Assembly (NCBI RefSeq): GCF_001419985.1
Contig: NZ_LJAL01000004.1
Coordinates: forward strand, 248,001 to 312,000
Length of the DNA stretch: 64,000 nucleotides
Direction: 5' to 3'
Origin: Loktanella sp. 5RATIMAR09
GTDB taxonomy: Bacteria > Pseudomonadota > Alphaproteobacteria > Rhodobacterales > Rhodobacteraceae
The notes below the pieces were generated by a model that saw nothing but the letters and a program-made list of their open reading frames with translations, was not told where the DNA came from and ran no database searches. Each line of letters starts with the position of its first letter. The stretch's first letter is position 1. The position numbers and the translations under genes were made by a program. Shown here in pieces: positions 1 through 64,000 of the stretch.

Positions 1-110
1 GCGGCTTTGATGCCAACTTTATGGGGCTGACCCGTGAAGGGGCCGATCTGGCCTGTCGGCGCTTGCAGGCGCGCGGCACCACGTGTTTTATGATCGGCTC
101 CGAGGGTTAA
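1..110 (+). CDS. C-terminal end of an unidentified protein, possibly a SPOR-type domain
   Basis: An open frame enters from the left edge and closes with TAA at 108-110, giving the last 35 residues of a protein whose start lies outside the window. The visible tail contains an alternating pattern with two cysteines (DLACRRLQARGTTCFMIG) that resembles the end of SPOR-like peptidoglycan-binding domains found at the C-terminus of alphaproteobacterial secreted or cell-wall enzymes. That resemblance is from memory of the pattern only; the enzyme part is not visible, so no function is assigned. It converges on the yej operon, with two hairpins in between. Confidence 0.6.
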   Translation, partial: GFDANFMGLTREGADLACRRLQARGTTCFMIGSEG

Positions 111-118
111 CCACGCCC

Positions 119-159
119 CAAAATCTTGCAAGATTTTGAACCCGAGTTTTGGAAAACTC
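119..159. terminator. Two adjacent hairpins between convergent genes
   Basis: Positions 119-138 form a perfect 20-base palindrome (CAAAATCTTG then CAAGATTTTG). Immediately after it, 144-159 form a second hairpin (GAGTTTT, GG, AAAACTC). They fill the gap between the stop of the partial plus-strand gene and the stop of the minus-strand ABC ATPase, so they probably act as a bidirectional terminator. The first palindrome has the same CAAAAT...ATTTTG outer arms as the hairpin at 47301-47322. Confidence 0.6.
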
Positions 160-162
160 TGG

Positions 163-966
163 TTACGCGACCTTGCCTTCAAAGGCTGCCGCCATCAGTG
201 CGCGGGTATACTCTGTCTGTGGCGCGTCAAAGATCGCATCGGCATCGCCTGCCTCGACCACATCGCCCTGTTTCATCACCATCACCTGATGGGACAGCGC
301 GCGCACCACCTTCAGATCATGACTGATAAACAGGTAGGCCAGCCCGTACTTCTGCTGCAATTCGCGCAGCAACTGCACGATTTGCACCTGTACCGTCATA
401 TCCAGCGCCGAGGTCGGCTCATCCAGGATCAGCAATTTGGGCCGCAGGATCATCGCCCGCGCAATCGCGATCCGCTGGCGCTGACCACCTGAAAATTCAT
501 GCGGGTAGCGATCCATCAAAGCAGGATCGAGGCCCACTTCAGCCATGATTTCCCCCACCATATCGCGGCGGTCGCGGCCGGGTTCCACCCCGTGCACGCC
601 AAGGCCTTCGGCGATGATCTCGGCCACTGTCATACGCGGGCTCAGCGAGCCGTAGGGGTCTTGGAAAACGATCTGCATATCACTGCGCAGGGGCCGCATC
701 TGCCGTTGGTTCAGGTGCTGGATATCTGTTCCGCGAAACGTGATCCGCCCCTCGGACCTGATCAACCGCATCACCGCGAGCGCCAGCGTGGTCTTTCCCG
801 ATCCGCTTTCCCCGACAACGCCCAAGGTTTCGCCCGCACGCACCGTCAGCGTCGCATCATTCACCGCTTTGATATGCCCCACCGTCCGTTTGAGCAGACC
901 ACGCTGGATCGGGAACCAGATGCGCGCTTGCTCTGTTTCCAGAATTACCGGCGCGTCCGGTTGCAC
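163..966 (-). CDS. yejF: Peptide ABC transporter ATPase, second (C-terminal) YejF half
   Basis: This 267-residue ORF is a complete ABC ATPase domain: Walker A at about residues 52-59 (GESGSGKT), FSGGQ signature at 158-162, Walker B and glutamate at 179-184 (LILDEP), and a conserved switch histidine (SHDL). It matches the C-terminal half of YejF, which in E. coli and most relatives is one protein of about 530 residues with two ATPase domains. Here the frame is separate from the N-terminal half. Its apparent start is GTG at 964-966, inside the 3' end of the upstream frame, with no good Shine-Dalgarno. A one-base shift in the linker would restore a single fused protein, so this is either a sequencing error, a disrupted gene, or two coupled proteins. 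It would energise peptide uptake at the inner membrane. Confidence 0.85.
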   Translation of the reverse strand: MQPDAPVILETEQARIWFPIQRGLLKRTVGHIKAVNDATLTVRAGETLGVVGESGSGKTTLALAVMRLIRSEGRITFRGTDIQHLNQRQMRPLRSDMQIVFQDPYGSLSPRMTVAEIIAEGLGVHGVEPGRDRRDMVGEIMAEVGLDPALMDRYPHEFSGGQRQRIAIARAMILRPKLLILDEPTSALDMTVQVQIVQLLRELQQKYGLAYLFISHDLKVVRALSHQVMVMKQGDVVEAGDADAIFDAPQTEYTRALMAAAFEGKVA

Positions 967-1760
967 GGGTGCCGGGCACCGGTTGATTCCGCAGCCAAGA
1001 GCATCTGAGTGTAAGGGTGCTTGGGATGCGCAAACAATTCCGCTGTCGGCCCTGTTTCCACAATCAGCCCGTCCTTCATTACACAGACCCTGTCGGCGAT
1101 CTTGCGCACGATTGTCAGATCATGGGTGATGAACAGCATCGACATGCCTGCGTCGCGTTTCAGATCCGTGAGCAAATCCAGTATCTGCGCCTGAATTGTC
1201 ACGTCCAGCGCTGTCGTCGGCTCATCCGCGATCAAGAGTTCCGGCCCGTTTGCCAGCGCCATCGCGATCATCACCCTTTGACGCTGCCCGCCCGAAAGTT
1301 GATGCGGATAGGACCCTAAGCGGCTTTCGGCGTCACGGATCCCGACACGCTCAAGCAGTTCGATAATCCGCGCACGCACCGCCGGACCACGCAAGCCCTG
1401 ATGCAGCTCAATACTTTCGGCCAATTGTTTTTCAAGCGTGTGTAGCGGATTGAGCGAGGTCATCGGCTCTTGGAAAATAAAGCTGATGTCGTTGCCGCGC
1501 ACACGGCGCAATGCGCGCTCGTCCGCGCCAACCATTTCCTCGCCCGCGTATTTGATCGACCCGGCCATCACAGCACTATCGCCAAGCAATTGCACAGTGG
1601 ACAGCGCGGTTACGGATTTTCCAGACCCGCTTTCGCCCACAATCGCGACGGTTTCGCCTTTTTGCACCTGAAAAGACACGCCTTTGACTGCATGTGTCGG
1701 CGTGCCTTCCTGCTGGAAAGCAACGCGCAGGTCGCGCACATCAAGAAGAGGGGTGGTCAT
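945..1760 (-). CDS. yejF: Peptide ABC transporter ATPase, first (N-terminal) YejF half
   Basis: A 271-residue ABC ATPase domain of the oligopeptide (Opp/Dpp/Yej) class. Walker A is at residues 42-49 (GESGSGKS), the LSGGQ signature at 155-159 and Walker B at about 175-181 (LLIADEP). The start ATG overlaps the yejE stop by four bases (ATGA), the usual sign of translational coupling. The last residues after HPYTQMLLAAE diverge into an arginine-rich tail and stop, exactly where family members continue through a linker into the second ATPase. The downstream frame overlaps by 22 bases. Function follows from the operon: ATP hydrolysis for import of peptides bound by YejA. Confidence 0.85.
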   Translation of the reverse strand: MTTPLLDVRDLRVAFQQEGTPTHAVKGVSFQVQKGETVAIVGESGSGKSVTALSTVQLLGDSAVMAGSIKYAGEEMVGADERALRRVRGNDISFIFQEPMTSLNPLHTLEKQLAESIELHQGLRGPAVRARIIELLERVGIRDAESRLGSYPHQLSGGQRQRVMIAMALANGPELLIADEPTTALDVTIQAQILDLLTDLKRDAGMSMLFITHDLTIVRKIADRVCVMKDGLIVETGPTAELFAHPKHPYTQMLLAAESTGARHPCNRTRR

Positions 1761-2941
1761 GATGCACGGGCCTTTGCGGCTTCGGTCTCAAAAAGCGTGT
1801 CGTCCTTCACCACGTTGCCATCCGCCACAAAGGTCTTGCGCGGGTCAAAGGCATCGCGCACGCCCTCAAAGATAAATACCAACAGCGACAGCATGATCGC
1901 GAAGGTAAAGAATGCGGTAAAGCCCAGCCACGGCGCTTGCAGGTTCTGTTTGGCTTGCAAAGTCATCTCGCCCAATGACGGGGCCGAGGACGGCAGGCCG
2001 AAGCCCAGGAAATCAAGAGATGCAAGACCACCGATAGCCCCTGTGACCAGAAACGGCAGCATCGTCACCGTGGCCACCATCGCATTGGGCAGCATGTGGC
2101 GGAACATGATCGTCCGGTCACGCACGCCCAGCGCGCGGGCTGCGCGCACATACTCAAGATTGCGCGCACGCAGAAACTCGGCTCTGACCACCCCCACAAG
2201 GGCGGGCCATCCAAACAGAACTGTGAGGAACACAAGGAGCCAGTAACTTCGCCCCAAGATCGCAAAGACAATGATGATCACATAAAGCGACGGCATCCCT
2301 GTCCAGATTTCGATAAACCGCTGAAAGATCAGATCGGTCCAACCGCCGAAATATCCCTGCACCGCACCCGCCATGATCCCGATGATCGAGGCGGCAACTG
2401 TGACCGTCAGGGCAAATGTGACCGATAAACGGAACCCGTAAATCACCCGCGCCAGCACATCGCGTTTGGTATCATCTGTGCCCAGCCAGTTATCGGCACT
2501 CGGTGGGGCGGGCGCGACACCGCCCACATCAACGATGGTATTGTAGGAATAGGGGATAATGGGCCAGAGCATCCATCCTGCCTGAAAGTCACCATCCAGC
2601 GTTTCGCCTGCTTCGACAGCAGCGATAAGTGTCTCGGGATCATCAAAACAATCTTGCAAGCCACCCGTGACGATCAGGCAATCGACCTCAACCTCGCCGT
2701 ATCCGGCCTCGGTCGGGAAATCGCCGCCAAAGTCCTGCTCGGAATAGAAGCTGAAGATCGGCATGCGGATTTCGCCGCGATAGCTGACCGCGATAGGTTT
2801 GTCGTTGGCGATAAATTCCGCAAAAAGCGACAGGCCAAACAAGATGCCAAAGATGATCAGCGACCAAGTCGCCCGTCTGTTGCGGCGGAAATTCCGCACG
2901 CGGCGCTGGTTTAGCGGGGAAAGGAAAGGACGTTTCGCCAT
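1757..2941 (-). CDS. yejE: Peptide ABC transporter permease, YejE type
   Basis: This 394-residue inner-membrane permease belongs to the binding-protein-dependent transport family. A basic N-terminus leads into a first membrane segment at about residues 26-45, followed by a long periplasmic loop (about 50-155), which is characteristic of YejE. A multi-span core then carries the EAA loop at about 267-286 (RAARALGVRDR...), where the ATPase docks. The ATG overlaps the TGA of yejB by one base, and its stop overlaps the next gene by four bases, so the genes are translated as one operon. With YejB it should form the translocation channel for oligopeptides; in enteric bacteria this system also takes up microcin C. 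Confidence 0.92.
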   Translation of the reverse strand: MAKRPFLSPLNQRRVRNFRRNRRATWSLIIFGILFGLSLFAEFIANDKPIAVSYRGEIRMPIFSFYSEQDFGGDFPTEAGYGEVEVDCLIVTGGLQDCFDDPETLIAAVEAGETLDGDFQAGWMLWPIIPYSYNTIVDVGGVAPAPPSADNWLGTDDTKRDVLARVIYGFRLSVTFALTVTVAASIIGIMAGAVQGYFGGWTDLIFQRFIEIWTGMPSLYVIIIVFAILGRSYWLLVFLTVLFGWPALVGVVRAEFLRARNLEYVRAARALGVRDRTIMFRHMLPNAMVATVTMLPFLVTGAIGGLASLDFLGFGLPSSAPSLGEMTLQAKQNLQAPWLGFTAFFTFAIMLSLLVFIFEGVRDAFDPRKTFVADGNVVKDDTLFETEAAKARAS

Positions 2942-4014
2942 CAGTTCCGCGCCTCGAAATCAATACGCGGATCAATCAGCACATAGGTCAAATCCGTTAA
3001 AATCCCCACCACAAGACCGATCAGCGAGAAGGCAAAGAGCGTACCGAACACCACGGGATAATCGCGCGCAACCGCTGCCTCAAACCCCAAACGGCCCAGA
3101 CCGTCTAGCGAGAATAGCGTTTCAATAATCAGCGACCCGCCGAAGAACACGCCGATAAAGAGCGCAGGAAAGCCCGAGATCACGATCAACATCGCATTGC
3201 GGAACACGTGGCCATAAAGCACGCGGCTCTCGGACAGGCCCTTGGCGCGGGCAGTGATCACGTATTGCTTTTTGATCTCGTCCAGAAAGCTGTTCTTGGT
3301 CAGCAAGGTCAGCGTGGCAAAGGCCGATATGGTCGAGGCCAGCACCGGCAGCGTGATGTGCCAGAAGTAATCAAGCACTTTGCCGATCAACGACAGCTCT
3401 TCGAAATTGGCCGAGGTCAGACCGCGCAGCGGGAAGATGCGGAAGTAAGAGCCGCCTGCAAAAAGCACGATCAGCAGGATCGCGAACAAAAAGCCCGGAA
3501 TTGCATAGCCCACGATGATCGCGCCAGATGTCCAGGTGTCGAACGGCGTGCCGTCTTTGACGGCCTTTTTGATGCCCAGCGGGATAGAAATCATATAGGC
3601 GATCAGGGTCGACCAAAGCCCCAAAGTGATTGAGACCGGCATCTTTTCCAGCACCAGATCAAGCACGCTGATCGAGCGGAAATAGCTCTCGCCGAAGTCA
3701 AACCGCATGTAGTTCCACATCATGGTAAGGAAGCGTTCAAGCGGCGGTTTGTCGAACCCGAACTCCCGCTCGAGGTCGGCGATGAAATCCGCAGGCAGAC
3801 CACGCCCGCCGATATAGTCGCTGTCGCCACTATCCAGCAATTCGCTGCCGCCGCCGGAAATGCCCTCAAAAACATCGCCGCCGCCTTCAAGCTGGGCCAG
3901 GATCTGTTCGATCGGGCCACCCGGCACAAATTGCGTGAGCGAAAAGTTGATGATCATGATCCCCAAAAGGGTGGGAATCACGAGCAGCAAACGCCTGAGG
4001 ATATATGCTCCCAC
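2941..4014 (-). CDS. yejB: Peptide ABC transporter permease, YejB type
   Basis: A 357-residue permease with the typical N-terminal span of the DppB/OppB/YejB group ([20 protein letters not shown]) followed by a periplasmic loop rich in glycine and serine at about residues 40-70. A five-span core carries an EAA motif ([20 protein letters not shown]). It lies nine bases downstream of yejA and overlaps yejE by one base. It is expected to pair with YejE as the heterodimeric membrane channel of the importer. Length and topology fit the family, and nothing is missing. Confidence 0.92.
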
Positions 4015-4023
4015 GTCAGTACC

Positions 4024-5943
4024 TTACTGGAATGCACCGGCGGCGCGCAGCGTTGCACCCGCTTCGGCGTCGTACCACCAGTTGTCGAGCGGCGCCAAGC
4101 CAAGTGGTGGCACCTCTTTGAAACGGTACATGTCATAATAGGCAACGGTGTGCACACCTTTTTGCCACTGCGGGATCCAGAACCGTTCAGCGCGCAATAC
4201 GCGGTCGAGGGCGCGGGTGCGGATTGTCAGATCCTCCAGTGTCTCTGCCGCGACGATCTGATCAATCAGACGGTCCGCTGCAGGCAGTTTCAGGCGCATT
4301 GGGTTGCGCGAGCTGTCTTCTGCCGCCGCTGATCCAAAGAACTGGGCAAGTTGTTGGCCGGGTTCATACCCCTGCCCCAGTGAGGCATTGACGATATCGA
4401 ATGTGCCTGTGCGACGGCGTTCAATGAATTGCGAGGTATCAACGCGCTCAAGCTTGGCATCCACGCCCAAGCGTTTGAGGTTTTCCACGATCGGATTGAT
4501 GACACGATCAAACTGGGGCGAGCGTTCAAGGAACGTCACCTCAAGCAGCGCACCATCTTTGCGGCGCATACCATCATCACCGGTGATCCAGCCCGCATCA
4601 TCCAGCAAAGCTGAGGCGGCGCGCAGCGCGCGGCGATCAAGTGGGCGATCGGACGTGGTGGACGCGGGGGGAATAACGGCCTCATCGGTCAGGATCGCCG
4701 CGTCAAGCAGGCCTTCGTCAACCAGCGGCTGGAGGATTGCAATTTCCTCTGGCGATGGCGCGCCAACGGCTTTCAGGTCGGAATTGTCCCAGAACGATTC
4801 AGGACGCTCATACAGACCATAAAACAGTGTTTCGTTCATCCATTCGAAATTCACCATCAAGGTGATCGCTTCGCGCACGCGCTGGTCCTGAAACTTCTCT
4901 TGGTTCAGGTTAAAGACAAAACCCTGCCCTGTGCCGATATTCCCGTCTGGCAATTCCTCAACAGTCACCCAGCCTTGCGCGCGTGCCGGAAAATCATAGC
5001 CTGTTGCCCACTGCAAAGAGCTGTTTTCATTGCGGAAAGTGTAGACGCCGGATTTGAATGCCTCAAACGCCGCACTGCTGTCAGCGAAATACTCGACGCG
5101 CACCGTCTCAAAGTTGTTGCGGCCCTGATTGATCGGAAGGTCAGCAGCCCACCAATTCGGGTCATAGCGGTAGATAATCTGCCGCCCGATATCGACCCGA
5201 TCCAAACGGTAGGACCCTGTGCCCATAAATGGCGCATCAGCTGTTTCATCCAGACGCACGTTGTTGGCCTCAAACCATGCCTGCGACCAGGCAGATGTGC
5301 CGCCTGCCCAGGTTACCACATCACGGCGGGGGGCCTCTGGCGTAAAGTTGAAGCGAATGCGGTGGGTATCGAGCACTTCGACGCTCTCGATAAACTGCGA
5401 ATAGACAGAGCGGTACTCGGTGATCCCTTGTTCCAGCGGCAACTCGAATGAAAACTTGATGTCCTCGGCGGTCATTGTTGTTCCGTCCCAGAACGTCACA
5501 TCGTCGCGCAGGTTAAAAATCACCCAGTCACGGCTTTCGGGGTATTCAAGCGTTTCGCAAAGATAGCAGTAGGCGCCGTAAGGATCATCAAGCGCCGACG
5601 TCAGGATAGATTCGTAACCGATCGTGGCCAAGGCGGCAGGAACGCCTTTGCGTGTGTAGATATTGAAGCTGTCAAAGGTCCCCTGCGCGGACTGCGAAAA
5701 CTCGCCGCCTTTGGGCGCATCGGGGTTCACATAGTCCAGCACCGCATCGGGGCCGTACTTCAGTTCGCCAAAGTTGGTATATCCGTGGCTGACCGTGATT
5801 GTCTCATGTGCATCCGCAAATGCCTCGCTGCCTGCCCAGAGTGCCGCCACGCCAATGACCGATCCCATGGCCCATGTTCGCAGAGGGTGCGTCTGGGTGG
5901 TTCGAACCGTGGTTTGGGCACTTGAACGGGGTGGCTTCTGCAT
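4024..5943 (-). CDS. yejA: Periplasmic peptide-binding protein, YejA type (SBP family 5)
   Basis: A 639-residue extracellular solute-binding protein of family 5. The N-terminus has a long basic region followed by a hydrophobic core at about residues 25-42 and a likely signal peptidase site after EAFA. The mature part begins with the YejA-type stretch HGYTNFGELKYG and DYVNPDAPKGG. GGAG lies about seven bases upstream of the ATG, supporting this start even though the pre-signal region is long. It is the first gene of the yej operon. It should capture oligopeptides in the periplasm and deliver them to YejBE. The exact peptide specificity cannot be read from sequence. Confidence 0.93.
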   Translation of the reverse strand: MQKPPRSSAQTTVRTTQTHPLRTWAMGSVIGVAALWAGSEAFADAHETITVSHGYTNFGELKYGPDAVLDYVNPDAPKGGEFSQSAQGTFDSFNIYTRKGVPAALATIGYESILTSALDDPYGAYCYLCETLEYPESRDWVIFNLRDDVTFWDGTTMTAEDIKFSFELPLEQGITEYRSVYSQFIESVEVLDTHRIRFNFTPEAPRRDVVTWAGGTSAWSQAWFEANNVRLDETADAPFMGTGSYRLDRVDIGRQIIYRYDPNWWAADLPINQGRNNFETVRVEYFADSSAAFEAFKSGVYTFRNENSSLQWATGYDFPARAQGWVTVEELPDGNIGTGQGFVFNLNQEKFQDQRVREAITLMVNFEWMNETLFYGLYERPESFWDNSDLKAVGAPSPEEIAILQPLVDEGLLDAAILTDEAVIPPASTTSDRPLDRRALRAASALLDDAGWITGDDGMRRKDGALLEVTFLERSPQFDRVINPIVENLKRLGVDAKLERVDTSQFIERRRTGTFDIVNASLGQGYEPGQQLAQFFGSAAAEDSSRNPMRLKLPAADRLIDQIVAAETLEDLTIRTRALDRVLRAERFWIPQWQKGVHTVAYYDMYRFKEVPPLGLAPLDNWWYDAEAGATLRAAGAFQ

Positions 5944-6054
5944 CAGTGTCTCCGGTCTATAGGCGTGGTTTCATGACTACATGAAGTAAATGGAGAGTTT
6001 GGCAAAGTTTCAAGTTGCGTTTGTGTGAACGCGCGATGACAAAATTGTAATATT

Positions 6055-6087
6055 CCAAGAAAAAAGGCCGCCCCCGCGGACGGCCTT
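6055..6087 (-). terminator. Rho-independent terminator of the cytochrome c gene
   Basis: On the minus strand AAGGCCG (6087-6081) pairs with CGGCCTT (6070-6064), and the stem runs into a T-rich tract (6065-6055). It sits about 20 bases after the cytochrome stop codon and separates that gene from the yej operon on the same strand. Confidence 0.8.
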
Positions 6088-6108
6088 GATGTATGCACGG
6101 TTTGGAAA

Positions 6109-6621
6109 TCAGCCGCCGATCGTTGCGAGATATGCAATCAGGTTCGCGCGGTCTTCGACAGCCCGCATACCATTATAGCTCATCGCTGTGCCGGGCGCAT
6201 AGCCGCGTGGGTTTTCGAGGAAAGCGTTCAGTTCCTCTGGGGTCCAGACTTCTGCCGCCTCGATCAAGGCGCCAGAGTAGTTGAAATCATCATAAAACTG
6301 GACCGGACGGTTTACGACGCCATAAAGCGCGGGACCTGTGCCATGCTCGCCGGATTCGAGCGCATGGCAAGACCGGCAGCCGCGCCACAATGCCTCACCG
6401 TCCTCGGCACTTGCAGAAGCATAGACGACAGAGAACGGCACCTCTTCGACAACTTCAACTTCTTCGCCATCAGCGTCTTCGACCTCGATCACATAGGCTT
6501 GCTCTCCGTAGTGGCCGCCGCTGTGATAGATTTCTTCGGCCAGCCATGCGCCCAGCAAGAAAACGAGGAAAGTGCTGCATAGACCGCCGATAATTTTGGT
6601 CGTTGTCATTGTGTCGAACAT
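6109..6621 (-). CDS. Membrane-anchored c-type cytochrome
   Basis: Counting from the second in-frame ATG, the protein has 170 residues. An uncleaved N-terminal membrane anchor (about residues 9-27) is followed by an acidic linker. One heme-binding motif CRSCH lies at 82-86, and the likely distal methionine is at 147 (GTAM). This layout matches the membrane-bound cytochrome c (CycM/c552-like) of alphaproteobacteria, which carries electrons between the bc1 complex and terminal oxidases on the periplasmic side. An ATG twelve bases further upstream is possible. I prefer 6621 because GGAAC stands at the right distance before it and the family usually begins MFDTM (recalled, not searched). It stands alone with its own terminator. 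Confidence 0.88.
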   Translation of the reverse strand: MFDTMTTTKIIGGLCSTFLVFLLGAWLAEEIYHSGGHYGEQAYVIEVEDADGEEVEVVEEVPFSVVYASASAEDGEALWRGCRSCHALESGEHGTGPALYGVVNRPVQFYDDFNYSGALIEAAEVWTPEELNAFLENPRGYAPGTAMSYNGMRAVEDRANLIAYLATIGG

Positions 6622-6741
6622 GTCGCGTTCCATTCAGTAGAAAGTTTCGTGGGTATCTATCCGCTTCCAACACTAGGTTGCAAGGTATAGAGACGCGACC
6701 GAATGCCTCTTTTTGGGGGAAACAGCACAGAGAACACACCA

Positions 6742-7596
6742 ATGTCGCAGAAAATCGCATTTCAGGGTGAATTGGGCGCCTATGGCCACGAGGCCTGCGT
6801 CACGGCGCGGCCGGACTATGACCCCCTGCCTTGCACCACTTTTGAGGCTGCGATCGACGCCGTCCGCAATGGTGTGGCTGATCTTGGCATGATCGCGGTC
6901 GAGAATTCGACCTATGGCCGTGTGGCCGACGTCCACTCTCTCTTGCCCGAGAGCGGTCTGCATATCGTGGATGAGACATTCGTGCGGGTGCATATCAATC
7001 TGCTCGGTAAACATGAGGCGTCGCTTGGCGATATCATCGAAGCGCACGGACACCCTGTGATCCTGCCACAGTGCGGGGAATTCTTGCGCGCAAACGGGAT
7101 CACACCACGCACAAGCACAGACAACGCCCGCGCCGCGCGCGAGGTTGCGACAGGCGATAACCCCCGTATTGCTGCGCTGGCCTCAGAGCTTGCGGCGGAA
7201 ATTTACGGGCTCAAGGTTCTTGCCCGCCATATCGAGGATCATGCACGCAACACCACGCGGTTTTTGATCATGGCACGCGACCCCGACTATACCCGCCGCG
7301 GTCCCTCGGGGATGATGACCAGCTTTGTATTCCGTGTGCGCAACATTCCCGCCGCACTTTACAAGGCAATGGGTGGTTTTGCCACGAACGGCGTCAACAT
7401 GACCAAGCTGGAAAGCTATATGGTAGGCGGCGAATTTACCGCAACGCAATTCTACGCCGAAATCGAAGGGCACCCCGATGACGCCAATGTCCGGCTTGCC
7501 ATGGAAGAGCTTGGCTACTTTACCGACCACCTGCTGGTGATGGGGGTCTACCCCGCTGCGGCAAGACGGCACGAAAAAGTTGCTAGCGGGGCATAG
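6742..7596 (+). CDS. pheA: Prephenate dehydratase
   Basis: A 284-residue monofunctional prephenate dehydratase, converting prephenate to phenylpyruvate in phenylalanine biosynthesis. The periplasmic-binding-like catalytic domain starts IAFQGELGAYGHEA and contains AVENSTYGRV and the catalytic TRF triad (NTTRFLIM). It is followed by a regulatory ACT domain from about residue 195 (SFVFRVRNIPAALYKAM) with the LES element that binds phenylalanine in the family. There is no chorismate mutase domain, as is usual outside enterics. An upstream ATG at 6703 would add 13 residues; the later start fits the family N-terminus. It converges on the SRPBCC gene. Confidence 0.93.
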   Translation: MSQKIAFQGELGAYGHEACVTARPDYDPLPCTTFEAAIDAVRNGVADLGMIAVENSTYGRVADVHSLLPESGLHIVDETFVRVHINLLGKHEASLGDIIEAHGHPVILPQCGEFLRANGITPRTSTDNARAAREVATGDNPRIAALASELAAEIYGLKVLARHIEDHARNTTRFLIMARDPDYTRRGPSGMMTSFVFRVRNIPAALYKAMGGFATNGVNMTKLESYMVGGEFTATQFYAEIEGHPDDANVRLAMEELGYFTDHLLVMGVYPAAARRHEKVASGA

Positions 7597-7609
7597 CGCG
7601 ACAGGCAGG

Positions 7610-8074
7610 TCACTGCCCGCGTCTGTAATCATCCTCGACGGTTTCGGCATAATCAAGCACGCGCGCCTTGAACCGCTTGTTCAGTTTGGTTTTCGCCAGC
7701 TTGAGTGATTGGAGCAAAAGACGCGCCGTCAATGTCTTGGCCTTGAGGTCGAACGACACAATCACACGGGTCCGCGTGGCAGACAGCGCGATCAATTCAA
7801 CCTCTGTATAGGCGATCAGCCCGTCCGACCGGCTTTCGACCACGATGGCGTGGTCCACATCCAGCGTGGTCAGTTCCGCCTGTACCTTGCGGGCCCGACC
7901 GCGAAAATCAAACGCGATGTCCCAGATCGTACCAACCCCGGGTGCTGTGTCCGACCGTCGCTTTACCTCGATCCCCTGACGCAGGGCGCGGCGTTCAAAA
8001 CCGGCAAAGTCGCTGACGCGCCCGTAAACATAAGAGATTGGCGCCTCGATATCTTCGCGCGTGCTCAACTTCAT
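7610..8074 (-). CDS. SRPBCC (START-like) family protein
   Basis: A 154-residue protein with the helix-grip fold pattern of the SRPBCC superfamily. It starts with a short beta strand (MKLSTREDIEAP), has a helix around YVYGRVSDFAGFERRAL, and a series of alternating beta strands with a basic long C-terminal helix (LLLQSLKLAKTKLNKRFKARVLDYAE). Such proteins bind hydrophobic ligands or act as cyclase-like or chaperone-like factors; no catalytic residues can be named. AAGGA precedes the ATG at good spacing. It lies 21 bases downstream of nudC on the same strand, so co-transcription is likely, but a functional link is not evident. Confidence 0.8.
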   Translation of the reverse strand: MKLSTREDIEAPISYVYGRVSDFAGFERRALRQGIEVKRRSDTAPGVGTIWDIAFDFRGRARKVQAELTTLDVDHAIVVESRSDGLIAYTEVELIALSATRTRVIVSFDLKAKTLTARLLLQSLKLAKTKLNKRFKARVLDYAETVEDDYRRGQ

Positions 8075-8095
8075 GGCAGTGTCCTTCGCTTCTTA

Positions 8096-9043
8096 CTAAT
8101 CCAGCCTGTCCGACAGCCATGCCTGTAGCAGGAAATGCGCAATCGCCCCTTTGCGCGCAGGCAAAAGCTTGGGGTGGTTACCCGCAAAAGCCTCGGCCAT
8201 CTCTTCGCGCGTAACCCACATGGCATCTTCGATTTCGTCTGGATCAATCGTGAGATCTGTGTTCAGCGCAACACCCGCGCAGCCGAACATCAACGAGGCC
8301 GGAAAGGGCCAAGGCTGGCTTGCCAGATAGGATACGTCACCGACACGCACGCCTGCCTCTTCAAAGACCTCGCGGCGCACTGCCGCCTCAATGGTTTCGC
8401 CGGGTTCCACAAAGCCCGCCAGCAAGGAATACATCCCCTCGGGCCATCCCGGTGATCGCCCCACCAGCACCGCATTGCCGTGTGTGATCAACATAATCAC
8501 AACCGGATCGGTACGGGGGAAATGATGCCCGCCGCAGGCCGCACAATTACGCTGCCAGCCGCCCATAGCCATTGCACTCTCGGCACCGCAGCGCGCGCAG
8601 AACCGGTGCGACCTGTGCCAATCCATTACCGCCTTGGCCGTCGCAGCAAGTTCGGCATCGCGGGGTGACAGGCGGATCATGATCGCGCGAAGTTCTGCAA
8701 AGGCGGCGTCTGGAACGGCTGGATGGTGCTGCTCGGACGGATCAAGAAAGGTGTTCAGCGTGTCTGTATCCAGATTGTCCGGCGTCCACGCCGATAAATC
8801 GGCAGCAAATACCAGCGCGCCATCATCGCGGCCCAACAGGATCAAGTCGGTCGCTGCATCCATCATCGCGGGGTGATCTAGGGGCAAACGCACCAAAGCA
8901 TCATCTGAAATCATCGGCTTGCCACGCCACATCAGAACCGCGCATGCATCGCTCTGCCCGCGCAACTGATCCGCCTGCCCCCGCAATTCTGCGGCCCGAT
9001 CAAGGCCCGATCCGCCGAATGTAACTGTTTCTGCAATCTTCAT
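8096..9043 (-). CDS. nudC: NAD(+) diphosphatase / NADH pyrophosphatase
   Basis: A 315-residue Nudix hydrolase of the NudC subfamily. An N-terminal domain is followed by a zinc ribbon with Cys149, Cys152, Cys167 and Cys170. The Nudix box is at about residues 210-232 (GFVEPGETIEAAVRREVFEE) and is followed by the subfamily signature SQPWPFPxS at about 242-250. This signature distinguishes NADH/NAD(+) pyrophosphatases, and the family also removes NAD caps from RNA 5' ends. All key residues are intact. It is transcribed towards the SRPBCC gene and away from the nucleotidase gene, so a promoter should lie within 9044-9133. Confidence 0.93.
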   Translation of the reverse strand: MKIAETVTFGGSGLDRAAELRGQADQLRGQSDACAVLMWRGKPMISDDALVRLPLDHPAMMDAATDLILLGRDDGALVFAADLSAWTPDNLDTDTLNTFLDPSEQHHPAVPDAAFAELRAIMIRLSPRDAELAATAKAVMDWHRSHRFCARCGAESAMAMGGWQRNCAACGGHHFPRTDPVVIMLITHGNAVLVGRSPGWPEGMYSLLAGFVEPGETIEAAVRREVFEEAGVRVGDVSYLASQPWPFPASLMFGCAGVALNTDLTIDPDEIEDAMWVTREEMAEAFAGNHPKLLPARKGAIAHFLLQAWLSDRLD

Positions 9044-9133
9044 TGCGCCGAGATGCCACGGACCTTGCGTAACTACAATTTTTTTCCGACCATCTCTTGT
9101 GGCGGTCTTGATATTTCTCTCTAAGGTTGCGCT

Positions 9134-10969
9134 ATGAAGAGACCCCGTTCCTCAACCGCGCAATCCCCGTCAGGGCGCTTGCGTCTGCTTGAGACGACGG
9201 ACCTGCACATGCAATTGCTGGACTACGATTATTTCGCAGACCGACAGGATCCGACGACCGGATTGGTCAGACTGGCAGACCAGCTAGCGGCGTTACGGGA
9301 CGATCCTTTCGTCACGACGATCCTATGTGACAATGGCGATCTGATCCAAGGCAATCCGTTGGCGGATTATCTGGCCCAAAACCTGCGTCCCGGTCAGATC
9401 CACCCGATGATCGCGGCACTGAATATGTTGCGATACGATGCCATAACCCTCGGCAACCATGAGTTCGACTATGGGCCTGCGTTTCTGAGGTCCGTACTGT
9501 CAAAGGCCAGATTTCCTGTGGTTTGCACCAATGTCCCTGCGCTGCATGCCGGCGATCTGGTGACGCGGTTCACGATTTTGGACCGTGAAATTCTCTGCGA
9601 TGACGGCATCAGACACCCCATCAAGATCGGCATCCTCGGCTTCACCCCACCGCAGTTTGCCGACGCAGGCAATCCAGCTTTCACTGCGACCGATATCCGC
9701 ACAGCCGCGCAAAAAACTGTCCCGCAGGTCAAAGCCGCCGGTGCCGATATCATTGTCGCCCTCTGCCATTCGGGTATCAGTCTGGCCGAGGATATCCCGT
9801 GCATGGAAAACGCGGCCCTGCCTCTGGCACAGGTGGCGGGTATCGACGCACTTTTGCTGGGTCATACCCATGAGTTTTTTCCCGATGCCACCATCACCAC
9901 AGCCGGGCCTGCCGATTACGCGGGCGGCCGCCTGCACGACAAACCGGCAGTGATGGCGGGATTTGGTGCGCAATCATTCGGCGTTATCGAACTGGCTTTG
10001 CGCCGCGCGCAGGGCGGCTGGCAGATTACAGATCATCAAGCCCGGCTTGAAAGGGCTTCATTGCGCAAAGGCCCCGAGAGCAAACTGTGCCAAGACCTGC
10101 GCGCGCTTGTGGCAGCACCCCACACCGCGACCGTTGCTCAGATGCAAGAAAAGGTTGCGCAGACCGATGTGCCAATCACCAGCTATTTTGCGACAGTCCA
10201 ACCGGATCTGAGCCAACAGCTTTTGGCGGAGGCGATGCAGCGGGCAATCGGGACAGTGGCTGCGGCCACGGGCACGCCCGTTTTGGCAGCAACATCTTCA
10301 TTCCGGTTTGGCGGGCGAAGCGGTCTTGGGCATTACATCGACATCCCCGCAGGCCCGATCACCCTGCGCGACGGGGCTGCGATTTTCCCCTTCGCGGATC
10401 ATCTTTGCGCAGTGCGCCGCACGGGGAAACAACTACGGCTCTGGCTGGAACGTGCCGCCGCGCATTACAACCGGATGCAACCGGGCCACTATGATCAGCC
10501 GCTGATAAATCCGCAAAGTGCAGGGTATAACTGCGATGCGATCTTTGGACTTTCCTACCAGATCGACCTCACGCAACCCGCGCGCTTTGACACCCAAGGA
10601 CGAGAGATAAACCCCGACGCAAGCCGTATCGTGCAGATGCGCTTTCAGGGAAAGACCGTAGAAGACAATGATGTTTTTATTGTCGCCACCAACAGCTTTC
10701 GCGCAAAGAGCGGCGGCGGTTTTCCACAGATCGCACGAGAGGACATCGTCCACACGTCCCGGCAAACACTCCGCGATATCTTGATCAAAGACCTCGCAAC
10801 CGCAGGATCAGTGACCGCAAAGCCCACTTTCAACTGGGCTTTCGCGCCAATCCCGAACACCGCCGCGACATTTGTCAGTGCACCATCAGCACAAGATCAC
10901 ATTACGGGTCCGATCACCTACATCCGGCAGGATGCAGATGGCCGCGCGCGGTATCGCATCACCTTCTGA
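9134..10969 (+). CDS. cpdB: 2',3'-cyclic-nucleotide 2'-phosphodiesterase / 3'-nucleotidase (CpdB-like)
   Basis: This 611-residue protein has the two domains of the 5'-nucleotidase/UshA/CpdB family. The N-terminal calcineurin-like metallophosphoesterase domain has metal-binding motifs TTDLHMQ, NGDLIQGNPL, GNHEFDYG, ALCHSG and GHTHEFFP. The C-terminal substrate-specificity domain, from about residue 350, includes GAAIFPFADHLCAVRRTG and the aromatic stacking region. The product would dephosphorylate 2',3'-cyclic nucleotides and 3'-nucleotides. E. coli CpdB is periplasmic, but here the N-terminus (MKRPRSSTAQSPSGRL) has no hydrophobic signal segment, so export is not supported by the sequence as read. 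Divergent from nudC. Confidence 0.9.
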   Translation: MKRPRSSTAQSPSGRLRLLETTDLHMQLLDYDYFADRQDPTTGLVRLADQLAALRDDPFVTTILCDNGDLIQGNPLADYLAQNLRPGQIHPMIAALNMLRYDAITLGNHEFDYGPAFLRSVLSKARFPVVCTNVPALHAGDLVTRFTILDREILCDDGIRHPIKIGILGFTPPQFADAGNPAFTATDIRTAAQKTVPQVKAAGADIIVALCHSGISLAEDIPCMENAALPLAQVAGIDALLLGHTHEFFPDATITTAGPADYAGGRLHDKPAVMAGFGAQSFGVIELALRRAQGGWQITDHQARLERASLRKGPESKLCQDLRALVAAPHTATVAQMQEKVAQTDVPITSYFATVQPDLSQQLLAEAMQRAIGTVAAATGTPVLAATSSFRFGGRSGLGHYIDIPAGPITLRDGAAIFPFADHLCAVRRTGKQLRLWLERAAAHYNRMQPGHYDQPLINPQSAGYNCDAIFGLSYQIDLTQPARFDTQGREINPDASRIVQMRFQGKTVEDNDVFIVATNSFRAKSGGGFPQIAREDIVHTSRQTLRDILIKDLATAGSVTAKPTFNWAFAPIPNTAATFVSAPSAQDHITGPITYIRQDADGRARYRITF

Positions 10970-10973
10970 CGTC

Positions 10974-11002
10974 TTGCGGAACGGCGCAAACAGGCCTATA
11001 TC
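10974..11002 (+). promoter_or_regulatory. Sigma-70 type promoter of the SRP RNA gene
   Basis: TTGCGG (10974-10979) and TATATC (10997-11002) are separated by exactly 17 bases and lie directly after the cpdB stop. The first transcribed base would be about 11008-11010, which is where the SRP RNA stem begins. Confidence 0.65.
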
Positions 11003-11007
11003 GGGGT

Positions 11008-11104
11008 CGAGAGGTTGGCGCGGGCGAGCGCCTCGCCAACCTGGTCAGGTCCGGAAGGAAGCAGCCATAACGAGCCCCGCTTGGGTCGTTGTCAGCCTCT
11101 CACC
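11008..11104 (+). ncRNA. ffs: Signal recognition particle RNA (small bacterial 4.5S type)
   Basis: The stretch contains the invariant SRP helix-8 region GGTCAGGTCCGGAAGGAAGC with the GGAA tetraloop and the symmetric AGCAG side of the internal loop. The flanks pair: GAGAGGTTGGC near 11009-11019 with GTCAGCCTCTC at 11091-11101. The size is about 97 bases and there is no Alu domain, as expected for a Gram-negative. It binds the M domain of Ffh (encoded here at 62-63.6 kb) to target nascent membrane proteins to FtsY. Ends are estimated to within a few bases. No strong T-tract terminator is visible directly after it. Confidence 0.93.
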
Positions 11105-11157
11105 TTTGATTTGCGGCGCAAATTGATGGCAAACCCATCCAGCTAAGGAGGATGTTT

Positions 11158-11199
11158 ATGATTGTTGCAAAAAACACTCTCCCGGCCCGGGTGCGCTGA
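11158..11199 (+). CDS. Candidate 13-residue leader peptide or small ORF
   Basis: An ATG at 11158 preceded by AAGGAGG (11145-11151) at six-base spacing, one of the best Shine-Dalgarno sequences in the window, opens an ORF MIVAKNTLPARVR that ends with TGA at 11199. A hairpin at 11229-11251 follows, and then rsgA. A strong ribosome site on so short an ORF suggests a translated leader peptide, but it contains no run of one amino acid that would mark classical attenuation. It could also be the entry of a longer, decayed gene. No homologue is known to me. Confidence 0.35.
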   Translation: MIVAKNTLPARVR

Positions 11200-11228
11200 A
11201 GGCACTTCCGCCCCCTCGTCCGGTTGCA

Positions 11229-11251
11229 GCTGGCAGTTTTCAACCGCCAGC
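11229..11251 (+). terminator. Hairpin between the small ORF and rsgA, terminator- or attenuator-like
   Basis: GCTGGCAGTT (11229-11238) pairs with AACCGCCAGC (11242-11251) through ten positions with a single A-C mismatch and a TTC loop. The sequence after it is pyrimidine-rich (GTCTTTCTTCCC) but not a pure T-tract. It lies 30 bases before the rsgA start. Confidence 0.45.
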
Positions 11252-11281
11252 GTCTTTCTTCCCTTTGACGAGGATTGATCA

Positions 11282-12319
11282 TTGACGGAATTGACACGCG
11301 ACGCCTTTGGCTGGTCGCCTTTCTTCATGTCTCAGCTTGAAATAGAAGAGCTGGAAACACTTGCCCTTGCCCGCATCGCCACGGTCCACCGCGACCGTGT
11401 GGTGGGCTTTTCCGATATCGGCACGCTTGAACTGACGCTTGATCCCGGCATCACGACAGCAGAAGTCGGGGTGGGCGACTGGGTGCTTTGCGCACCAGAG
11501 CAGCACAGGCTGGTGCGTGTGTTGGACCGCAAAACCGAACTGACACGCGGCACGGAGTATCACACTGGCGAAAAGCAACTGATCGCAGCCAATCTTGATA
11601 CGCTGTTCATTACCTCATCCTGCAACAACGATTTCAATCCGGCTCGGCTTGAGCGGTATCTGGCGCTTGCCCATGATGCGATGATCACGCCGGTGATTCT
11701 ATTGACCAAGGCCGACCAGACCGATGATCCCGATAGCTACGTCGATCAGGCGCGCAGCTTGGGGCGTAATCTGGAAGTCGTCGCGCTGGATGCAAAAAAC
11801 GACGACGTGCCGGCGGTTTTGGCGCCTTGGTGCGGCAAAGGGCAGACCGTTGCACTTGCGGGATCATCCGGCGTGGGCAAAACCACCCTGGCGAACGCAC
11901 TGACAGGCGGCAACGCTGCGACCCAAGCCATCCGCGAGGATGACGCGCGCGGGCGGCATACGACCACGGGGCGGTCGCTGCACCGGATGGCGACCGGTGG
12001 CTGGCTGATCGACACGCCGGGGATGCGCGGTCTTGGTGTGGCGGAAGTAGCCTATGGCATTGACGCGACATTTCCCGAGATATCGGAACTGGCCGCCACC
12101 TGTAAGTTCCGCGATTGCGCGCATGAGAGCGAGCCGGGCTGTGCCGTACAGGCGGGTATTGCCGCAGGCGATGTTGACCCTGAACGCCTCAAGCGGTTCA
12201 AGAAGCTGAAACGCGAAAACGAACAGGCGACCGAGACAATTGCGCAAGCGCGGGATCGGTCGCGCAAGTTTGGCAAGATGGTAAAGTCGGCGATCAAGAA
12301 GAAACCGCGCAATACGTAA
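11282..12319 (+). CDS. rsgA: Ribosome small-subunit-dependent GTPase A
   Basis: A 345-residue circularly permuted GTPase. An N-terminal OB-fold (to about residue 105) is followed by G4 TKAD at 142-145, then G1 GSSGVGKTTL at about 194-203 and G3 DTPG at 244-247. A C-terminal zinc motif uses Cys274, Cys279, His281 and Cys287. RsgA acts in late maturation of the 30S subunit. The start is TTG at 11282: an in-frame stop lies just upstream, and GAGGA stands seven bases before the TTG. The stop codon TAA lies inside the 26-bp palindrome at 12316-12341. It stands between ffs and dnaX, which are direct neighbours in many bacteria. Confidence 0.93.
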   Translation: MTELTRDAFGWSPFFMSQLEIEELETLALARIATVHRDRVVGFSDIGTLELTLDPGITTAEVGVGDWVLCAPEQHRLVRVLDRKTELTRGTEYHTGEKQLIAANLDTLFITSSCNNDFNPARLERYLALAHDAMITPVILLTKADQTDDPDSYVDQARSLGRNLEVVALDAKNDDVPAVLAPWCGKGQTVALAGSSGVGKTTLANALTGGNAATQAIREDDARGRHTTTGRSLHRMATGGWLIDTPGMRGLGVAEVAYGIDATFPEISELAATCKFRDCAHESEPGCAVQAGIAAGDVDPERLKRFKKLKRENEQATETIAQARDRSRKFGKMVKSAIKKKPRNT

Positions 12320-12341
12320 GGTGGATCAAGATCCACCTTAC
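12316..12341. repeat. Dispersed 26-bp palindrome, copy 1
   Basis: GTAAGGTGGAT, loop CAAG, then ATCCACCTTAC: perfect 11-bp arms. The TAA in the left arm is the stop codon of rsgA, and the TTA in the right arm is the stop codon, on the other strand, of the convergent phosphatase gene. Other copies lie at 22251, 25014 and 59121. It probably acts as a bidirectional transcription terminator. Confidence 0.9.
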
Positions 12342-12811
12342 CCCTGATTTGCCCATTGCAACTGCGGTTCCGTTTCCACAGCACACGGGCGCACGGCCCG
12401 CAACCGTGCCAAGGCCGTCTCCGCATCTTCGCCCGCAGCAATCATCAATCGCAGCACCATCATCCCCGACCTGCCACAACCGCCAAAACAATGCACCAGA
12501 ACGCGACCATCGCCGCGCAGCGTGCCGAGAACCTGATCACGCACCGCCGGCCAATCCATATCCCGAGGTACACCGAAATCCGCCACCGGCAAATGCAGCC
12601 AGCCAATCCCTGCACCGGCAAGGTCCGCGCCCAAAGTCCCCGCCCCCTTGCGGTCCAACTCGGCCTGCGTTGTCATTGTCAGAACCAGATCCGGGCGCCA
12701 ATCCATCAGGCTCAGCCAATCCGCGTAATAATGCCGCGTCCTGCCGGGCATGGGCGTGATCGCCAAGCTGCCGCCTGCCACAGGCAGGCTATGGATGACA
12801 AATTCTAGCAT
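12338..12811 (-). CDS. Dual-specificity / tyrosine phosphatase-like protein
   Basis: A 157-residue cysteine-based phosphatase. The P-loop is HCFGGCGRSG, with catalytic Cys108 and Arg114 (CX5R), and a plausible general-acid aspartate is at about residue 78 (PVADFGVP). It lacks the extra domains of eukaryotic-type phosphatases and has the size of bacterial dual-specificity phosphatases. The substrate is unknown; there is no neighbouring kinase. Its stop codon is formed by the palindrome shared with rsgA. Codon use is like the neighbours. Confidence 0.82.
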   Translation of the reverse strand: MLEFVIHSLPVAGGSLAITPMPGRTRHYYADWLSLMDWRPDLVLTMTTQAELDRKGAGTLGADLAGAGIGWLHLPVADFGVPRDMDWPAVRDQVLGTLRGDGRVLVHCFGGCGRSGMMVLRLMIAAGEDAETALARLRAVRPCAVETEPQLQWANQG

Positions 12812-13104
12812 ATTGGCCTTATCCGAAGAAATACCTCAAAAAAATCTGCCACCCTAGAGCCGTTGCCGCAAGGAAAGACCATAAGCGGTAAAACCGAACA
12901 AGGGAAAAGTAACAAAGCCCGTCTTGTATGCTGCTCTCGCGCAGAGGCAATCCGCCGCGCTTAAGAGATGACGCAAACCTGCCAGCACTTTGACCGCTGC
13001 CGGCCTTGGAACAAGGAACCGTTTTTGGCCTCTTTGATGTGGTAGACCTTAGGGGGCCCTGCCCCTAGTCTGTGCGGACGTCCGAATCCTTTTCAAAGGC
13101 AGCC
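12812..13104. other. Noncoding stretch upstream of dnaX
   Basis: About 290 bases without a supported gene lie between two divergently read genes, so it should contain both promoters. I see a short hairpin near the dnaX start (TTAGGGG at 13049-13055 with CCCCTAG at 13062-13068). There is no tRNA, riboswitch or recognised small RNA. Confidence 0.5.
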
Positions 13105-14856
13105 ATGTCCGATCAGCCCCAATACCAAGTGCTCGCCCGTAAATACCGGCCTGAAACCTTTGCCGATATGGTGGGTCAGGATGCGATGGTGCGCACGCTA
13201 AAGAATGCCTTTGCCGCTGACCGGATCGCGCAGGCCTTTATCATGACCGGCATCCGCGGCACCGGCAAGACAACCACTGCGCGGATTATCGCCAAGGGCA
13301 TGAACTGTATCGGCCCCGATGGCACGGGTGGGCCGACAACCGAACCCTGCGGAAAATGCGAACATTGCGTGGCGATCATGGAAGGCCGTCATGTTGACGT
13401 CATGGAGATGGACGCGGCCTCACGTACCGGTGTCGGTGACATCCGCGAAATCATTGATTCCGTGCATTACCGCGCGGCCTCTGCCCGCTTCAAGATCTAC
13501 ATTATCGACGAAGTGCACATGCTGTCCAAGAACGCCTTCAACGCGCTGTTGAAGACACTTGAAGAACCGCCCGAGCACGTCAAATTCATCTTTGCCACGA
13601 CCGAGATCAGACAAGTGCCTGTCACGGTCCTGTCCCGCTGCCAGCGCTTTGATCTGCGGCGGATCGAGCCGGAAACGCAGATTGCCCTGCTGCGCAAGAT
13701 TGCAACCGCCGAGGGGGCCGAAATCACCGATGAGGCGCTGGCGCTGATCACCCGTGCCGCCGAAGGCTCGGCCCGTGACGCGCAATCGCTGCTGGATCAG
13801 GCGATCAGCCACGGCGCGGGCGAGACGACCGCCGATCAGGTCCGCGCCATGCTGGGGTTGGCGGATCGTGGACGGGTACTCGATCTTTTTGACATGATCC
13901 TGCACGGCGAGGCGGCAGCCGCCCTGACCGAATTGTCGGGCCAATATGCCGACGGGGCCGATCCGATGGCGGTGCTGCGCGATCTGGCCGAGGTCTGCCA
14001 CTGGATCAGCGTGATCAAGATCACGCCCGAAGCCGCCGAAGACCCCACGATTGGCCCTGATGAGCGGACACGCGGTCAGACCATGGCGACGAATCTGCCC
14101 ATGCGGGTGCTGTCGCGCATGTGGCAGATGCTGCTTAAGGCGTTGGAGGAAGTGGCCATCGCCCCTAACGCCATGATGGCTGCCGAAATGGCGGTGATCC
14201 GGCTGACCCATGTGGCCGATCTACCCAGCCCTGATGAACTGGTGCGCAAGCTGCAGGACGCCACACCACCCGCGGGCGGCGGCGGCCCGTCCGGAGGGCG
14301 CCCTGCCCCGCAAGGTGGCAGCACGCAAGCGATCGGCAGCACGCCGGCCCCCACCCATGCAAGCCCCGGCGGACATTCGGCATCCGGTGCGCAAACCGCG
14401 CGCGCTTTGGACGTGGACGCGCTCCAGCATTACGCACGGTTTGAGGATGTGGTCGAACTCATTCGTACGCACCGTGATGTCAAACTGTTGGTTGAAGTCG
14501 AAACCGGCCTGCGTCTTGTCAGCTATCAGCCGGGCCGGATCGAGGTGAACCCGACGCCTGACGCCGCACGCGATCTGGTGGGGCGTCTGGGCGCGCGGTT
14601 GCAGGCATGGACCGGCAATCGCTGGGCGATCAGCGTCGCAGACGGTGGCGGGCCGACAATCGCGGAAACGCGTGATGCTGCCGAAAACGCAATCCTGCAA
14701 GAGGCGGAAGATCACCCTTTGGTCAAAGCGGTCATCGCGGCATTCCCCAAAGCCAAAATCACCGAAATCCGGACCGAGGCCGAAAAAGCGCAGCACGCAC
14801 TGGAAGACGCGCTGCCCGAAGTGGATGAAGAATGGGACCCGTTCGACGAAGACTGA
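13105..14856 (+). CDS. dnaX: DNA polymerase III subunits gamma/tau
   Basis: A 583-residue clamp-loader ATPase. Walker A is at about residues 49-56 (GIRGTGKT), zinc ligands are Cys68, Cys82, Cys85 and Cys88, and DEVHMLS and the arginine-finger region are present. A proline/glycine-rich linker at about 390-440 leads into an alphaproteobacterial tau C-terminus ending in acidic residues (EVDEEWDPFDED). It loads the beta clamp and couples replisome parts. A GTG at 13072 is open upstream, but the family begins at MSDxxxYQVLARKYRP, so ATG 13105 is chosen. No A-rich slippery heptamer for making gamma by frameshifting is evident. The 3' end overlaps the next gene. Confidence 0.95.
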   Translation: MSDQPQYQVLARKYRPETFADMVGQDAMVRTLKNAFAADRIAQAFIMTGIRGTGKTTTARIIAKGMNCIGPDGTGGPTTEPCGKCEHCVAIMEGRHVDVMEMDAASRTGVGDIREIIDSVHYRAASARFKIYIIDEVHMLSKNAFNALLKTLEEPPEHVKFIFATTEIRQVPVTVLSRCQRFDLRRIEPETQIALLRKIATAEGAEITDEALALITRAAEGSARDAQSLLDQAISHGAGETTADQVRAMLGLADRGRVLDLFDMILHGEAAAALTELSGQYADGADPMAVLRDLAEVCHWISVIKITPEAAEDPTIGPDERTRGQTMATNLPMRVLSRMWQMLLKALEEVAIAPNAMMAAEMAVIRLTHVADLPSPDELVRKLQDATPPAGGGGPSGGRPAPQGGSTQAIGSTPAPTHASPGGHSASGAQTARALDVDALQHYARFEDVVELIRTHRDVKLLVEVETGLRLVSYQPGRIEVNPTPDAARDLVGRLGARLQAWTGNRWAISVADGGGPTIAETRDAAENAILQEAEDHPLVKAVIAAFPKAKITEIRTEAEKAQHALEDALPEVDEEWDPFDED

Positions 14857-15236
14857 TCTGGGCGGCTGCCTTCATGGGACCGGCACCCGCATGGGCCGAG
14901 GTCTGTACGCTGCAACGCCCCGGCTGGGACGGTGTTCCGGTCACGGCTTTGGGCGAACTGTTGTTCCTCTTGCAAACGCCCATTGTGCTGATCCTGATCA
15001 TCGCCACCGCCCTTGCGGTGCGATTTCGCAGTGAATGGGGCGGACTTGTCGTTGTTGTCGGCTGGAGCCTCTCGACCTTTCTTGCCACAGGATGGGGTAG
15101 CAACGGGGACAACCGCGCGCTTGCAATGAACGAAGGCTGCATCGGAAATTCCACTCTTTTCATTCTCTTTGCCGCACTGGTGTGTATCGGTGTCGTGCTC
15201 TACACTGCACCCTTGAAACGCGACAAAAAAGAATAG
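14832..15236 (+). CDS. Small membrane protein between dnaX and ybaB
   Basis: A 134-residue protein with a signal-peptide-like start (cleavage possible after AWA at about residue 22), then two hydrophobic spans (about 44-62 and 68-83) and a third near 107-124, ending with a basic tail (KRDKKE). Two cysteines in the exported part could form a disulfide. It overlaps the dnaX coding end by 25 bases in another frame and precedes ybaB by 11 bases, so it is probably co-translated in the dnaX-ybaB-recR operon. No function is known to me. The ATG at 14832 is the only start that includes the signal sequence. Confidence 0.7.
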   Translation: MGPVRRRLIWAAAFMGPAPAWAEVCTLQRPGWDGVPVTALGELLFLLQTPIVLILIIATALAVRFRSEWGGLVVVVGWSLSTFLATGWGSNGDNRALAMNEGCIGNSTLFILFAALVCIGVVLYTAPLKRDKKE

Positions 15237-15247
15237 GAGATCGCAAG

Positions 15248-15592
15248 ATGCTCAAAGGATTAGGCGGACTTGGCGACATGGCCAAGATGATGAAGCAAGC
15301 ACAGGAAATGCAGGGCAAAATGGCCCAGATGCAGGAAGATCTTGCCAACATCATGGTCGAAGGCGTCAGCGGTGCGGGTCTTGTGAAAGCCACCGCAACC
15401 GCAAAAGGTGAACTCAAGGGCCTCGATATTGATCCGTCTATCTTTAACGGTGACGACAAAGAAGTCGTCGAAGACCTGATCCTTGCCGCCATCAAGGACG
15501 CCCAAGGCAAAGCGACGGAACGCGCCCAAGAGGAAATGAGCAAACTGACCGAAGGCTTGGGCCTGCCACCGGGCATGAACCTGCCTTTCTAA
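15248..15592 (+). CDS. ybaB: YbaB/EbfC family nucleoid-associated protein
   Basis: A 114-residue protein rich in methionine and glutamine at the N-terminus ([20 protein letters not shown]), which forms the helical dimer arm of the YbaB/EbfC tweezers fold. The conserved [27 protein letters not shown] strand region follows. It binds DNA and helps shape the nucleoid. The ATG has AGGAGA upstream. Position between dnaX and recR is the conserved bacterial order, with the extra small membrane protein inserted before it. Confidence 0.93.
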
Positions 15593-15671
15593 AGCCTGCG
15601 CTCTTTCGACGGAAACACTTAGGCCGCCAGAACAAATTTCGCGACATTCGTTCGCGGCTGATGTGAGCATA

Positions 15672-16265
15672 ATGACAAACGGTACCGAAGACCTCAATAA
15701 TCTGATCGCACTGATGGCCAAGCTGCCGGGGCTTGGCCCCCGGTCGGCGCGGCGTGCGGTCCTGCATCTGATCAAGAAAAGGTCTTTGGTGCTGTTGCCT
15801 TTGGCTGATGCAATGCAACGGGTCGGTACAACGGTGCGCGAATGTCTGAACTGCGGAAATGTCTGCACGACGGATATCTGCGAGATTTGCAATTCCGAGA
15901 ACCGCGCCACAGGACAGATCGCCGTTGTCGAGGATGTCGCCGATCTTTGGGCAATGGAACGGTCCCAAGTCTTCAAAGGGCGCTATCATGTGCTGGGCGG
16001 CACGCTCTCGGCGCTGGATGCTATCGGACCGGACGAATTGCGCATCCCCAAGCTGATCGACCGGATCAAGACCGAAAACGTGACCGAGGTTATTCTGGCC
16101 TTGGGTGCCACAATCGACGGGCAGACGACCGCACATTACATCGCCGATCAATTGCCCGGCATCATGGTCACCTCTCTGGCACAGGGCGTGCCTGTGGGGG
16201 GTGAGCTGGACTATCTGGATGACGGTACGATCACGGCGGCGCTGAACGCGCGCAAGGCGCTTTAG
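15672..16265 (+). CDS. recR: Recombination mediator protein RecR
   Basis: A 197-residue protein with the full RecR layout: N-terminal helix-hairpin-helix ([12 protein letters not shown]), a C4 zinc finger (Cys58, Cys61, Cys70, Cys73), and a Toprim domain with the conserved [14 protein letters not shown] and [16 protein letters not shown] segments, ending at [17 protein letters not shown]. With RecF/RecO it loads RecA on gapped DNA. A GTG nine bases upstream (15663) is an alternative start. Its stop overlaps the stop of the convergent LysR gene by four bases. Confidence 0.94.
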
Positions 16266-17152
16266 TCACCGCCAAGCGCCTCGACCAGGGCATCAAAGAC
16301 AATCCTGATCCGGCGGCTGGTGCGCAGTTCACGATGGGTGACAATCCACACCGGAAAGGTGATCGGCGTCGCATCCGGAAGCAGCGTCTCGACTCCGTCC
16401 ACATGCGGCCAGAGCCTGTCCGGCCCGACCATAATACCCAGACCCGCGCGCATCATCTCCCACATCACCACCCCACTGTCTGAATTTGCCTTGAACTGGT
16501 CAGGGGAAATCGTGACGCCGCGGTCCTGCATGAACGCCAGCATCTGGGTGGTATCGCGCGGGCCGACAAAATCATGCCGCCCAAGGTCGTCTGCTGTCTG
16601 CGGCCTGCCGTGGGCCGCGATATAATCGGTAGACGCATAGTAGACGGCCCTTGCATCCCGAAGCTGTCTTGCGATCAGGTCCGGCTGGTCGGGGCGCACA
16701 TGGCGAATGGCGATATCGGCGTCGCGCCGTGTCAGATTCTCGAGCCGGTTCGAGGCGACAACATCAACGATAATCCCGGGTGCGTCCCGCCGCAGCTTTG
16801 TCAGAACCGGTACCAAGAAGCCCGCAGCCAGCAAATCGCTTGCTGTGATCGAAACATGTCCTGCGACATCACGCGACTGGCCTGATGCAACCATCGAAAT
16901 GCGGCTGGCGGCATCGCCCATCGCCTGCACATGTTCCAAAAGATCATGGCCCGCTGATGTCATCACCAAAGACCGGCCCGCGCGTTCAAACAAGGTCACA
17001 CCGAGATCTCGCTCCAACGCACTGACCTGCCGGCCGATCGTGGGCTGGGTTGCGCGCAATGCCCGCGCGGCAGCACTCAGCGAGCCTTCCTCGGCGGTCG
17101 CCAGAAATGCGCGAATTTGGTTCCAGTCAAATGAGATGGCCTGCCAATTCAT
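16262..17152 (-). CDS. LysR family transcriptional regulator
   Basis: A 296-residue LTTR. The N-terminal winged helix-turn-helix (residues about 10-70: [32 protein letters not shown]) is followed by a periplasmic-binding-like effector domain (about 98-290). It is transcribed divergently from a methyltransferase gene, with about 105 bases between the two starts, the classical arrangement for an LTTR regulating its neighbour and itself. The effector cannot be predicted. Confidence 0.9.
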
Positions 17153-17180
17153 GCATTTATGTATACCGGAACGGCAAATT

Positions 17181-17210
17181 TAGACAATTTATAACTGATT
17201 TCTGTATAGG
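17181..17210 (+). promoter_or_regulatory. Candidate promoter of the methyltransferase gene
   Basis: TAGACA (17181-17186) and TATAGG (17205-17210) with an 18-base spacer lie in the A+T-rich divergent region between the LysR gene and the methyltransferase gene. GTATA also occurs at 17161-17165 and 17204-17208, so repeated regulator contacts are possible. Confidence 0.35.
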
Positions 17211-17257
17211 TAAGCTGCGGCATCGGATATCGCATGACAGACAAAGGAACCACGCCA

Positions 17258-17878
17258 ATGGCCAACGCCGCGTTTTGGAACAAAGCCGCAAAGAAATACG
17301 CGGCGTCGCCCATAAAGGACATTGCCGCCTATGAAGAAACGCTCGCGCGCGCGCGCAGCTATCTGACGCCACAGGATCACCTGCTTGAAGTGGGCTGCGG
17401 CACGGGCAGCACGGCGATCAAACTGGCACCTTTTGTCAGGCGGATCACAGCCACTGATATTTCGGGCAACATGATTGCGATCGCAAAACGCAAGATCACC
17501 GGCGAGGGGCCGCAAAATATCGACTTTATGGTGTCAGAAATCAATGTAGCTATGGCGGAGGCGCCATTCGATGCGGCCTGCGCCTTTAGCCTGTTGCACC
17601 TGGTGGATGACCTCGACCAAACACTTTTGCATCTGCGCAACCAGATCAAACCGGGCGGTTACCTGATCTCCAAGACCGCCTGCCTTGCCGATATGAATAT
17701 ACTGGTCAGACCCATGATCAAAGTGATGCAGATGATCGGCAAAGCGCCGCATGTACTTGTTTTTGACGCAGCCTGGCTGGAAAAAGCTGTGCGCAAGGCA
17801 GGTTTCGACGTGGTCGAAACGGGATACTTCGGCACAAACAGGTCAGCACGGTTCATTGTCGCACGCAGACCATCGTAA
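17258..17878 (+). CDS. Class I SAM-dependent methyltransferase
   Basis: A 206-residue Rossmann-fold methyltransferase. Motif I, the SAM-binding glycine loop (LLEVGCGTGSTAIKLAP), lies at about residues 39-55, motif II is around TATDISGNMI, and a later strand reads CAFSLLHLVDDL. A start at 17234 is possible, but AAAGGAA sits eight bases before ATG 17258. The substrate is unknown. Divergence from a LysR gene suggests control by that regulator. It ends just before a strong bidirectional terminator. Confidence 0.85.
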   Translation: MANAAFWNKAAKKYAASPIKDIAAYEETLARARSYLTPQDHLLEVGCGTGSTAIKLAPFVRRITATDISGNMIAIAKRKITGEGPQNIDFMVSEINVAMAEAPFDAACAFSLLHLVDDLDQTLLHLRNQIKPGGYLISKTACLADMNILVRPMIKVMQMIGKAPHVLVFDAAWLEKAVRKAGFDVVETGYFGTNRSARFIVARRPS

Positions 17879-17886
17879 ATAAAGAA

Positions 17887-17917
17887 AAAGGGCGCCTTCC
17901 GTTTCGGGGCGCCCTTT
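17887..17917. terminator. Bidirectional terminator
   Basis: AAAGGGCGCC (17887-17896) pairs perfectly with GGCGCCCTTT (17908-17917), and there are A-rich and T-containing flanks. It serves the convergent methyltransferase and trcR genes. Confidence 0.85.
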
Positions 17918-17930
17918 ACTGGATCTCGAC

Positions 17931-18689
17931 CTAGTCGTCCTTGTCGTCATCATCCGGCAGATTGAAGAAGCTGTCCGCATCTGAAACGTCGCGCTTGTCT
18001 TCTTCTTCTTCCTCCTCCTCGGTATCACGGGGATCAGACAGGCTGAAAGTCTCAAGACCGGCCATCGCGCTTGGCATCTTCGGCTCGGCGGGCATACCCA
18101 ACGACTGCTCGGTGCTGACAAGTTTCCGGCGCTCGTCATCGGTCATCGCCGCGCCTTCCTTGGCTTTCTTGGCGTTGGCCTTTTGCACCGCAGCATCCAG
18201 TTCGGACTGTTTGCACAGCCCCAAAGCGACCGGATCAATCGGGTCAAGGTTGTTGATGTTCCAGTGCGTGCGCTCGCGGATCGCCTGAATCGTTGGCTTG
18301 GTTGTGCCCACCAGTTTGGAAATCTGACCGTCTGTCAACTCGGGGTGGAATTTGACCAGCCAATAGATGGACGCAGGACGGTCCTGACGCTTGGACAGCG
18401 GTGTGTAACGCGGGCCACGGCGCTTTTCCTCACCGGCAGCGGCTGCATAAAACTTCAGTTTCAGCTTATGCTTGGGATCAGCTTCGGCTTTATCCAGCTC
18501 TTCCTGCGTCAACTGGTTGTTGGCAACCGGGTCAAACCCTTTGACACCTGTCGCCACATCGCCGTCTGCGATGCCTTGCACTTCCAGCTCGTGGAAACCG
18601 CAGAAATCGGCAATCTGCTTGAAGGTCAGCGTTGTGTTGTCGCAAAGCCAAACAGCGGTCGCTTTGGCCATAATCGGTTTATCGGACAT
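17931..18689 (-). CDS. trcR: DUF1013 protein, cell-cycle transcriptional regulator TrcR type
   Basis: A 252-residue protein starting MSDKPIMAKATAVWLCDNTTLTFKQIADFCGFHELEVQGIADG, which I recognise as the alphaproteobacterial DUF1013 family, named TrcR in recent annotation. The N-terminus has a helix-turn-helix character, and a second HTH-like segment (LTDGQISKLVGTTKPTIQAI) follows in the middle. The C-terminus has an acidic run (TEEEEEEEDKRD) and an aspartate-rich end, unusual for a DNA-binding protein and perhaps a protein-contact or RNAP-contact tail. The family name is remembered, not searched. Confidence 0.85.
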   Translation of the reverse strand: MSDKPIMAKATAVWLCDNTTLTFKQIADFCGFHELEVQGIADGDVATGVKGFDPVANNQLTQEELDKAEADPKHKLKLKFYAAAAGEEKRRGPRYTPLSKRQDRPASIYWLVKFHPELTDGQISKLVGTTKPTIQAIRERTHWNINNLDPIDPVALGLCKQSELDAAVQKANAKKAKEGAAMTDDERRKLVSTEQSLGMPAEPKMPSAMAGLETFSLSDPRDTEEEEEEEDKRDVSDADSFFNLPDDDDKDD

Positions 18690-18826
18690 CTTTTCATCTC
18701 CATCTTATCAGCAGACAAGCCTTTCCCGCGCCCTTGATCCGGGCAGACTGTGGTAACAGCCGGGTTCGCATTGTCGGGGAACTTAGAGGCTATATAGTAA
18801 AGCTGATGAAATTTGGAAAGATCAAA

Positions 18827-19456
18827 ATGCAACGTCTGCTTGCCCTGCTTTGCCTTGTGGCATCCCCCCTCTCTGCCCAGGACCGCGCGGGTGACTTTGA
18901 CTACTACGTCATGTCTTTGTCATGGTCGGCAAACTGGTGCGCACTGGAAGGGGATGCGCGGGGTTCGCCGCAATGTGATGCATCGGCGGACTTCGGCTGG
19001 ATCCTGCACGGGCTCTGGCCCCAGTACGAAAACGGCTATCCGGCAAACTGCCCTACCAGCGAAAGATCGCCCAGCCGCGGTGATACCGCGGCCATGGCGG
19101 ACATCATGGGAACATCAGGACTTGCCTGGCACCAATGGCGCAAACACGGGGTGTGTTCAGGTTTGTCGTCGGAAGATTACTTCGCTCTCTCGCGCGAAGC
19201 TTTTGGCCGCATCAACCGACCCGACGTGTTTCGCGCTTTGACGCGCCAAGTGACGCTGCCCGCATCACTGATCGAAGAGGCGTTTGTGAAGGAAAATGCG
19301 GCGCTTGAAGCCGACCAGATAACGATCACCTGCAAATCCGGCTACATTCAGGAGGCACGGATTTGTCTGACGCGTGATCTGGAATTTCGCGATTGTGGGC
19401 GGGACGTCAGCCGTGACTGCACGATGACCAGCGCGCAGTTCGATCCAATGCGATAA
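18827..19456 (+). CDS. Ribonuclease T2 family secreted nuclease
   Basis: A 209-residue secreted RNase T2. The signal peptide MQRLLALLCLVASPLSAQ is followed by both catalytic segments: CAS1 WILHGLWPQY and CAS2 WHQWRKHGVC, each with its histidine. Several cysteines fit the family disulfides. It would cleave RNA in the periplasm or outside the cell through a 2',3'-cyclic intermediate, which the CpdB-like enzyme encoded at 9.1 kb could process if it meets the same pool. The start was chosen at 18827 because GGAAAG lies six bases upstream and the signal peptide then begins cleanly; frames from 18734 or 18806 are open too. Confidence 0.9.
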   Translation: MQRLLALLCLVASPLSAQDRAGDFDYYVMSLSWSANWCALEGDARGSPQCDASADFGWILHGLWPQYENGYPANCPTSERSPSRGDTAAMADIMGTSGLAWHQWRKHGVCSGLSSEDYFALSREAFGRINRPDVFRALTRQVTLPASLIEEAFVKENAALEADQITITCKSGYIQEARICLTRDLEFRDCGRDVSRDCTMTSAQFDPMR

Positions 19457-19466
19457 CCAAAAGTAA

Positions 19467-19488
19467 AGGCACTGCAAATGCAGTGCCT
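19467..19488. terminator. Hairpin terminator after RNase T2
   Basis: AGGCACTGCA (19467-19476) and TGCAGTGCCT (19479-19488) form a perfect 10-bp stem with a two-base loop between convergent genes. There is no T-tract. Confidence 0.6.
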
Positions 19489-19506
19489 GAACAGAATCTG
19501 GCAGGA

Positions 19507-19812
19507 TCAGCTATTGGTTGGTTCCGGGTCAGACGCAACCCGGCTGCCGTCTTTCAATATAATCTCGCCGCGGGCATCCTGACACTTTGGTGTGCCGTCG
19601 CGGTTCAGCCGGGGGGTCATGTATCCTTCGATCCCGTCGTCGATGTACCAGTGCTGGCACCCGTCGGGATCAATCCAGACGTTTGCAACGCCGTCGCGCA
19701 AAAAGCCACCATCAAGGCCACCGTCGGTTACGCTATTGTCGTCACCCGAACGCTCGCAAGCGACCAATGTGCTTGCGATCAAAACAGCAACTGCGCCGCG
19801 CAAAATATTCAT
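19507..19812 (-). CDS. Small predicted lipoprotein
   Basis: A 101-residue protein from ATG 19812 (four codons after an alternative ATG at 19824). The N-terminus is a lipoprotein signal (ILRGAVAVLIASTLVAC) with the lipobox cysteine at about residue 19. The mature part is acidic with a GLDGG and DPDGCQHWYIDDGIEGYMTPRL segment that looks folded, with two cysteines. I do not recognise a characterised family. Similar short proteins with the CQHWYIDDG pattern occur in Rhodobacteraceae as far as I recall. It is monocistronic, and convergent with RNase T2. Confidence 0.7.
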   Translation of the reverse strand: MNILRGAVAVLIASTLVACERSGDDNSVTDGGLDGGFLRDGVANVWIDPDGCQHWYIDDGIEGYMTPRLNRDGTPKCQDARGEIILKDGSRVASDPEPTNS

Positions 19813-19920
19813 ATTCAAAACCACCCAAAGTTTCGCGCGAATCGCGCCCCAGATATCAAACTTGCACGTTTATAAGTCGAGATCCCATTTAGGTCTACCG
19901 ACGCAGGTCTATCCAAAAGA

Positions 19921-20697
19921 CTAGTCCGCCAGCAGCGCCGCAGTCAGCGCACTATCCGCATCGCACAGCGGTTCAATCACATCGAAATGATGGCGGTCCG
20001 GTGCGACAACGCGTGTGCATTCCCATGCCTCGGCCAAGCCCCGTGATTGATCGAGGAACGCTGGTCTTTCATCCGCGCCCACCCAAACCGTGACGGGTAT
20101 CTGCGGTTTGGGCAGGTGGATCGGGCTCTCGGCCAAAACCTCTGCTGCATCCAGTTTGAGATCCGCATTCATGGATGTCCGCATCAACGGCGACAGATCA
20201 CCCAAGGCCGAAATCGGGACGATTTTCGCAACCCGCTCCTGCCAACGCGCCCCGAAACGGCGGGCGGTCATCCGCGCCACCAGTTGCCCTCCCGCAGAAT
20301 GGCCGGTGAGCCGGATCGGCCCAAGGACGCGGCCCGCGGCAAAGGCGATTGCGGTGGCGATCTGATTTCCGATGTCCGTGATGCGGACCGCAGGACAAAG
20401 ATCGTAGGACGGCATGGCGACGGCCCATCCCTGCGCCAGCGGCCCTGCTGCCAGATGGGACCAATCAGATTTGTCCGACATCAGCCAATAGCCACCGTGC
20501 ACGAACACCACTAACCCTTTGGCAAGCCGCGGCGGGTGAAACAGATCAAGCTTCTGGCGCGCGCTCTCGCCATAGGGCAGATCAAGTTCACAAAGTGTCT
20601 TTTCGCGAAAGCTGGCCGCCGATTTTGCCCAGCGCGCGGGATAGGTGTCGCCACCCGGAATATAGGCCGCATTCGCATATGCCTCGTCCAATTCCAT
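19921..20697 (-). CDS. Alpha/beta hydrolase, arylformamidase-like esterase
   Basis: A 258-residue esterase of the alpha/beta hydrolase fold with the oxyanion-hole motif HGGYW at about residue 69 and the nucleophile elbow GHSAGG at about residue 133. Aspartate and histidine of the triad are plausible near GADERP and DRHHFDVIEPL. The order HGGYW...GHSAGG is typical of kynurenine formamidase-like enzymes, but no other tryptophan-degradation gene is nearby, so the substrate is open. Two adjacent ATGs occur; the second is better spaced from the GGGGGG ribosome site. Divergent from the aldehyde dehydrogenase gene. Confidence 0.82.
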   Translation of the reverse strand: MELDEAYANAAYIPGGDTYPARWAKSAASFREKTLCELDLPYGESARQKLDLFHPPRLAKGLVVFVHGGYWLMSDKSDWSHLAAGPLAQGWAVAMPSYDLCPAVRITDIGNQIATAIAFAAGRVLGPIRLTGHSAGGQLVARMTARRFGARWQERVAKIVPISALGDLSPLMRTSMNADLKLDAAEVLAESPIHLPKPQIPVTVWVGADERPAFLDQSRGLAEAWECTRVVAPDRHHFDVIEPLCDADSALTAALLAD

Positions 20698-20763
20698 CAT
20701 ATCCCCCCTTTACGGCACCTGCCCGCTTGGTTCAGATAGCGCTGAAACCGATAGGAGGCCACC

Positions 20764-22242
20764 ATGCTTGACGAAATGACGAACCTGAAATCCATGTTGT
20801 CACGTCCTGATCTGCTTTGCGAAGACACGCTTGTCGCAGGTGAATGGGTGCAAGCAGCGGACGGCAAAACCTTTGACGTGGTCAATCCTGCGCGTGGCGA
20901 TGTGATTGCAAAAGTCCCTGACCTGTCGGTCGCAGAGGTGGAAAAAGCGGTCGCAGCAGCCGATGCCGCGCGCAAACCCTGGGCTGCACGCGCAGCCAAA
21001 GAACGCGCGAACGTGCTGCGCAAATGGTTTGATCTGATGATCAAGCACCAAGAGGATCTGGCGATCATCATGACCGCCGAACAAGGCAAACCGCTGGCCG
21101 AGGCACGCGGCGAAGTCGCCTATGGCGCGTCCTTCGTGGAGTGGTTCGCAGAAGAGGCCAAGCGCGTCTACGGCGAAACGATCCCCGGGCATATGGCGGA
21201 CAAGCGGATCACCGTGATCAAACAGCCCATTGGCGTGGCCGCTGGAATCACGCCGTGGAATTTCCCCAACGCGATGATCGCGCGCAAAGTGGCCCCTGCC
21301 TTGGCTGCGGGATGTGCGTTTGTGATCAAACCCTCCGAATTGACCCCGCTGTCGGCACTCGCCATGGCGAAGCTGGCACAAGAGGCTGGCGTGCCTGACG
21401 GGTTGTTCTCGGTCATCACCTCTACCGACGCCCCTGCAATCGGCAAAGCGTTCTGCGAAATCCCTGCGGTGCGCAAACTGACCTTTACCGGATCCACACA
21501 AGTAGGTCGTATCCTGTTGGCGCAGGCCGCCGATCAGGTCATGAAATGTTCGATGGAACTGGGCGGAAACGCGCCCTTCATCGTCTTTGACGACGCTGAT
21601 CTTGATGCGGCTGTCGAAGGTGCCATCGCCTGCAAGTTCCGCAACAACGGCCAGACCTGCGTCTGCGCGAACCGGATCTACGTGCAGGCCGGCGTCTATG
21701 ACGCCTTCGCCGCCAAGTTCAAAACCGCCGTCGAAGCCCTGCGCGTCGGCGACGGCATGGCCGAGGGCACGACACTCGGCCCCTTGATCGAACCCAAGGC
21801 AGTCACCAAAGTGCAATCACATCTTGAGGACGCCTTGTCCAAAGGTGCGGAAATTCTGACCGGCGGCAAGCCGCATGATCTGGGTGGGCAGTTTTTTGAA
21901 CCCACGATCGTCACCAATGCGACCAAGGACATGTTGGTCAGCACCGATGAAACCTTTGGCCCCTTTGCCCCGCTGTTCAAATTCGAGGACGAGGATGATG
22001 TGATTACACTGGCCAACGACACGATCTTTGGGCTGGCATCCTATTTCTATGCCAAAGACCTGAGCCGCGTGACCAAGGTGGCCGAGGCGCTGGAATACGG
22101 GATTGTGGGCGTGAACACCGGCATCATCTCGACCGAGGTGGCACCTTTTGGCGGCGTAAAACAATCAGGTCTGGGTCGCGAAGGATCGCACCACGGGATC
22201 GAGGACTATCTTGAACTGAAGTACATCTGCACGGGTGTTTGA
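20764..22242 (+). CDS. gabD: NAD(P)-dependent succinate-semialdehyde dehydrogenase
   Basis: A 492-residue aldehyde dehydrogenase. Catalytic residues are Glu265 (MELGGNAPF) and Cys299 (NNGQTCVCANR). The N-terminal part and the second cysteine two residues after the nucleophile (CVC) are typical of GabD-type enzymes that oxidise succinate semialdehyde to succinate, the last step of GABA degradation; the second cysteine forms a redox switch in some members. AGGAGG precedes the ATG at five bases. No gabT is adjacent. Followed by palindrome copy 2. Confidence 0.88.
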   Translation: MLDEMTNLKSMLSRPDLLCEDTLVAGEWVQAADGKTFDVVNPARGDVIAKVPDLSVAEVEKAVAAADAARKPWAARAAKERANVLRKWFDLMIKHQEDLAIIMTAEQGKPLAEARGEVAYGASFVEWFAEEAKRVYGETIPGHMADKRITVIKQPIGVAAGITPWNFPNAMIARKVAPALAAGCAFVIKPSELTPLSALAMAKLAQEAGVPDGLFSVITSTDAPAIGKAFCEIPAVRKLTFTGSTQVGRILLAQAADQVMKCSMELGGNAPFIVFDDADLDAAVEGAIACKFRNNGQTCVCANRIYVQAGVYDAFAAKFKTAVEALRVGDGMAEGTTLGPLIEPKAVTKVQSHLEDALSKGAEILTGGKPHDLGGQFFEPTIVTNATKDMLVSTDETFGPFAPLFKFEDEDDVITLANDTIFGLASYFYAKDLSRVTKVAEALEYGIVGVNTGIISTEVAPFGGVKQSGLGREGSHHGIEDYLELKYICTGV

Positions 22243-22250
22243 GCCAAAAA

Positions 22251-22276
22251 GTAAGGTGGATCTTAATCCACCTTAC
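22251..22276. repeat. Dispersed 26-bp palindrome, copy 2
   Basis: GTAAGGTGGAT, loop CTTA, then ATCCACCTTAC. It lies eight bases after the dehydrogenase stop, between two genes on the same strand. Arms are identical to those at 12316, 25014 and 59121. Confidence 0.9.
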
Positions 22277-22350
22277 GCAAAAGCAACCTTTTTCAAAAAT
22301 TTCTCACCGCTCACCAAGGATTGACGATCCACGCGCGTCAAACCACCGTG

Positions 22351-22893
22351 ATGCGTATGATGACAAGCGACGAAGACCTTGCTGATGCAGCTGCCGCCGG
22401 CGACGGGGCGGCGTTCGCAAGCCTGCTTGATCGGCACTATGATCGCCTTTTCGCGTTTTGTTTCCGGCTGACCGGGTCACGCACCGAGGCCGAGGATCTG
22501 ACACAGGACATCTGCGCCGCACTTCCCGCGAAACTCGCAAGCTACGGGCGCCGCGCGAAGGTCACCACATGGCTTTACCGCGTCGCCGTGAATGCCGCTC
22601 ATGATCGGCGACGCAAGCGCGCGACATATGCCAAAGCCACGAACGGCTGGGGGGACTGGGAAGTGAACCGCACCGCTGCCATTGCAGAGACGCGCGACAA
22701 ACTGGATTGGCTGACAGCTGCGATGAATGCGCTCTCGGAGGACCTGCGCGACACGCTTGCGCTTGTGCTTGACGATATGACCCACGCGGAGGTGGCCGAG
22801 GTGCTGCAAATCCCGGAAGGCACGGTCAGCTGGCGGATCTCTGAAGCGAAGAAAGCCCTGCGCGCCATGAAAGAACAGGAGGACATGGTATGA
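22351..22893 (+). CDS. ECF-type RNA polymerase sigma factor
   Basis: A sigma-70 family extracytoplasmic-function sigma factor of about 180 residues. Region 2 has LLDRHYDRLFAFCFRLTGSRTEAEDLTQDIC, and the TTWLYRVAVNAAHDRRRK segment follows. Region 4 has LALVLDDMTHAEVAEVLQIPEGTVSWRISEAKKAL. Starts at TTG 22321, ATG 22351 or ATG 22357 are all open; no start has an ideal ribosome site, and AAGGA touches the TTG too closely. Its last four bases overlap the ATG of the VWA gene, which has an anti-sigma-like N-terminus, so the two products probably work as a pair. The upstream CAACCTTTTT could be part of an autoregulated ECF -35 element, but this is weak. Confidence 0.88.
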   Translation: MRMMTSDEDLADAAAAGDGAAFASLLDRHYDRLFAFCFRLTGSRTEAEDLTQDICAALPAKLASYGRRAKVTTWLYRVAVNAAHDRRRKRATYAKATNGWGDWEVNRTAAIAETRDKLDWLTAAMNALSEDLRDTLALVLDDMTHAEVAEVLQIPEGTVSWRISEAKKALRAMKEQEDMV

Positions 22894-25010
22894 CCGACGA
22901 CCTGAATGACCTCAAAGCGTTGATGGATCAGGCAACCCCGCGCGCCGATGCGGCGCGACGGGCCGAGAATATCGCGCTGGCAAAAGAAACATTCGCCGCC
23001 CTCCAAGGATCACGCGATGAAGTGCGTCCAACTGCTGTAACCGGGCCGAAGGGCCTCTGGACAGGAGTGAAGACGATGCTGAATACTATAACCTCGCCTG
23101 CAGGATTGACCACAACGACCACCCTTGTGGCTTGCGGCTTTCTGTTCATCACACCCCAAGGGCAGGATCTGTTGCGCCCGCCATCTGCGCCGCAAATCAC
23201 GATGACTGAGTTTGACAGCACGATCCCGCAGCCGCGGATCGAAAACGGTCCTTTGACGGCGGAGGAGCTTTCGGAAAGCGTCGTCATCCAGGAAGCGCCC
23301 AAGGAAGGCGAGGGACAACTGTTGCTTGGCCCACTCGAAACGCCGGAACAAGACAGCGGTTTCATGGATCGCTCACGCGCCGAGCCCGAAGAACTGCCGC
23401 AGATCGCAAGCGACGCGCTTGGCACGCAGATGGAAGACGCCGAGATTGCCGAAGGCGTGATGGACCGGCAGACGACCACGGCCGAGCGCCGTCATACCCT
23501 TGGCGTCGCACCTTCCGAGAACACGGCCACAGTCACGCCCAGCGTCGCGCCCGAGCGCTTGGTCGTTGCGCCGCCCGCGCCCACAGATGATGTGGCGATC
23601 ACGTCAGCCCAGAACACCGAAAGCTTTGCCAACGCAGACACCAATCCTCTCAGGATCGCAGCAGAAGAGCCAGTCTCGACCTTCTCGATTGACGTCGATA
23701 CCGCCGCCTACGCTGTCGTCCGCTCATCACTGGCGCGCGGGCAACTGCCGCCTGCGCAGGCCGTCCGCATCGAAGAGATGATCAATTACTTTCCTTATGA
23801 TTATCCTGTGCCCGACGCCGGAGAAGCGCCCTTCCGTCCGACCGTCACGACATTCCAGACGCCTTGGAATGCGGACACGCTGCTCGTGCATATCGCTTTG
23901 CAGGGCCGGATGCCCGAGATCGCAGAACGGCCTGCGCTGAATCTCGTCTTTCTGATCGACACATCCGGCTCGATGGATGATCCGGCGAAACTGCCTTTGC
24001 TGAAGCAATCCTTCAGTCTGATGCTCGATCAAATGCGCCCGCAGGATCAGGTCGCCATTGTTGAATACGCAGGGAGCGCCGGTCAGGTTCTGGCCCCGAC
24101 CGCCGCAACCGAGCGCACGACCATCCTGCAAGCAATCCAGTCGCTGGGTGCAGGCGGGTCAACCAATGGACAAGGCGGGTTGGCGCAGGCCTATAGCCTT
24201 GCCGAAACGATGGCCGCACATGGCGAAGTCAGCCGGATCATCCTTGCCACCGACGGCGATTTCAATGTGGGCTTGAACGATCCAGAAGCGTTGAAGGCCT
24301 TTATTGCCGACAAGCGCGCGACCGGCACTTACCTGAGCGTGCTGGGCTTTGGTCGCGGCAATCTGGATGATGCCACGATGCAGGTACTTGCCCAGAACGG
24401 GAACGGAACGGCGGCCTATATTGATACCCTCTCCGAGGCGCAAAAAGTACTTGTGGACCAGCTGTCCGGCGCGCTTTTTCCGATTGCAAGCGATGTCAAG
24501 GTACAGGTTGAATTCAATCCGGCCCGGATCGCGGAATACCGGTTGATTGGCTATGAAACGCGCGCGCTGCGACGCAAGGATTTCAACAATGATACCGTGG
24601 ATGCGGGCGAGTTGGGGGCAGGCCATGCTGTCACAGCAATCTACGAGGTCACACCGGTCGGCAGCCCGGCACAGCGCAGTGATCCGCTGCGCTATGCGCC
24701 CAATACCGTTGCAGAGACGTCAGACGAGCTTGGGTTTCTGAAACTGCGCTACAAAGAACCCGGCGCGGATGTGAGCCGGTTGATCGAACTGCCAATCACC
24801 GCAAACGGTGCACCAGGAACAGAGGCGAATTTCGCAACTGCGATTGCAGGCTTCGGGCAGCTCTTGCGCGGTGACACGCATTTGGGCGATTGGGGCTACG
24901 CGGATGCGATTGCACTTGCTGCGGCAAATCGTGGCGAGGATGCCTTTGGCTATCGCACCGAGGCTGTGCAATTGATGCGCTTGGCCGAGAGCCTGTCGCG
25001 CGCTGAATGA
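22890..25010 (+). CDS. Membrane-anchored VWA-domain protein (YfbK/DUF3520 type), putative anti-sigma
   Basis: A 706-residue protein. Residues 1-70 are cytosolic and helical; a hydrophobic span lies at about 73-88. A long low-complexity acidic linker (about 95-245) is followed by a conserved VWA-preceding domain (FSIDVDTAAYAVVRSSL...VRIEEMINYFPYDYP) and a VWA domain with MIDAS motif DTSGS at 357-361. The C-terminal DUF3520-like region has GYETRALRRKDFNNDTVDAGELGAGH. Gene overlap with the ECF sigma factor (ATGA) and the N-in topology suggest that the short cytosolic part binds the sigma factor while the external VWA domain senses a partner. Anti-sigma activity is inference; the E. coli YfbK homologue lacks such context. 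Confidence 0.85.
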   Translation: MTDDLNDLKALMDQATPRADAARRAENIALAKETFAALQGSRDEVRPTAVTGPKGLWTGVKTMLNTITSPAGLTTTTTLVACGFLFITPQGQDLLRPPSAPQITMTEFDSTIPQPRIENGPLTAEELSESVVIQEAPKEGEGQLLLGPLETPEQDSGFMDRSRAEPEELPQIASDALGTQMEDAEIAEGVMDRQTTTAERRHTLGVAPSENTATVTPSVAPERLVVAPPAPTDDVAITSAQNTESFANADTNPLRIAAEEPVSTFSIDVDTAAYAVVRSSLARGQLPPAQAVRIEEMINYFPYDYPVPDAGEAPFRPTVTTFQTPWNADTLLVHIALQGRMPEIAERPALNLVFLIDTSGSMDDPAKLPLLKQSFSLMLDQMRPQDQVAIVEYAGSAGQVLAPTAATERTTILQAIQSLGAGGSTNGQGGLAQAYSLAETMAAHGEVSRIILATDGDFNVGLNDPEALKAFIADKRATGTYLSVLGFGRGNLDDATMQVLAQNGNGTAAYIDTLSEAQKVLVDQLSGALFPIASDVKVQVEFNPARIAEYRLIGYETRALRRKDFNNDTVDAGELGAGHAVTAIYEVTPVGSPAQRSDPLRYAPNTVAETSDELGFLKLRYKEPGADVSRLIELPITANGAPGTEANFATAIAGFGQLLRGDTHLGDWGYADAIALAAANRGEDAFGYRTEAVQLMRLAESLSRAE

Positions 25011-25013
25011 AAG

Positions 25014-25039
25014 GTAAGGTGGATCCTGATCCACCTTAC
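25014..25039. repeat. Dispersed 26-bp palindrome, copy 3
   Basis: GTAAGGTGGAT, loop CCTG, then ATCCACCTTAC. It lies three bases after the VWA gene stop and four bases before the stop of the convergent hydrolase gene. Confidence 0.9.
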
Positions 25040-25043
25040 GCAA

Positions 25044-26045
25044 TTAACCCATCTGCGCCCGCGCCAGCGGCAGGATCTGCTGTTCGATCAGTCTTTGCAA
25101 ATCTCCGAAGTATCCCCCACTGCGCGCAGGACGCAGCGGATCAGAGGTAATCGCCAAGGTCAGCGCAGCCTGCGGAGCCACGCAAACAATCTGCCCGCCA
25201 TAGCCGCGTGCCAGCGCATAGCCAACGCCTGCACCGGTTCCCAAGAACCAGCCGTAACCATAATCCAGCCCCGAAAAAAGTGATTGTGTGCGCCGCTGCA
25301 ACGACCGTGCCACCCAATCGGAACTGAGCACCCGCGCACCGCCATACTGACCATTGAGCCGGTACATCTCTCCGAAACGGACCATCGCATCCAGCGTGAG
25401 GGCCATTTCGTTGCCCCCCAGATACCGGCCTTGCGGGTCGCGGGTCCAAGCGGGGATATCAATGCCCAAAGGTGTGCCCAACCGCTCCCGCGCCAGCGAC
25501 AAAAGCGACTGGCCCGAGACCTCTGACAACACGGCCCCCAGAATGTGAAACGAACCGGTCGAATAAAGCATGCGTGCGCCCGGTTCGGCAACGAAAGGGC
25601 GGCCCAGCGCATTTGCGACCCAGTTATTGCTGTTCACCCAACCACCATAGTTCTGCCCCGACGTCCGCTCTAGTCCTGCCTGCATGGTCACCAGATTTTC
25701 AACGGTGATACCGGCTACACGCGGATCAGCGCCGCGCGGGATCAAACCGGGGGCGACATCGCCCAGCCGCGCGTTGATGTCCGGCAATTCGCCCCGATCC
25801 AGCGCGGCACCCGTCAAGGCCGCAACGACTGTCTTCGAGACCGACTTGATCGGTACCGCACGCTCCAGCCCCGGACCGCGAAACCGCTCACGCAGGACAG
25901 TGCGGCCGGATTGCCGGATCATGACGGCGTGGAATTGGTCCAGCGCGCGCCCCGCGTCCAGAACGGGCGCCCAGACATTCGGTTGCGCCAGCATGGGCGT
26001 TGCCAAGCTTGCAAGACCACCCGCCAGAAATTCCCGTCGTTTCAT
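25044..26045 (-). CDS. Serine hydrolase of the beta-lactamase / class C fold, Tat-exported
   Basis: A 333-residue protein with a twin-arginine-type signal (MKRREFLAGGLASLATPMLA). The catalytic SxxK motif is SVSK (in PIKSVSKTVVAAL), the second motif is YSTGSFH in the position of YxN, and a HxG-like end motif is not obvious (YGGQIV near the C-terminus may occupy it). Such proteins are esterases or D-aminopeptidases/carboxypeptidases, and true beta-lactamase activity should not be assumed. GTG directly before the ATG is an alternative start. It converges on the VWA gene across palindrome copy 3. Confidence 0.85.
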   Translation of the reverse strand: MKRREFLAGGLASLATPMLAQPNVWAPVLDAGRALDQFHAVMIRQSGRTVLRERFRGPGLERAVPIKSVSKTVVAALTGAALDRGELPDINARLGDVAPGLIPRGADPRVAGITVENLVTMQAGLERTSGQNYGGWVNSNNWVANALGRPFVAEPGARMLYSTGSFHILGAVLSEVSGQSLLSLARERLGTPLGIDIPAWTRDPQGRYLGGNEMALTLDAMVRFGEMYRLNGQYGGARVLSSDWVARSLQRRTQSLFSGLDYGYGWFLGTGAGVGYALARGYGGQIVCVAPQAALTLAITSDPLRPARSGGYFGDLQRLIEQQILPLARAQMG

Positions 26046-26123
26046 CACGATACCAAATCCTTCAAATCAGTATCGGGGTAGCTAATGCATCTGCCGAAAA
26101 CCGCCACTAACAATCCTGTGCGA

Positions 26124-26807
26124 TCAGTTGTGATAGGCTTCGCTTTCGTAAAACGCACGCAATGTCTGGTGTTTTTCCGGCCGAAAACTGTCCAGTTCCT
26201 GCAAGGCCGAAATGCGGTCCAGACGAAACATGCGAAACCCTTGACGCAATTCGCACCAGCACACTGCGGTCCAGACTTTGCCCCAGAACCACACACCCAA
26301 AGGCCGGACGGTTCTAGCGGTCTGATTGCCAGCCTCGTCGCTGTAGTTCATCTGCAACCGGATATGCGCCTCAGAAGCGGCCTCAAACCGGTCCAGATAA
26401 TCGCGCCACTGACCGCGCTGGTCCGCACCATCCAAAACGTGCACGTTGACCTGACCAACCTGTCTGCGCGCAGTCTCGGGCAGGACCGCATCAATCTTGA
26501 TTAATGCCTCTTGCGCGGCTTCTGCCATTTTCGTTCCACCCCAGCTTTGCAGAATACGCGCACCCGATACCAGTGCGATGATCTCGTCCTGCGTGAACAT
26601 GAGAGGCGGCAGATCATATCCGTCCCGCATCAGATAACCGACCCCGGCTTCGCCCTCAATCGGGACACCAGAGCCGATCAAATGTGCCACGTCACGATAA
26701 ATCGTGCGCGGCGTCACTTCGAGCTTTTCGGCCAGCTGCGCCGCCGTGGTCAGCCGACCGCCCCGAAGATACTGCAATATCTGGAACAGGCGGTCAGCGC
26801 GGCGCAT
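26124..26807 (-). CDS. YafY-type HTH/WYL-domain transcriptional regulator
   Basis: A 227-residue DeoR-like regulator. The N-terminal winged helix (ADRLFQILQYLRGGRLTTAAQLAEKLEVTPRTIYRDVAHL) is followed by a WYL domain (about 130-215; VRPLGVWFWGKVWTAVCWCELRQGFRMFRLDRI). Its ATG directly abuts the TAA of the upstream VOC gene (TAAATG), so they form a two-gene operon. The perfect palindrome at 27221-27242 in front of that operon is the probable autoregulatory operator. The ligand is unknown. Confidence 0.9.
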   Translation of the reverse strand: MRRADRLFQILQYLRGGRLTTAAQLAEKLEVTPRTIYRDVAHLIGSGVPIEGEAGVGYLMRDGYDLPPLMFTQDEIIALVSGARILQSWGGTKMAEAAQEALIKIDAVLPETARRQVGQVNVHVLDGADQRGQWRDYLDRFEAASEAHIRLQMNYSDEAGNQTARTVRPLGVWFWGKVWTAVCWCELRQGFRMFRLDRISALQELDSFRPEKHQTLRAFYESEAYHN

Positions 26808-27173
26808 TTAATGCGCAGCCTCGAAGAGGCCGATCGAGTTGCCGTCAAGGTCTTTGGCATAGGCGAAACGCCCCGCGGGAATCGTGATCGCTGGGCTGAC
26901 AATCTCTCCACCGGCGCTTTGGCAACGCGCGATCCCGTCCTCAAGCGTACCTTCAATCGCGATATGGATTGTATTGCCCCCATCTGTGGCAGGTTTCCCG
27001 GGATAAAGATGCGCGCCTGCGCTGTCCTCGAAACTGCCCAGCACAGCAATGGGGTTCGGGCCGGAATGGTCGATTTCCATCTGATAGCCAAAGACCTCGT
27101 TGTAGAAAGCGACGGCCTTGTCCATGTCAGTGACCGGTATTTCGCCCCAAGCCATAATTGTCCGTTTTGTCAT
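26808..27173 (-). CDS. VOC (glyoxalase/bleomycin-resistance fold) family protein
   Basis: A 121-residue single VOC domain starting MTKRTIMAWGEIPVTDMDKAVAFYNEVFGYQM and ending with the DLDGNSIGLFEAAH strand, where the glutamate of the second metal site would sit. It has AAGGAG seven bases upstream. VOC proteins of this size act as dimeric dioxygenases, isomerases or antibiotic-binding proteins; residues here do not decide. Co-transcribed with the YafY regulator, as in many alphaproteobacteria. Confidence 0.88.
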   Translation of the reverse strand: MTKRTIMAWGEIPVTDMDKAVAFYNEVFGYQMEIDHSGPNPIAVLGSFEDSAGAHLYPGKPATDGGNTIHIAIEGTLEDGIARCQSAGGEIVSPAITIPAGRFAYAKDLDGNSIGLFEAAH

Positions 27174-27220
27174 GTCTCATCTCCTTGATTGCGGTTGATG
27201 GACATCTTTAAACATACCCC

Positions 27221-27242
27221 TGCTGACAGCATTATGTCAGCA
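27221..27242. promoter_or_regulatory. Palindromic operator in front of the VOC-YafY operon
   Basis: TGCTGACA (27221-27228) and TGTCAGCA (27235-27242) are perfect 8-bp arms around a six-base spacer. On the minus strand its CTGACA can serve as a -35 box with TATGTT 18 bases further on as -10, so a bound regulator would block transcription of the VOC-YafY operon. Assignment to YafY is inferred from position and from similar palindromes I recall upstream of YafY genes. Confidence 0.7.
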
Positions 27243-27263
27243 TGTTTTCAGCAGGGCGGAAAA

Positions 27264-28019
27264 TTACACCCCCGCAAGCCAGGCCAGACCGTCCTCGGTC
27301 GTGCGGCGCGGCTTGTATTCGCCCGAAACCCACCCTGCATAGCCCTGGGCATCCAGCAACGCGAAGAAGGCGGAAAAATCAATCTCGCCTTGATCCGGCT
27401 CACCGCGATCCGGCATCTGGGCCACCTGCACATGGGCGGTAATATCGCGCATTGCGTCCCACGTGCCCAGGACATCACCGGTGATCATGGCAGCATGGAA
27501 CGTGTCGAATTGCAGTCTCAGGTTCGGCGCATCAATCGTTGTGACAATCTCGCGGCCCAGATCAAAATCATTCAGGAAATAGCCCGGCATGGTGTCACTA
27601 TTGATCGGCTCAATCGTCAGGCTTTGCGCAGGCGCCTCGGCTGCGGCCCAGCGCAGGTTATTGATGAAGGTCTCTTTTGCCGCCGCTCCTTCGGCTACCC
27701 CTGCCATGATATGCAGATGCCGCGCCCCCAGCGTCTGCGCATAGCGCAGCGCGCGACCAAAGTCTTTTTTGAACCGTTCTTCCAATCCGGGGATGGCTGC
27801 AAATCCTTGGGCACCGCCAGTGTAATTCGGGGGCGGACAATTGATCAGCGCCATCTGCAAATCATACCTGCGCAGCGCATCCAAGATATCCTGTGCATTC
27901 ACATCATACGGAAAGAGCACCTCGACCGCATCAAAACCCGCTTCTTTTGCGGCCGCGAACCGATCCAGAAAATCAAGTTCGGTAAAAAGCCACGTCAGGT
28001 TCGCACAGAATTTCGGCAT
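27264..28019 (-). CDS. hyi: Hydroxypyruvate isomerase family TIM-barrel protein
   Basis: A 251-residue xylose-isomerase-like TIM barrel. It begins MPKFCANLTWLFTELDFLDRFAAAKEAGFDAVEVLFPYD and contains LINCPPPNYTGGAQGFAAIPG, HLHIMAG, LTIEPINSDTMPGYFLND and LQFDTFHAAMI, the metal-coordinating Glu/Asp/His pattern of hydroxypyruvate isomerase (Hyi). The enzyme interconverts hydroxypyruvate and tartronate semialdehyde in glyoxylate metabolism. glcDEF lies 10 kb away, which fits, but there is no gcl or glxR beside it. Monocistronic as far as visible. Confidence 0.85.
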   Translation of the reverse strand: MPKFCANLTWLFTELDFLDRFAAAKEAGFDAVEVLFPYDVNAQDILDALRRYDLQMALINCPPPNYTGGAQGFAAIPGLEERFKKDFGRALRYAQTLGARHLHIMAGVAEGAAAKETFINNLRWAAAEAPAQSLTIEPINSDTMPGYFLNDFDLGREIVTTIDAPNLRLQFDTFHAAMITGDVLGTWDAMRDITAHVQVAQMPDRGEPDQGEIDFSAFFALLDAQGYAGWVSGEYKPRRTTEDGLAWLAGV

Positions 28020-28138
28020 TGAATATCCTTATGGCTGCTCGCAAGCTTGTCCGGCACATGACGGAAATTCACGATCTTTTGCAAGGTGAACAAATGGCCT
28101 CTATTGTGTGAGGGCGCGCTTACGATGGGAAGACCGAA

Positions 28139-28330
28139 ATGAGACGTTTGATTAGCTTTGTTGTGACCCTCCTGATGCCTCTCGTTCTCATCGGCGGCGG
28201 CGGCGCGCTGACCGGATGGGGCATCACAAATGAATGGGCCACGGTTGCATGGATCGGTGCGGCAATGGTGGTCGCAGGCGTCCTTTGGGGGCTGTTCCTG
28301 TTTCTGTGGGCTGAAAGCGGGCCACTCTAG
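28139..28330 (+). CDS. Small hydrophobic membrane protein, function unknown
   Basis: A 63-residue protein with two predicted membrane spans (about residues 5-27 and 35-57) separated by a short loop (GWGITNEWAT). GGGAAGA lies a few bases before the ATG. Coding potential is supported by the good ribosome site and by hydrophobic, GC-rich codon use like its neighbours. It converges on the DUF1285 gene with one base between stops. Confidence 0.65.
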   Translation: MRRLISFVVTLLMPLVLIGGGGALTGWGITNEWATVAWIGAAMVVAGVLWGLFLFLWAESGPL

Positions 28331-28331
28331 C

Positions 28332-28919
28332 TTACTTTAGTTCCGCTGACGGAATGATCGGAAAGAACATGCCCTGCGACGTCACACCGAACCATTCTTC
28401 GCCTTCATGCTCGGCATGTTCACCGATATCCACCAACCTGTAGAATGACTTGCGGTCTATCAGGGCCTCAAGATTGGCACGTACCAGCACATAGGGTGAA
28501 GGTTCGCCCGTTTCGCGATCACGCACCACGCGGATCGGGTGTTCTGGTCCGGCAATCATCCGGTCGCCCACATTGGTTTCAAATTCCAGACCATCGCCAC
28601 GCCGGTTGAAATCGACCGCGACAAATGGCGCGTCATCGACAGTGATTCCCACTTTCTCAACGGGGGTGACCAGAACGTAATCATCGCCATCACGGCGCAG
28701 AATCGTTGAAAACAGCTTCACAAGTTCGTGCCGCCCGATGGGCGTTCCCATGTAGAACCAAGTGCCATCACGGGCAATCCGCATGTCGATATCGCCGCAA
28801 AAAGGGGGATTCCAAAGATGAACCGGCGGCAAACCGCCTTTTTGGACAGCACGTGCGCTACTTGCTAGGCTCTCTGCGGAGGGAGTCACAATCTTTTGTG
28901 TGGTCATTATTTTTGCCAT
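28332..28919 (-). CDS. DUF1285 domain protein
   Basis: A 195-residue protein with the DUF1285 pattern: LPPVHLWNPPFCGDIDMRIARDGTWFYMGTPIGRHELVKLFSTILRRDGDDYVLVTPVEKVGI, followed by VRDRETGEPSPYVLVRANLEALIDRKSFYRLVDIGE. Structural-genomics members of this family have two beta-rich domains of unknown function. ATG at 28907 is an alternative start; neither has a good ribosome site. Divergent from moxR, and often found next to MoxR operons in Rhodobacteraceae as far as I recall. Confidence 0.85.
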   Translation of the reverse strand: MAKIMTTQKIVTPSAESLASSARAVQKGGLPPVHLWNPPFCGDIDMRIARDGTWFYMGTPIGRHELVKLFSTILRRDGDDYVLVTPVEKVGITVDDAPFVAVDFNRRGDGLEFETNVGDRMIAGPEHPIRVVRDRETGEPSPYVLVRANLEALIDRKSFYRLVDIGEHAEHEGEEWFGVTSQGMFFPIIPSAELK

Positions 28920-28976
28920 TGGGTGTGTTGGGATTATCTGTTCTCATGAAGACTATAGTTCAACCGGAGGAAAGTC

Positions 28977-29984
28977 ATGGCCGTAGAGTCCGATCTCGTC
29001 ACCCAGATCGAAAACCTGGGTGAAAAGCTGGCGCAAGCCCGCACCAGCATTTCGGCACGCTTTATCGGTCAGCCCCGTGTCGTGGACCTGACTTTGACAG
29101 CATTGATCTGTGGCGGCCACGCCGTGTTGATCGGCCTGCCCGGTCTGGGCAAGACACGCCTTGTCGATACGCTCTCGACGGTGATGGGACTGAATGGCAA
29201 CCGGATCCAGTTTACACCCGATCTGATGCCTGCGGATATTCTGGGCTCGGAAGTGCTTGAAACAGCCAACGATGGATCACGCAGTTTTCGCTTTATCGAA
29301 GGCCCGATTTTCTGCCAGCTTCTGATGGCGGATGAGATCAATCGCGCCTCGCCGCGTACCCAATCGGCCCTGTTGCAGGCGATGCAGGAAAAAGAAGTGA
29401 CGATCGCGGGCGAACACCGACCACTGGGCGTGCCTTTTCACGTTCTGGCCACGCAAAACCCGATTGAACAAGAGGGCACATACCCTCTTCCCGAAGCCCA
29501 GCTTGACCGCTTTTTGGTGCAGATTGATGTCCCCTACCCCGACCGCGCCACAGAAAAAGATATTCTGATCGCAACCACAGGTGTGGAAGACGCAAAATCG
29601 CAGGCGGTCTTTACGGCGCAAGAATTGCTGGATGCACAAAAACTGCTCCGCCGGATGCCCGTGGGCGATAATATTGTTGAAATGATCCTTGATCTGGTGC
29701 GCGCCTGCCGTCCGCAGGATGAAAACGCCCCCGATATCATTCGCCAGAACGTAAGCTGGGGGCCCGGACCGCGTGCAGCACAGGCGTTGATGCTGACCGT
29801 TCGCGCACAGGCGCTTTTGGAAGGGCGGCTTGCGCCGTCCGCCGAAGACGTGCGTGCGATGGCGGTGCCCGTCCTTGAACACCGGATGGCACTGTCTTTC
29901 GCGGCACGTGCGCGCGGCGAAAGCATTCACCACGTTATCAATACTGTCGCCGACCAAATCACATCGGTGGCCTCTGCCGCATGA
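28977..29984 (+). CDS. moxR: MoxR family AAA+ ATPase
   Basis: A 335-residue AAA+ protein. Walker A is at about residues 54-61 (GLPGLGKT), Walker B reads LLMADEINRASPRTQSALLQAMQE, sensor 1 is in VLATQNPIEQEGTYPLPEAQLDRF. It has GGAGGAAAG before the ATG. MoxR proteins act as chaperone-like ATPases with VWA or DUF58 partners in assembling or activating enzyme complexes. It is the first of a tightly packed operon with DUF58, DUF4159, a large membrane protein and a lipoprotein. No substrate enzyme such as a metal-dependent dehydrogenase is in view. Confidence 0.93.
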   Translation: MAVESDLVTQIENLGEKLAQARTSISARFIGQPRVVDLTLTALICGGHAVLIGLPGLGKTRLVDTLSTVMGLNGNRIQFTPDLMPADILGSEVLETANDGSRSFRFIEGPIFCQLLMADEINRASPRTQSALLQAMQEKEVTIAGEHRPLGVPFHVLATQNPIEQEGTYPLPEAQLDRFLVQIDVPYPDRATEKDILIATTGVEDAKSQAVFTAQELLDAQKLLRRMPVGDNIVEMILDLVRACRPQDENAPDIIRQNVSWGPGPRAAQALMLTVRAQALLEGRLAPSAEDVRAMAVPVLEHRMALSFAARARGESIHHVINTVADQITSVASAA

Positions 29985-30853
29985 CCACCCCTTTGACCCT
30001 AAGATCACAGGCCGAGGCGCTTGCCGCCCCGCTGCCACCGCTTCTTGCGGAGGCAGAACACCTTGCCGCGACAGTGCTCTTGGGGGATCACGGACGCCGT
30101 CGTGCGGGCACAGGGGACACATTCTGGCAGTACCGGCCCGCACAGGCCCATGATGAGGCGCGCAGTATCGACTGGCGGCGTTCGGCCCGTTCAGACGCGA
30201 ATTTCGTGCAGGACAAAGAATGGCAGATCGCCCAGTCGATTATCCTCTGGGTCGATCAGGCGGCGTCGATGTCTTTCCGTTCGGATGACAACCTGCCGAC
30301 CAAGGCCGCACGTGCCCGCACCTTGGGTCTGGCCTGCGCGATTCTGCTGATCCGCGGAGGGGAGCGTGTTGGTCTGACCGGTTTGCGCCTGCCCCCGCGA
30401 CGGGGCGAAGCGCAATTGATGCAGATGGCAGAACTTTTATCCCGCCAGGAAGAGACCGATTATGGCGCGCCCGAAGCGCAAGGCATGCTACCCCACTCGC
30501 GCGCTCTTTTTGTCAGCGATTTCCTAGGGGACATCAAACCCATCGAAGAAGCCCTTCTGCGTGCCGCAGACCGCGGTGTCGGTGGCGCGCTTTTGCAGGT
30601 GCTGGACCCGCAGGAAGAAGCGTTTCCCTTCGACGGGCGGACAATCTTTGAAAGCATGTCGGGCGCATTGCGCCATGAAACGCTCAAAGCGGGCGATCTG
30701 AGATCCCGCTATCTGGACCGGTTGGCCGAGCGCAAAGACCGCTTGCAACAACTGGCCCGCATCACGGGCTGGCGGTTCCAGACGCATCACACCGGCGAAA
30801 GCGCGACAAACGCCCTTTTGTGGCTTTATGGCGCGCTGGAGCGGAACACCTGA
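29981..30853 (+). CDS. DUF58 domain protein, MoxR partner
   Basis: A 290-residue soluble protein with the DUF58 core (GDTFWQYRPAQAHDEARSIDWRRSARSD, then a VWA-like strand IILWVDQAASMSF). The aspartate-serine spacing there is DQAAS, a degenerate MIDAS, so metal binding is doubtful. The start overlaps the moxR stop by four bases and the stop overlaps the next ATG by one, indicating obligate co-translation. DUF58 proteins usually work with MoxR in cell-envelope or enzyme maturation roles that remain poorly defined. Confidence 0.9.
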   Translation: MTTPLTLRSQAEALAAPLPPLLAEAEHLAATVLLGDHGRRRAGTGDTFWQYRPAQAHDEARSIDWRRSARSDANFVQDKEWQIAQSIILWVDQAASMSFRSDDNLPTKAARARTLGLACAILLIRGGERVGLTGLRLPPRRGEAQLMQMAELLSRQEETDYGAPEAQGMLPHSRALFVSDFLGDIKPIEEALLRAADRGVGGALLQVLDPQEEAFPFDGRTIFESMSGALRHETLKAGDLRSRYLDRLAERKDRLQQLARITGWRFQTHHTGESATNALLWLYGALERNT

Positions 30854-33606
30854 TGTGGTCAATCGGGTCCATAGGATTTGCAGCACCTTGGTTGCTGCTG
30901 GGGCTCATTGCCCTGCCGATCCTGTGGATCCTGCTACGCGCCGTACCACCCGCCCCCATCAAGCGCCGTTTTCCCGGCGTGGCCTTGCTGCTGGGCCTGA
31001 CCGACGACGAAACCCAGACCGACCGCACGCCGTGGTGGCTGTTGCTGCTGCGCATTCTGGCCGTCGCTGCGGCAATTATCGGTTTTGCCGGTCCGGTGCT
31101 CAATCCGCAGAACGCCCGCGAAGGTACCGGTGATCTGGTGATCCTGCTGGATGGCTCTTGGGCGGGTGCAAATAGCTGGCAAAGCCGGATTGACCGCGTC
31201 GACACCTTGCTTGTCGAAGCCGCCCTTGCCGACAGGCGCACAGCGGTGATCAACCTGAACGATCTGCCGGTAGGTGATGTTCCCTTTGCCGCCCCCAGCG
31301 AGTGGCGGAACCGCCTGCCCAATATCCTGCCGCAGCCATGGCAACCCCGGGACGCCGCCGCATGGTTTGCGCAGAACGACGGTGCGTTCGAGACATACTG
31401 GATTTCCGACGGGCTGGACTGGGACGGGCGCACCGATCTTTTGGAAGAGCTGGAAGCCCGCGGGTCCGTGACCGTGTTCCAAACACCCCGCCAGACAATC
31501 GGGCTGCGTCCCGCCCGCTTTGAAAACGGAGAGGTCATTGTGTCCGCAACCCGCACCCCAGTCGGCAACCCGTTTGAGACATCAATCACCGCTGTCGGGC
31601 TGGACCCTGCCGGTGTTGAACGCCAGCTGGTCACGGTCCCATTGGTTTTCAACGCGGGAGAGCCTGTGGCGGAGACCGTGATGGTACTGCCACCCGAACT
31701 GCGCAACCGGATCACACGATTTGAAGTCACAGGCACGCGGTCTGCCGGCGCTGTGAGCCTGACCGATGACGCGCTGAAACGGCGCGAGGTCGCACTGATT
31801 GCAGGGCGCGATGATCGGGAAGGGCTCGAACTGTTGTCGCCGCTCTACTACCTGCGCGAGGCACTTGAACCCACTGCCGATATCATCGACGGCACGCTTG
31901 CAGATATTCTGCTGGCCAATCCCGATGTCATCATCCTTGCCGATGTGGCAAGCCTTGCGGGCAGCGAAAGCGAGACGGTCCTTGAGTGGGTCGAAAACGG
32001 CGGCATGTTGCTGCGCTTCGCCGGACCGCGGCTTGCGGCATCGGATCAGGGGCGCAACCAGATTGATCCGCTCTTGCCCGTGCGGCTGCGTTCGGGCGGG
32101 CGGTCTGTTGGTGGCGCGATGAGCTGGGGCGAACCCAAGACGCTGGCGCCCTTTTCGACGGAAAGCCCGTTTTTCGGACTGCCTGTTCCCGATGACGTGA
32201 CCGTCACCTCGCAGGTGATGGCCCAGCCTGACCCGACGCTGGCCGACCGCGTGATCGCGCAGCTTTCGGACGGCACCCCTCTGGTGACCCGCAACATTGT
32301 AGGCGAAGGACAGATCGTTCTCGTCCATGTGACCGCAAATGCGGAATGGTCGACACTGCCGCTGTCGGGGCTTTTTGTGCAGATGCTGGAACGCCTTGCT
32401 GTCTCGACACGCCCCTCGAACCCCGATGAAACGGAACTTGCGGGCACGACGTGGCTACCAAACGAAGTGATGGATGCCTACGGGCGGCTGGATGATGGCA
32501 GCGCCTTGCCCGGTGTCGCCGGTGAGGTGTTGGCAGGGCGTGTGCCCGGTCCCGACCTTCTTCCGGGTCTCTATACGGGTTCTGACCGCCAAATTGCGGT
32601 CAATGTGATCGACACCGAAACCGTCCTGAATGTGGCGCAATGGCCGGCGCGCATTGCGGTCGAAGGTATGCAGATTGTCCGTGAAACTGCGCTCAAAGGC
32701 TGGTTGCTGAGTGCGGCGGTCATGCTGTTGTTGATTGACGTGATAGCCTCGCTCGCGGTTGGCGGGCGCTTGCGTGGTCCGCGTGCCGATGTCGCGGCTG
32801 CCCTTGCGCTACTCTTGATGTGGGCGCCGGATGCGCAGGCGCAATCGGCAGATGACTTTGCGCTGCGCGCCACATCCGAGGTGGTCTTGGCGCATGTGCT
32901 GACGGGTGATCCGGAAACCGACGAGATCGCAGAAGCGGGGCTTTTGGGCCTGTCACAAACACTTTTCCGACGCACCTCGATCGAACCCGCCGCCCCGATT
33001 GGTGTGAATATCGAAACCGATGAGCTCGCGTTCTTCCCCTTCCTGTACTGGCCTGTCACCGCCGATCAACCACTGCCAAGCCGTGAGGCCTATGCCAAGT
33101 TGAACCGCTATCTGCGCACCGGTGGTATGATCATGTTCGACACGCGCGACAGTGATAGTGCGCGCTTTGGTTCGGGCTCTCCCGAAGGCCAAAAGCTGCA
33201 GGCGATTGCACGCTCGCTGGATATTCCCGCCATCGAACGGATCCCCCCTGATCACGTGCTGACGCGCACCTTTTATCTGCTGCAGGATTTCCCCGGGCGC
33301 TACGCTAGCCGCGATGTCTGGGTTGAGGCCGCGCCGATCACAGCCGAACAGATTGAGGGGATGCCGTTCCGCAATCTCAATGACGGTGTGACGCCTGTGA
33401 TCATCGGCGGCAACGACTGGGCGCGGGCATGGGCTGTTGACGAGGCCGGGCGCCGCATGTTCCCCGTCGGGCGCGGGATGTCCGGCGAGCGCCAGCGCGA
33501 AATTGCGCTGCGGTTCGGTGTGAATGTCATCATGCATGTGCTGACCGGAAACTATAAGTCGGATCAGGTCCATGTGCCCGATCTGCTGGACAGGCTGGGG
33601 CAATGA
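30853..33606 (+). CDS. BatA-N / DUF4159 large membrane protein
   Basis: A 917-residue protein. Two membrane spans open it (about residues 8-29 and 61-80), the BatA N-terminal pattern (SFAAPWLLLGL-like, KRRFPGVALLLGL). A long extracytoplasmic part follows, with a VWA-like section (LVILLDGSWAGANSW) in which the MIDAS is degraded. A third span lies near 620-640. A hydrophobic AALALLLMWAPDAQAQ segment at about 646-663 has the look of a signal peptidase site. The C-terminal DUF4159 domain (about 690-917) carries FFPFLYWPV, LRTGGMIMFDTRD and FGVNVIMHVLTGNYKSDQ. The ATG overlaps the DUF58 stop. An upstream ATG at 30820 is open but inside DUF58. Confidence 0.9.
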   Translation: MWSIGSIGFAAPWLLLGLIALPILWILLRAVPPAPIKRRFPGVALLLGLTDDETQTDRTPWWLLLLRILAVAAAIIGFAGPVLNPQNAREGTGDLVILLDGSWAGANSWQSRIDRVDTLLVEAALADRRTAVINLNDLPVGDVPFAAPSEWRNRLPNILPQPWQPRDAAAWFAQNDGAFETYWISDGLDWDGRTDLLEELEARGSVTVFQTPRQTIGLRPARFENGEVIVSATRTPVGNPFETSITAVGLDPAGVERQLVTVPLVFNAGEPVAETVMVLPPELRNRITRFEVTGTRSAGAVSLTDDALKRREVALIAGRDDREGLELLSPLYYLREALEPTADIIDGTLADILLANPDVIILADVASLAGSESETVLEWVENGGMLLRFAGPRLAASDQGRNQIDPLLPVRLRSGGRSVGGAMSWGEPKTLAPFSTESPFFGLPVPDDVTVTSQVMAQPDPTLADRVIAQLSDGTPLVTRNIVGEGQIVLVHVTANAEWSTLPLSGLFVQMLERLAVSTRPSNPDETELAGTTWLPNEVMDAYGRLDDGSALPGVAGEVLAGRVPGPDLLPGLYTGSDRQIAVNVIDTETVLNVAQWPARIAVEGMQIVRETALKGWLLSAAVMLLLIDVIASLAVGGRLRGPRADVAAALALLLMWAPDAQAQSADDFALRATSEVVLAHVLTGDPETDEIAEAGLLGLSQTLFRRTSIEPAAPIGVNIETDELAFFPFLYWPVTADQPLPSREAYAKLNRYLRTGGMIMFDTRDSDSARFGSGSPEGQKLQAIARSLDIPAIERIPPDHVLTRTFYLLQDFPGRYASRDVWVEAAPITAEQIEGMPFRNLNDGVTPVIIGGNDWARAWAVDEAGRRMFPVGRGMSGERQREIALRFGVNVIMHVLTGNYKSDQVHVPDLLDRLGQ

Positions 33607-33607
33607 T

Positions 33608-35674
33608 ATGACAGGCACCTTGCTTCTTGATCCGCTGATCCCGCTTCTGGCGCTCTACGCCATCGCCGTTTTGGTTGTCGTCGCCGTAACGCTCGCCATC
33701 TGGCGGCGCCTGCCGGGGTGGTGGCTGCGCGGGCTGGCGGGGCTGGCTCTGCTGGCGGCGATTGCGAACCCCAGTATCCAGCAGGAGGATCGCGAACCGC
33801 TGAGCGATATTGTTCTGATGGTGGTGGATGAAAGCGCCAGCCAGAGGATCGGCACGCGCCCCGAGCAGAACGCCCAAGCCATTGCCAATATCGCAGCCGA
33901 GATTGAACGCCAGCCCAACACAGAACTGCGCGAGGTATCACTTGGCGACGGTGAAGGCGATCTGGGCACCACGCTGATGACGGCCGTCTCACAGGCATTG
34001 GCCGAAGAACCACAGGCGCGCATTGCTGGTATTATCCTCGTTTCGGACGGGCGCTTGCACGACCTTGAACGCGCCCCTGCATTGCCGGCGCCGCTCCATT
34101 TGCTGATGACCGGCGAACCTGATGATTGGGATCGGCGGCTTGTCGTACAGAACGCACCGGCCTTTGCCATCCTCGGCGAAGAGGTCAACCTGACACTGCG
34201 GATCGAAGATCAGGGTGCCGCGCCGGAAACCGCATCGGTGCCGCTGTCGATTTCGATTGACGGGGACCCCCCGCTAACGGTGCAGGTGCCGGTTGGTCAG
34301 GACATCCAGTTGCCCATCACGCTGCCCCATGGCGGTATGAACGTGCTGCAATTCGAAATCCCCACCGCCGAGGGCGAACTGACCAACCGCAACAACGCGT
34401 CAGTCGTCCAGATCAACGGTGTCCGCGACCGTCTGCGTGTGCTTTTGGTCTCAGGTGAGCCGCACCCGGGGGAACGGACTTGGCGCAACCTGCTCAAGTC
34501 GGATTCGTCCGTCGATCTGGTGCATTTCACGATTCTGCGTCCCCCTGAAAAGCAGGACGGTGTGCCGGTCAATGAACTCTCGCTCATCGCCTTTCCGACG
34601 CGCGAATTATTCCTCGAAAAAATCAACGACTTCGACCTGATCATCTTTGACCGCTACCGCCGCCGCGGCATTCTGCCCAGCGCCTACCTCGACAATATCC
34701 GCTCATACGTCGAGCAAGGGGGCGCAGTGCTAATTTCATCCGGCCCCGAGTATGGCTCTGCCGAAAGCATCTACCGCTCGCCATTGGGCCAGATCCTGCC
34801 GGGTGCGCCGACTGCGCGTGTCTTTGAAGAAGGGTTCGTGCCGCAGATCACCGATCTGGGTGCGCGCCATCCTGTGACCGAAGGGCTTGATGCACTTTCG
34901 CCCAATCCCGACGGTGACGGCCCAGGCTGGGGGCGGTGGTTCCGTTTGGTGGATGTGCTGGTGCCGCAAGAGGCGATGACCGTGATGTCCGGCCTTGATG
35001 AGCGCCCCCTGCTGACACTGAACCGCATTGGTGAGGGCCGCGTTGCGCTGATGGCATCCGATCACTCATGGCTCTGGGATCGGGGCTATGAAGGTGGTGG
35101 ACCGCAGCTTGAACTGCTGCGGCGTCTGGCGCATTGGATGATGAAAGAACCCGAGCTTGAAGAAGAGGCGCTTTGGGTCGAACCCGCTGGCCAAACGATG
35201 CGGATCATCCGGCGCACGCTTGATCTGGACACCGGCGATGTCGTTGTGACCCATCCTGACGGGACCGAAACAACGCTGCGATTGGAGGAAGTCTCGCCCG
35301 GGCGGTTTGAAACCTTGTGGAACGCACCGGAGATCGGGCTTTACCGCTTGGACGATGGTGAAGAAACCGCCGTGATTGCCCTTGGGCCAGCGGCCCCGCG
35401 TGAATTTGAACAAACTATCGCGGATGGCACATTGCTGACCCCGCTGATCGACAGCACGCGGGGCGGGATCATGCCGATCTCGGCCGGTGACATTGATATC
35501 CGCAGCGTGCGCGAAGGACGCCCTGCTGCCGGACGCGGCTGGATCGGGATCACCCCGCGTGACGCCTTCCGGACGGCAGAGATTAGCATCACTCCATTGT
35601 TGCCAGCTTGGGCGTTCCTGCTGCTTGCATCGCTGTTGATGGTTGGTGCGTGGTTACGCGAAGGGCGGCGCTAG
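33608..35674 (+). CDS. Large membrane protein with glutamine-amidotransferase-like domain
   Basis: A 688-residue protein with two N-terminal spans (about 9-30 and 37-56), a large extracytoplasmic part and a last span near 664-682 followed by a short basic tail. A VWA-like strand follows the second span (IVLMVVDESASQR). The middle (about 270-520) has the class I amidotransferase-like fold pattern of MoxR-operon proteins (LRVLLVSGEPHPGERTWRNLLKSD, FDLIIFDRYRRRGILPSAYLDNIRSYVEQGGAVLISSGPEYG); no catalytic cysteine is evident. It starts one base after the DUF4159 stop, so it is co-translated. Probably a structural partner of the DUF4159 protein. Confidence 0.85.
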   Translation: MTGTLLLDPLIPLLALYAIAVLVVVAVTLAIWRRLPGWWLRGLAGLALLAAIANPSIQQEDREPLSDIVLMVVDESASQRIGTRPEQNAQAIANIAAEIERQPNTELREVSLGDGEGDLGTTLMTAVSQALAEEPQARIAGIILVSDGRLHDLERAPALPAPLHLLMTGEPDDWDRRLVVQNAPAFAILGEEVNLTLRIEDQGAAPETASVPLSISIDGDPPLTVQVPVGQDIQLPITLPHGGMNVLQFEIPTAEGELTNRNNASVVQINGVRDRLRVLLVSGEPHPGERTWRNLLKSDSSVDLVHFTILRPPEKQDGVPVNELSLIAFPTRELFLEKINDFDLIIFDRYRRRGILPSAYLDNIRSYVEQGGAVLISSGPEYGSAESIYRSPLGQILPGAPTARVFEEGFVPQITDLGARHPVTEGLDALSPNPDGDGPGWGRWFRLVDVLVPQEAMTVMSGLDERPLLTLNRIGEGRVALMASDHSWLWDRGYEGGGPQLELLRRLAHWMMKEPELEEEALWVEPAGQTMRIIRRTLDLDTGDVVVTHPDGTETTLRLEEVSPGRFETLWNAPEIGLYRLDDGEETAVIALGPAAPREFEQTIADGTLLTPLIDSTRGGIMPISAGDIDIRSVREGRPAAGRGWIGITPRDAFRTAEISITPLLPAWAFLLLASLLMVGAWLREGRR

Positions 35675-35678
35675 CGTT

Positions 35679-36608
35679 TTGCTTTCGACTGTCCTGAAAC
35701 TGGGTGGCGCAATTGTCCTTGTCTTGCTCACGCTCGTCGGCTGCCAGACACTCCGTCATTCTGGCGTCACACCATTGCAAGACCCCGCACCTGACACGCT
35801 TCGGGTGGCCACATATAACGTGCACTACATCATCCTGTCGCGTGAAACCGGCGCGTGGTCTTTAGCCGACTGGGACAGGCGCAAGACACCGCTTGATCTG
35901 GCATTTAAAGAAATGGACGCCGATGTGATCGGCTTTCAGGAAATGGAGAGCTTTGGCGGAGGCAATCAGGCCGACATCAACCTGACGCTGGACTGGTTGC
36001 TCCAGAATAATCCGGACTACGCTGCCGCCGCTGTTGGTGATCCGTCCCTCTTTCCTTCCACCCAACCGATCCTTTATCGCAGCGACCGCCTGCGCCTTAT
36101 CGATCAAGGCTGGTTCTTCTTTTCCGACACGCCGGATGTGATCTATTCACGCACCTTCAACGGCTCCTATCCTGCGTTCACCTCTTGGGCGCAGTTTCGC
36201 GATCTTGCGACGGATGAGGTGTTTCGTGTCGTCAATCTTCATACCGACTATGGCAGCCGGTCCAACCGGATGCAGTCTGTCGCACTGGTCGCGGACCGCA
36301 TTGCGCCGTGGATCGCGGCGGATGAAACCCTGTTCCTTGTTGGCGACATCAACGCGCGCTTTGGCGACCCTGTGATGGATGTACTGGAAGAAACAGGTCT
36401 GGAATTCGCGCCGGTGGAAGGCGCTACCTATCACCTCAACTGGGGACTGAACCTTTTTGCCGCGATCGACCATATCGCACATATTGGCGATGCCACCCGT
36501 GCGGCAGAACCTGTCGTCTTGCGGCAAAAATTTGCCGGCGAATGGCCAACAGACCATTATCCCGTGATTGCGGACTACCGCCTTGGTGAGGCGCAGTCGC
36601 GGCCCTAG
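35679..36608 (+). CDS. Endonuclease/exonuclease/phosphatase family lipoprotein
   Basis: A 309-residue protein from TTG 35679, with AAGGGCGG ten bases upstream. The N-terminus is then a lipoprotein signal (LLSTVLKLGGAIVLVLLTLVGC). The EEP fold follows: RVATYNVHYI, the metal glutamate in VIGFQEMESF, LVGDINARFGDP and the final DHYPVIADY. All active-site residues of DNase I-like phosphodiesterases are present. It starts five bases after the preceding membrane gene, so it is the last gene of the MoxR operon. Substrate unknown (nucleic acid, phospholipid or phosphoinositide-like). Upstream in-frame starts at 35643/35646 overlap the previous gene. Its TAG and that of the convergent gene share a CTAG. 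Confidence 0.82.
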   Translation: MLSTVLKLGGAIVLVLLTLVGCQTLRHSGVTPLQDPAPDTLRVATYNVHYIILSRETGAWSLADWDRRKTPLDLAFKEMDADVIGFQEMESFGGGNQADINLTLDWLLQNNPDYAAAAVGDPSLFPSTQPILYRSDRLRLIDQGWFFFSDTPDVIYSRTFNGSYPAFTSWAQFRDLATDEVFRVVNLHTDYGSRSNRMQSVALVADRIAPWIAADETLFLVGDINARFGDPVMDVLEETGLEFAPVEGATYHLNWGLNLFAAIDHIAHIGDATRAAEPVVLRQKFAGEWPTDHYPVIADYRLGEAQSRP

Positions 36609-36943
36609 TTCCCTAATACGACTTCGAACAGATCGTCGGACCATCCATCCACATTGCAGCGCGCACGGACATAAACCACCGTCGCCCCTTGCGGAATGAT
36701 GACGCCTGACAAGGCACGCGTGAACGGCTGTTCGGTCACATGCGGGTGCAGCAATTCGCGGACGCCAAGACTGTTGCCAGCGGCATCCAGCACCTCCCAT
36801 GCGTCGGCGTAATGATCCCAGCCCGTGTCCGGATGCGAGAGCGTGACACTCACACGGTCCCCGCTGACCGTGACGTTTTCCACAATAGGGCTATCGGCCA
36901 AGACCGGACCCGCGATGAGAGCAAAGAGAAACGATAACTTCAT
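36605..36943 (-). CDS. Small secreted protein, function unknown
   Basis: A 112-residue protein with a signal peptide (MKLSFLFALIAGPVLADSP, cleavage after VLA) and a mature beta-rich domain with repeated valine/threonine strands (VENVTVSGDRVSVTLSHPDTGWDHYADAWEVLD). Two residues before the end is VLGN, and one cysteine is present. I do not know a named family; the pattern is conserved with the DUF599 neighbour in Rhodobacteraceae by memory. The ATG overlaps the DUF599 stop by four bases (ATGA), so it is translated with it. A longer frame up to 37054 would lie inside DUF599 and is not real. Confidence 0.78.
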   Translation of the reverse strand: MKLSFLFALIAGPVLADSPIVENVTVSGDRVSVTLSHPDTGWDHYADAWEVLDAAGNSLGVRELLHPHVTEQPFTRALSGVIIPQGATVVYVRARCNVDGWSDDLFEVVLGN

Positions 36944-37638
36944 GCGTCGTCTTGTAGCAGGATCTGGCGCGGCAGGGACGCAAATTCCCGTGACCACACG
37001 ATCCAGACCACAGCGACCGTGGCAATGATCAAGGCAACCGCCCCCAAAAGCCACGCCAGCGCCCCCAAAGCAAAATACATCGCCCGCAGCCCGCGATTGA
37101 AATTCATCGCCGCACGAATGTTCAACTCTGCCGCCTGCGCCGCACGCGGATAGGCCAGCGGATCGTCAGGGTCATTCGGGACTGAAGCCATCAGAACTGC
37201 GCAATATCCAAAGATCCGGTTGGACCAGACGAATTTGAGGAACGCATTGGTGAGAAACAACGCAACCAAAGCCAGTTTGATCTGAAAAATCAGAACCGGC
37301 ACGGCCATGTCCGTGACCTCGGCGGCAACCCCGCGCAAAGGCTCGGTATTGCCCACCAGAGCCAGCACACCGCCGATGGACAGCAGACAACTCGATGCAA
37401 AAAACGCAGTGCCCTGGCGCAAGCCGCCCAAAATCTGGCTGTCAAAGATGCGCGGATCGCGGGTAACCATCACCTTCATCCAGTCGCGCCTGCGCTCTGA
37501 CATCAAAACGGTGACGGAAGGGTGCTTTGCGCCCGGATGTTCAATCATCCAGCCAAGCAAGAGCCAGGACAGCACCAAGATACCTGCCGCGATCCCGTCG
37601 AGCGCGCTCAAAAGTGTCATATGGTCCAGTATGCGCAT
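36940..37638 (-). CDS. DUF599 family membrane protein
   Basis: A 232-residue integral membrane protein with four predicted spans (about 10-30, 75-95, 110-135 and 185-212) and the DUF599 features MSERRRDWMKVMVTRDPRIFDSQILGGLRQGTAFFASSCLLSIGGVLAL and NRIFGYCAVLMASVP. Function is unknown. It is first in a two-gene operon with the small secreted protein. Divergent from glcD, with about 90 bases between the two starts, so the glcD operator region also faces its promoter. Confidence 0.88.
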   Translation of the reverse strand: MRILDHMTLLSALDGIAAGILVLSWLLLGWMIEHPGAKHPSVTVLMSERRRDWMKVMVTRDPRIFDSQILGGLRQGTAFFASSCLLSIGGVLALVGNTEPLRGVAAEVTDMAVPVLIFQIKLALVALFLTNAFLKFVWSNRIFGYCAVLMASVPNDPDDPLAYPRAAQAAELNIRAAMNFNRGLRAMYFALGALAWLLGAVALIIATVAVVWIVWSREFASLPRQILLQDDA

Positions 37639-37668
37639 CCGTGGAAACCTATTCTCTTGTGTTCAGTC

Positions 37669-37706
37669 TTGCTATCTTTCAAAATTGGTAATATATTTTT
37701 ACCAAT
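37669..37706 (+). promoter_or_regulatory. glcD promoter with overlapping GntR-type operator
   Basis: -35 TTGCTA (37669-37674), 17-base spacer, -10 TATATT (37692-37697). A palindrome covers the -10: ATTGGTAA (37684-37691), seven-base spacer, TTACCAAT (37699-37706), perfect 8-bp arms. The TTGGT...ACCAA half-sites and 7-7-7 geometry match the site in front of the GntR gene at 54379-54399. A bound protein would block polymerase, hence repression is predicted. Confidence 0.7.
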
Positions 37707-37728
37707 CATCCGATCAGGGAGTCGTCAC

Positions 37729-39162
37729 ATGCAAATGCCACAACCCAGCGCCAGCGTCATTCGCCGCAAAGATCAGATTGTGGCAAGGCTATCCGAGGTG
37801 CTGCCCCGTGATGCTGTTATCTCGGATGAACATGAAACACGAGCCTATGAATGCGATGCGTTGACGGCCTATAAATGCCCGCCGCTTTGCGCGGTGCTGC
37901 CTTCCAGCACCAAAGAGGTGTCGGATGTCCTGCGCATCTGTCACGAATTGGGCGTGCCCGTTGTGCCACGCGGGTCGGGCACTTCGCTGGCAGGCGGGGC
38001 TTTGCCGACTGCCGATTGCGTGATCCTTGGCGTGGCCAAGATGAACGATGTGATCGAAACCAATTATGATGACCGCTACATCCGCGTGCAAACGGGGCGC
38101 ACAAACCTGTCTGTAACTGGCGCGGTTGAGGGCGACGGGTTCTTTTACGCCCCCGACCCCTCCAGCCAGTTGGCCTGTGCCATTGCGGGCAATATCGCGA
38201 TGAACTCGGGCGGTGCGCATTGTCTGAAATACGGTGTGACCACGAACAATCTGATGGGTGTGACGATGGTGCTGATGGATGGCACCGTGGTCGAGATTGG
38301 TGGTGCGCATCTTGATGCGGGCGGACTGGATCTTTTGGGTGTCATCTGCGGTTCGGAAGGCCAGCTTGGCGTTGTGACAGAGGCGACCTTGCGCATCCTG
38401 CACAAACCCGAGGGCGCGCGCCCCGTGTTGATGGGCTATGACAATTCCGAAGTCGCAGGACAGGTTGTGACCGACATCATCAAGGCCGGCATCCTGCCCG
38501 TTGCCATCGAATTCATGGACCGCCCTTGCATCGAGGCGACCGAGGCGTTCGCCAAAGCGGGCTATCCCATGTGTGAGGCGCTCTTGATCGTCGAGGTCGA
38601 AGGATCAGACGCGGAAATCGATGCGCAACTGAAACTGATTATGGAAATTGCCGCCAAGCATAACCCCGTTGAATTGCGCGAAGCCAAAGACGCGGACGAA
38701 GCAGGCCGCATCTGGTTGGGCCGCAAATCCGCTTTTGGCGCGATGGGGCAAATCAACGATTACATGTGCCTTGATGGCACCATCCCTGTCTCGTCCCTGC
38801 CATTCGTGCTGAAACGCATTGGTGAGATGTCCAAAGAGTTTGGCCTTGATGTGGGCAATGTCTTTCACGCAGGCGACGGCAATATGCACCCGCTGATCCT
38901 GTTTGATGCCAACAAACCCGGTGATCTGGAGCTTTGTGAGGAATTCGGCGCCGAGATTCTAAAGCTCTGCGTCGAAGTGGGCGGTTGCCTGACGGGTGAA
39001 CATGGCGTGGGTATCGAAAAACGCGATCTGATGAATGTGCAATTCGCGCCTGCCGATCTTGAAGCGCAGATGGCGGTCAAAGACATCTTTGATCCTGCGT
39101 GGTTGTTGAATGCGGCCAAAGTGTTCCCGCTGGACACCTCGCAGCCCCGCCGCGCCGCGTAA
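37729..39162 (+). CDS. glcD: Glycolate oxidase subunit GlcD (FAD-linked)
   Basis: A 477-residue flavoprotein of the VAO/PCMH family. The FAD-binding half has PRGSGTSLAGGALP, APDPSSQLACAIAGNIAMNSGGAHCLKYG and ICGSEGQLGVVTEATLRIL; the C-terminal substrate domain has FHAGDGNMHPLI and TGEHGVGIEKR. It catalyses glycolate to glyoxylate oxidation with GlcE and GlcF at the inner membrane. ATG 37729 has AGGGAG eight bases upstream; a longer frame from 37522 lies in the regulatory region and is rejected. First gene of glcDEF. Regulation by an FCD-GntR protein is inferred from the operator. Confidence 0.94.
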   Translation: MQMPQPSASVIRRKDQIVARLSEVLPRDAVISDEHETRAYECDALTAYKCPPLCAVLPSSTKEVSDVLRICHELGVPVVPRGSGTSLAGGALPTADCVILGVAKMNDVIETNYDDRYIRVQTGRTNLSVTGAVEGDGFFYAPDPSSQLACAIAGNIAMNSGGAHCLKYGVTTNNLMGVTMVLMDGTVVEIGGAHLDAGGLDLLGVICGSEGQLGVVTEATLRILHKPEGARPVLMGYDNSEVAGQVVTDIIKAGILPVAIEFMDRPCIEATEAFAKAGYPMCEALLIVEVEGSDAEIDAQLKLIMEIAAKHNPVELREAKDADEAGRIWLGRKSAFGAMGQINDYMCLDGTIPVSSLPFVLKRIGEMSKEFGLDVGNVFHAGDGNMHPLILFDANKPGDLELCEEFGAEILKLCVEVGGCLTGEHGVGIEKRDLMNVQFAPADLEAQMAVKDIFDPAWLLNAAKVFPLDTSQPRRAA

Positions 39163-39188
39163 ATATTCCAAGATATAAGAAGATCGTC

Positions 39189-40292
39189 ATGCAGCCCAAA
39201 TCCGAAGAAGACCTGTCCCAGATGATCATAGGGGCCAACGGCCCCTTGCGGATCACCGGCGGCGGCACGCGCCCCATCGGGCATTGCGATGGTGACGCGC
39301 TCAGCACCGCGGCCCTGAGCGGGATCAGCCTCTATGAGCCCGGCGCACTGACTATCGTGGCGGGCGCTGGCACCCCGATTGCCGAGATTGAGGAAACTCT
39401 TGCGGCGGAAAACCAGCGCCTTGCATTTGAGCCCATGGATCACCGTGTGCTTTTGGGGACCAAAGGCACGCCAACGCTGGGCGGCATGGCCGCTGCCAAT
39501 GTCTCCGGTCCGCGCCGTATTTCCGTGGGTGCCTGCCGTGATTTCATGCTGGGCGTGCGCTTTGTCGATGGTCAGGGCACGATCATCAAGAACGGGGGCC
39601 GTGTGATGAAGAATGTCACCGGCTATGATCTGGTCAAGCTGATGGCGGGGTCCTACGGCACCTTGGGTGTACTGACGGAAGTGTCGCTCAAAGTTCTGCC
39701 GAATGTTGAAACAACCGCGACGCTGCGGCTTCATGGGCTGACAGACAGACAAGCGGTTCAGGCGTTGTCGGCCGCCCTCGGGTCACCATTTGAGGCGACA
39801 GGCGCTGCGCATCTGCCCAAAGGGGCCGATGGCGATCCGGTGACAATGCTGCGGATCGAAGGGTTTGAGGCGTCGATCAAGTACCGCGCAGAGAAATTGC
39901 AGGCGCTGCTGAAACCTTTTGGCACTGTTGATGTTGCATGGGATGATGCCGCGACATGGACAGCTATTCGTGACGTCACCGCATTTGCGGATCAACCCGG
40001 CAATGTCTGGCGCATTTCGGCCAAACCATCTGCCGCGCCGGAACTGGTGGCCAAACTGGACGCGACAGCCGTGCAATACGACTGGGGCGGCGGGTTGATC
40101 TGGGCGTTGGCCGATGAAGGCCGCGACCTGCGCGCCGCTTTGGGCGATTTCGAAGGTCACGCCACGCTGGTTCGAGGCCATGCCGAAGTGCCGGCCTTCC
40201 ACCCCGAATTGCCCGCGCTCGCCACTCTCACCAACGGCCTGCGCGCTAAATTCGACCCACGCGGCATTCTTAACCCCGGGATCATGACCTGA
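39189..40292 (+). CDS. glcE: Glycolate oxidase subunit GlcE
   Basis: A 367-residue FAD-binding subunit, shorter than GlcD and lacking its iron-sulfur or long C-terminal parts. It contains LRITGGGTRPIGH, TLGGMAAANVSGPRR, FVDGQGTIIKNGGRVMKNVTGYDLVKLMAGSYGTLGVLTEVSLKVLP, typical of GlcE. It follows glcD by 26 bases and overlaps the glcF start by one base (TGATG). Together the three subunits form the membrane-associated glycolate dehydrogenase that passes electrons to the quinone pool. Confidence 0.93.
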   Translation: MQPKSEEDLSQMIIGANGPLRITGGGTRPIGHCDGDALSTAALSGISLYEPGALTIVAGAGTPIAEIEETLAAENQRLAFEPMDHRVLLGTKGTPTLGGMAAANVSGPRRISVGACRDFMLGVRFVDGQGTIIKNGGRVMKNVTGYDLVKLMAGSYGTLGVLTEVSLKVLPNVETTATLRLHGLTDRQAVQALSAALGSPFEATGAAHLPKGADGDPVTMLRIEGFEASIKYRAEKLQALLKPFGTVDVAWDDAATWTAIRDVTAFADQPGNVWRISAKPSAAPELVAKLDATAVQYDWGGGLIWALADEGRDLRAALGDFEGHATLVRGHAEVPAFHPELPALATLTNGLRAKFDPRGILNPGIMT

Positions 40293-41611
40293 TGCAAACT
40301 ACATTCACACCAGAGCAACTGACCGATCCCGCAATCAAACGTTCCAACGAAATCCTGCGGTCCTGCGTGCACTGCGGGTTTTGCACCGCGACCTGCCCCA
40401 CCTATCAGGTGCTGGGCGATGAACTCGACAGCCCGCGTGGGCGGATATACCTGATAAAGGACATGCTCGAAAATGAGCGCAAGCCGGATGCAAAGACCGT
40501 CAAACATATTGACCGTTGCCTGTCCTGTCTGGCCTGCATGACGACTTGCCCCTCTGGCGTGCATTACATGCATCTTGTCGATCATGCCCGCGCCTATATC
40601 GAAAAGAATTATGACCGCCCGTTTTCCGACCGCGCGCTGCGCTGGATCCTCGCACGTATCCTGCCTTACCCCATGCGCTTCCGTGTCGCCCTGCTGGGCG
40701 CCAAGATCGGTCGCCCCTTTGCGCGGCTGATGCCCGATGCACGCCTGCGCGCCATGCTGGAAATGGCGCCCAAGACGATCCCGCCCGTCAGCCGCAATGA
40801 CGACCCGCAGACATTCCCCGCCAAGGACAAAAAGATGCGTGTGGCCCTGATGACGGGCTGTGCGCAAAAGGCGCTGAACACGGACATCAACGATGCGACC
40901 ATCCGCCTGCTGACACGGCTCGGGGCCGAGGTCGTGGTAGCCGAAGGGGCCGGATGCTGTGGCGCGCTGACGCACCATATGGGCAAAGAGAAAGAGAGCC
41001 ATGCAACCGCCGCCAAGAACATTCGCGCATGGGCGAAAGAGATGGACAACGACGGCCTCGACGCCATCGTCATCAACACCTCCGGGTGCGGGACCACTGT
41101 GAAGGACTACGGTCACATGTTCCGCAATGACGCGCTGGCCGGGGATGCCGCCCGCGTCTCGGCCATTGCCATGGACGTGTCCGAAATCCTGATGAAGCTG
41201 GACCTGCCCGAGGGCGAAGACAAAGGCACCAAAGTCGCCTATCACGCCGCGTGTTCGCTGCAACATGGCCAGCAGATCAAAACCTACCCGAAGGAATTGC
41301 TGAAAAAAGCAGGCTTTACTGTGCTGGAACCTGCCGACAGCCATCTGTGCTGCGGATCAGCAGGCACTTACAACCTGATGCAGCCAGAAATCTCGAAGCA
41401 GCTCAAGGCGCGCAAGGTACAGACGATTGAGGCACTGACACCCGATATCATCTCGGCGGGCAATATCGGGTGTATGATGCAGATCGGTAGCGGCACCGAC
41501 GTGCCGATTGTGCATACCGTCGAGCTTCTGGATTGGGCAACAGGCGGGCCGCAACCGCCCGCATTGACCGCACCGGGAAAAACCGAACCGCAAATTCCGA
41601 TCTTGCGCTGA
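40292..41611 (+). CDS. glcF: Glycolate oxidase iron-sulfur subunit GlcF
   Basis: A 439-residue protein with two N-terminal 4Fe-4S motifs (CVHCGFCTATCPTY and CLSCLACMTTCPSG) and two cysteine-rich CCG domains in the C-terminal half (GAGCCGALTHHMG and DSHLCCGSAGTYN). It transfers electrons from the flavin subunits to quinone. All iron-sulfur ligands are present. End of the glc operon; the next gene starts 39 bases later and is unrelated. No malate synthase or permease gene follows. Confidence 0.94.
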   Translation: MQTTFTPEQLTDPAIKRSNEILRSCVHCGFCTATCPTYQVLGDELDSPRGRIYLIKDMLENERKPDAKTVKHIDRCLSCLACMTTCPSGVHYMHLVDHARAYIEKNYDRPFSDRALRWILARILPYPMRFRVALLGAKIGRPFARLMPDARLRAMLEMAPKTIPPVSRNDDPQTFPAKDKKMRVALMTGCAQKALNTDINDATIRLLTRLGAEVVVAEGAGCCGALTHHMGKEKESHATAAKNIRAWAKEMDNDGLDAIVINTSGCGTTVKDYGHMFRNDALAGDAARVSAIAMDVSEILMKLDLPEGEDKGTKVAYHAACSLQHGQQIKTYPKELLKKAGFTVLEPADSHLCCGSAGTYNLMQPEISKQLKARKVQTIEALTPDIISAGNIGCMMQIGSGTDVPIVHTVELLDWATGGPQPPALTAPGKTEPQIPILR

Positions 41612-41650
41612 TGTCATAATCCTGCCCTATCTATCCGTAAGAAATATCTG

Positions 41651-42475
41651 ATGATACGGACAGGGATGATACGACAGCTTCTGGTCTCGGCGATCCTCGG
41701 GGTCGCAACGACGCTTGCAGCGCAGGCGCAAGACGCAGGTCTTGTGACGCTCCAGACGCGACAGGACAGCCAGGGATGGGAAGCCGTCGGGCGACTTGAT
41801 ATCCGTGGCAAGGGGTTCTGTACGGCGGCGCTGATCCGCGACCGCCTGATCCTCACAGCGGCGCACTGCCTTTATGACATCGACGGTTCCTTGGTTACGC
41901 CAGACCGGTTTTCCTTTCAGGCCGGACTACGTGACGGACGGGCGCAGGCCACACGCGCCGTAACACGGGCAGTGGCGCATCCGGAATACTCCCACAGCGG
42001 CGATGCAGCAGATACAAGCGGAGTGGCCATTGATATCGCCGTTCTGGAACTGGACCGACCGATCCGCAATACACGTATCCTGCCTTATGCCATTGCCCGG
42101 CGTCCGATCACGGGTGATCAGGTTGGCGTTGTGTCCTACGGGCGCGGTCGCGAAGATGCGCCAAGCCTGCAACAGGTCTGCGATGTGCTCGGACGGCAGA
42201 CCGGCGTGATCGTGATGACCTGCGATGTTGAATACGGATCAAGCGGATCACCCGTTTTCATCATGAATGATGGCGAAACACGGATTGCTTCGGTTGTGTC
42301 GGCCATGGCGCAAATCAACGGGCAGAAAGTGTCGCTTGGTACCTCGCTTGAGGGGCCACTGAATGTCTTGCTGAGCCATTTTGCAACACTTGGTCCGGCG
42401 CGGATCGGGGGCGTCCAGCGGCTTATGCCGGGCGGTGTGCGCAATGACACAGGCGCGAAATTCATCCAGCCCTGA
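41651..42475 (+). CDS. Secreted trypsin-like serine protease
   Basis: A 274-residue S1-family protease. The signal peptide (MIRQLLVSAILGVATTLAAQAQ, preceded by five residues if the first ATG is used) is followed by the catalytic triad: His in LTAAHC, Asp in DIAVLELD, Ser in GSSGSPVF. Cysteines pair around FCTAALIRDR and the histidine loop. The serine motif is GSSGS rather than the usual GDSGG, as in glutamyl-endopeptidase/V8-like and DegP-like variants. Expected in the periplasm or outside the cell. A start at 41666 is also plausible. Confidence 0.88.
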   Translation: MIRTGMIRQLLVSAILGVATTLAAQAQDAGLVTLQTRQDSQGWEAVGRLDIRGKGFCTAALIRDRLILTAAHCLYDIDGSLVTPDRFSFQAGLRDGRAQATRAVTRAVAHPEYSHSGDAADTSGVAIDIAVLELDRPIRNTRILPYAIARRPITGDQVGVVSYGRGREDAPSLQQVCDVLGRQTGVIVMTCDVEYGSSGSPVFIMNDGETRIASVVSAMAQINGQKVSLGTSLEGPLNVLLSHFATLGPARIGGVQRLMPGGVRNDTGAKFIQP

Positions 42476-42479
42476 GCCT

Positions 42480-42508
42480 CTTGAAAGCGAAAACAACCGC
42501 CCCCAAAT
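42480..42508 (+). promoter_or_regulatory. Predicted heat-shock (RpoH) promoter of hsp20
   Basis: CTTGAAA (42480-42486), 13-base spacer, CCCCCAAAT (42500-42508) closely follow the sigma-32 consensus (CTTGAAA, CCCCAT-T). The leader to the Hsp20 ATG would be about 90 bases. Confidence 0.6.
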
Positions 42509-42607
42509 AGGGTGTACCGGGATGCCAATGCTGGGTCCCGCGCAACCGGCCTGTCCCCAATGGGAAGGTCAAAACATTGTTATCGCTTAAGAAAAAGGAT
42601 GACCTAA

Positions 42608-43075
42608 ATGCGTGCATTTGATCTGACACCCCTCTACCGTGCCACCGTTGGCTTCGACCAGATCGCCGATCTGATGGATCGCGCCCTTGCCAGCGATGTT
42701 GGCCAGAACACCTACCCCCCATACAATATCGAAAAAACCGATGATGACGCATGGCGTATCTCGATCGCTGTTGCCGGTTTTTCCGATGACGACCTCTCGA
42801 TCGAGGTCAAAGACCGTGCGCTTCTTGTGACCGGTCGCAAAGCCTCTGATGATAGCGAGCGCACCTACCTGCACCGTGGCATTGCCACCCGCGCATTCGA
42901 GCGCCGCTTCCATCTGGCCGACCACGTGCGCGTGACGGGTGCGAGCCACGAAAACGGCATGCTCAACATTGATCTGGTACGCGAAGTGCCCGAGGCGCTG
43001 AAACCACGCCGGATCGAGATTACGTCTGACGCAAAGAAAGACGCTAATCTGGTCGAGGCGAAGTCGGTTAACTAA
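42608..43075 (+). CDS. Small heat-shock protein, Hsp20/IbpA family
   Basis: A 155-residue alpha-crystallin domain chaperone. It opens MRAFDLTPLYRATVGFDQIADLMDRAL, the IbpA-type N-terminus, followed by the crystallin strands YNIEKTDDDAWRISIAVAGFSDDDLSIEVKDRALLVTGRK and the ENGMLNIDLVREVPEALKPRRIEI end with an I/V-x-I/V-like element. It holds unfolded proteins during heat stress. AAGGA lies eight bases before the ATG, and an RpoH-like promoter is seen at 42480. The arms AGGTCA and TGACCT flank the ribosome site region in the leader, which could fold around it. Confidence 0.92.
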   Translation: MRAFDLTPLYRATVGFDQIADLMDRALASDVGQNTYPPYNIEKTDDDAWRISIAVAGFSDDDLSIEVKDRALLVTGRKASDDSERTYLHRGIATRAFERRFHLADHVRVTGASHENGMLNIDLVREVPEALKPRRIEITSDAKKDANLVEAKSVN

Positions 43076-43098
43076 GCCGACAGCAACCTAAGCAAACG

Positions 43099-43133
43099 AA
43101 AGCGCGCCTTGCATCCGCAATGGTGCGCTTTTT
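43099..43133 (+). terminator. Rho-independent terminator after hsp20
   Basis: AAAGCGCGCC (43099-43108) pairs with GGTGCGCTTT (43122-43131) with one wobble pair, followed by a run of T. It also faces the end of polA on the other strand. Confidence 0.8.
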
Positions 43134-43142
43134 GCTATCCGG

Positions 43143-45959
43143 CTAGTGTGCCTCAGCCCAATTCGCGCCCTGCCCTGCATCCACGGCCAGTTTCACATCC
43201 AGCTTCACCGCCGGATTGCTCGCATTTTCCATGACTTCGCGCGCCACGCCGATCAGATCGTCAGCCGCCTCTTCATTGACCTCGAAGATCAGTTCGTCGT
43301 GCACCTGTAGCAGCATTTTTGCGGGCAGCCCCTCGATCGCCGCAGGCATCCTGATCATTGCGCGGCGGATCACATCTGCCGCTGTTCCCTGAATGGGCGC
43401 GTTGATGGCGGCGCGTTTGGCAAAGCCTGCTTGCGGTCCTTTGGCATTGATCTCGGGCGTATTGATTTTACGCCCGAATAGCGTTTGCACATGCCCGTGC
43501 TCTTTGGCGAAAGCGATGGTGTCATCCATGTAATTGCGGATGCCGGGGAAGCGTTCGAAATAGCGGTCGATGAACCCCTGCGCCTCGGCCCGCGGGATGC
43601 GCAGGTTGCGCGCAAGGCCAAAGCCGGAGATGCCGTAGATCACACCAAAGTTGATCGCTTTGGCCTGACGGCGCACGTCGGGCGTCATCTCGTCCAGCGG
43701 CACATCGAACATTTCCGATGCTGTCATGGCGTGAATGTCGATACCGTCCAGAAACGCCTGTTTCAGCGCATCAATCCCTGCGATATGCGCCAGAATTCGC
43801 AGCTCGATCTGGGAATAGTCGAGGCTCACAATCACCTTACCAGGTTCAGCGACAAAGGCTTCGCGGATGCGCCGCCCTTCCTCGGACCGAACCGGAATGT
43901 TCTGCAAATTCGGATCGGTTGACGCCAGACGGCCTGTGTTTGCACCCGCAATCGAATAGGAGGTGTGCACGCGCCCTGTCTCTTTGTTGATATGCTCTTG
44001 CAGGGCATCCGTATAGGTGGATTTCAACTTCGACAGTTGCCGCCAGTCGAGGATGCGACGCGGCAAGTCGTGCAACGTGGCAAGGTCTTCAAGCACATCG
44101 GCACCGGTGGAATAGGCCCCTGTCTTGCCGGTTGCCGGTTTTTTGCCGTCGGGCATTTCCAGCCCCATTTCGTCGAACAGGATTTCGCCCAACTGCTTGG
44201 GTGAACCGACGTTAAAAGGCCGCCCTGCCATTTCCTGAATTTCCGCCTCAAGCCCTGCCATTTTCTGCGCAAAGGCATTCGACATCCGGCTGAGCGTGTC
44301 GCGGTCCACCTTGATCCCGTTCCGCTCCATCTGCGCCAGCACAGGCACGAGGGGGCGTTCCATCGTTTCATAAACGGTCGTCACATGGTTCACATGGAGT
44401 TGCGGCTTGAACTGCTGCCACAGACGCAGGGTGATGTCGGCATCCTCGGCGGCATATTTCACCGCGTCATCAACGGGGACACGATCAAAGGTGATCGCGG
44501 ATTTGCCGCTGCCCAACAAGGGTTTGATCGGGATCGGCGTGTGGCCCAGATACCGTTCGGACAGGGTATCCATGCCGTGATTATGCAACCCTGCATTCAT
44601 GGCGTAAGACATCAGCATCGTGTCGTCGATAGGCGCAACTGTGATATCAAGACGGGTGAAAATCTTGGTGTCGTACTTCATGTTCTGCCCGATTTTCAGG
44701 ATCGCGGGATCCTCAAGCACGGGTTTCAGCATCGCCAGACATTCCGCCAAATCCATCTGCCCTTCGGCCATGTCATCCGACCCGAACAGATCATCCGAGG
44801 ACGCGGATTTATGGGTCAGCGGGATATAACAGGCCTGCCCCGCCGCGACACAAAGCGAGATGCCGACAAGATCGGCAATCATTTCGTTCAGGCCCGTGGT
44901 TTCGGTATCCACCGCCACATAGCCACGCTCACGGATGCGGTTTATCCAGACCTGCAGGGCCGCCGCATCGCGCACACACTCATAAGCGTCAGCATCAAAA
45001 CCCACCTGCGCGGGTGCGGCCACTTCGGTTGCGGCGGGTGCTGCCGCTTCGATGACGGGTGGTGCAACTCCCAGCTTCTCGGCGATCCGCTTGGTCACCG
45101 TCCGGAATTCCATTTCGGCAAGGAAGCCCATCAAAACCTCTGGATCAGGATCGCGCACCTCCAGATCATCAAGATCGAAATCCAATGTCATATTGCAATC
45201 AAGCTGGACCAGCTTTTTCGACAGCTCGATCTGCGCACGATGCTCAATCAGCGTCTCGCGCCGCTTGGGTTGTTTGATCTCGCCCGCACGGTCCAGCAGG
45301 CTTTCCAGATCACCATACTCGTTGATCAAAAGTGCGGCTGTCTTGATCCCGATCCCCGGCGCACCCGGTACGTTATCCACGCTGTCGCCTGCCAAAGCCT
45401 GCACATCGACGACGCGGTCGGGGCCGACGCCGAACTTTTCAACGACACCATCGCTATCGATGCGCTTGTTCTTCATCGGATCCAGCATCTCAACACCGTC
45501 ACCGACCAACTGCATCAGATCCTTGTCGGATGACACAATCGTTACACGCCCACCGGCATCACGGGCCTGATGGGCAAGGGTTGCGATAATATCGTCGGCC
45601 TCGAACCCTTCCATCTCTTCGCAGGCGATATTGAACGCCTTGGTCGCCACGCGGGTCAGGGGGATTTGCGGGCGCAGGTCCTCTGGCATCGCGTCGCGGT
45701 TGGCCTTGTACTGGTCGTACATATCGTTGCGGAACGTATGGCTGCCCTTGTCGAAAATCACGGCGACATGGGTGGCGGCATCGTCACCATTGTTGCCGTC
45801 GACATAGCGTTGCAGCATGTTGACGAAACCGCTGACCGCACCAACAGGCAGCCCGTCTGATTTGCGTGTGAGGGGCGGTAGCGCGTGATAAGCGCGGAAA
45901 ATGAAGGCCGAGCCGTCAATCAGATGCAGGTGACAGCCTTTGCCGAATTTCGTTTCCAT
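43143..45959 (-). CDS. polA: DNA polymerase I
   Basis: A 938-residue family A polymerase. The 5'-3' exonuclease/FEN domain (about 1-300) has DGSAFIFRAYHALPPL and acidic metal ligands. The 3'-5' proofreading domain (about 330-520) keeps the DxE motif (VDTETTGLNE), so proofreading is probably active. The polymerase domain (about 540-938) has motif A VSLDYSQIELRILAH, the O-helix RRQAKAINFGVIYG and motif C QVHDELIFEV. It processes Okazaki fragments and fills repair gaps. Length is normal. The gene upstream on the same strand is a zinc-finger protein about 100 bases away. Confidence 0.96.
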   Translation of the reverse strand: METKFGKGCHLHLIDGSAFIFRAYHALPPLTRKSDGLPVGAVSGFVNMLQRYVDGNNGDDAATHVAVIFDKGSHTFRNDMYDQYKANRDAMPEDLRPQIPLTRVATKAFNIACEEMEGFEADDIIATLAHQARDAGGRVTIVSSDKDLMQLVGDGVEMLDPMKNKRIDSDGVVEKFGVGPDRVVDVQALAGDSVDNVPGAPGIGIKTAALLINEYGDLESLLDRAGEIKQPKRRETLIEHRAQIELSKKLVQLDCNMTLDFDLDDLEVRDPDPEVLMGFLAEMEFRTVTKRIAEKLGVAPPVIEAAAPAATEVAAPAQVGFDADAYECVRDAAALQVWINRIRERGYVAVDTETTGLNEMIADLVGISLCVAAGQACYIPLTHKSASSDDLFGSDDMAEGQMDLAECLAMLKPVLEDPAILKIGQNMKYDTKIFTRLDITVAPIDDTMLMSYAMNAGLHNHGMDTLSERYLGHTPIPIKPLLGSGKSAITFDRVPVDDAVKYAAEDADITLRLWQQFKPQLHVNHVTTVYETMERPLVPVLAQMERNGIKVDRDTLSRMSNAFAQKMAGLEAEIQEMAGRPFNVGSPKQLGEILFDEMGLEMPDGKKPATGKTGAYSTGADVLEDLATLHDLPRRILDWRQLSKLKSTYTDALQEHINKETGRVHTSYSIAGANTGRLASTDPNLQNIPVRSEEGRRIREAFVAEPGKVIVSLDYSQIELRILAHIAGIDALKQAFLDGIDIHAMTASEMFDVPLDEMTPDVRRQAKAINFGVIYGISGFGLARNLRIPRAEAQGFIDRYFERFPGIRNYMDDTIAFAKEHGHVQTLFGRKINTPEINAKGPQAGFAKRAAINAPIQGTAADVIRRAMIRMPAAIEGLPAKMLLQVHDELIFEVNEEAADDLIGVAREVMENASNPAVKLDVKLAVDAGQGANWAEAH

Positions 45960-46062
45960 CGTTTCATCCCCTCATGTCCTGGACGCAGATGTGCCATGCT
46001 ACGCATCATGGTTCCAGTGACCATCTGCCTTGCAGCGACACTTAGCGCAAAAACAGGATGGG

Positions 46063-46242
46063 TCAGACTTTGCCTTCAAAGTCCTTGTGCACAAGCTTTG
46101 CATCGCAATAGGGACATTCAATCCAGCCTTGATCATGCGGGATTTGAAGCCATACGCGGGGGTGGCCCAGTGCACCTTCACCGCCATCACAGGCCACGCG
46201 CCAATCGTGAACAATCTTTGTTTCGGGGGCTGGTGTGGACAT
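46063..46242 (-). CDS. zf-CHCC zinc-finger protein (NDUFS6-like)
   Basis: A 59-residue protein with the zf-CHCC signature: [19 protein letters not shown], then [10 protein letters not shown]. The ligands are Cys, His, Cys, Cys, as in the mitochondrial complex I subunit NDUFS6 and its alphaproteobacterial homologues. Probably assists complex I; this is family knowledge. Two adjacent ATGs occur, and the second has AGG at correct spacing. A much longer frame extends upstream to 46611 through the ABC gene on the other strand and is not supported. Divergent from the ABC ATPase gene. Confidence 0.85.
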
Positions 46243-46329
46243 CATCTTACCTGTCTGGTTGCCGCGGGGCACGCCCCGCCTTAAGTCTGCACCAGACATA
46301 CCGCAGCTGCGGCGCAGGGGAAAGACAAC

Positions 46330-47259
46330 ATGACCGACAATGCCATAGAAATTCAGGGGCTGAAAAAAACCTATGCCGCGACCGGACGCAGCCCTGCCAA
46401 AGAGGCACTGAAAGGCATCGACCTGAACATTCCGCGCGGATCTATTTTTGGCCTTTTGGGGCCGAATGGCGCGGGCAAATCGACGCTGATCAATATTCTG
46501 GCAGGTCTGGTCGTCAAGACAGAGGGCACAGTGAATATCTGGGGCTTTGATCAGGACAAGAATCCGCGCCAGTCGCGCGCGGCCATCGGGATCATGCCGC
46601 AAGAGCCGCATCTGGACCCGTTCTTTACACCGGCAGGATCGCTCGACGTGCAGGCGGGGCTTTACGGTGTGCCCAAAAGCCAGCGCAGGACAGCCGAAAT
46701 TCTGGACCTGATCGGGCTGACAGACAAGGCCGACGCCTATGCGCGCTCGCTCTCGGGCGGCATGCGGCGCAGGCTTTTACTGGGCAAGGCGCTGGTGCAT
46801 TCACCGCAGATCCTTGTGCTGGACGAACCCACCGCAGGTGTCGATATCGAACTGCGCAACATGCTTTGGCAGAACGTGCGCAAGCTGAATGATGAGGGCA
46901 TGACGATCATCCTCACGACCCACTACCTCGAAGAGGCCGAAGAAATGTGCGACGATATCGCCATCATCAACCATGGCGAGGTGATCGTGCGCGACAGCAC
47001 CGCCAACCTGCTGGGGCGTTTGGACAGCAAGACGCTTGTGATTACACCTGAAACCGAGGCCGACCTGCCCGCCCTGCCCGATAATATCACAGGCCATAAG
47101 CTACCAAATGGGACGCTCACGTTCACCTATACGAGCGGCACCACCCCAGCGGATCAAATCCTCAACATCGTGCGCGACGCAGGGATCACCATCAAGGATG
47201 TTAAAACCGAAGAGGCCCATCTTGAAGAGGTGTTCTTGTCGCTCACATCTTCGAAATAG
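46330..47259 (+). CDS. ABC transporter ATPase, ABC-2 exporter type (YadG-like)
   Basis: A 309-residue ATPase with Walker [12 protein letters not shown] (about 47-57), Q-loop in [13 protein letters not shown], signature SLSGGMRRR (about 136-144), Walker [12 protein letters not shown] and switch His in LTTHYLEE. The C-terminal 70 residues form the accessory domain seen in DrrA/CcmA-type ABC-2 exporters. These normally pair with a separate permease, but neither neighbour is one, so the permease is encoded elsewhere or the gene works alone. It ends close to the palindrome at 47301. Confidence 0.9.
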
Positions 47260-47300
47260 GCATGGACTTTCTATGTCCAATCAAACTTCCCCCGGAGGGC

Positions 47301-47322
47301 ATCAAAATTCTTGAATTTTGAT
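47301..47322. terminator. Perfect palindrome between convergent genes, second repeat family
   Basis: ATCAAAATTC, TT, GAATTTTGAT: 10-bp arms without mismatch. It lies between the ABC ATPase and HIT genes and touches the HIT stop codon. It shares the outer CAAAAT...ATTTTG arms with the palindrome at 119-138 and probably acts as a terminator. Confidence 0.7.
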
Positions 47323-47684
47323 TACTTCGCCAACATCCGCCCCATCGGCCGACCGCCCAGAATATGCATGTGGTAATGCGGCACTTCCTGCACACCATTC
47401 ATCCGGGTGTTCGCGATGGCGCGGAAACCGTCTTCAACGTCAGTCAGGCGACAGACCTCGGCCACAGCCTGCATAAAGCCTGAATGTTCCTCTGCCGACG
47501 CGTCGCGGGCAAAGTGATCGAGGCTCATGTAGGGGCCTTTGGGAATGACCAGCACATGCACGGGCGCCTGCGGCGTGATATCTTCAAAGGCCAGCGCGTG
47601 CTCGTTTTCATAGACGGTTTTATTGGGGATCTCTCCGCGCAGGATTTTGGCAAAGATATTCTGATCGTCGTAGGCGTATTCCAT
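47322..47684 (-). CDS. hinT: HIT (histidine triad) family nucleotide hydrolase, HinT type
   Basis: A 120-residue HINT-like protein. It starts MEYAYDDQNIFAKILRGEIPNKTVYENEHALAFEDI and ends with the catalytic triad HYHMHILGG (HxHxH). Such enzymes hydrolyse purine nucleoside phosphoramidates and aminoacyl adenylates. GAGGA before the second in-frame ATG supports 47684 over 47696. Downstream of the glycosyltransferase gene by nine bases, so probably co-transcribed, though a functional link is not obvious. Confidence 0.92.
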   Translation of the reverse strand: MEYAYDDQNIFAKILRGEIPNKTVYENEHALAFEDITPQAPVHVLVIPKGPYMSLDHFARDASAEEHSGFMQAVAEVCRLTDVEDGFRAIANTRMNGVQEVPHYHMHILGGRPMGRMLAK

Positions 47685-47692
47685 GGGGGTCC

Positions 47693-49270
47693 TCAATCAA
47701 CAAAAAGATGGGGGGTATCGGCAAGCGTGCGTGCTACATCCGGTGACACGCTCAGAAACTGCGCAAGTGCAGAGGCGTTTTCATCCGTCGTCGCGGTTTC
47801 CTTGAGGCGGCTGGCATTCACGAATTGCGCATCGCGAATGGCTTCGCGCTCATAAACCATGTCATGACGGATCGTTGGCAAAAGCCGCGCGAACGTTGCT
47901 TCACTGGTCTGCGGACCGGCAAGCCCCACCCGCATCGCGTGACCGACCAGATAATCATCATCAAAACCGCATTCGATCTCCAGCAAGCGCACGGTCGCGC
48001 GGTCGGTGTAGAAATCGGTAATCAGATCGAGGCTGGAGGTATCAAGACAGATCACCAAGCGGTCACTGTCGAAATGGTCAAAAAGCAACCGCATCAGGGC
48101 CCGGCGATGCCGCCCGCGTTTCTGCAACGACGTCTCAATGCCACCCAGATCCGGCAAAGGCGTCGCGTCTTCGTTGAAAAGGTACTCCAACGCAGGCACG
48201 TTGGTATGATGCTGAATTCCCGCGACAAGTCGCTTTGCCACGTGCCATTTCTTGCAGGCGATGATCATCAACTCGCGGCTGCGGCCCAATGTTGTTTCAT
48301 TCTCCCAAAACCGCGGTGCAAAGCGCCGCCCGACCCGACCCCGCCCTGTGAGAAACTGAAACAGTTGCCGCCCCTCGTCCGAAATCACAAAGTCCATCCG
48401 GTCGCTGGCGTATAACGCGCCCAAACGGGTGCGCAGATCTTCTGCCTCGACACTGATCTTGCGGGCAAAGAGCGATCCTTGCCCCAAAAGCAGCTCGTAA
48501 TGATCGTTATAGAAGGTCACCGGCATGCCGTAGTCGGTGAACATCAGAAACGTCAGCGTGCGGTTCTCGATCTCGCGGGCGGGCACAAGATGGCGCACGA
48601 GGGTCTGAAAAAACGTCTCGTCCGGAATCCAAGTTGTGCGAAAAAAGCGCATGACATCACGGCGGGTATAGGCGAAGTCCAGTATCGCCTCGATGGTCTG
48701 ACGGCGCAGACACCACCATTGGCTGCCTATCATGATTTGCAAATCCTCGGGGATTTTGCGTGTCATCCTGAACCGCTTTTGCAACTCTAGCGCGGTGTAG
48801 AACCGGCGCTTCTGGGTCCGCTCGTTAAAGAAATGGCGGTAAACCAGCCGTTCCTCGCGAAAGCCCGTCTTGATCCAGTTGCTGTCAAAGAAATCATGGC
48901 TTTCAATGTAATCCACATCGTTTGCATCCAGCAGTTCATGGGCGAATTTCGCAGACTTGATGGGCATGCAATCGCCCGACACCATGTAGAAATGGGTGGC
49001 GCGCGGAAAGGCTGTGACAGCGGCTTCCACGGCATGCAATGTTGCTTGCACGAGGCTCCATTCGCCCCAACCGCATTTCACCCGTCGTTTGGCAAAGGCG
49101 ACATTCTCGTTTTCGGCCAAAGCCGCTTTGATTTCGCTGAAATCCGACGCCGCCGCAGAGGCATCAAAGTGAATCGCAATATAGTCACCCGCTGCCGTCA
49201 ACTGCTCTGCCTGCTGGATTATCGCCGCAGGATTCTTGTGGCAGAGCAAGATAAAAGCGACACGTGCCAT
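47693..49270 (-). CDS. GT14 core-2/I-branching-like glycosyltransferase with DUF5928 C-terminus
   Basis: A 525-residue protein. The N-terminal GT14 (Branch) domain has MARVAFILLCHKNPAAIIQQAEQLTAAGDYIAIHFDASA, THFYMVSGDCMPIKSA and IGSQWWCLRR...WIPDETFFQTLVRH, the pattern of beta-1,6-N-acetylglucosaminyltransferases. The C-terminal 200 residues correspond to the DUF5928-type extension of Rhodobacterales, in which ALEYLF and an RRALMRLLFDHFDSDRLVICLDT segment stand out. Acceptor unknown. A frame reaching 49603 is open upstream but would run through the neighbouring divergent gene. Divergent from a sulfotransferase gene; both probably decorate the same surface glycan. Confidence 0.86.
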   Translation of the reverse strand: MARVAFILLCHKNPAAIIQQAEQLTAAGDYIAIHFDASAAASDFSEIKAALAENENVAFAKRRVKCGWGEWSLVQATLHAVEAAVTAFPRATHFYMVSGDCMPIKSAKFAHELLDANDVDYIESHDFFDSNWIKTGFREERLVYRHFFNERTQKRRFYTALELQKRFRMTRKIPEDLQIMIGSQWWCLRRQTIEAILDFAYTRRDVMRFFRTTWIPDETFFQTLVRHLVPAREIENRTLTFLMFTDYGMPVTFYNDHYELLLGQGSLFARKISVEAEDLRTRLGALYASDRMDFVISDEGRQLFQFLTGRGRVGRRFAPRFWENETTLGRSRELMIIACKKWHVAKRLVAGIQHHTNVPALEYLFNEDATPLPDLGGIETSLQKRGRHRRALMRLLFDHFDSDRLVICLDTSSLDLITDFYTDRATVRLLEIECGFDDDYLVGHAMRVGLAGPQTSEATFARLLPTIRHDMVYEREAIRDAQFVNASRLKETATTDENASALAQFLSVSPDVARTLADTPHLFVD

Positions 49271-49387
49271 GTTTTCGTTCGATCCTCTTTCACAAGTCGT
49301 GTTCAAAGCTGTCATAACGCGAACAGTCATTGAAGTTACAGGCTTTCTTTGCTTTGAAAGAGCATAGTATTTGAAAAGGATTTTTGC

Positions 49388-50206
49388 GTGGCGAATTTTC
49401 CGGGAACCTGGATGACCGAGAGCGAAAGCGTGGTTTACCGCGTTGTGCCAAAATGCGCCTGCTCGACGATCGGGCAGATCATGTATTATTCCGACCATGG
49501 CAATTTCTTTGACGGCGACATCCACGACGCCAAGTCCGGCATCCATAAATGGGCACATGACGAAAGCAAGCCGCTGATCGAACGGAACGTGGCGGCGCAT
49601 CAAAGCTATGCTTTCACCTGCGTGCGCAATCCCTACACGCGCATCCTGTCGTCTTTCTTTGACAAGATTTGCGGCGTGCAGCGCAACGGCAAATACTATC
49701 GCGGCAATCTGGTGCCACTGTTGATCCAGAAGTACGGGATCGAGGTGGGCGACCCCGAAAGCGGCTTTGAATTCGACCAGATCAAGAGTTTCCGGCGCTT
49801 CCTTTTATTCGCGCGTGATACCATCCGCTGGCGCCGCCCGATGGAGCCTGACATCCATTGGTCGGCCATGTCCGGCCATATCTCCACCTTCATCGTAAAC
49901 GGCGGGCGTTACGACAACATTTTCTGGACCGAGAAATTCAATGACGGGATGCAGCAGGTGCTGGACGGTATCGAAACCAAGCATCCTGTCGACCTGGCGC
50001 AAATCCCGCGCTTTAACGAAAGCGAAGGACACGGACCCAAACGTGCCCATCCTGTCGAGGATTACTTCGACGATCTGTCCATGCATATCGTCTATGAAAT
50101 CTACAAGAAGGACTTTCGCATCTTCAAATACGATTTCGAAAATCCTGCCAACAAGATGCCAATTGGCGACATTGATCTGGATGAGGTTCACGCCAAACTC
50201 GGCTGA
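49388..50206 (+). CDS. Sulfotransferase family 2 protein
   Basis: A 272-residue carbohydrate-type sulfotransferase. The 5'-phosphosulfate-binding loop is VVPKCACSTI at about residues 18-27, and the 3'-phosphate site is CVRNPYTRILSSF at about 78-90. The start is GTG 49388 with AAGGA eight bases upstream. It would move a sulfuryl group from PAPS to a sugar hydroxyl. No lipid or transmembrane segment is seen. Context with a GT14 enzyme and a further unknown protein suggests capsule or exopolysaccharide modification. Confidence 0.87.
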   Translation: MANFPGTWMTESESVVYRVVPKCACSTIGQIMYYSDHGNFFDGDIHDAKSGIHKWAHDESKPLIERNVAAHQSYAFTCVRNPYTRILSSFFDKICGVQRNGKYYRGNLVPLLIQKYGIEVGDPESGFEFDQIKSFRRFLLFARDTIRWRRPMEPDIHWSAMSGHISTFIVNGGRYDNIFWTEKFNDGMQQVLDGIETKHPVDLAQIPRFNESEGHGPKRAHPVEDYFDDLSMHIVYEIYKKDFRIFKYDFENPANKMPIGDIDLDEVHAKLG

Positions 50207-50267
50207 CACTCGACATTTGCGCGGCACGGCCTAACTCTTTGATCGTAAAGACGAAGGATGTGGTCTT

Positions 50268-50975
50268 ATGTCGGTCGTATTGATCCTGGGCAGTGGCCCG
50301 AATGTCGTAAAATGCCGTGAATGGCCGCGTGATCCGTTTGATCGGATCGTTGCCATCAATAACGCGTGGGCCGTGCGCCCTGATTGGGATGATCTGATCC
50401 ATCCTGACGACTTTCCGATTGAGCGGATGCCGGTCGATATGTCCGCCAGCCAACGGATCATCCGCGCAACAGACTATGTGCCGCTCCAGAATACGCTGGG
50501 TGGGTTTGTTTATGCCGGTGGCACGATGGCCTTTACGGCATCCTACTGGGCTTTGGCCGCGCTTAAACCAAAGGTGATTGCCGTTCTGGGCTGCGATATG
50601 GTTTACCGCGACACCCGCAAAACCCACTTCTACGGTAAAGGCACAGCCGATCCCTTGCGCGAAGACGTCTCTCTGCGGTCTCTTGAGGCAAAATCTGCGC
50701 GCCTGATGGCACTGGCTGCACGCCAAGGCTGCGCGATGGTCAACCTGTCAACCGACGAAAGCAGACTGGTGTTTCCGCGCGCCACGCCAGAAGCGGCAGC
50801 AGAAGCCAAGCCACTGTCACCTAACGAAGCGGTCATCGACGCCGCTTTGGCCCAAGAGGAACGTTTGGGGTATTACGTCCCATCCGGCAAATACTGGAAA
50901 GAGGAAAGCCGCTTTGACATAGGCGCGATTGATGCGCTGGATGCGCTCTGGCTTAAAGCAGCCCCTGCCCTTTGA
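50268..50975 (+). CDS. Conserved protein of unknown function beside sulfotransferase
   Basis: A 235-residue soluble protein. It begins with a strand and glycine turn (MSVVLILGSGPNVVKCREWP) and then AINNAWAVRPDWDDLIHPDDFPIERMP and VIAVLGCDMVYRD, a Rossmann-like alternating alpha/beta layout. The GSGPN start and the phrase about naming a place or position (INNAW) resemble nucleotide-sugar-dependent glycosyltransferases of the sialyltransferase type only in outline, so no function is assigned. It follows the sulfotransferase by 61 bases and its end overlaps the adenosine kinase end by 23 bases on the opposite strand. Confidence 0.7.
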   Translation: MSVVLILGSGPNVVKCREWPRDPFDRIVAINNAWAVRPDWDDLIHPDDFPIERMPVDMSASQRIIRATDYVPLQNTLGGFVYAGGTMAFTASYWALAALKPKVIAVLGCDMVYRDTRKTHFYGKGTADPLREDVSLRSLEAKSARLMALAARQGCAMVNLSTDESRLVFPRATPEAAAEAKPLSPNEAVIDAALAQEERLGYYVPSGKYWKEESRFDIGAIDALDALWLKAAPAL

Positions 50976-51945
50976 ACAACGCTTTCAGATCCGCCTCGGG
51001 GCGCGCACCGATGTGGCTGATGACCTCGGAAGCGGCGGAATTACCCATCTTTGCGCATGTCTCAAGGTCATACCCGTTGGTCAGACCCCACAGGAACGCA
51101 CCGGCAAAAAGATCACCCGCGCCAGTGGCATCAACAATGTCGGTCGGTACCGCAGGCACATGCCAGTGCTGGCCCTCAGCCAAGACATGCACGCCATTTT
51201 CACTGTCGGTACAGGCCACAATCGCCACCTCTGACGCTGCCCGCGCCAAAGCACCGTCAAAATCATCCGTCTGATACATCGACCCCATTTCAGCGCGGTT
51301 GCAGAACAACAGGTCAACGTGATCGCGGATCATATCGCGGAACGCATCGCGGTGCCGGTCTATGCAGAAAGGATCAGACAGCGTCAGGGACACACGCCCG
51401 CCTGCGCCCTTGCAGGCCGCAACCGCCTTGGCAAAAGCCGCATGGCTGTCTGGCCCGTCAAAACGGTAACCTTCCAGATAAATCCATTCGGCCTCGGCCA
51501 TCTGGTCTTCGTCAATATCGTCAGCGGACAGAAATTCAGTGACGCCCAGATAGGTGTTCATTGACCGCTCGCCATCGGGTGTGACGATCACAATGCAGCG
51601 GCCCGTTTCGGCCTCATCAGTCTTGGGTGCCATCGCGGTTTCATAGCTTGCCCCCTGCGCCCGCAGATCATGGGCAAAGATCGCGCCCAGCTGGTCATTC
51701 TTGACCTTCCCCACATAGGCGGTGCGTCCACCCAGATGGGCAATCCCTGCAATCGTGTTCGCCGCCGATCCGCCGCTGATCTCTTTTGCGGGGCCAACGC
51801 GGGAATACAGATCAACCGCACGGTCCATGTCGATCAGTTGCATGATGCCTTTTTCAACACCCGCCTGGGCCAGAAACGCATCTTCGGCGCGCGCCAAAAC
51901 ATCGACAATCGCGTTACCGATGCCCACGACCTGATACTTTTTCAT
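50953..51945 (-). CDS. Adenosine kinase / PfkB family carbohydrate kinase
   Basis: A 330-residue ribokinase-fold enzyme. The N-terminal GIGNAIVDVLARAEDAFL and SGGSAANTIAGIAHLGG motifs and the C-terminal PfkB signature DATGAGDLFAGAFLWG with its catalytic aspartate are all present. The close family is adenosine kinase (phosphorylating adenosine to AMP), but substrate preference within PfkB enzymes is not safe from sequence. The start overlaps the nth stop by four bases, so the two genes are co-translated. Confidence 0.87.
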   Translation of the reverse strand: MKKYQVVGIGNAIVDVLARAEDAFLAQAGVEKGIMQLIDMDRAVDLYSRVGPAKEISGGSAANTIAGIAHLGGRTAYVGKVKNDQLGAIFAHDLRAQGASYETAMAPKTDEAETGRCIVIVTPDGERSMNTYLGVTEFLSADDIDEDQMAEAEWIYLEGYRFDGPDSHAAFAKAVAACKGAGGRVSLTLSDPFCIDRHRDAFRDMIRDHVDLLFCNRAEMGSMYQTDDFDGALARAASEVAIVACTDSENGVHVLAEGQHWHVPAVPTDIVDATGAGDLFAGAFLWGLTNGYDLETCAKMGNSAASEVISHIGARPEADLKALFKGQGLL

Positions 51946-52586
51946 AGGTTTTTATCCTCAAACATGCAGAGATCGCGGATCAAACAAGCCGCGCATTTGG
52001 GTTTACGTGCCACACAGGTGTAGCGGCCATGCAGGATCATCCAGTGATGTGCATGGAGTTGAAAATCAGCCGGAATATGGTCTTCGATCGCGCGCTCGAC
52101 CGCATCCACATCCTTGCCCGGTGCTACACCGCTGCGGTTACCAAATCGGAAAATATGGGTATCGACCGCTTGGGCGGGCTGCTGCCACCACATATTCAGC
52201 ACCACATTGGCCGTCTTACGCCCGACACCGGGCAGCGATTGCAGGGCCGCGCGGGAATTGGGAACAACCCCGCCATATTCATCAACCAGAATCTGGCTCA
52301 TCTTGATGACGTTCTTGGCCTTTTGCCGGAACAGGCCAATGGTCTTGATATGCTCGGTCACCCCCTCAAGCCCGAGGTCGAGCATTTTCTGGGGTGTATC
52401 GGCAATCTTGAACAGCTCCCGCGTGGCCTTGTTCACACCTGCGTCAGTGGCCTGCGCCGACAGCGCCACAGCCACGACAAGCGTGTAGACATTCACATGC
52501 TCAAGCTCGCCTTTTGGTTCAGGCTCTGCTGCATGGAACCGCTCAAAGATCGCGCGGATGGTATGATAATCAAGCTGTTTGGCCAT
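51942..52586 (-). CDS. nth: Endonuclease III
   Basis: A 214-residue DNA glycosylase/AP lyase. The helix-hairpin-helix LPGVGRKTANVVLNMWW with the catalytic lysine, the catalytic aspartate in AVDTHIFRFGNR, and the 4Fe-4S cluster motif C-x6-C-x2-C-x5-C (CVARKPKCAACLIRDLC) are intact. It removes oxidised pyrimidines in base excision repair. ATG 52586 is preferred over an in-frame ATG at 52622. Divergent from an alkylation-repair gene, so DNA repair genes face each other here. Confidence 0.94.
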   Translation of the reverse strand: MAKQLDYHTIRAIFERFHAAEPEPKGELEHVNVYTLVVAVALSAQATDAGVNKATRELFKIADTPQKMLDLGLEGVTEHIKTIGLFRQKAKNVIKMSQILVDEYGGVVPNSRAALQSLPGVGRKTANVVLNMWWQQPAQAVDTHIFRFGNRSGVAPGKDVDAVERAIEDHIPADFQLHAHHWMILHGRYTCVARKPKCAACLIRDLCMFEDKNL

Positions 52587-52679
52587 GGCGTCCGGTATGC
52601 CTTGAAGCCCGTAGGGGAGCAAGCGCGGATGCGCAATTTTCGGGTCGCTTCACCGGTGCCTTGCCCATAGTTTGAACGC

Positions 52680-53528
52680 ATGGAACAAAGTGACACATAC
52701 CACTATCAAGTGATGCGCCGCGCAATCGAAGCGATTGATGCCGCAGGCGACGAGCCTCGTACGCTGGCTGATCTGGCGACCGAGATGAACATGAGCCCTG
52801 CGCATTTTCAGCGGCTGTTTTCGGCATGGGTGGGCGTGTCACCAAAACGCTATCAGCAATATCTGACGCTGGGCCATGCCAAAACGCTTTTGCGCGACCG
52901 ATTTACAACGCTGCAAACGGCACATGCCGTGGGCCTGTCAGGCAGCAGCCGCCTCCATGATCTATTTGTGCGCTGGGAGGCGATGAGCCCCGGCGACTAT
53001 GCCCGCGACGCCGCCGACCTGACGATCCGCTGGGGGTGGTTTGAAAGTCACTTTGGTCCTGCGCTGGTCATGGGCACCGATCGCGGCATTTGCGGGCTGG
53101 CCTTTGCTGCCGAGGCAGGGCCGGATGCGGCGATGGATGATCTGACGTCGCGCTGGCCGAAGGCCACATTCATCGAGGATCCTGCGGCCCTGCACCCTTG
53201 GGCCACCGCCGCCCTTGGCATGACGGGTGAAACGCAACTGCACATGATCGGCGCGCCCTTTCAGCTCAAGGTGTGGGAGGCCCTGCTGACCATCCCGTCA
53301 GGCCATGTGACCACCTATTCCGAAATCGCGCAAGCGGTTGGCAGCCCCAAAGCGGTGCGCGCCGTTGGCACAGCCGTTGGGCGAAACCCGGTAAGCTGGC
53401 TGATCCCCTGTCACCGTGCCTTGCGCAAATCAGGGGCGCTTGGGGGGTATCACTGGGGCCTACCGGTCAAGCGCGCCATGCTGGCGTGGGAATCCGCAAG
53501 GGCCGATGCCGCGCCCCGAAACCCTTAG
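52680..53528 (+). CDS. ada: Ada-like O6-methylguanine-DNA methyltransferase with AraC-type HTH
   Basis: A 282-residue protein. An AraC-like helix-turn-helix (about 5-100; TLADLATEMNMSPAHFQRLFSAWVGVSPKRYQQYLTLGHAK) is followed by a methyltransferase domain with the acceptor Cys244 in IPCHRALRKSGALGGYHWG. It thus has the middle and C-terminal parts of E. coli Ada but lacks the N-terminal zinc domain that takes methyl groups from phosphotriesters. It repairs O6-methylguanine and may still act as a regulator. It is the size seen in many alphaproteobacteria. Confidence 0.9.
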   Translation: MEQSDTYHYQVMRRAIEAIDAAGDEPRTLADLATEMNMSPAHFQRLFSAWVGVSPKRYQQYLTLGHAKTLLRDRFTTLQTAHAVGLSGSSRLHDLFVRWEAMSPGDYARDAADLTIRWGWFESHFGPALVMGTDRGICGLAFAAEAGPDAAMDDLTSRWPKATFIEDPAALHPWATAALGMTGETQLHMIGAPFQLKVWEALLTIPSGHVTTYSEIAQAVGSPKAVRAVGTAVGRNPVSWLIPCHRALRKSGALGGYHWGLPVKRAMLAWESARADAAPRNP

Positions 53529-53646
53529 AATAGGCAAAACCCTGCTGGTCCCGGCGCCGTTATTGGATATCATGGCAGAAATGGGCATAAGCTGACCCAT
53601 CACAGATGGTGCGCCTATTGCACCGATATTAAATGGAACCATGACC

Positions 53647-54303
53647 ATGAAACTTACCAAATTCCCGCTCGTTGTCGCCGCAGCGTCACTGACCCTGATT
53701 GCCGCCTGCGATGAAACCGGTCCGAACCAGATGCAGAACACACAACAGGGCGCCGCCATCGGCGCAGGCGCCGGTGCGCTTTTGGGTGTGATTGCCAATA
53801 GCGGCGGCTCTGTCGAAGACCGCCAGCGCGGCGCATTGATCGGTGCGGCCCTCGGTGGCGGTGTTGGTGCCGGCGTGGGCAACAGCCTTGACCGTCAGGC
53901 AGAAGACCTGCGCCGCTCGCTACGCAACGATGTTGGTGTGTCCAATAACGGCCGCAACCTTGTTGTCGTTCTCAGCCAGGACCTGTTGTTCGCGACAAAC
54001 AGCACACAGGTGTCCGGCACATCGCAAAACGAGTTGCGTATCGTTGCGAATTCATTGAACCAATATCCGGACACGACGGTCAACGTGATCGGCCATACCG
54101 ACAACGTCGGTGATGCGTCATTTAACCAAGGCCTGTCCGAACGCCGCGCGCAAGCTGTTGCTGCGATCCTGATGGGTGGTGGCGTGTCACCGGCCCGTAT
54201 CCGCTCGATCGGTGCAGGCGAGAACAATCCGATTGCGTCGAACCTGAACGCATCGGGCCGCCAGATGAACCGCCGCGTGGAAATCGTGATTACGCCAAAC
54301 TAA
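53647..54303 (+). CDS. OmpA-family peptidoglycan-binding lipoprotein
   Basis: A 218-residue protein with a lipoprotein signal (KLTKFPLVVAAASLTLIAAC). A glycine-zipper segment follows (GAAIGAGAGALLGVIAN...GALIGAALGGGVGAGVGN), and the C-terminal OmpA domain has NVIGHTDNVGDASFNQGLSERRAQAVAAILMGGGVSPARI and NRRVEIVI. It should anchor the outer membrane to peptidoglycan. An ATG at 53641 sits closer to GGAA than is usual, so the second ATG is chosen. Followed by a strong terminator. Confidence 0.9.
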   Translation: MKLTKFPLVVAAASLTLIAACDETGPNQMQNTQQGAAIGAGAGALLGVIANSGGSVEDRQRGALIGAALGGGVGAGVGNSLDRQAEDLRRSLRNDVGVSNNGRNLVVVLSQDLLFATNSTQVSGTSQNELRIVANSLNQYPDTTVNVIGHTDNVGDASFNQGLSERRAQAVAAILMGGGVSPARIRSIGAGENNPIASNLNASGRQMNRRVEIVITPN

Positions 54304-54329
54304 GGCGCCGCTTGTTTCATGATCCACCC

Positions 54330-54360
54330 GAGGAGCCGCAGTGATGCGGCTCCTCTTTCT
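54330..54360 (+). terminator. Rho-independent terminator after the OmpA gene
   Basis: GAGGAGCCGCA (54330-54340), loop GTGA, TGCGGCTCCTC (54345-54355), then TTTCTT. An 11-bp perfect stem. Confidence 0.9.
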
Positions 54361-54362
54361 TA

Positions 54363-54399
54363 TTGTGGATGCGCAACGTTGGTCATATCATTTGACCAA
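54363..54399 (+). promoter_or_regulatory. gntR promoter with overlapping autoregulatory operator
   Basis: -35 TTGTGG (54363-54368), 17-base spacer, -10 TATCAT (54386-54391). A palindrome covers the -10: TTGGTCA (54379-54385), seven-base spacer, TGACCAA (54393-54399). The layout is the same as at the glcD promoter (37684-37706), including the operator centred on the -10 box, so the GntR protein encoded here probably represses both. Confidence 0.7.
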
Positions 54400-54417
54400 T
54401 ATAACGCGAAAGCTCAC

Positions 54418-55185
54418 ATGCCTTTTGAACCGGTCAGCCAAGAAAAACTCTCGCATGGCGTTGTGCGCCAGATCGAAGGATTGATCCTGCGCGGCATCCT
54501 GCGCCCGGGCGAACGGCTCCCCTCCGAGCGTGAACTCAGCGAACGGATGAGCGTGTCGCGCCCGTCCCTGCGAGAAGCATTGTCAGAATTGCAGGAACGT
54601 GGCTTGCTTGCGTCCAAGGCAGGTGCAGGCGTCTATGTTGCCGATGTGCTGGGCTCTGCCTTTGCGCCTGCGCTGGTCGCGCTGTTCTCGACCCATGACG
54701 AGGCGGTTTTCGACTACATCAGCTTTCGCCGCGATATGGAGGGGCTTGCCGCAGAGCGCGCCGCACGTTGCGCTAGCGATACCGATCTTCAGGTGATCAA
54801 CGCCATTTTTCAAAAAATGGAGGCTGCACACCAAAAGCGGAACCCCGCGGATGAAGCGCATCTGGATGCGGATTTCCACCTTTCCATCATTGAGGCCAGC
54901 CACAACATCATCATGCTGCATATGATGCGTTCGATGTACGAGCTCTTGCGGGAAGGCGTGTTCTATAACCGTACAATCATGTTCAAACAGCGCATGACCC
55001 GTGATGCGCTTTTGGAACATCACCGGATCATCAATACGGCTTTGCAGAACCGTGACGCCGCGGGTGCGCGCAAAGCGGTTGAGACGCATCTGAATTTTGT
55101 CGAAGCCTCGCTGTCAGATCATAAGAAATCCGAACGCAACGAAGTCTTTGCCCAAAAACGGCTGGAACACGAAGGTTGGCGCTAG
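54418..55185 (+). CDS. GntR family regulator with FCD domain
   Basis: A 255-residue FadR/FCD-type GntR regulator. The winged helix (GERLPSERELSERMSVSRPSLREALSELQERGLL) is followed by an FCD ligand domain with the metal-binding acidic and histidine pattern (DYISFRRDMEGLAAERAA, DADFHLSIIEASHN, LLEHHRIINTALQNRD). Such proteins often sense glycolate, lactate or pyruvate (GlcC, LldR, PdhR). ATG 54418 follows its own operator-containing promoter; an open frame from 54319 would start before the promoter and is rejected. Target inferred: glcDEF. Confidence 0.92.
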   Translation: MPFEPVSQEKLSHGVVRQIEGLILRGILRPGERLPSERELSERMSVSRPSLREALSELQERGLLASKAGAGVYVADVLGSAFAPALVALFSTHDEAVFDYISFRRDMEGLAAERAARCASDTDLQVINAIFQKMEAAHQKRNPADEAHLDADFHLSIIEASHNIIMLHMMRSMYELLREGVFYNRTIMFKQRMTRDALLEHHRIINTALQNRDAAGARKAVETHLNFVEASLSDHKKSERNEVFAQKRLEHEGWR

Positions 55186-55922
55186 TCCGCACGGCCTTTG
55201 CGGATCATCCCTGTCCAGAGCCAGATCGAGATGACGGCCTGAATGGCCATGCCTGTTAGCGCGTAAGGGTGCAGGACCACAGCAATCTGTCCCAGGATCA
55301 CCGCAATATTCCAGAACCAGTGCCAGATGACCAAAGGCCAGAGGTTGCCAACGCGGATCGCGATCGGGGCAAGAAAGAACCCCACGAGAAACGCAAAAAG
55401 TACTTGCAACGATGTTTCCGACGCCCCCTGCCCGGCGATGCGGTTCACCCAATGGAAAAGTCCGAACGACAAGGCGCTCAGAAACATTGCGACGGGCACC
55501 GCGAGGCGTGTCATCGCCCCCCGCAACAGGATGCCCCGAAAAACAATTTCTTCACCGAAAGCGATCAGAAATGTCATGATAGTCAGAAGCATGATCCCGA
55601 AGGCGCCCCAGCCTGCCATCGTCTGCACGGTGAGTGCTTGCGCAATACCCGCGCCCATCACGCCAAGCACCACCCAGCTTGGCAAAAACCAGAGCAAACC
55701 AGACCATTGCAACCGCCCGAACCCGACAGCACGCCAGCCTGCAAAACGCACGACAACGGCGCCACACGTGAAAACGGCACACAGTTGAACGGGTAACAAC
55801 GACAGCAGCGCAATTTCGAGGGTGATCGGCGCCGGGCGCAAAATAAAGACATAAGCCGTTCCGACAGCGATAATCGCAGTATAGACAACTGCCGTCATTA
55901 TCCCGAGCCGGAGGCTAGGCAT
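55182..55922 (-). CDS. CPBP family intramembrane metalloprotease
   Basis: A 246-residue membrane protein with about seven spans. The CPBP/Abi active-site motifs are present: EEIVFRG (EExxxR), LFHWVNR and the later IWHWFWN histidine. The family includes CAAX prenyl proteases and bacteriocin-immunity proteins; substrate not predictable. AGGAG precedes ATG 55922 at eight bases. Its stop shares CTAG with the GntR gene. Confidence 0.88.
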   Translation of the reverse strand: MPSLRLGIMTAVVYTAIIAVGTAYVFILRPAPITLEIALLSLLPVQLCAVFTCGAVVVRFAGWRAVGFGRLQWSGLLWFLPSWVVLGVMGAGIAQALTVQTMAGWGAFGIMLLTIMTFLIAFGEEIVFRGILLRGAMTRLAVPVAMFLSALSFGLFHWVNRIAGQGASETSLQVLFAFLVGFFLAPIAIRVGNLWPLVIWHWFWNIAVILGQIAVVLHPYALTGMAIQAVISIWLWTGMIRKGRAD

Positions 55923-55986
55923 CGTCAATACTCCTGCACTGCGCCCCGAATGCCAGTCTCAGAGACACCCCTGCCTGTGTCAACGA

Positions 55987-56021
55987 AAAAGCCCGACTGC
56001 GGCAGGCGCAATCGGGCTTTT
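55987..56021. terminator. Terminator at the end of the F0 ATP synthase operon
   Basis: AAAAGCCCGA (55987-55996) pairs with TCGGGCTTTT (56012-56021), giving a T-tract on either strand. It lies 20 bases after the atpF stop. Confidence 0.85.
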
Positions 56022-56040
56022 CAAAAAATATGTCTCGGGC

Positions 56041-56601
56041 TTAATGCAGTTTTTCAGCAACCGTGCCGATGGCATCATCAATCAACGCACCAGCCGCTTT
56101 TGCGTCCATCTGTTTCGCCATCACATCTTTGGCGACAGCAACAGCGACAGACACGGCTTGGTCGCGGACCTCTTTCACAGCAGAGGCCTGCGCGCTCTGG
56201 ATTTGCTCTTCAGCAGCAGCAAGGCGACGCGTGATCGATTTGGCGATATCGTCTTTTGCTGCAGCAGCGGCATTGGTTGCCTCTTCTTTCGCAGCCGATA
56301 CGATCCGCGCAGCCTGTTCCTGCACTTCTTTTTGCTTGCGCTCGTAGCTGGCCAGCAGGGCCTGTGCTTCTTCGCGCAAAGCCTTGGCTTCGTCCAGCTC
56401 GGCTTTGATATTGTCCGCACGCTTATCCAGCATACCGCCAACAAGGCCGGGAACTTTGAAGTAGAGCAGAATTCCGATGAAGATCAGAAATGCGATCGTG
56501 ACGACAAAGTCAGTGTTCGCCAGTGAGAAGAACGGCTTGTCGCCCGCAGCAAGCGCAGGGCTTGCAGCAAGGGCGAAAAGGGATGTGAGCATCAGTCTCA
56601 T
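56041..56601 (-). CDS. atpF: ATP synthase F0 subunit b
   Basis: A 186-residue b subunit. A signal-peptide-like stretch (MRLMLTSLFALAASPALAA) precedes the true membrane anchor (TIAFLIFIGILLYFKVPGLV), after which the charged coiled coil (about 60-150) forms the peripheral stalk. The extra N-terminal hydrophobic segment is known from Rhodobacteraceae b subunits by memory. Three bases separate it from the b' gene. With b' it replaces the homodimer of E. coli. Last gene of the F0 operon. Confidence 0.92.
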   Translation of the reverse strand: MRLMLTSLFALAASPALAAGDKPFFSLANTDFVVTIAFLIFIGILLYFKVPGLVGGMLDKRADNIKAELDEAKALREEAQALLASYERKQKEVQEQAARIVSAAKEEATNAAAAAKDDIAKSITRRLAAAEEQIQSAQASAVKEVRDQAVSVAVAVAKDVMAKQMDAKAAGALIDDAIGTVAEKLH

Positions 56602-56604
56602 AAA

Positions 56605-57150
56605 TTATCCCTTCATCCGTGCAGTCACCGCAGCGGTGATCGTTTTGGCGTCCGCAGTGCCGCCCATGGCAGCAACCAGTTCCTTGGCTGTAGCCTTGGC
56701 AACCTCTGTTACGCTCTTGACGGCACCTTCGCGAATTTCGGCGATTGCCGCTTCGCTCTCGGCCGTCTTGGCGGCAATCTGTGCGTCGGCTTTCTGTAGC
56801 TCGACATCAAGTTCCGCCTGAATTTCCGCTTTCGCTTCAGCCACGATCTTGTTGGCTTCGGCGCGCGCATCCAAAAGCGCCTGGTCATATGCCGCTTCTG
56901 CTTGCGCTGCTTTGTTCTTCAGCTCTTCAGCCGCAGCAATGTCATTGGTGATCGTGCCTGAGCGTTCTGCCAGAACCGCACTGATACGGGGCAGCGCGAC
57001 GCGGGACATCACGAAATAGACTGCGATAAGCGTGATAACCAGCCAGAAGATCTGGTTGGGCATCCAATCTGCGCAAAGCTGCGGCATGCCAAGGGCAGAG
57101 CCCCCTGCATCAACGCAAACTCCTGCGACGTCTGTTGTTTCTGTTGCCAT
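56605..57150 (-). CDS. atpX: ATP synthase F0 subunit b'
   Basis: A 181-residue b' subunit. A short N-terminal region with two cysteines (VCVDAGG and LCADWM) leads into one membrane anchor (about 33-50; [21 protein letters not shown]) and a long alanine/glutamate-rich coiled coil. It is the divergent partner of subunit b, an arrangement typical of photosynthetic bacteria and alphaproteobacteria. It lies 80 bases after the atpE stop. Confidence 0.92.
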
Positions 57151-57230
57151 TATGGCCCCCGAATACCTTGAATGTTTACCTGATGGCCGCGATCACGCGC
57201 CCATCAGGCCGTAAGGATATGGGTGTGTTC

Positions 57231-57455
57231 TTAGACTGCGAACATAAGCAGAAGCGACACGAGGAACGCGAAGATCCCCAGAGCTTCGGCAAATGCCAGA
57301 CCGATGAACAGTGTTGCTGTCTGACCAGCAGCAGCAGATGGGTTGCGCAGTGCGCCTGCAAGGTAGTTACCTGCTACGTTGCCAACACCCAGTGCAGCCA
57401 GACCTGAACCGATTGCCGCAATGCCTGCGCCGATGTGTGCGAGATCGCCTTCCAT
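57231..57455 (-). CDS. atpE: ATP synthase F0 subunit c
   Basis: A 74-residue hairpin proteolipid. The first helix has the glycine-rich [21 protein letters not shown] pattern, the loop is ALRNPSA, and the second helix contains the proton-carrying glutamate in [11 protein letters not shown]. The lack of the sodium-site signature indicates a proton ring. Highly conserved and in the expected position between subunits a and b'. Confidence 0.96.
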
Positions 57456-57510
57456 GTGAATTCTCCTTACGATTGGAAGTTGAGTAGAGTGGCGGGAAAA
57501 CCCGCCGTTG

Positions 57511-58269
57511 TTAGTGTGCGGGATGAAGCGCGTCTTTGAGGTAGACGCACGTCAAGATGGTGAAAACATAAGCCTGGATCCCGCAAACGAGGATTTCCAA
57601 GCCATAGATCGCGATGATGCCAAGGATCGCAGCGGGGCTGATGATTGCCGCTGCCGCGAAAGTGGCGAACACTTTCAGAACGACGTGACCCGCAGCAATG
57701 TTACCGGCCAAACGAATGGACAGACTGACGGGGCGCACGAAGTACGAGATGATTTCGATGATTGCGATGATCGGGCGCAAGAATGCAGGCGCATCCGACA
57801 TCCAGAAAAGGCCAAGAAATGCAGGGCCGTTTTTGACAAAGCCAAGAATGGTGATCGCGATGAACACGCCGAAACCCAAAATCACCGTCACTGCGATCAT
57901 CGAAGTCGGCGAATATGACATCGGGATCAGCGCGAGATAGTTCGAGAACAAAATGAACAGGAACAACGACATGATGTAGGGGAAATACTTGACACCATCC
58001 TTGCCGGTGACGTCCTCAACCATCTTGTAAATGAAACCGTAAAGCAGCTCGCCGACGGATTGCAGGCGCGTTGGAATGATCGCGCGGCCACGGCTGCCCA
58101 GAACAAAGACAGCCACAATCGCCAACAGCGCGATAGCCATCCAGAGCGTTACGTTTGTCGGTGTATACCAGCTTACCGGACCATCACCAAACAACGGCTT
58201 GACGATAAATTGGTCCAGCGGGTGGAATTGGAATGCGGAACCACCTTCGGAGTACTCTTCAGTCGCCAC
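57511..58269 (-). CDS. atpB: ATP synthase F0 subunit a
   Basis: A 252-residue integral membrane protein. The conserved stator arginine is in [18 protein letters not shown], and [34 protein letters not shown] follows near the end. It opens [33 protein letters not shown] start at 58269 is chosen from the family N-terminus; GTG 58278 is also possible. The start overlaps atpI, consistent with coupling. Confidence 0.93.
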
Positions 58270-58594
58270 GTGCTTCACCCTCTTCTGTCGCAGCCACCAG
58301 CTGCTTTCGTTGAACCTCTTTGGCTGATCGCACCATGGTCATCACACCCGCCGCGAGGCCGAAGAATATAAACAGCACCAGAAATATCGGCATGGTCCCA
58401 AAAAAGGTGTCCAACCCGTATCCGATGCCAAATCCGATCCCGAGACCGGAAACAAGCTCTATCACCATCCGCCAGGCAAGTTGCACCTGTGAGTAGTGTT
58501 CCTCCGAATGGTCTTTTACTTCAGCTGGCGCCTTGAGCGCAGCAATCTTCGCTTCAAGTGCTTTGAGGCGCGCTGCGTCTTCGGTCTCAGACAT
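58259..58594 (-). CDS. atpI: ATP synthase accessory protein AtpI
   Basis: A 111-residue protein with an acidic soluble N-terminus ([20 protein letters not shown]) and two membrane spans (about 45-65 and 70-90) in the AtpI/AtpZ pattern ([48 protein letters not shown]). It helps assemble the c ring or carries Mg2+. GAGGGG lies eight bases before ATG 58594. First gene of the F0 operon; F1 genes are not in the window, as is normal in alphaproteobacteria. A possible promoter is TTGACT (58651-58646) with a weak TAAACC 17 bases on. Confidence 0.9.
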
Positions 58595-58670
58595 TGGTGT
58601 AACCCCTCGGAAGGTTGCGGCTGGTTTAGGGCGCTGGGGAATTAGAGTCAATAGAACCCAACACCCATAT

Positions 58671-58694
58671 TAATCTATTGATAACAACAGATTA
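58671..58694. promoter_or_regulatory. Imperfect palindrome in the atpI-arsR divergent region
   Basis: TAATCTATTG (58671-58680), four bases, CAACAGATTA (58685-58694): ten-position arms with one mismatch. It is upstream of both the F0 operon and the ArsR gene. It could be a regulator site; no family is suggested. Confidence 0.35.
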
Positions 58695-58753
58695 GAGAAT
58701 GTCTGAACCCTGCAATTTCCGGCCCGCGACATAACTGAACGAAAATCCGATAT

Positions 58754-58769
58754 TCAACCAAATGGTTGA
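58754..58769. promoter_or_regulatory. ArsR-type autoregulatory operator
   Basis: TCAACCA, AA, TGGTTGA: a perfect palindrome 32 bases before the ArsR start. TTGACG (58766-58771) in its right arm can be a -35 box with TAATCG (58790-58795) as -10, 18 bases apart; transcription would then begin near the ATG, perhaps giving a leaderless mRNA. Confidence 0.65.
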
Positions 58770-58800
58770 CGTTTCCATTGCCTGCCGCTTAATCGACGCC

Positions 58801-59124
58801 ATGACAGCCCAACTTGACCAGACCTTTGCGGCATTGGCCGACCCGACACGGCGCGCGATCCTCGCGATGCTGCTTGAGGACGACATGGCCGTCACCGACG
58901 TTGCGGAACCGTTCCAGACGTCATTGGCCGCGATCTCCAAACATCTGGGCGTGCTGACCGCCGCAGGATTGATCTCTCAAGAAAAACGCGGACGCGTGAA
59001 ATGGTGCAAGCTGGAACCGGATGCCTTGCGCGAAGCTTCGGTCTGGATGCAGGCCTTCGGGCAAATGGACGCGATTGATCTGGATGCGTTCGAGAGTTTT
59101 CTGGCGCAGCAGCTCTGCACGTAA
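58801..59124 (+). CDS. ArsR family HTH transcriptional regulator
   Basis: A 107-residue winged-helix regulator (FAALADPTRRAILAMLLEDDMAVTDVAEPFQTSLAAISKHLGVLTAAGLISQEKRGRVKWCKLEP). There are no typical arsenic/cadmium cysteine pairs, only Cys near residue 78 and at the C-terminus, so it belongs to the non-metal group often paired with SRPBCC proteins; no such partner is adjacent here. The frame is open from 58762, but that would place the start inside the operator. Its stop codon lies in palindrome copy 4. Confidence 0.87.
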   Translation: MTAQLDQTFAALADPTRRAILAMLLEDDMAVTDVAEPFQTSLAAISKHLGVLTAAGLISQEKRGRVKWCKLEPDALREASVWMQAFGQMDAIDLDAFESFLAQQLCT

Positions 59125-59146
59125 GGTGGATCTGGATCCACCTTAC
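59121..59146. repeat. Dispersed 26-bp palindrome, copy 4
   Basis: GTAAGGTGGAT, loop CTGG, then ATCCACCTTAC. The TAA of the left arm is the stop codon of the ArsR gene. The convergent EamA gene ends one base beyond the right arm. Confidence 0.9.
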
Positions 59147-59147
59147 A

Positions 59148-60032
59148 TTATTCTTCACGCAGCAGCAGAACCAAGGCCCAGATCGTCAAACCCAGACCCG
59201 CCAAGACCAACGCAGGCGGCGGTGCACCGCCCAAAGCAAGCGCCCAGACAATCACCCATGACGGGACAAGATAGGTATAGGCCATCACCTTGGAGCTTGG
59301 CAGCCGCATCGCCGCGAATTGCAACAACACAAAGGTAGAGGCGCTGGCAAAGACCGCTGTGTAAAGGATTGTCAGCCAAACAATTGCAGGCAAGGACGCC
59401 CAATCCGTGGCCGCCAGATCCCGCCAGCCCCAAACGGTCAGCAAAATCGATCCCGCCAGCATAACACCAAAGGAAAACACAGCCGCACTTTCTCCGCGGT
59501 TCAGTTTGCGCACCAATGGCGTGTAGAGCGCATGTGCCGCACAGCCCATGAAATAAATCGCTTCACCCCGCCCCACTTCAAAACGCAGGATCGCCGCGAC
59601 ATCAGCGCGAAAAATCACCCAAACCGCCCCAGCGGCTCCGATAAACAAAGCGAAGCCAATGCGCGGGGTCAGTCTCTGGCCCAGCAAGAGCCAGCCAAAG
59701 CCGGCCGCCATGATGGGTGTGAGTGTAAAGACCGCCGCAGCGCTGACGGGGGGCGCCGTTTTCAAGCCTTCGAACATCAACACGAAATAGCTGCACAAGA
59801 AGACGGCCAGCAGAAAATAGCGCCAAGGCGCTTGTCCGGCGGCACGTGGCACACCCGTCGTCAGCAACAACGCCACCCCTACGACACCAGTCGCGATCCA
59901 AAACCGCACCGCGTTCAGCGCAGTAGGCGTGATTTCATTTGCAGCCAATGCACCCAAGGCAAACGAACCTGCCACCAGCATTGAAAAGGCCAGCATCGCC
60001 AGATGTCCGGCGCGAGGGGCCAACCTTAACAC
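59148..60032 (-). CDS. DMT superfamily (EamA) transporter
   Basis: A 294-residue protein with ten predicted membrane spans in two EamA repeats (first about 10-140, second about 150-290; LGALAANEITPTALNAVRFWIA and VFSFGVMLAGSILLTVWGW mark them). Such proteins export amino acids or metabolites; substrate unknown. Its start overlaps the LysR stop by seven bases, so it is probably co-transcribed with that regulator. Confidence 0.9.
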   Translation of the reverse strand: MLRLAPRAGHLAMLAFSMLVAGSFALGALAANEITPTALNAVRFWIATGVVGVALLLTTGVPRAAGQAPWRYFLLAVFLCSYFVLMFEGLKTAPPVSAAAVFTLTPIMAAGFGWLLLGQRLTPRIGFALFIGAAGAVWVIFRADVAAILRFEVGRGEAIYFMGCAAHALYTPLVRKLNRGESAAVFSFGVMLAGSILLTVWGWRDLAATDWASLPAIVWLTILYTAVFASASTFVLLQFAAMRLPSSKVMAYTYLVPSWVIVWALALGGAPPPALVLAGLGLTIWALVLLLREE

Positions 60033-60904
60033 TCCAGCGTTTTGATGCGGTCTTTCAGATAGCGCAGGAAGGTTTGCACCTTGGTTGTCCGGTGCAGATC
60101 AACATGTGTTACAATCCAAAGCGGCGCAGACCAGACATCGCGCCGCTCCACCACTTCGACCAACTCGGGATGGGCGATCAGAGCCTGCGACACAACAAAT
60201 CCGATCCCCGCTCCGGCAACGATCGCATCGTGCAAATTCCGGTCATCCGTAGCCCGATAGGTAAACCGATCTTCGGTCACGACCTCGCGCAACCAGCGGG
60301 TAAAGGGCGCGCGGCTATTGTCATCGTCCTGGGTGACGAAATAGTGGTTTTTCAGATCGGCCTCGTCCTTTGGCATTCCGTGCCGCGCGATATAGGCCTC
60401 GGACGCAACCAGCGCCATTTGCTGGTGCATAAAGGGCTGGACCACATTGTCCGGTTCATCCGGCATTTTACCGGCGCGGATGGCCACATGCGCCTCGCCG
60501 TATTCAAGCCGGAACACACGTTCGCCGGTGCGATAGCGCACACGGACCTCGGGGTGCTCTATCTGGAACCCCACCAGAATGGGTGTCAAAATACGCGAGG
60601 CCGTCCCCAGTGACGTGACCACCAGATCACCCGAGACACCTTCGCCCTGCCCCTTGATGCGTCCTGCAAGCTGCGTGAACTGATCGTCGGTGGCTTGGGC
60701 AACCTGCAAAAGATCCTGTCCTGCCTCGGTCGCGGTGTAACCGCGCGCATGACGCTGAAACAGCTTTACGCCCAGCCGCTGTTCCAGCGCATCGATATGG
60801 CGAATCACTGTGGCATGGTGGACGCCCAGCTGCTCGGCCGCGCCGCTGACGGTGCCTTGGCGCGCAACCTGAAAAGCGGTCCTGATTTCATCCCAGTTGT
60901 CCAT
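60026..60904 (-). CDS. LysR family transcriptional regulator
   Basis: A 292-residue LTTR. The HTH (FQVARQGTVSGAAEQLGVHHATVIRHIDALEQRLGVKLFQRHARGYTAT) is followed by an effector-binding domain from about residue 90. It overlaps the EamA gene and is divergent from the DoxX gene. A GGTC-N6-GACC inverted repeat at 60936-60949, about 35 bases before its ATG, is a possible binding site but weak evidence. Confidence 0.9.
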   Translation of the reverse strand: MDNWDEIRTAFQVARQGTVSGAAEQLGVHHATVIRHIDALEQRLGVKLFQRHARGYTATEAGQDLLQVAQATDDQFTQLAGRIKGQGEGVSGDLVVTSLGTASRILTPILVGFQIEHPEVRVRYRTGERVFRLEYGEAHVAIRAGKMPDEPDNVVQPFMHQQMALVASEAYIARHGMPKDEADLKNHYFVTQDDDNSRAPFTRWLREVVTEDRFTYRATDDRNLHDAIVAGAGIGFVVSQALIAHPELVEVVERRDVWSAPLWIVTHVDLHRTTKVQTFLRYLKDRIKTLEC

Positions 60905-61040
60905 TTTCCATCCTGTGCGCTGGCAAACATATTGCGGTCAAATTCGACCATTTCGTTCGCCAGCGCAAGGCCCCGCATTGGCGCAGGGACGAAAACCACC
61001 CGACACTGGACATCATGCCCTGCGCGCTATCTTTGATCCC

Positions 61041-61400
61041 ATGAATATTACAAACCGCCCCCTGACCATTCTGCGCGCCGCGTTGACGCTGGCGTTCCTC
61101 TACTTCGGCCTGCGCAAGCTCGGCAGCTTCAGTACGGATGTCGCGATCTATGAGGCCATCGGCTTTGGCCAGTTTCCCCGCTATATCACCGGTTCCGTCG
61201 AAGTGATTGGCGCGGGGCTGCTTTGGTGGCGTGGTTGGGAAGGGATCGCAGGGCTCATGCTCTTGGGCACCATGATTATCGGACTGAGCGCTTTGTTGAT
61301 CTGGGTCGGGCCACCCTACTGGCACATGTTGATGCTGATCCTCGGCACCGGCACGGTCGCGGTCCATTATCGCAATCAGGTCATCGCCTTGATCCGCTGA
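61041..61400 (+). CDS. DoxX family membrane protein
   Basis: A 119-residue protein with four predicted spans and the DoxX-type start (RPLTILRAALTLAFLYFGLRKLGSFSTDVAIYEAIGFGQFPRYITGSVEVIGAGLLWW). DoxX-like proteins are small membrane subunits or redox partners of poorly known role. ATG 61041 is used; an open frame from 60897 overlaps the LysR promoter region and is not supported. Probably regulated by the divergent LysR protein. Confidence 0.85.
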   Translation: MNITNRPLTILRAALTLAFLYFGLRKLGSFSTDVAIYEAIGFGQFPRYITGSVEVIGAGLLWWRGWEGIAGLMLLGTMIIGLSALLIWVGPPYWHMLMLILGTGTVAVHYRNQVIALIR

Positions 61401-61424
61401 CCGCGCGACCGTAACGTTCGCGGC

Positions 61425-61922
61425 ATGAGGATTGTCCACAATACGCCAGAAAAACTGGTACTTACTTTTGTGCCATGGGTTTTTGCCACGGTCCTGAGTG
61501 CGTTTTTGCTTGGCGTGGTCGGGTTTGGACTGAATGCGCTCTTTACCGGCGATGTCAGCGGGGCATTCTGGGGTTTGCTCGTAATCCCGATGTTTGTGTT
61601 GTTGTTTCTGGTTATCTTCGTGCGTCGCGATGACCTTATCCTTGATCGTGACAGCAACTTGCTGCAACTGCGCCACTCTACCTTTCTGGGCCGGACACGC
61701 GTGCAACACAGACTTGAGCATCTTCGAGAGGCCAAACTGCAAAGCAGCCGGAATAAAAATGCGAATACCTACAGGATCGCACTCGTCCTCGACGGCGGGA
61801 TGGATGCAGGCACGCATGCGGTAACGCCGATCTACATAAACGGGCCGGGCCCTGAACGCGGGGTGGCAGCAATCAACGCATGGCTTGCCCAAGATGTTGA
61901 CTCAGCCGCGCCACAGGCGTAA
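61425..61922 (+). CDS. Two-span membrane protein of unknown function
   Basis: A 165-residue protein with two membrane spans near the N-terminus (about 12-37 and 44-66), followed by a cytosolic beta-rich domain (FVRRDDLILDRDSNLLQLRHSTFLGRTRVQHRLEHL...). The pattern of short beta strands with RHSTFLGR resembles the bacterial PH-like domain used at membranes. I do not recognise a named family. It lies 24 bases after DoxX, so co-transcription is possible. Confidence 0.7.
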   Translation: MRIVHNTPEKLVLTFVPWVFATVLSAFLLGVVGFGLNALFTGDVSGAFWGLLVIPMFVLLFLVIFVRRDDLILDRDSNLLQLRHSTFLGRTRVQHRLEHLREAKLQSSRNKNANTYRIALVLDGGMDAGTHAVTPIYINGPGPERGVAAINAWLAQDVDSAAPQA

Positions 61923-62076
61923 ACGCCCCACAATATCCGGATAGCAGCAGCTTTCCGGTCCCCGCTCTCAGGGGATCGCCCTCCGTCAGCGCGTCGCGCC
62001 CACGGGGGCGCTACTGCTTTATGCTTTGCGTTCTTATATACGTGGGGCAATGACAACGAAACGAGGGCCTTGGCCG

Positions 62077-63582
62077 ATGTTTGAGAACCTATCCGAACGC
62101 CTGTCTGGCGTCTTTGACAAGCTCACCAAACAGGGTGCGCTCAGCGATGATGACGTCAAAACAGCACTGCGCGAAGTGCGCGTCGCCCTGCTTGAGGCGG
62201 ACGTATCGCTTCCTGTCGCGCGTGACTTTATCAAGGCGGTGCAGGACAAGGCGACAGGACAGGCGGTCACCAAATCGATCACGCCGGGGCAGCAGGTTGT
62301 CAAAATTGTCCATGACGAACTCAAGCACGTTCTCACCGGCGACGCAGACCCCGGCGCGCTGAAAATCGACAACCCGCCTGCGCCTATCCTGATGGTGGGT
62401 TTGCAGGGTTCGGGTAAGACGACCACAACCGCGAAACTGGCAAAGCGTTTGAAAGAACGCGAAGGCAAGCGGGTTTTGATGGCCTCGCTTGATACAAACC
62501 GCCCTGCCGCGATGGAGCAGCTGGCAATTTTGGGCGCGCAGATCGGTGTCGACACGCTACCCATCGTGAAAGGCGAGGACCCCGTCCAGATCGCCAAACG
62601 CGCCAAGACGCAAGCGAGCCTTGGCGGCTATGACGTCTATATGCTCGACACGGCGGGCCGTTTGCACATCGATCAGGAACTGATCGCACAGGCGGCTGCC
62701 GTACGCGACGTGGCCAACCCGCGCGAAACCCTGCTGGTGGTCGATGGCCTGACCGGTCAGGACGCCGTGAACGTCGCACAGGAATTTGACGACAAGATCG
62801 GTGTGACCGGCGTGGTCCTGACCCGTATGGACGGTGATGGGCGTGGTGGTGCGGCGCTGTCCATGCGGGCCATCACCGGCAAGCCGATCCGCTTTGTGGG
62901 CCTCGGCGAAAAGATGGACGCGATCGAGACCTTCGAACCTGATCGCATCGCGGGCCGCATCCTCGGCATGGGCGATATCGTGGCCCTTGTCGAAAAAGCC
63001 CAAGAAACCATCGAGGCCGAACAGGCCGAACGCATGATGAAGCGCTTCCAGAAGGGCCGCTTCAACATGAACGACCTCAAGATGCAGCTTGAGCAGATGA
63101 TGAAAATGGGCGGTATGGAAGGCATGATGGGCATGATGCCCGGTGCGCAGAAGATGGGAAAACAGATGGCCGCCGCTGGCATGGATGACAGCATCCTGAA
63201 ACGTCAAATCGCACTCATCAATTCCATGACCAAAAAGGAACGCGCCAACCCTGATCTGCTGGCCGCGTCGCGCAAAAAACGGATCGCGAAAGGCGCAGGG
63301 CTTGAGGTGTCCGAACTGAACAAGCTGGTCAAACAGCACCGCCAGATGGCCGATATGATGAAGAAGATGGGCAAAGGCGGGATGTTGAAACAGGCCATGA
63401 AAGGCATGTTCGGCAAAGGCGGCATGCCAGAGGGCGGGATGCCCGACATGAACGATCCCAAAGCCATGGCCGAAGCCGCCAAGGCGCTGCAAGGCAAAAT
63501 GCCCCCCGGTGGCCTGCCCGGCTTGGGTGGCGGCGGCATGCAACTGCCCCCTGGCCTGTCCGGTTTCGGGAAAAAGAAATAA
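62077..63582 (+). CDS. ffh: Signal recognition particle protein Ffh
   Basis: A 501-residue SRP54 GTPase. The N domain helical bundle (MFENLSERLSGVFDKLTKQGALSDDDVKTALREVRVALLEADV) is followed by the G domain with G1 GLQGSGKTTT, DTAGR and TRMDGDGRGGAAL (T-K/R-D variant), then the methionine-rich M domain (from about 320; QLEQMMKMGGMEGMMGMM) that holds SRP RNA and signal sequences. It is the partner of the ffs RNA at 11.0 kb. ATG 62077 is the family start; the frame is open from 62026. The tail is unusually rich in glycine, methionine and proline. Confidence 0.95.
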   Translation: MFENLSERLSGVFDKLTKQGALSDDDVKTALREVRVALLEADVSLPVARDFIKAVQDKATGQAVTKSITPGQQVVKIVHDELKHVLTGDADPGALKIDNPPAPILMVGLQGSGKTTTTAKLAKRLKEREGKRVLMASLDTNRPAAMEQLAILGAQIGVDTLPIVKGEDPVQIAKRAKTQASLGGYDVYMLDTAGRLHIDQELIAQAAAVRDVANPRETLLVVDGLTGQDAVNVAQEFDDKIGVTGVVLTRMDGDGRGGAALSMRAITGKPIRFVGLGEKMDAIETFEPDRIAGRILGMGDIVALVEKAQETIEAEQAERMMKRFQKGRFNMNDLKMQLEQMMKMGGMEGMMGMMPGAQKMGKQMAAAGMDDSILKRQIALINSMTKKERANPDLLAASRKKRIAKGAGLEVSELNKLVKQHRQMADMMKKMGKGGMLKQAMKGMFGKGGMPEGGMPDMNDPKAMAEAAKALQGKMPPGGLPGLGGGGMQLPPGLSGFGKKK

Positions 63583-63585
63583 CCG

Positions 63586-64000
63586 ATGACCCCCGCCCCC
63601 ACACTCACCACAGCGCGGCTGACACTGCGCGGCCCACAAAAGCGCGATCTTGCGGCCTTTTCCGCAATGGTCACGAATTCTGTGCGTATGGATGCTGTGG
63701 GCGGTCGCGGGACAGCGGATGACGCGTGGCGCGCGTTTATCTCGGGGATCGGCCATTGGCACTGGCACGGCTACGGCTTCTTCATGGTGATCGAACGCGC
63801 GACAGGCATTGCCACAGGGCGCGTCGGCGTGATCAACCATATTGATTGGCCACAACCTGAACTTGCGTGGCACATGTTTGACGGGTTCGAAGGGCGCTCG
63901 TATGCGTTCGAGGCGGCATGTGCCGTGCGCGAATGGGCAGGCAGCACCTTGGGGCTCGCGCCACTGATCTCGATGATCGCGCCCAAGAACACACGGTCCA
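63586..64000 (+). CDS. GNAT family N-acetyltransferase (runs off the right edge)
   Basis: The ATG at 63586, three bases after the ffh stop, opens a frame that stays open to the end of the window (138 complete codons). The sequence begins TPAPTLTTARLTLRGPQKRDLAAF, then GIGHWHWHGYGFFMVIERATGIATGRVGVI and AWHMFDGFEGRSYAFEAACAVREWA, as in RimJ/RimL-type acetyltransferases. Its position after ffh, in the usual ffh-GNAT-rpsP-rimM neighbourhood of Rhodobacteraceae, agrees with this. The 3' end is not visible. Confidence 0.85.
   Translation, partial: MTPAPTLTTARLTLRGPQKRDLAAFSAMVTNSVRMDAVGGRGTADDAWRAFISGIGHWHWHGYGFFMVIERATGIATGRVGVINHIDWPQPELAWHMFDGFEGRSYAFEAACAVREWAGSTLGLAPLISMIAPKNTRS

Follow-up and report, generated by a model that had tools for sequence, protein, structure and literature searches.

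The window, a stretch of 64,000 nt from Loktanella sp. 5RATIMAR09, carries the three genes of glycolate oxidase (glcDEF) and, 17 kb away, a gntR gene encoding a regulator referred to here as P0001 (Table 1). P0001 belongs to the FadR/FCD subfamily of the GntR family, with an N-terminal GntR winged helix (PF00392, 68 bits) and a C-terminal FCD domain (PF07729, 80 bits), both above the gathering score, and retains the FCD metal-site residues D150, H154, H202 and H224. Its scores do not reach the cut-offs of three equivalog models: GlcC of the E. coli type (NF007442, 147 bits, cut-off 301), PdhR (NF007001, 191 bits, cut-off 330) and LldR (NF007741, 167 bits, cut-off 311).

Table 1. Genes and predicted regulatory features of the glcDEF and gntR loci, in coordinates of the window
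Feature	Coordinates	Strand	Basis or remarks
Predicted glcD promoter, TTGCTA-N17-TATATT	37669..37697	+	Promoter scan; register shared in 84-promoter alignment
Predicted glcDEF operator, TTGGTAATATATTTTTACCAA	37685..37705	+	TGGT-N11-ACCA; pattern scan, kept in family genomes
glcD, glycolate oxidase FAD subunit	37729..39162	+	PF02913, PF01565; top two NCBIfam models are GlcD, both under cut-off
glcE, glycolate oxidase subunit	39189..40292	+	NF008439 GlcE, 271 bits vs cut-off 284; start codon by eye
glcF, glycolate oxidase iron-sulfur subunit	40292..41611	+	NF008434 GlcF, 468 bits vs cut-off 333
Terminator-like hairpin after an OmpA-like gene (name assigned by eye), before gntR	54330..54355	+	
Predicted operator of gntR itself, TTGGTCATATCATTTGACCAA	54379..54399	+	Pattern scan, kept in family orthologues
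gntR, GntR/FCD regulator P0001, 255 aa	54418..55185	+	PF00392, PF07729

The two predicted operators end 23 bp upstream of the ATG of glcD and 18 bp upstream of the ATG of gntR. The first-pass annotation had described them as two matching 21 bp sites unlikely to arise by chance, which shuffles, a reversed control and family-wide spacer conservation confirm. The glcD site is real and starts one base later than noted, at 37685. A genome-wide scan, proposed there as a check, found exact matches to TTGGTNA-N7-TNACCAA only at the glcD and gntR promoters (two in the whole 3.70 Mb genome) and none to the reversed pattern. With one mismatch allowed, the window still contains these two sites only, while 100 shuffles of it gave a mean of 0.06 matches and none held two. 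At up to two mismatches the genome shows no excess (80 matches versus 84 for the reversed control); thus only near-exact matches are meaningful, and no further targets are claimed from the others. Among the four one-mismatch matches in the genome, only the site before lldD, treated below, is accepted as a target. The other three lie within a 703 aa frame, over the start of a 429 aa frame (resembling a membrane protein by eye) and 97 bp upstream of a 195 aa frame; by eye, the latter encodes a secreted, EF-hand-like protein, for which a connection with hydroxy acids is not apparent. In 120 Rhodobacteraceae genomes, one per genus, the pattern occurs anywhere in 82 and its reversed control in 11. 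Both sites stand in AT-rich promoters, which somewhat raises chance matches, yet given the window shuffles, the reversed control in the 120 genomes and the strict conservation of the spacer, the probability that two AT-rich promoter palindromes merely look alike by chance is close to nil.

Both sites had also been placed over the −10 element of promoters with a 17 bp spacer. At glcD this stands, the −10 predicted by the promoter scan (37692–37697) falling within the N7 of the operator. At gntR the claim is weaker than it was made: the scan of the upstream region yields no promoter, and TTGTGG-N17-TATCAT, in the same register as at glcD and with 8 of 12 consensus matches, was found by eye. Across genomes, both promoter sets retain a TTG (−16 to −14 relative to the site) and, within N7, a TAT, with weak −35 conservation in the gntR set, and this common register supports the equal placement of the two sites. 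As the site covers the −10 at glcDEF and gntR, P0001 should exclude RNA polymerase. A P0001 that binds these sites as an activator or dual regulator would resemble E. coli GlcC, a relative described as an activator (PMC11323563); P0001 falls in the subfamily of GlcC, and the E. coli record labels GlcC, LldR and PdhR as dual regulators. However, a site over the −10 of glcD is positioned for blocking rather than for recruiting, and another relative, GlcR, is a repressor (PMC11323563), which makes activation or dual regulation unlikely.

The link between regulator and glcDEF looks real because the pairing recurs across the Rhodobacteraceae. P0001 was matched at 1e-50 in 91 of the 120 genomes; two of these (G023 and G117) hold only a 40–42% paralogue and were scored as P0001-free, so that 89 genomes count as carriers. 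Exclusion from the upstream counts of two genomes with partial P0001 and glcD matches (G022 and G098) gave 87 gntR promoters, and three genomes without a glcD match (G011, G056 and G119) reduced the glcD promoters to 84. Likewise, 31 genomes without P0001 provided 28 for comparison at glcD, with no glcD match in G033, G042 and G090. A site with at most two mismatches precedes glcD in all 84 examined genomes with P0001 and in none of the 28 without; Fisher values for these contrasts ignore kinship. A few P0001 absences may be assembly gaps, since some of these genomes are incomplete. The exact pattern is present in 3 of the 31 genomes without P0001, never before glcD or lldD, and a search with P0001 as query (1e-8, up to 5 kb on each side of glcD, less at contig ends) revealed no replacement GntR in the 28. 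A GlcD tree built from 58 genomes (30 of the 84 with P0001 and all 28 without) has poor resolution; on it the presence of P0001 needs five changes, but the well-supported branches alone are compatible with a single one.

At the regulator's own gene, a site with at most two mismatches precedes 64 of 87 P0001 orthologues, and 16 of 87 have none within three mismatches. In a second set of 80 loci, which overlaps the 87 and includes one (L414) with only 38 bp upstream, 75 have the site within two mismatches. The predicted autoregulation is therefore less conserved than the link to glcD (64/87 versus 84/84). Taken together, the comparison strongly supports the earlier claim that the regulator is tied to its own promoter and to glcDEF. 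The co-occurrence is correlational, independent events may be few, and no more than 32 of 84 genomes have glcD and gntR on a shared contig, at least 10 kb apart in all 32; hence the sites might serve another regulator that is simply inherited along with P0001. That is very improbable in view of the site before the P0001 gene itself, and of a half-site identical to that of E. coli pdhR, whose regulator has a recognition helix nearly matching that of P0001.

The first-pass annotation gave glcDEF and the regulator's own gene as targets, and both are supported, but the list was incomplete. A third site, with one mismatch, is found on the same contig at a distance of 157 kb, ending 15 bp upstream of the start codon of lldD (L-lactate dehydrogenase). 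The lldD gene was matched in 104 of the 120 genomes. Among these, 83 have P0001, of which 48 were examined in match-list order; the 21 that lack P0001 contribute 22 loci, every one of them examined. The site is found in 42 of the 48 (6 lack it) and at 0 of the 22 loci. By sequence comparison lldD is a third conserved predicted target, and in the open-licence literature a P0001-type link to lldD was not found in print. Blocking of the promoter is less clear here, because in lldD promoters the TTGC element is shifted upstream by another 3 bp and no hexamer conspicuously resembles TATAAT. Among 75 pattern places listed (there are at least 75), 40 lie before glcD or gntR. The other 35 comprise 18 at lldD, six at genes for TRAP solute-binding proteins, two at malate synthase G genes, one at a D-lactate dehydrogenase gene and eight without an assigned target, judged by eye only. 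One of the two malate synthase G places also faces a divergent gene. Genes for TRAP transporters, malate synthase G and D-lactate dehydrogenase thus count as candidate targets in a few relatives.

From what is seen in the sequence (the sites, their placement and conservation, and their joint presence or absence with P0001), we infer direct binding, repression and a ligand. P0001 is most probably an autoregulated repressor of 2-hydroxy-acid oxidation, acting on TTGGTNA-N7-TNACCAA and released by glycolate and/or L-lactate. A P0001 dimer would bind the inverted repeat and, over the −10 of glcDEF and of its own gene, would deny RNA polymerase access. Glycolate, L-lactate or both, as a small 2-hydroxy acid lodged in the FCD metal site, would release the protein and thereby induce glycolate oxidase and L-lactate dehydrogenase in concert. 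By analogy, such promoter blocking with release by an acid would agree with the −10 overlap and with GlcR of Paracoccus (PMC11323563). Chances are about even for the broader proposal that in Rhodobacteraceae one FCD regulator unites glycolate and L-lactate oxidation, with PdhR-like half-sites set 8 bp wider apart and read by nearly the same helix. If true, the dimer would have to sit on DNA in another arrangement, or two dimers would have to bind, and one sensor would perhaps serve both acids. Glycolate released by algae supplies heterotrophic bacteria with abundant carbon (PMC11323563), and the data yield a testable scheme in which a single regulator connects the oxidation of glycolate and L-lactate in the majority of sampled genera of the family. 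They would also provide a clear example of the same half-site and recognition helix serving widely different spacings (3 and 11 bp), so that the structural question on FCD dimers can be tested directly.

The spacer had been called wider than that of PdhR, which is true: the gap between TGGT and ACCA is 11 bp here and 3 bp at E. coli pdhR. In genomes with P0001, exact TGGT-N11-ACCA lies within 150 bp of the start in 82 of 84 glcD, 52 of 87 gntR and 35 of 48 lldD promoters, and a gap of 3 bp, as in the PdhR-type operator TTGGT-N3-ACCAA, in none of the 84 glcD promoters. In genomes without P0001, the 11 bp gap is found in 0 of 28 glcD and 0 of 22 lldD promoters, and one promoter has a gap of 2 bp. 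Twelve named promoters were scanned for exact TGGT-Nk-ACCA (k = 0–20) and five were positive, with k = 11 at glcD of Paracoccus denitrificans, P. ferrooxidans, Sulfitobacter OXR-159 and S. meliloti, and k = 3 at E. coli pdhR. The other seven (Sulfitobacter LC.270, the S. meliloti regulator, two Skermanella, Marivivens, E. coli glcC–glcD and lldP) gave no exact repeat; by eye, LC.270 has one N11 repeat with an altered base. The wide spacer is real and not new in principle, since alphaproteobacterial GlcC motifs already differ in spacer length from the beta/gamma motif (Leyn et al. 2016, PMC5343134).

Among the E. coli regulators, PdhR has the NCBIfam model that scores P0001 highest and shares the TTGGT/ACCAA half-sites, whereas in the alignment it lacks two FCD metal-site residues (the Asp and the first His) and its gene precedes aceE. 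LldR has the metal residues and lldD as a neighbour gene, but is 35% identical to P0001 and encoded between lldP and lldD. GlcC also has the metal-site residues in common with P0001. GlcR of P. denitrificans (Pden_4400), a repressor of glcDEF released by glycolate (PMC11323563), is likewise a GntR/FCD regulator linked to glcDEF and shares these residues. For the comparison, the protein encoded next to glcD in strain HAMBI_2443 was taken as GlcR from species and position. It is only ~38% identical to P0001, and in a tree of 24 proteins with weak deeper forks the P0001 clade (100/99) and the GlcR clade (97/97) are separate; on both grounds, P0001 is not regarded as the Paracoccus GlcR. A search at 1e-60, run without a positive control, found no Paracoccus-type GlcR in the 120 family genomes. 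In addition, the GlcR gene adjoins glcDEF, unlike that of P0001, and glcDEF is the only target named in the available part of PMC11323563, while P0001 is also tied to lldD. Leyn et al. predicted GntR regulons for glycolate use, and P0001 may already be among their GlcC proteins (PMC5343134). The kind of regulator is thus already known, and P0001 represents a separate clade, encoded away from glcDEF and also tied to lldD.

A 21-bp inverted repeat, TTGGTNA-N7-TNACCAA, very probably links the 255-aa GntR/FCD regulator P0001 to the glycolate oxidase genes glcDEF. The two sites of the first-pass annotation, ahead of glcD and of the regulator's own gene (gntR), are borne out, and the genome scan that it advised finds them to be the sole exact matches in the whole 3.70-Mb genome. 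A one-mismatch site precedes lldD (L-lactate dehydrogenase), about 120 kb beyond the window. Kin are Rhodobacteraceae; P0001 has counterparts in Loktanella sp. PT4BL (98% identity) and several Yoonia (87-89%). Another one-mismatch site (contig C11:49334-49354, locus L263) lies 97 bp ahead of a 195-aa frame, by eye a secreted EF-hand-like protein. Elsewhere in the window (52680-53528), a translation judged by eye fuses an AraC-like helix-turn-helix to an apparent methylated-DNA methyltransferase domain (Ada-like).

Sites of the inverted repeat ahead of glcD, gntR and lldD in the Loktanella genome
Site	Coordinates	Description
glcD	window 37685-37705	23 bp ahead of glcD start codon
gntR	window 54379-54399	18 bp ahead of GntR/FCD gene start codon
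lldD	C4:128124-128144	TCGGTAACAAATAATTACCAA, one mismatch; end 15 bp ahead of ATG

Site and regulator occur together across 120 Rhodobacteraceae genomes, sampled one per genus. P0001 orthologues are present in 89 (2 partial), not counting two genomes whose sole match is a 40-42% paralogue, and glcD is matched in 114. With up to two mismatches, the site precedes glcD in all 84 P0001-bearing genomes examined (67 exact) and in 0/28 genomes lacking P0001; the latter hold no P0001 relative within the fetched ≤5 kb either side of glcD. Upstream of lldD, it occurs in 42/48 examined P0001-bearing genomes and at 0/22 loci in genomes without P0001. Orthologues carry it ahead of their own gene in 64/87 cases (71/87 with up to three mismatches), as do 75 of the 80 best-matching loci (≤2 mismatches), an overlapping sample. 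Exact matches anywhere are found in 82/120 genomes, against 11/120 for the reversed pattern, and in 79/89 genomes with P0001 versus 3/31 without. The Fisher values (5e-27 for glcD, 4e-13 for lldD) overstate independence, given kinship among the genomes and a poorly resolved GlcD tree (58 genomes), on which P0001 presence requires five changes (5-7 in bootstraps) and whose well-supported branches alone are compatible with a single change. Since the tree leaves a single change possible, we rate the overall reading slightly lower, though still as highly probable. One genome in which P0001 is not found (G061, 91% complete) has a decayed-looking site with three mismatches 45 bp ahead of glcD (L106), as if eroding or as if the P0001 gene were absent from the assembly.

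The pattern stands at no fewer than 75 places in the 120 genomes; of the 75 listed, 40 belong to glcD or gntR, and the other 35, all inspected, precede lldD (18), a TRAP transporter solute-binding protein gene (PF03480; 6), malate synthase G (2, one shared with a divergent gene) and D-lactate dehydrogenase (1), with 8 unassigned. Genome G037 has three lldD matches, on contigs 74, 92 and 106.

In 84 aligned glcD promoters, a TTGCCA-like -35 starts 16 bp ahead of the operator and a TATATT-like -10 lies inside its N7, 17 bp from the -35; the window's glcD promoter scans as TTGCTA-N17-TATATT. The equal placement over the -10 claimed earlier holds as a register common to glcD and gntR promoters (84 and 64 aligned), but is weaker in gntR, whose promoter in the window gave no match in the scan. 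In the 42 aligned lldD promoters the operator is retained; here the TTGC element stands 3 bp further away, and N7 holds no clear -10. With both TGGT and ACCA intact, a gap of 11 bp occurs in 82/84 glcD, 52/87 gntR and 35/48 lldD promoters, any other gap in at most three per set. It recurs in glcD promoters of Paracoccus denitrificans, P. ferrooxidans, a Sulfitobacter plasmid and S. meliloti pSymB, whereas the gap at E. coli pdhR is 3; seven further named promoters show no exact repeat at gaps up to 20. PMC4494728 gives 3 nt as the typical FadR-subfamily spacer.

P0001 retains D150, H154, H202 and H224, which we take to be metal-binding and which GlcC, LldR and the P. denitrificans regulator GlcR share; PdhR, unlike P0001, has neither the Asp nor the first His in the alignment. 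According to PMC11323563, GlcR binds Pglc as a repressor and is released by glycolate, not glyoxylate. Where the sites lie, the predicted autoregulation and how this relative behaves all suggest a repressor that a 2-hydroxy acid would release. As the site precedes both glcDEF and lldD, the sequences suggest glycolate, L-lactate or both as the predicted ligand.

Searches of open-licence literature turned up none of three points: a regulator tied jointly to lldD and glcDEF, the way in which site and regulator are gained or missing together among genomes, and an 11-bp gap paired with a recognition helix like that of PdhR, presumably the DNA-reading helix of P0001 and PdhR. The function class of P0001 is already known. 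P0001 reaches none of the PdhR, LldR and GlcC cut-offs of NCBIfam; it may belong to the alphaproteobacterial GlcC set of PMC5343134, whose motifs are stated there to differ in spacer length. On pSymB (L238), a FadR-family regulator with 42% identity to P0001 lies ~2.6 kb from a glcD bearing TGGT-N11-ACCA, with DUF3422 and LysR genes between. Sulfitobacter plasmids (L235, L236) carry Paracoccus-type regulator and glcDEF modules that have transposase genes as neighbours (IS5-like; Mu-type with TniB); such modules may therefore move between lineages. GlcR has 38% identity to P0001, which forms its own clade (100/99) apart from that of GlcR (97/97), deeper forks being weak. The GlcR gene adjoins glcDEF in P. 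denitrificans (PMC11323563) and at the P. ferrooxidans locus inspected here, whereas that of P0001 is not beside glcDEF.
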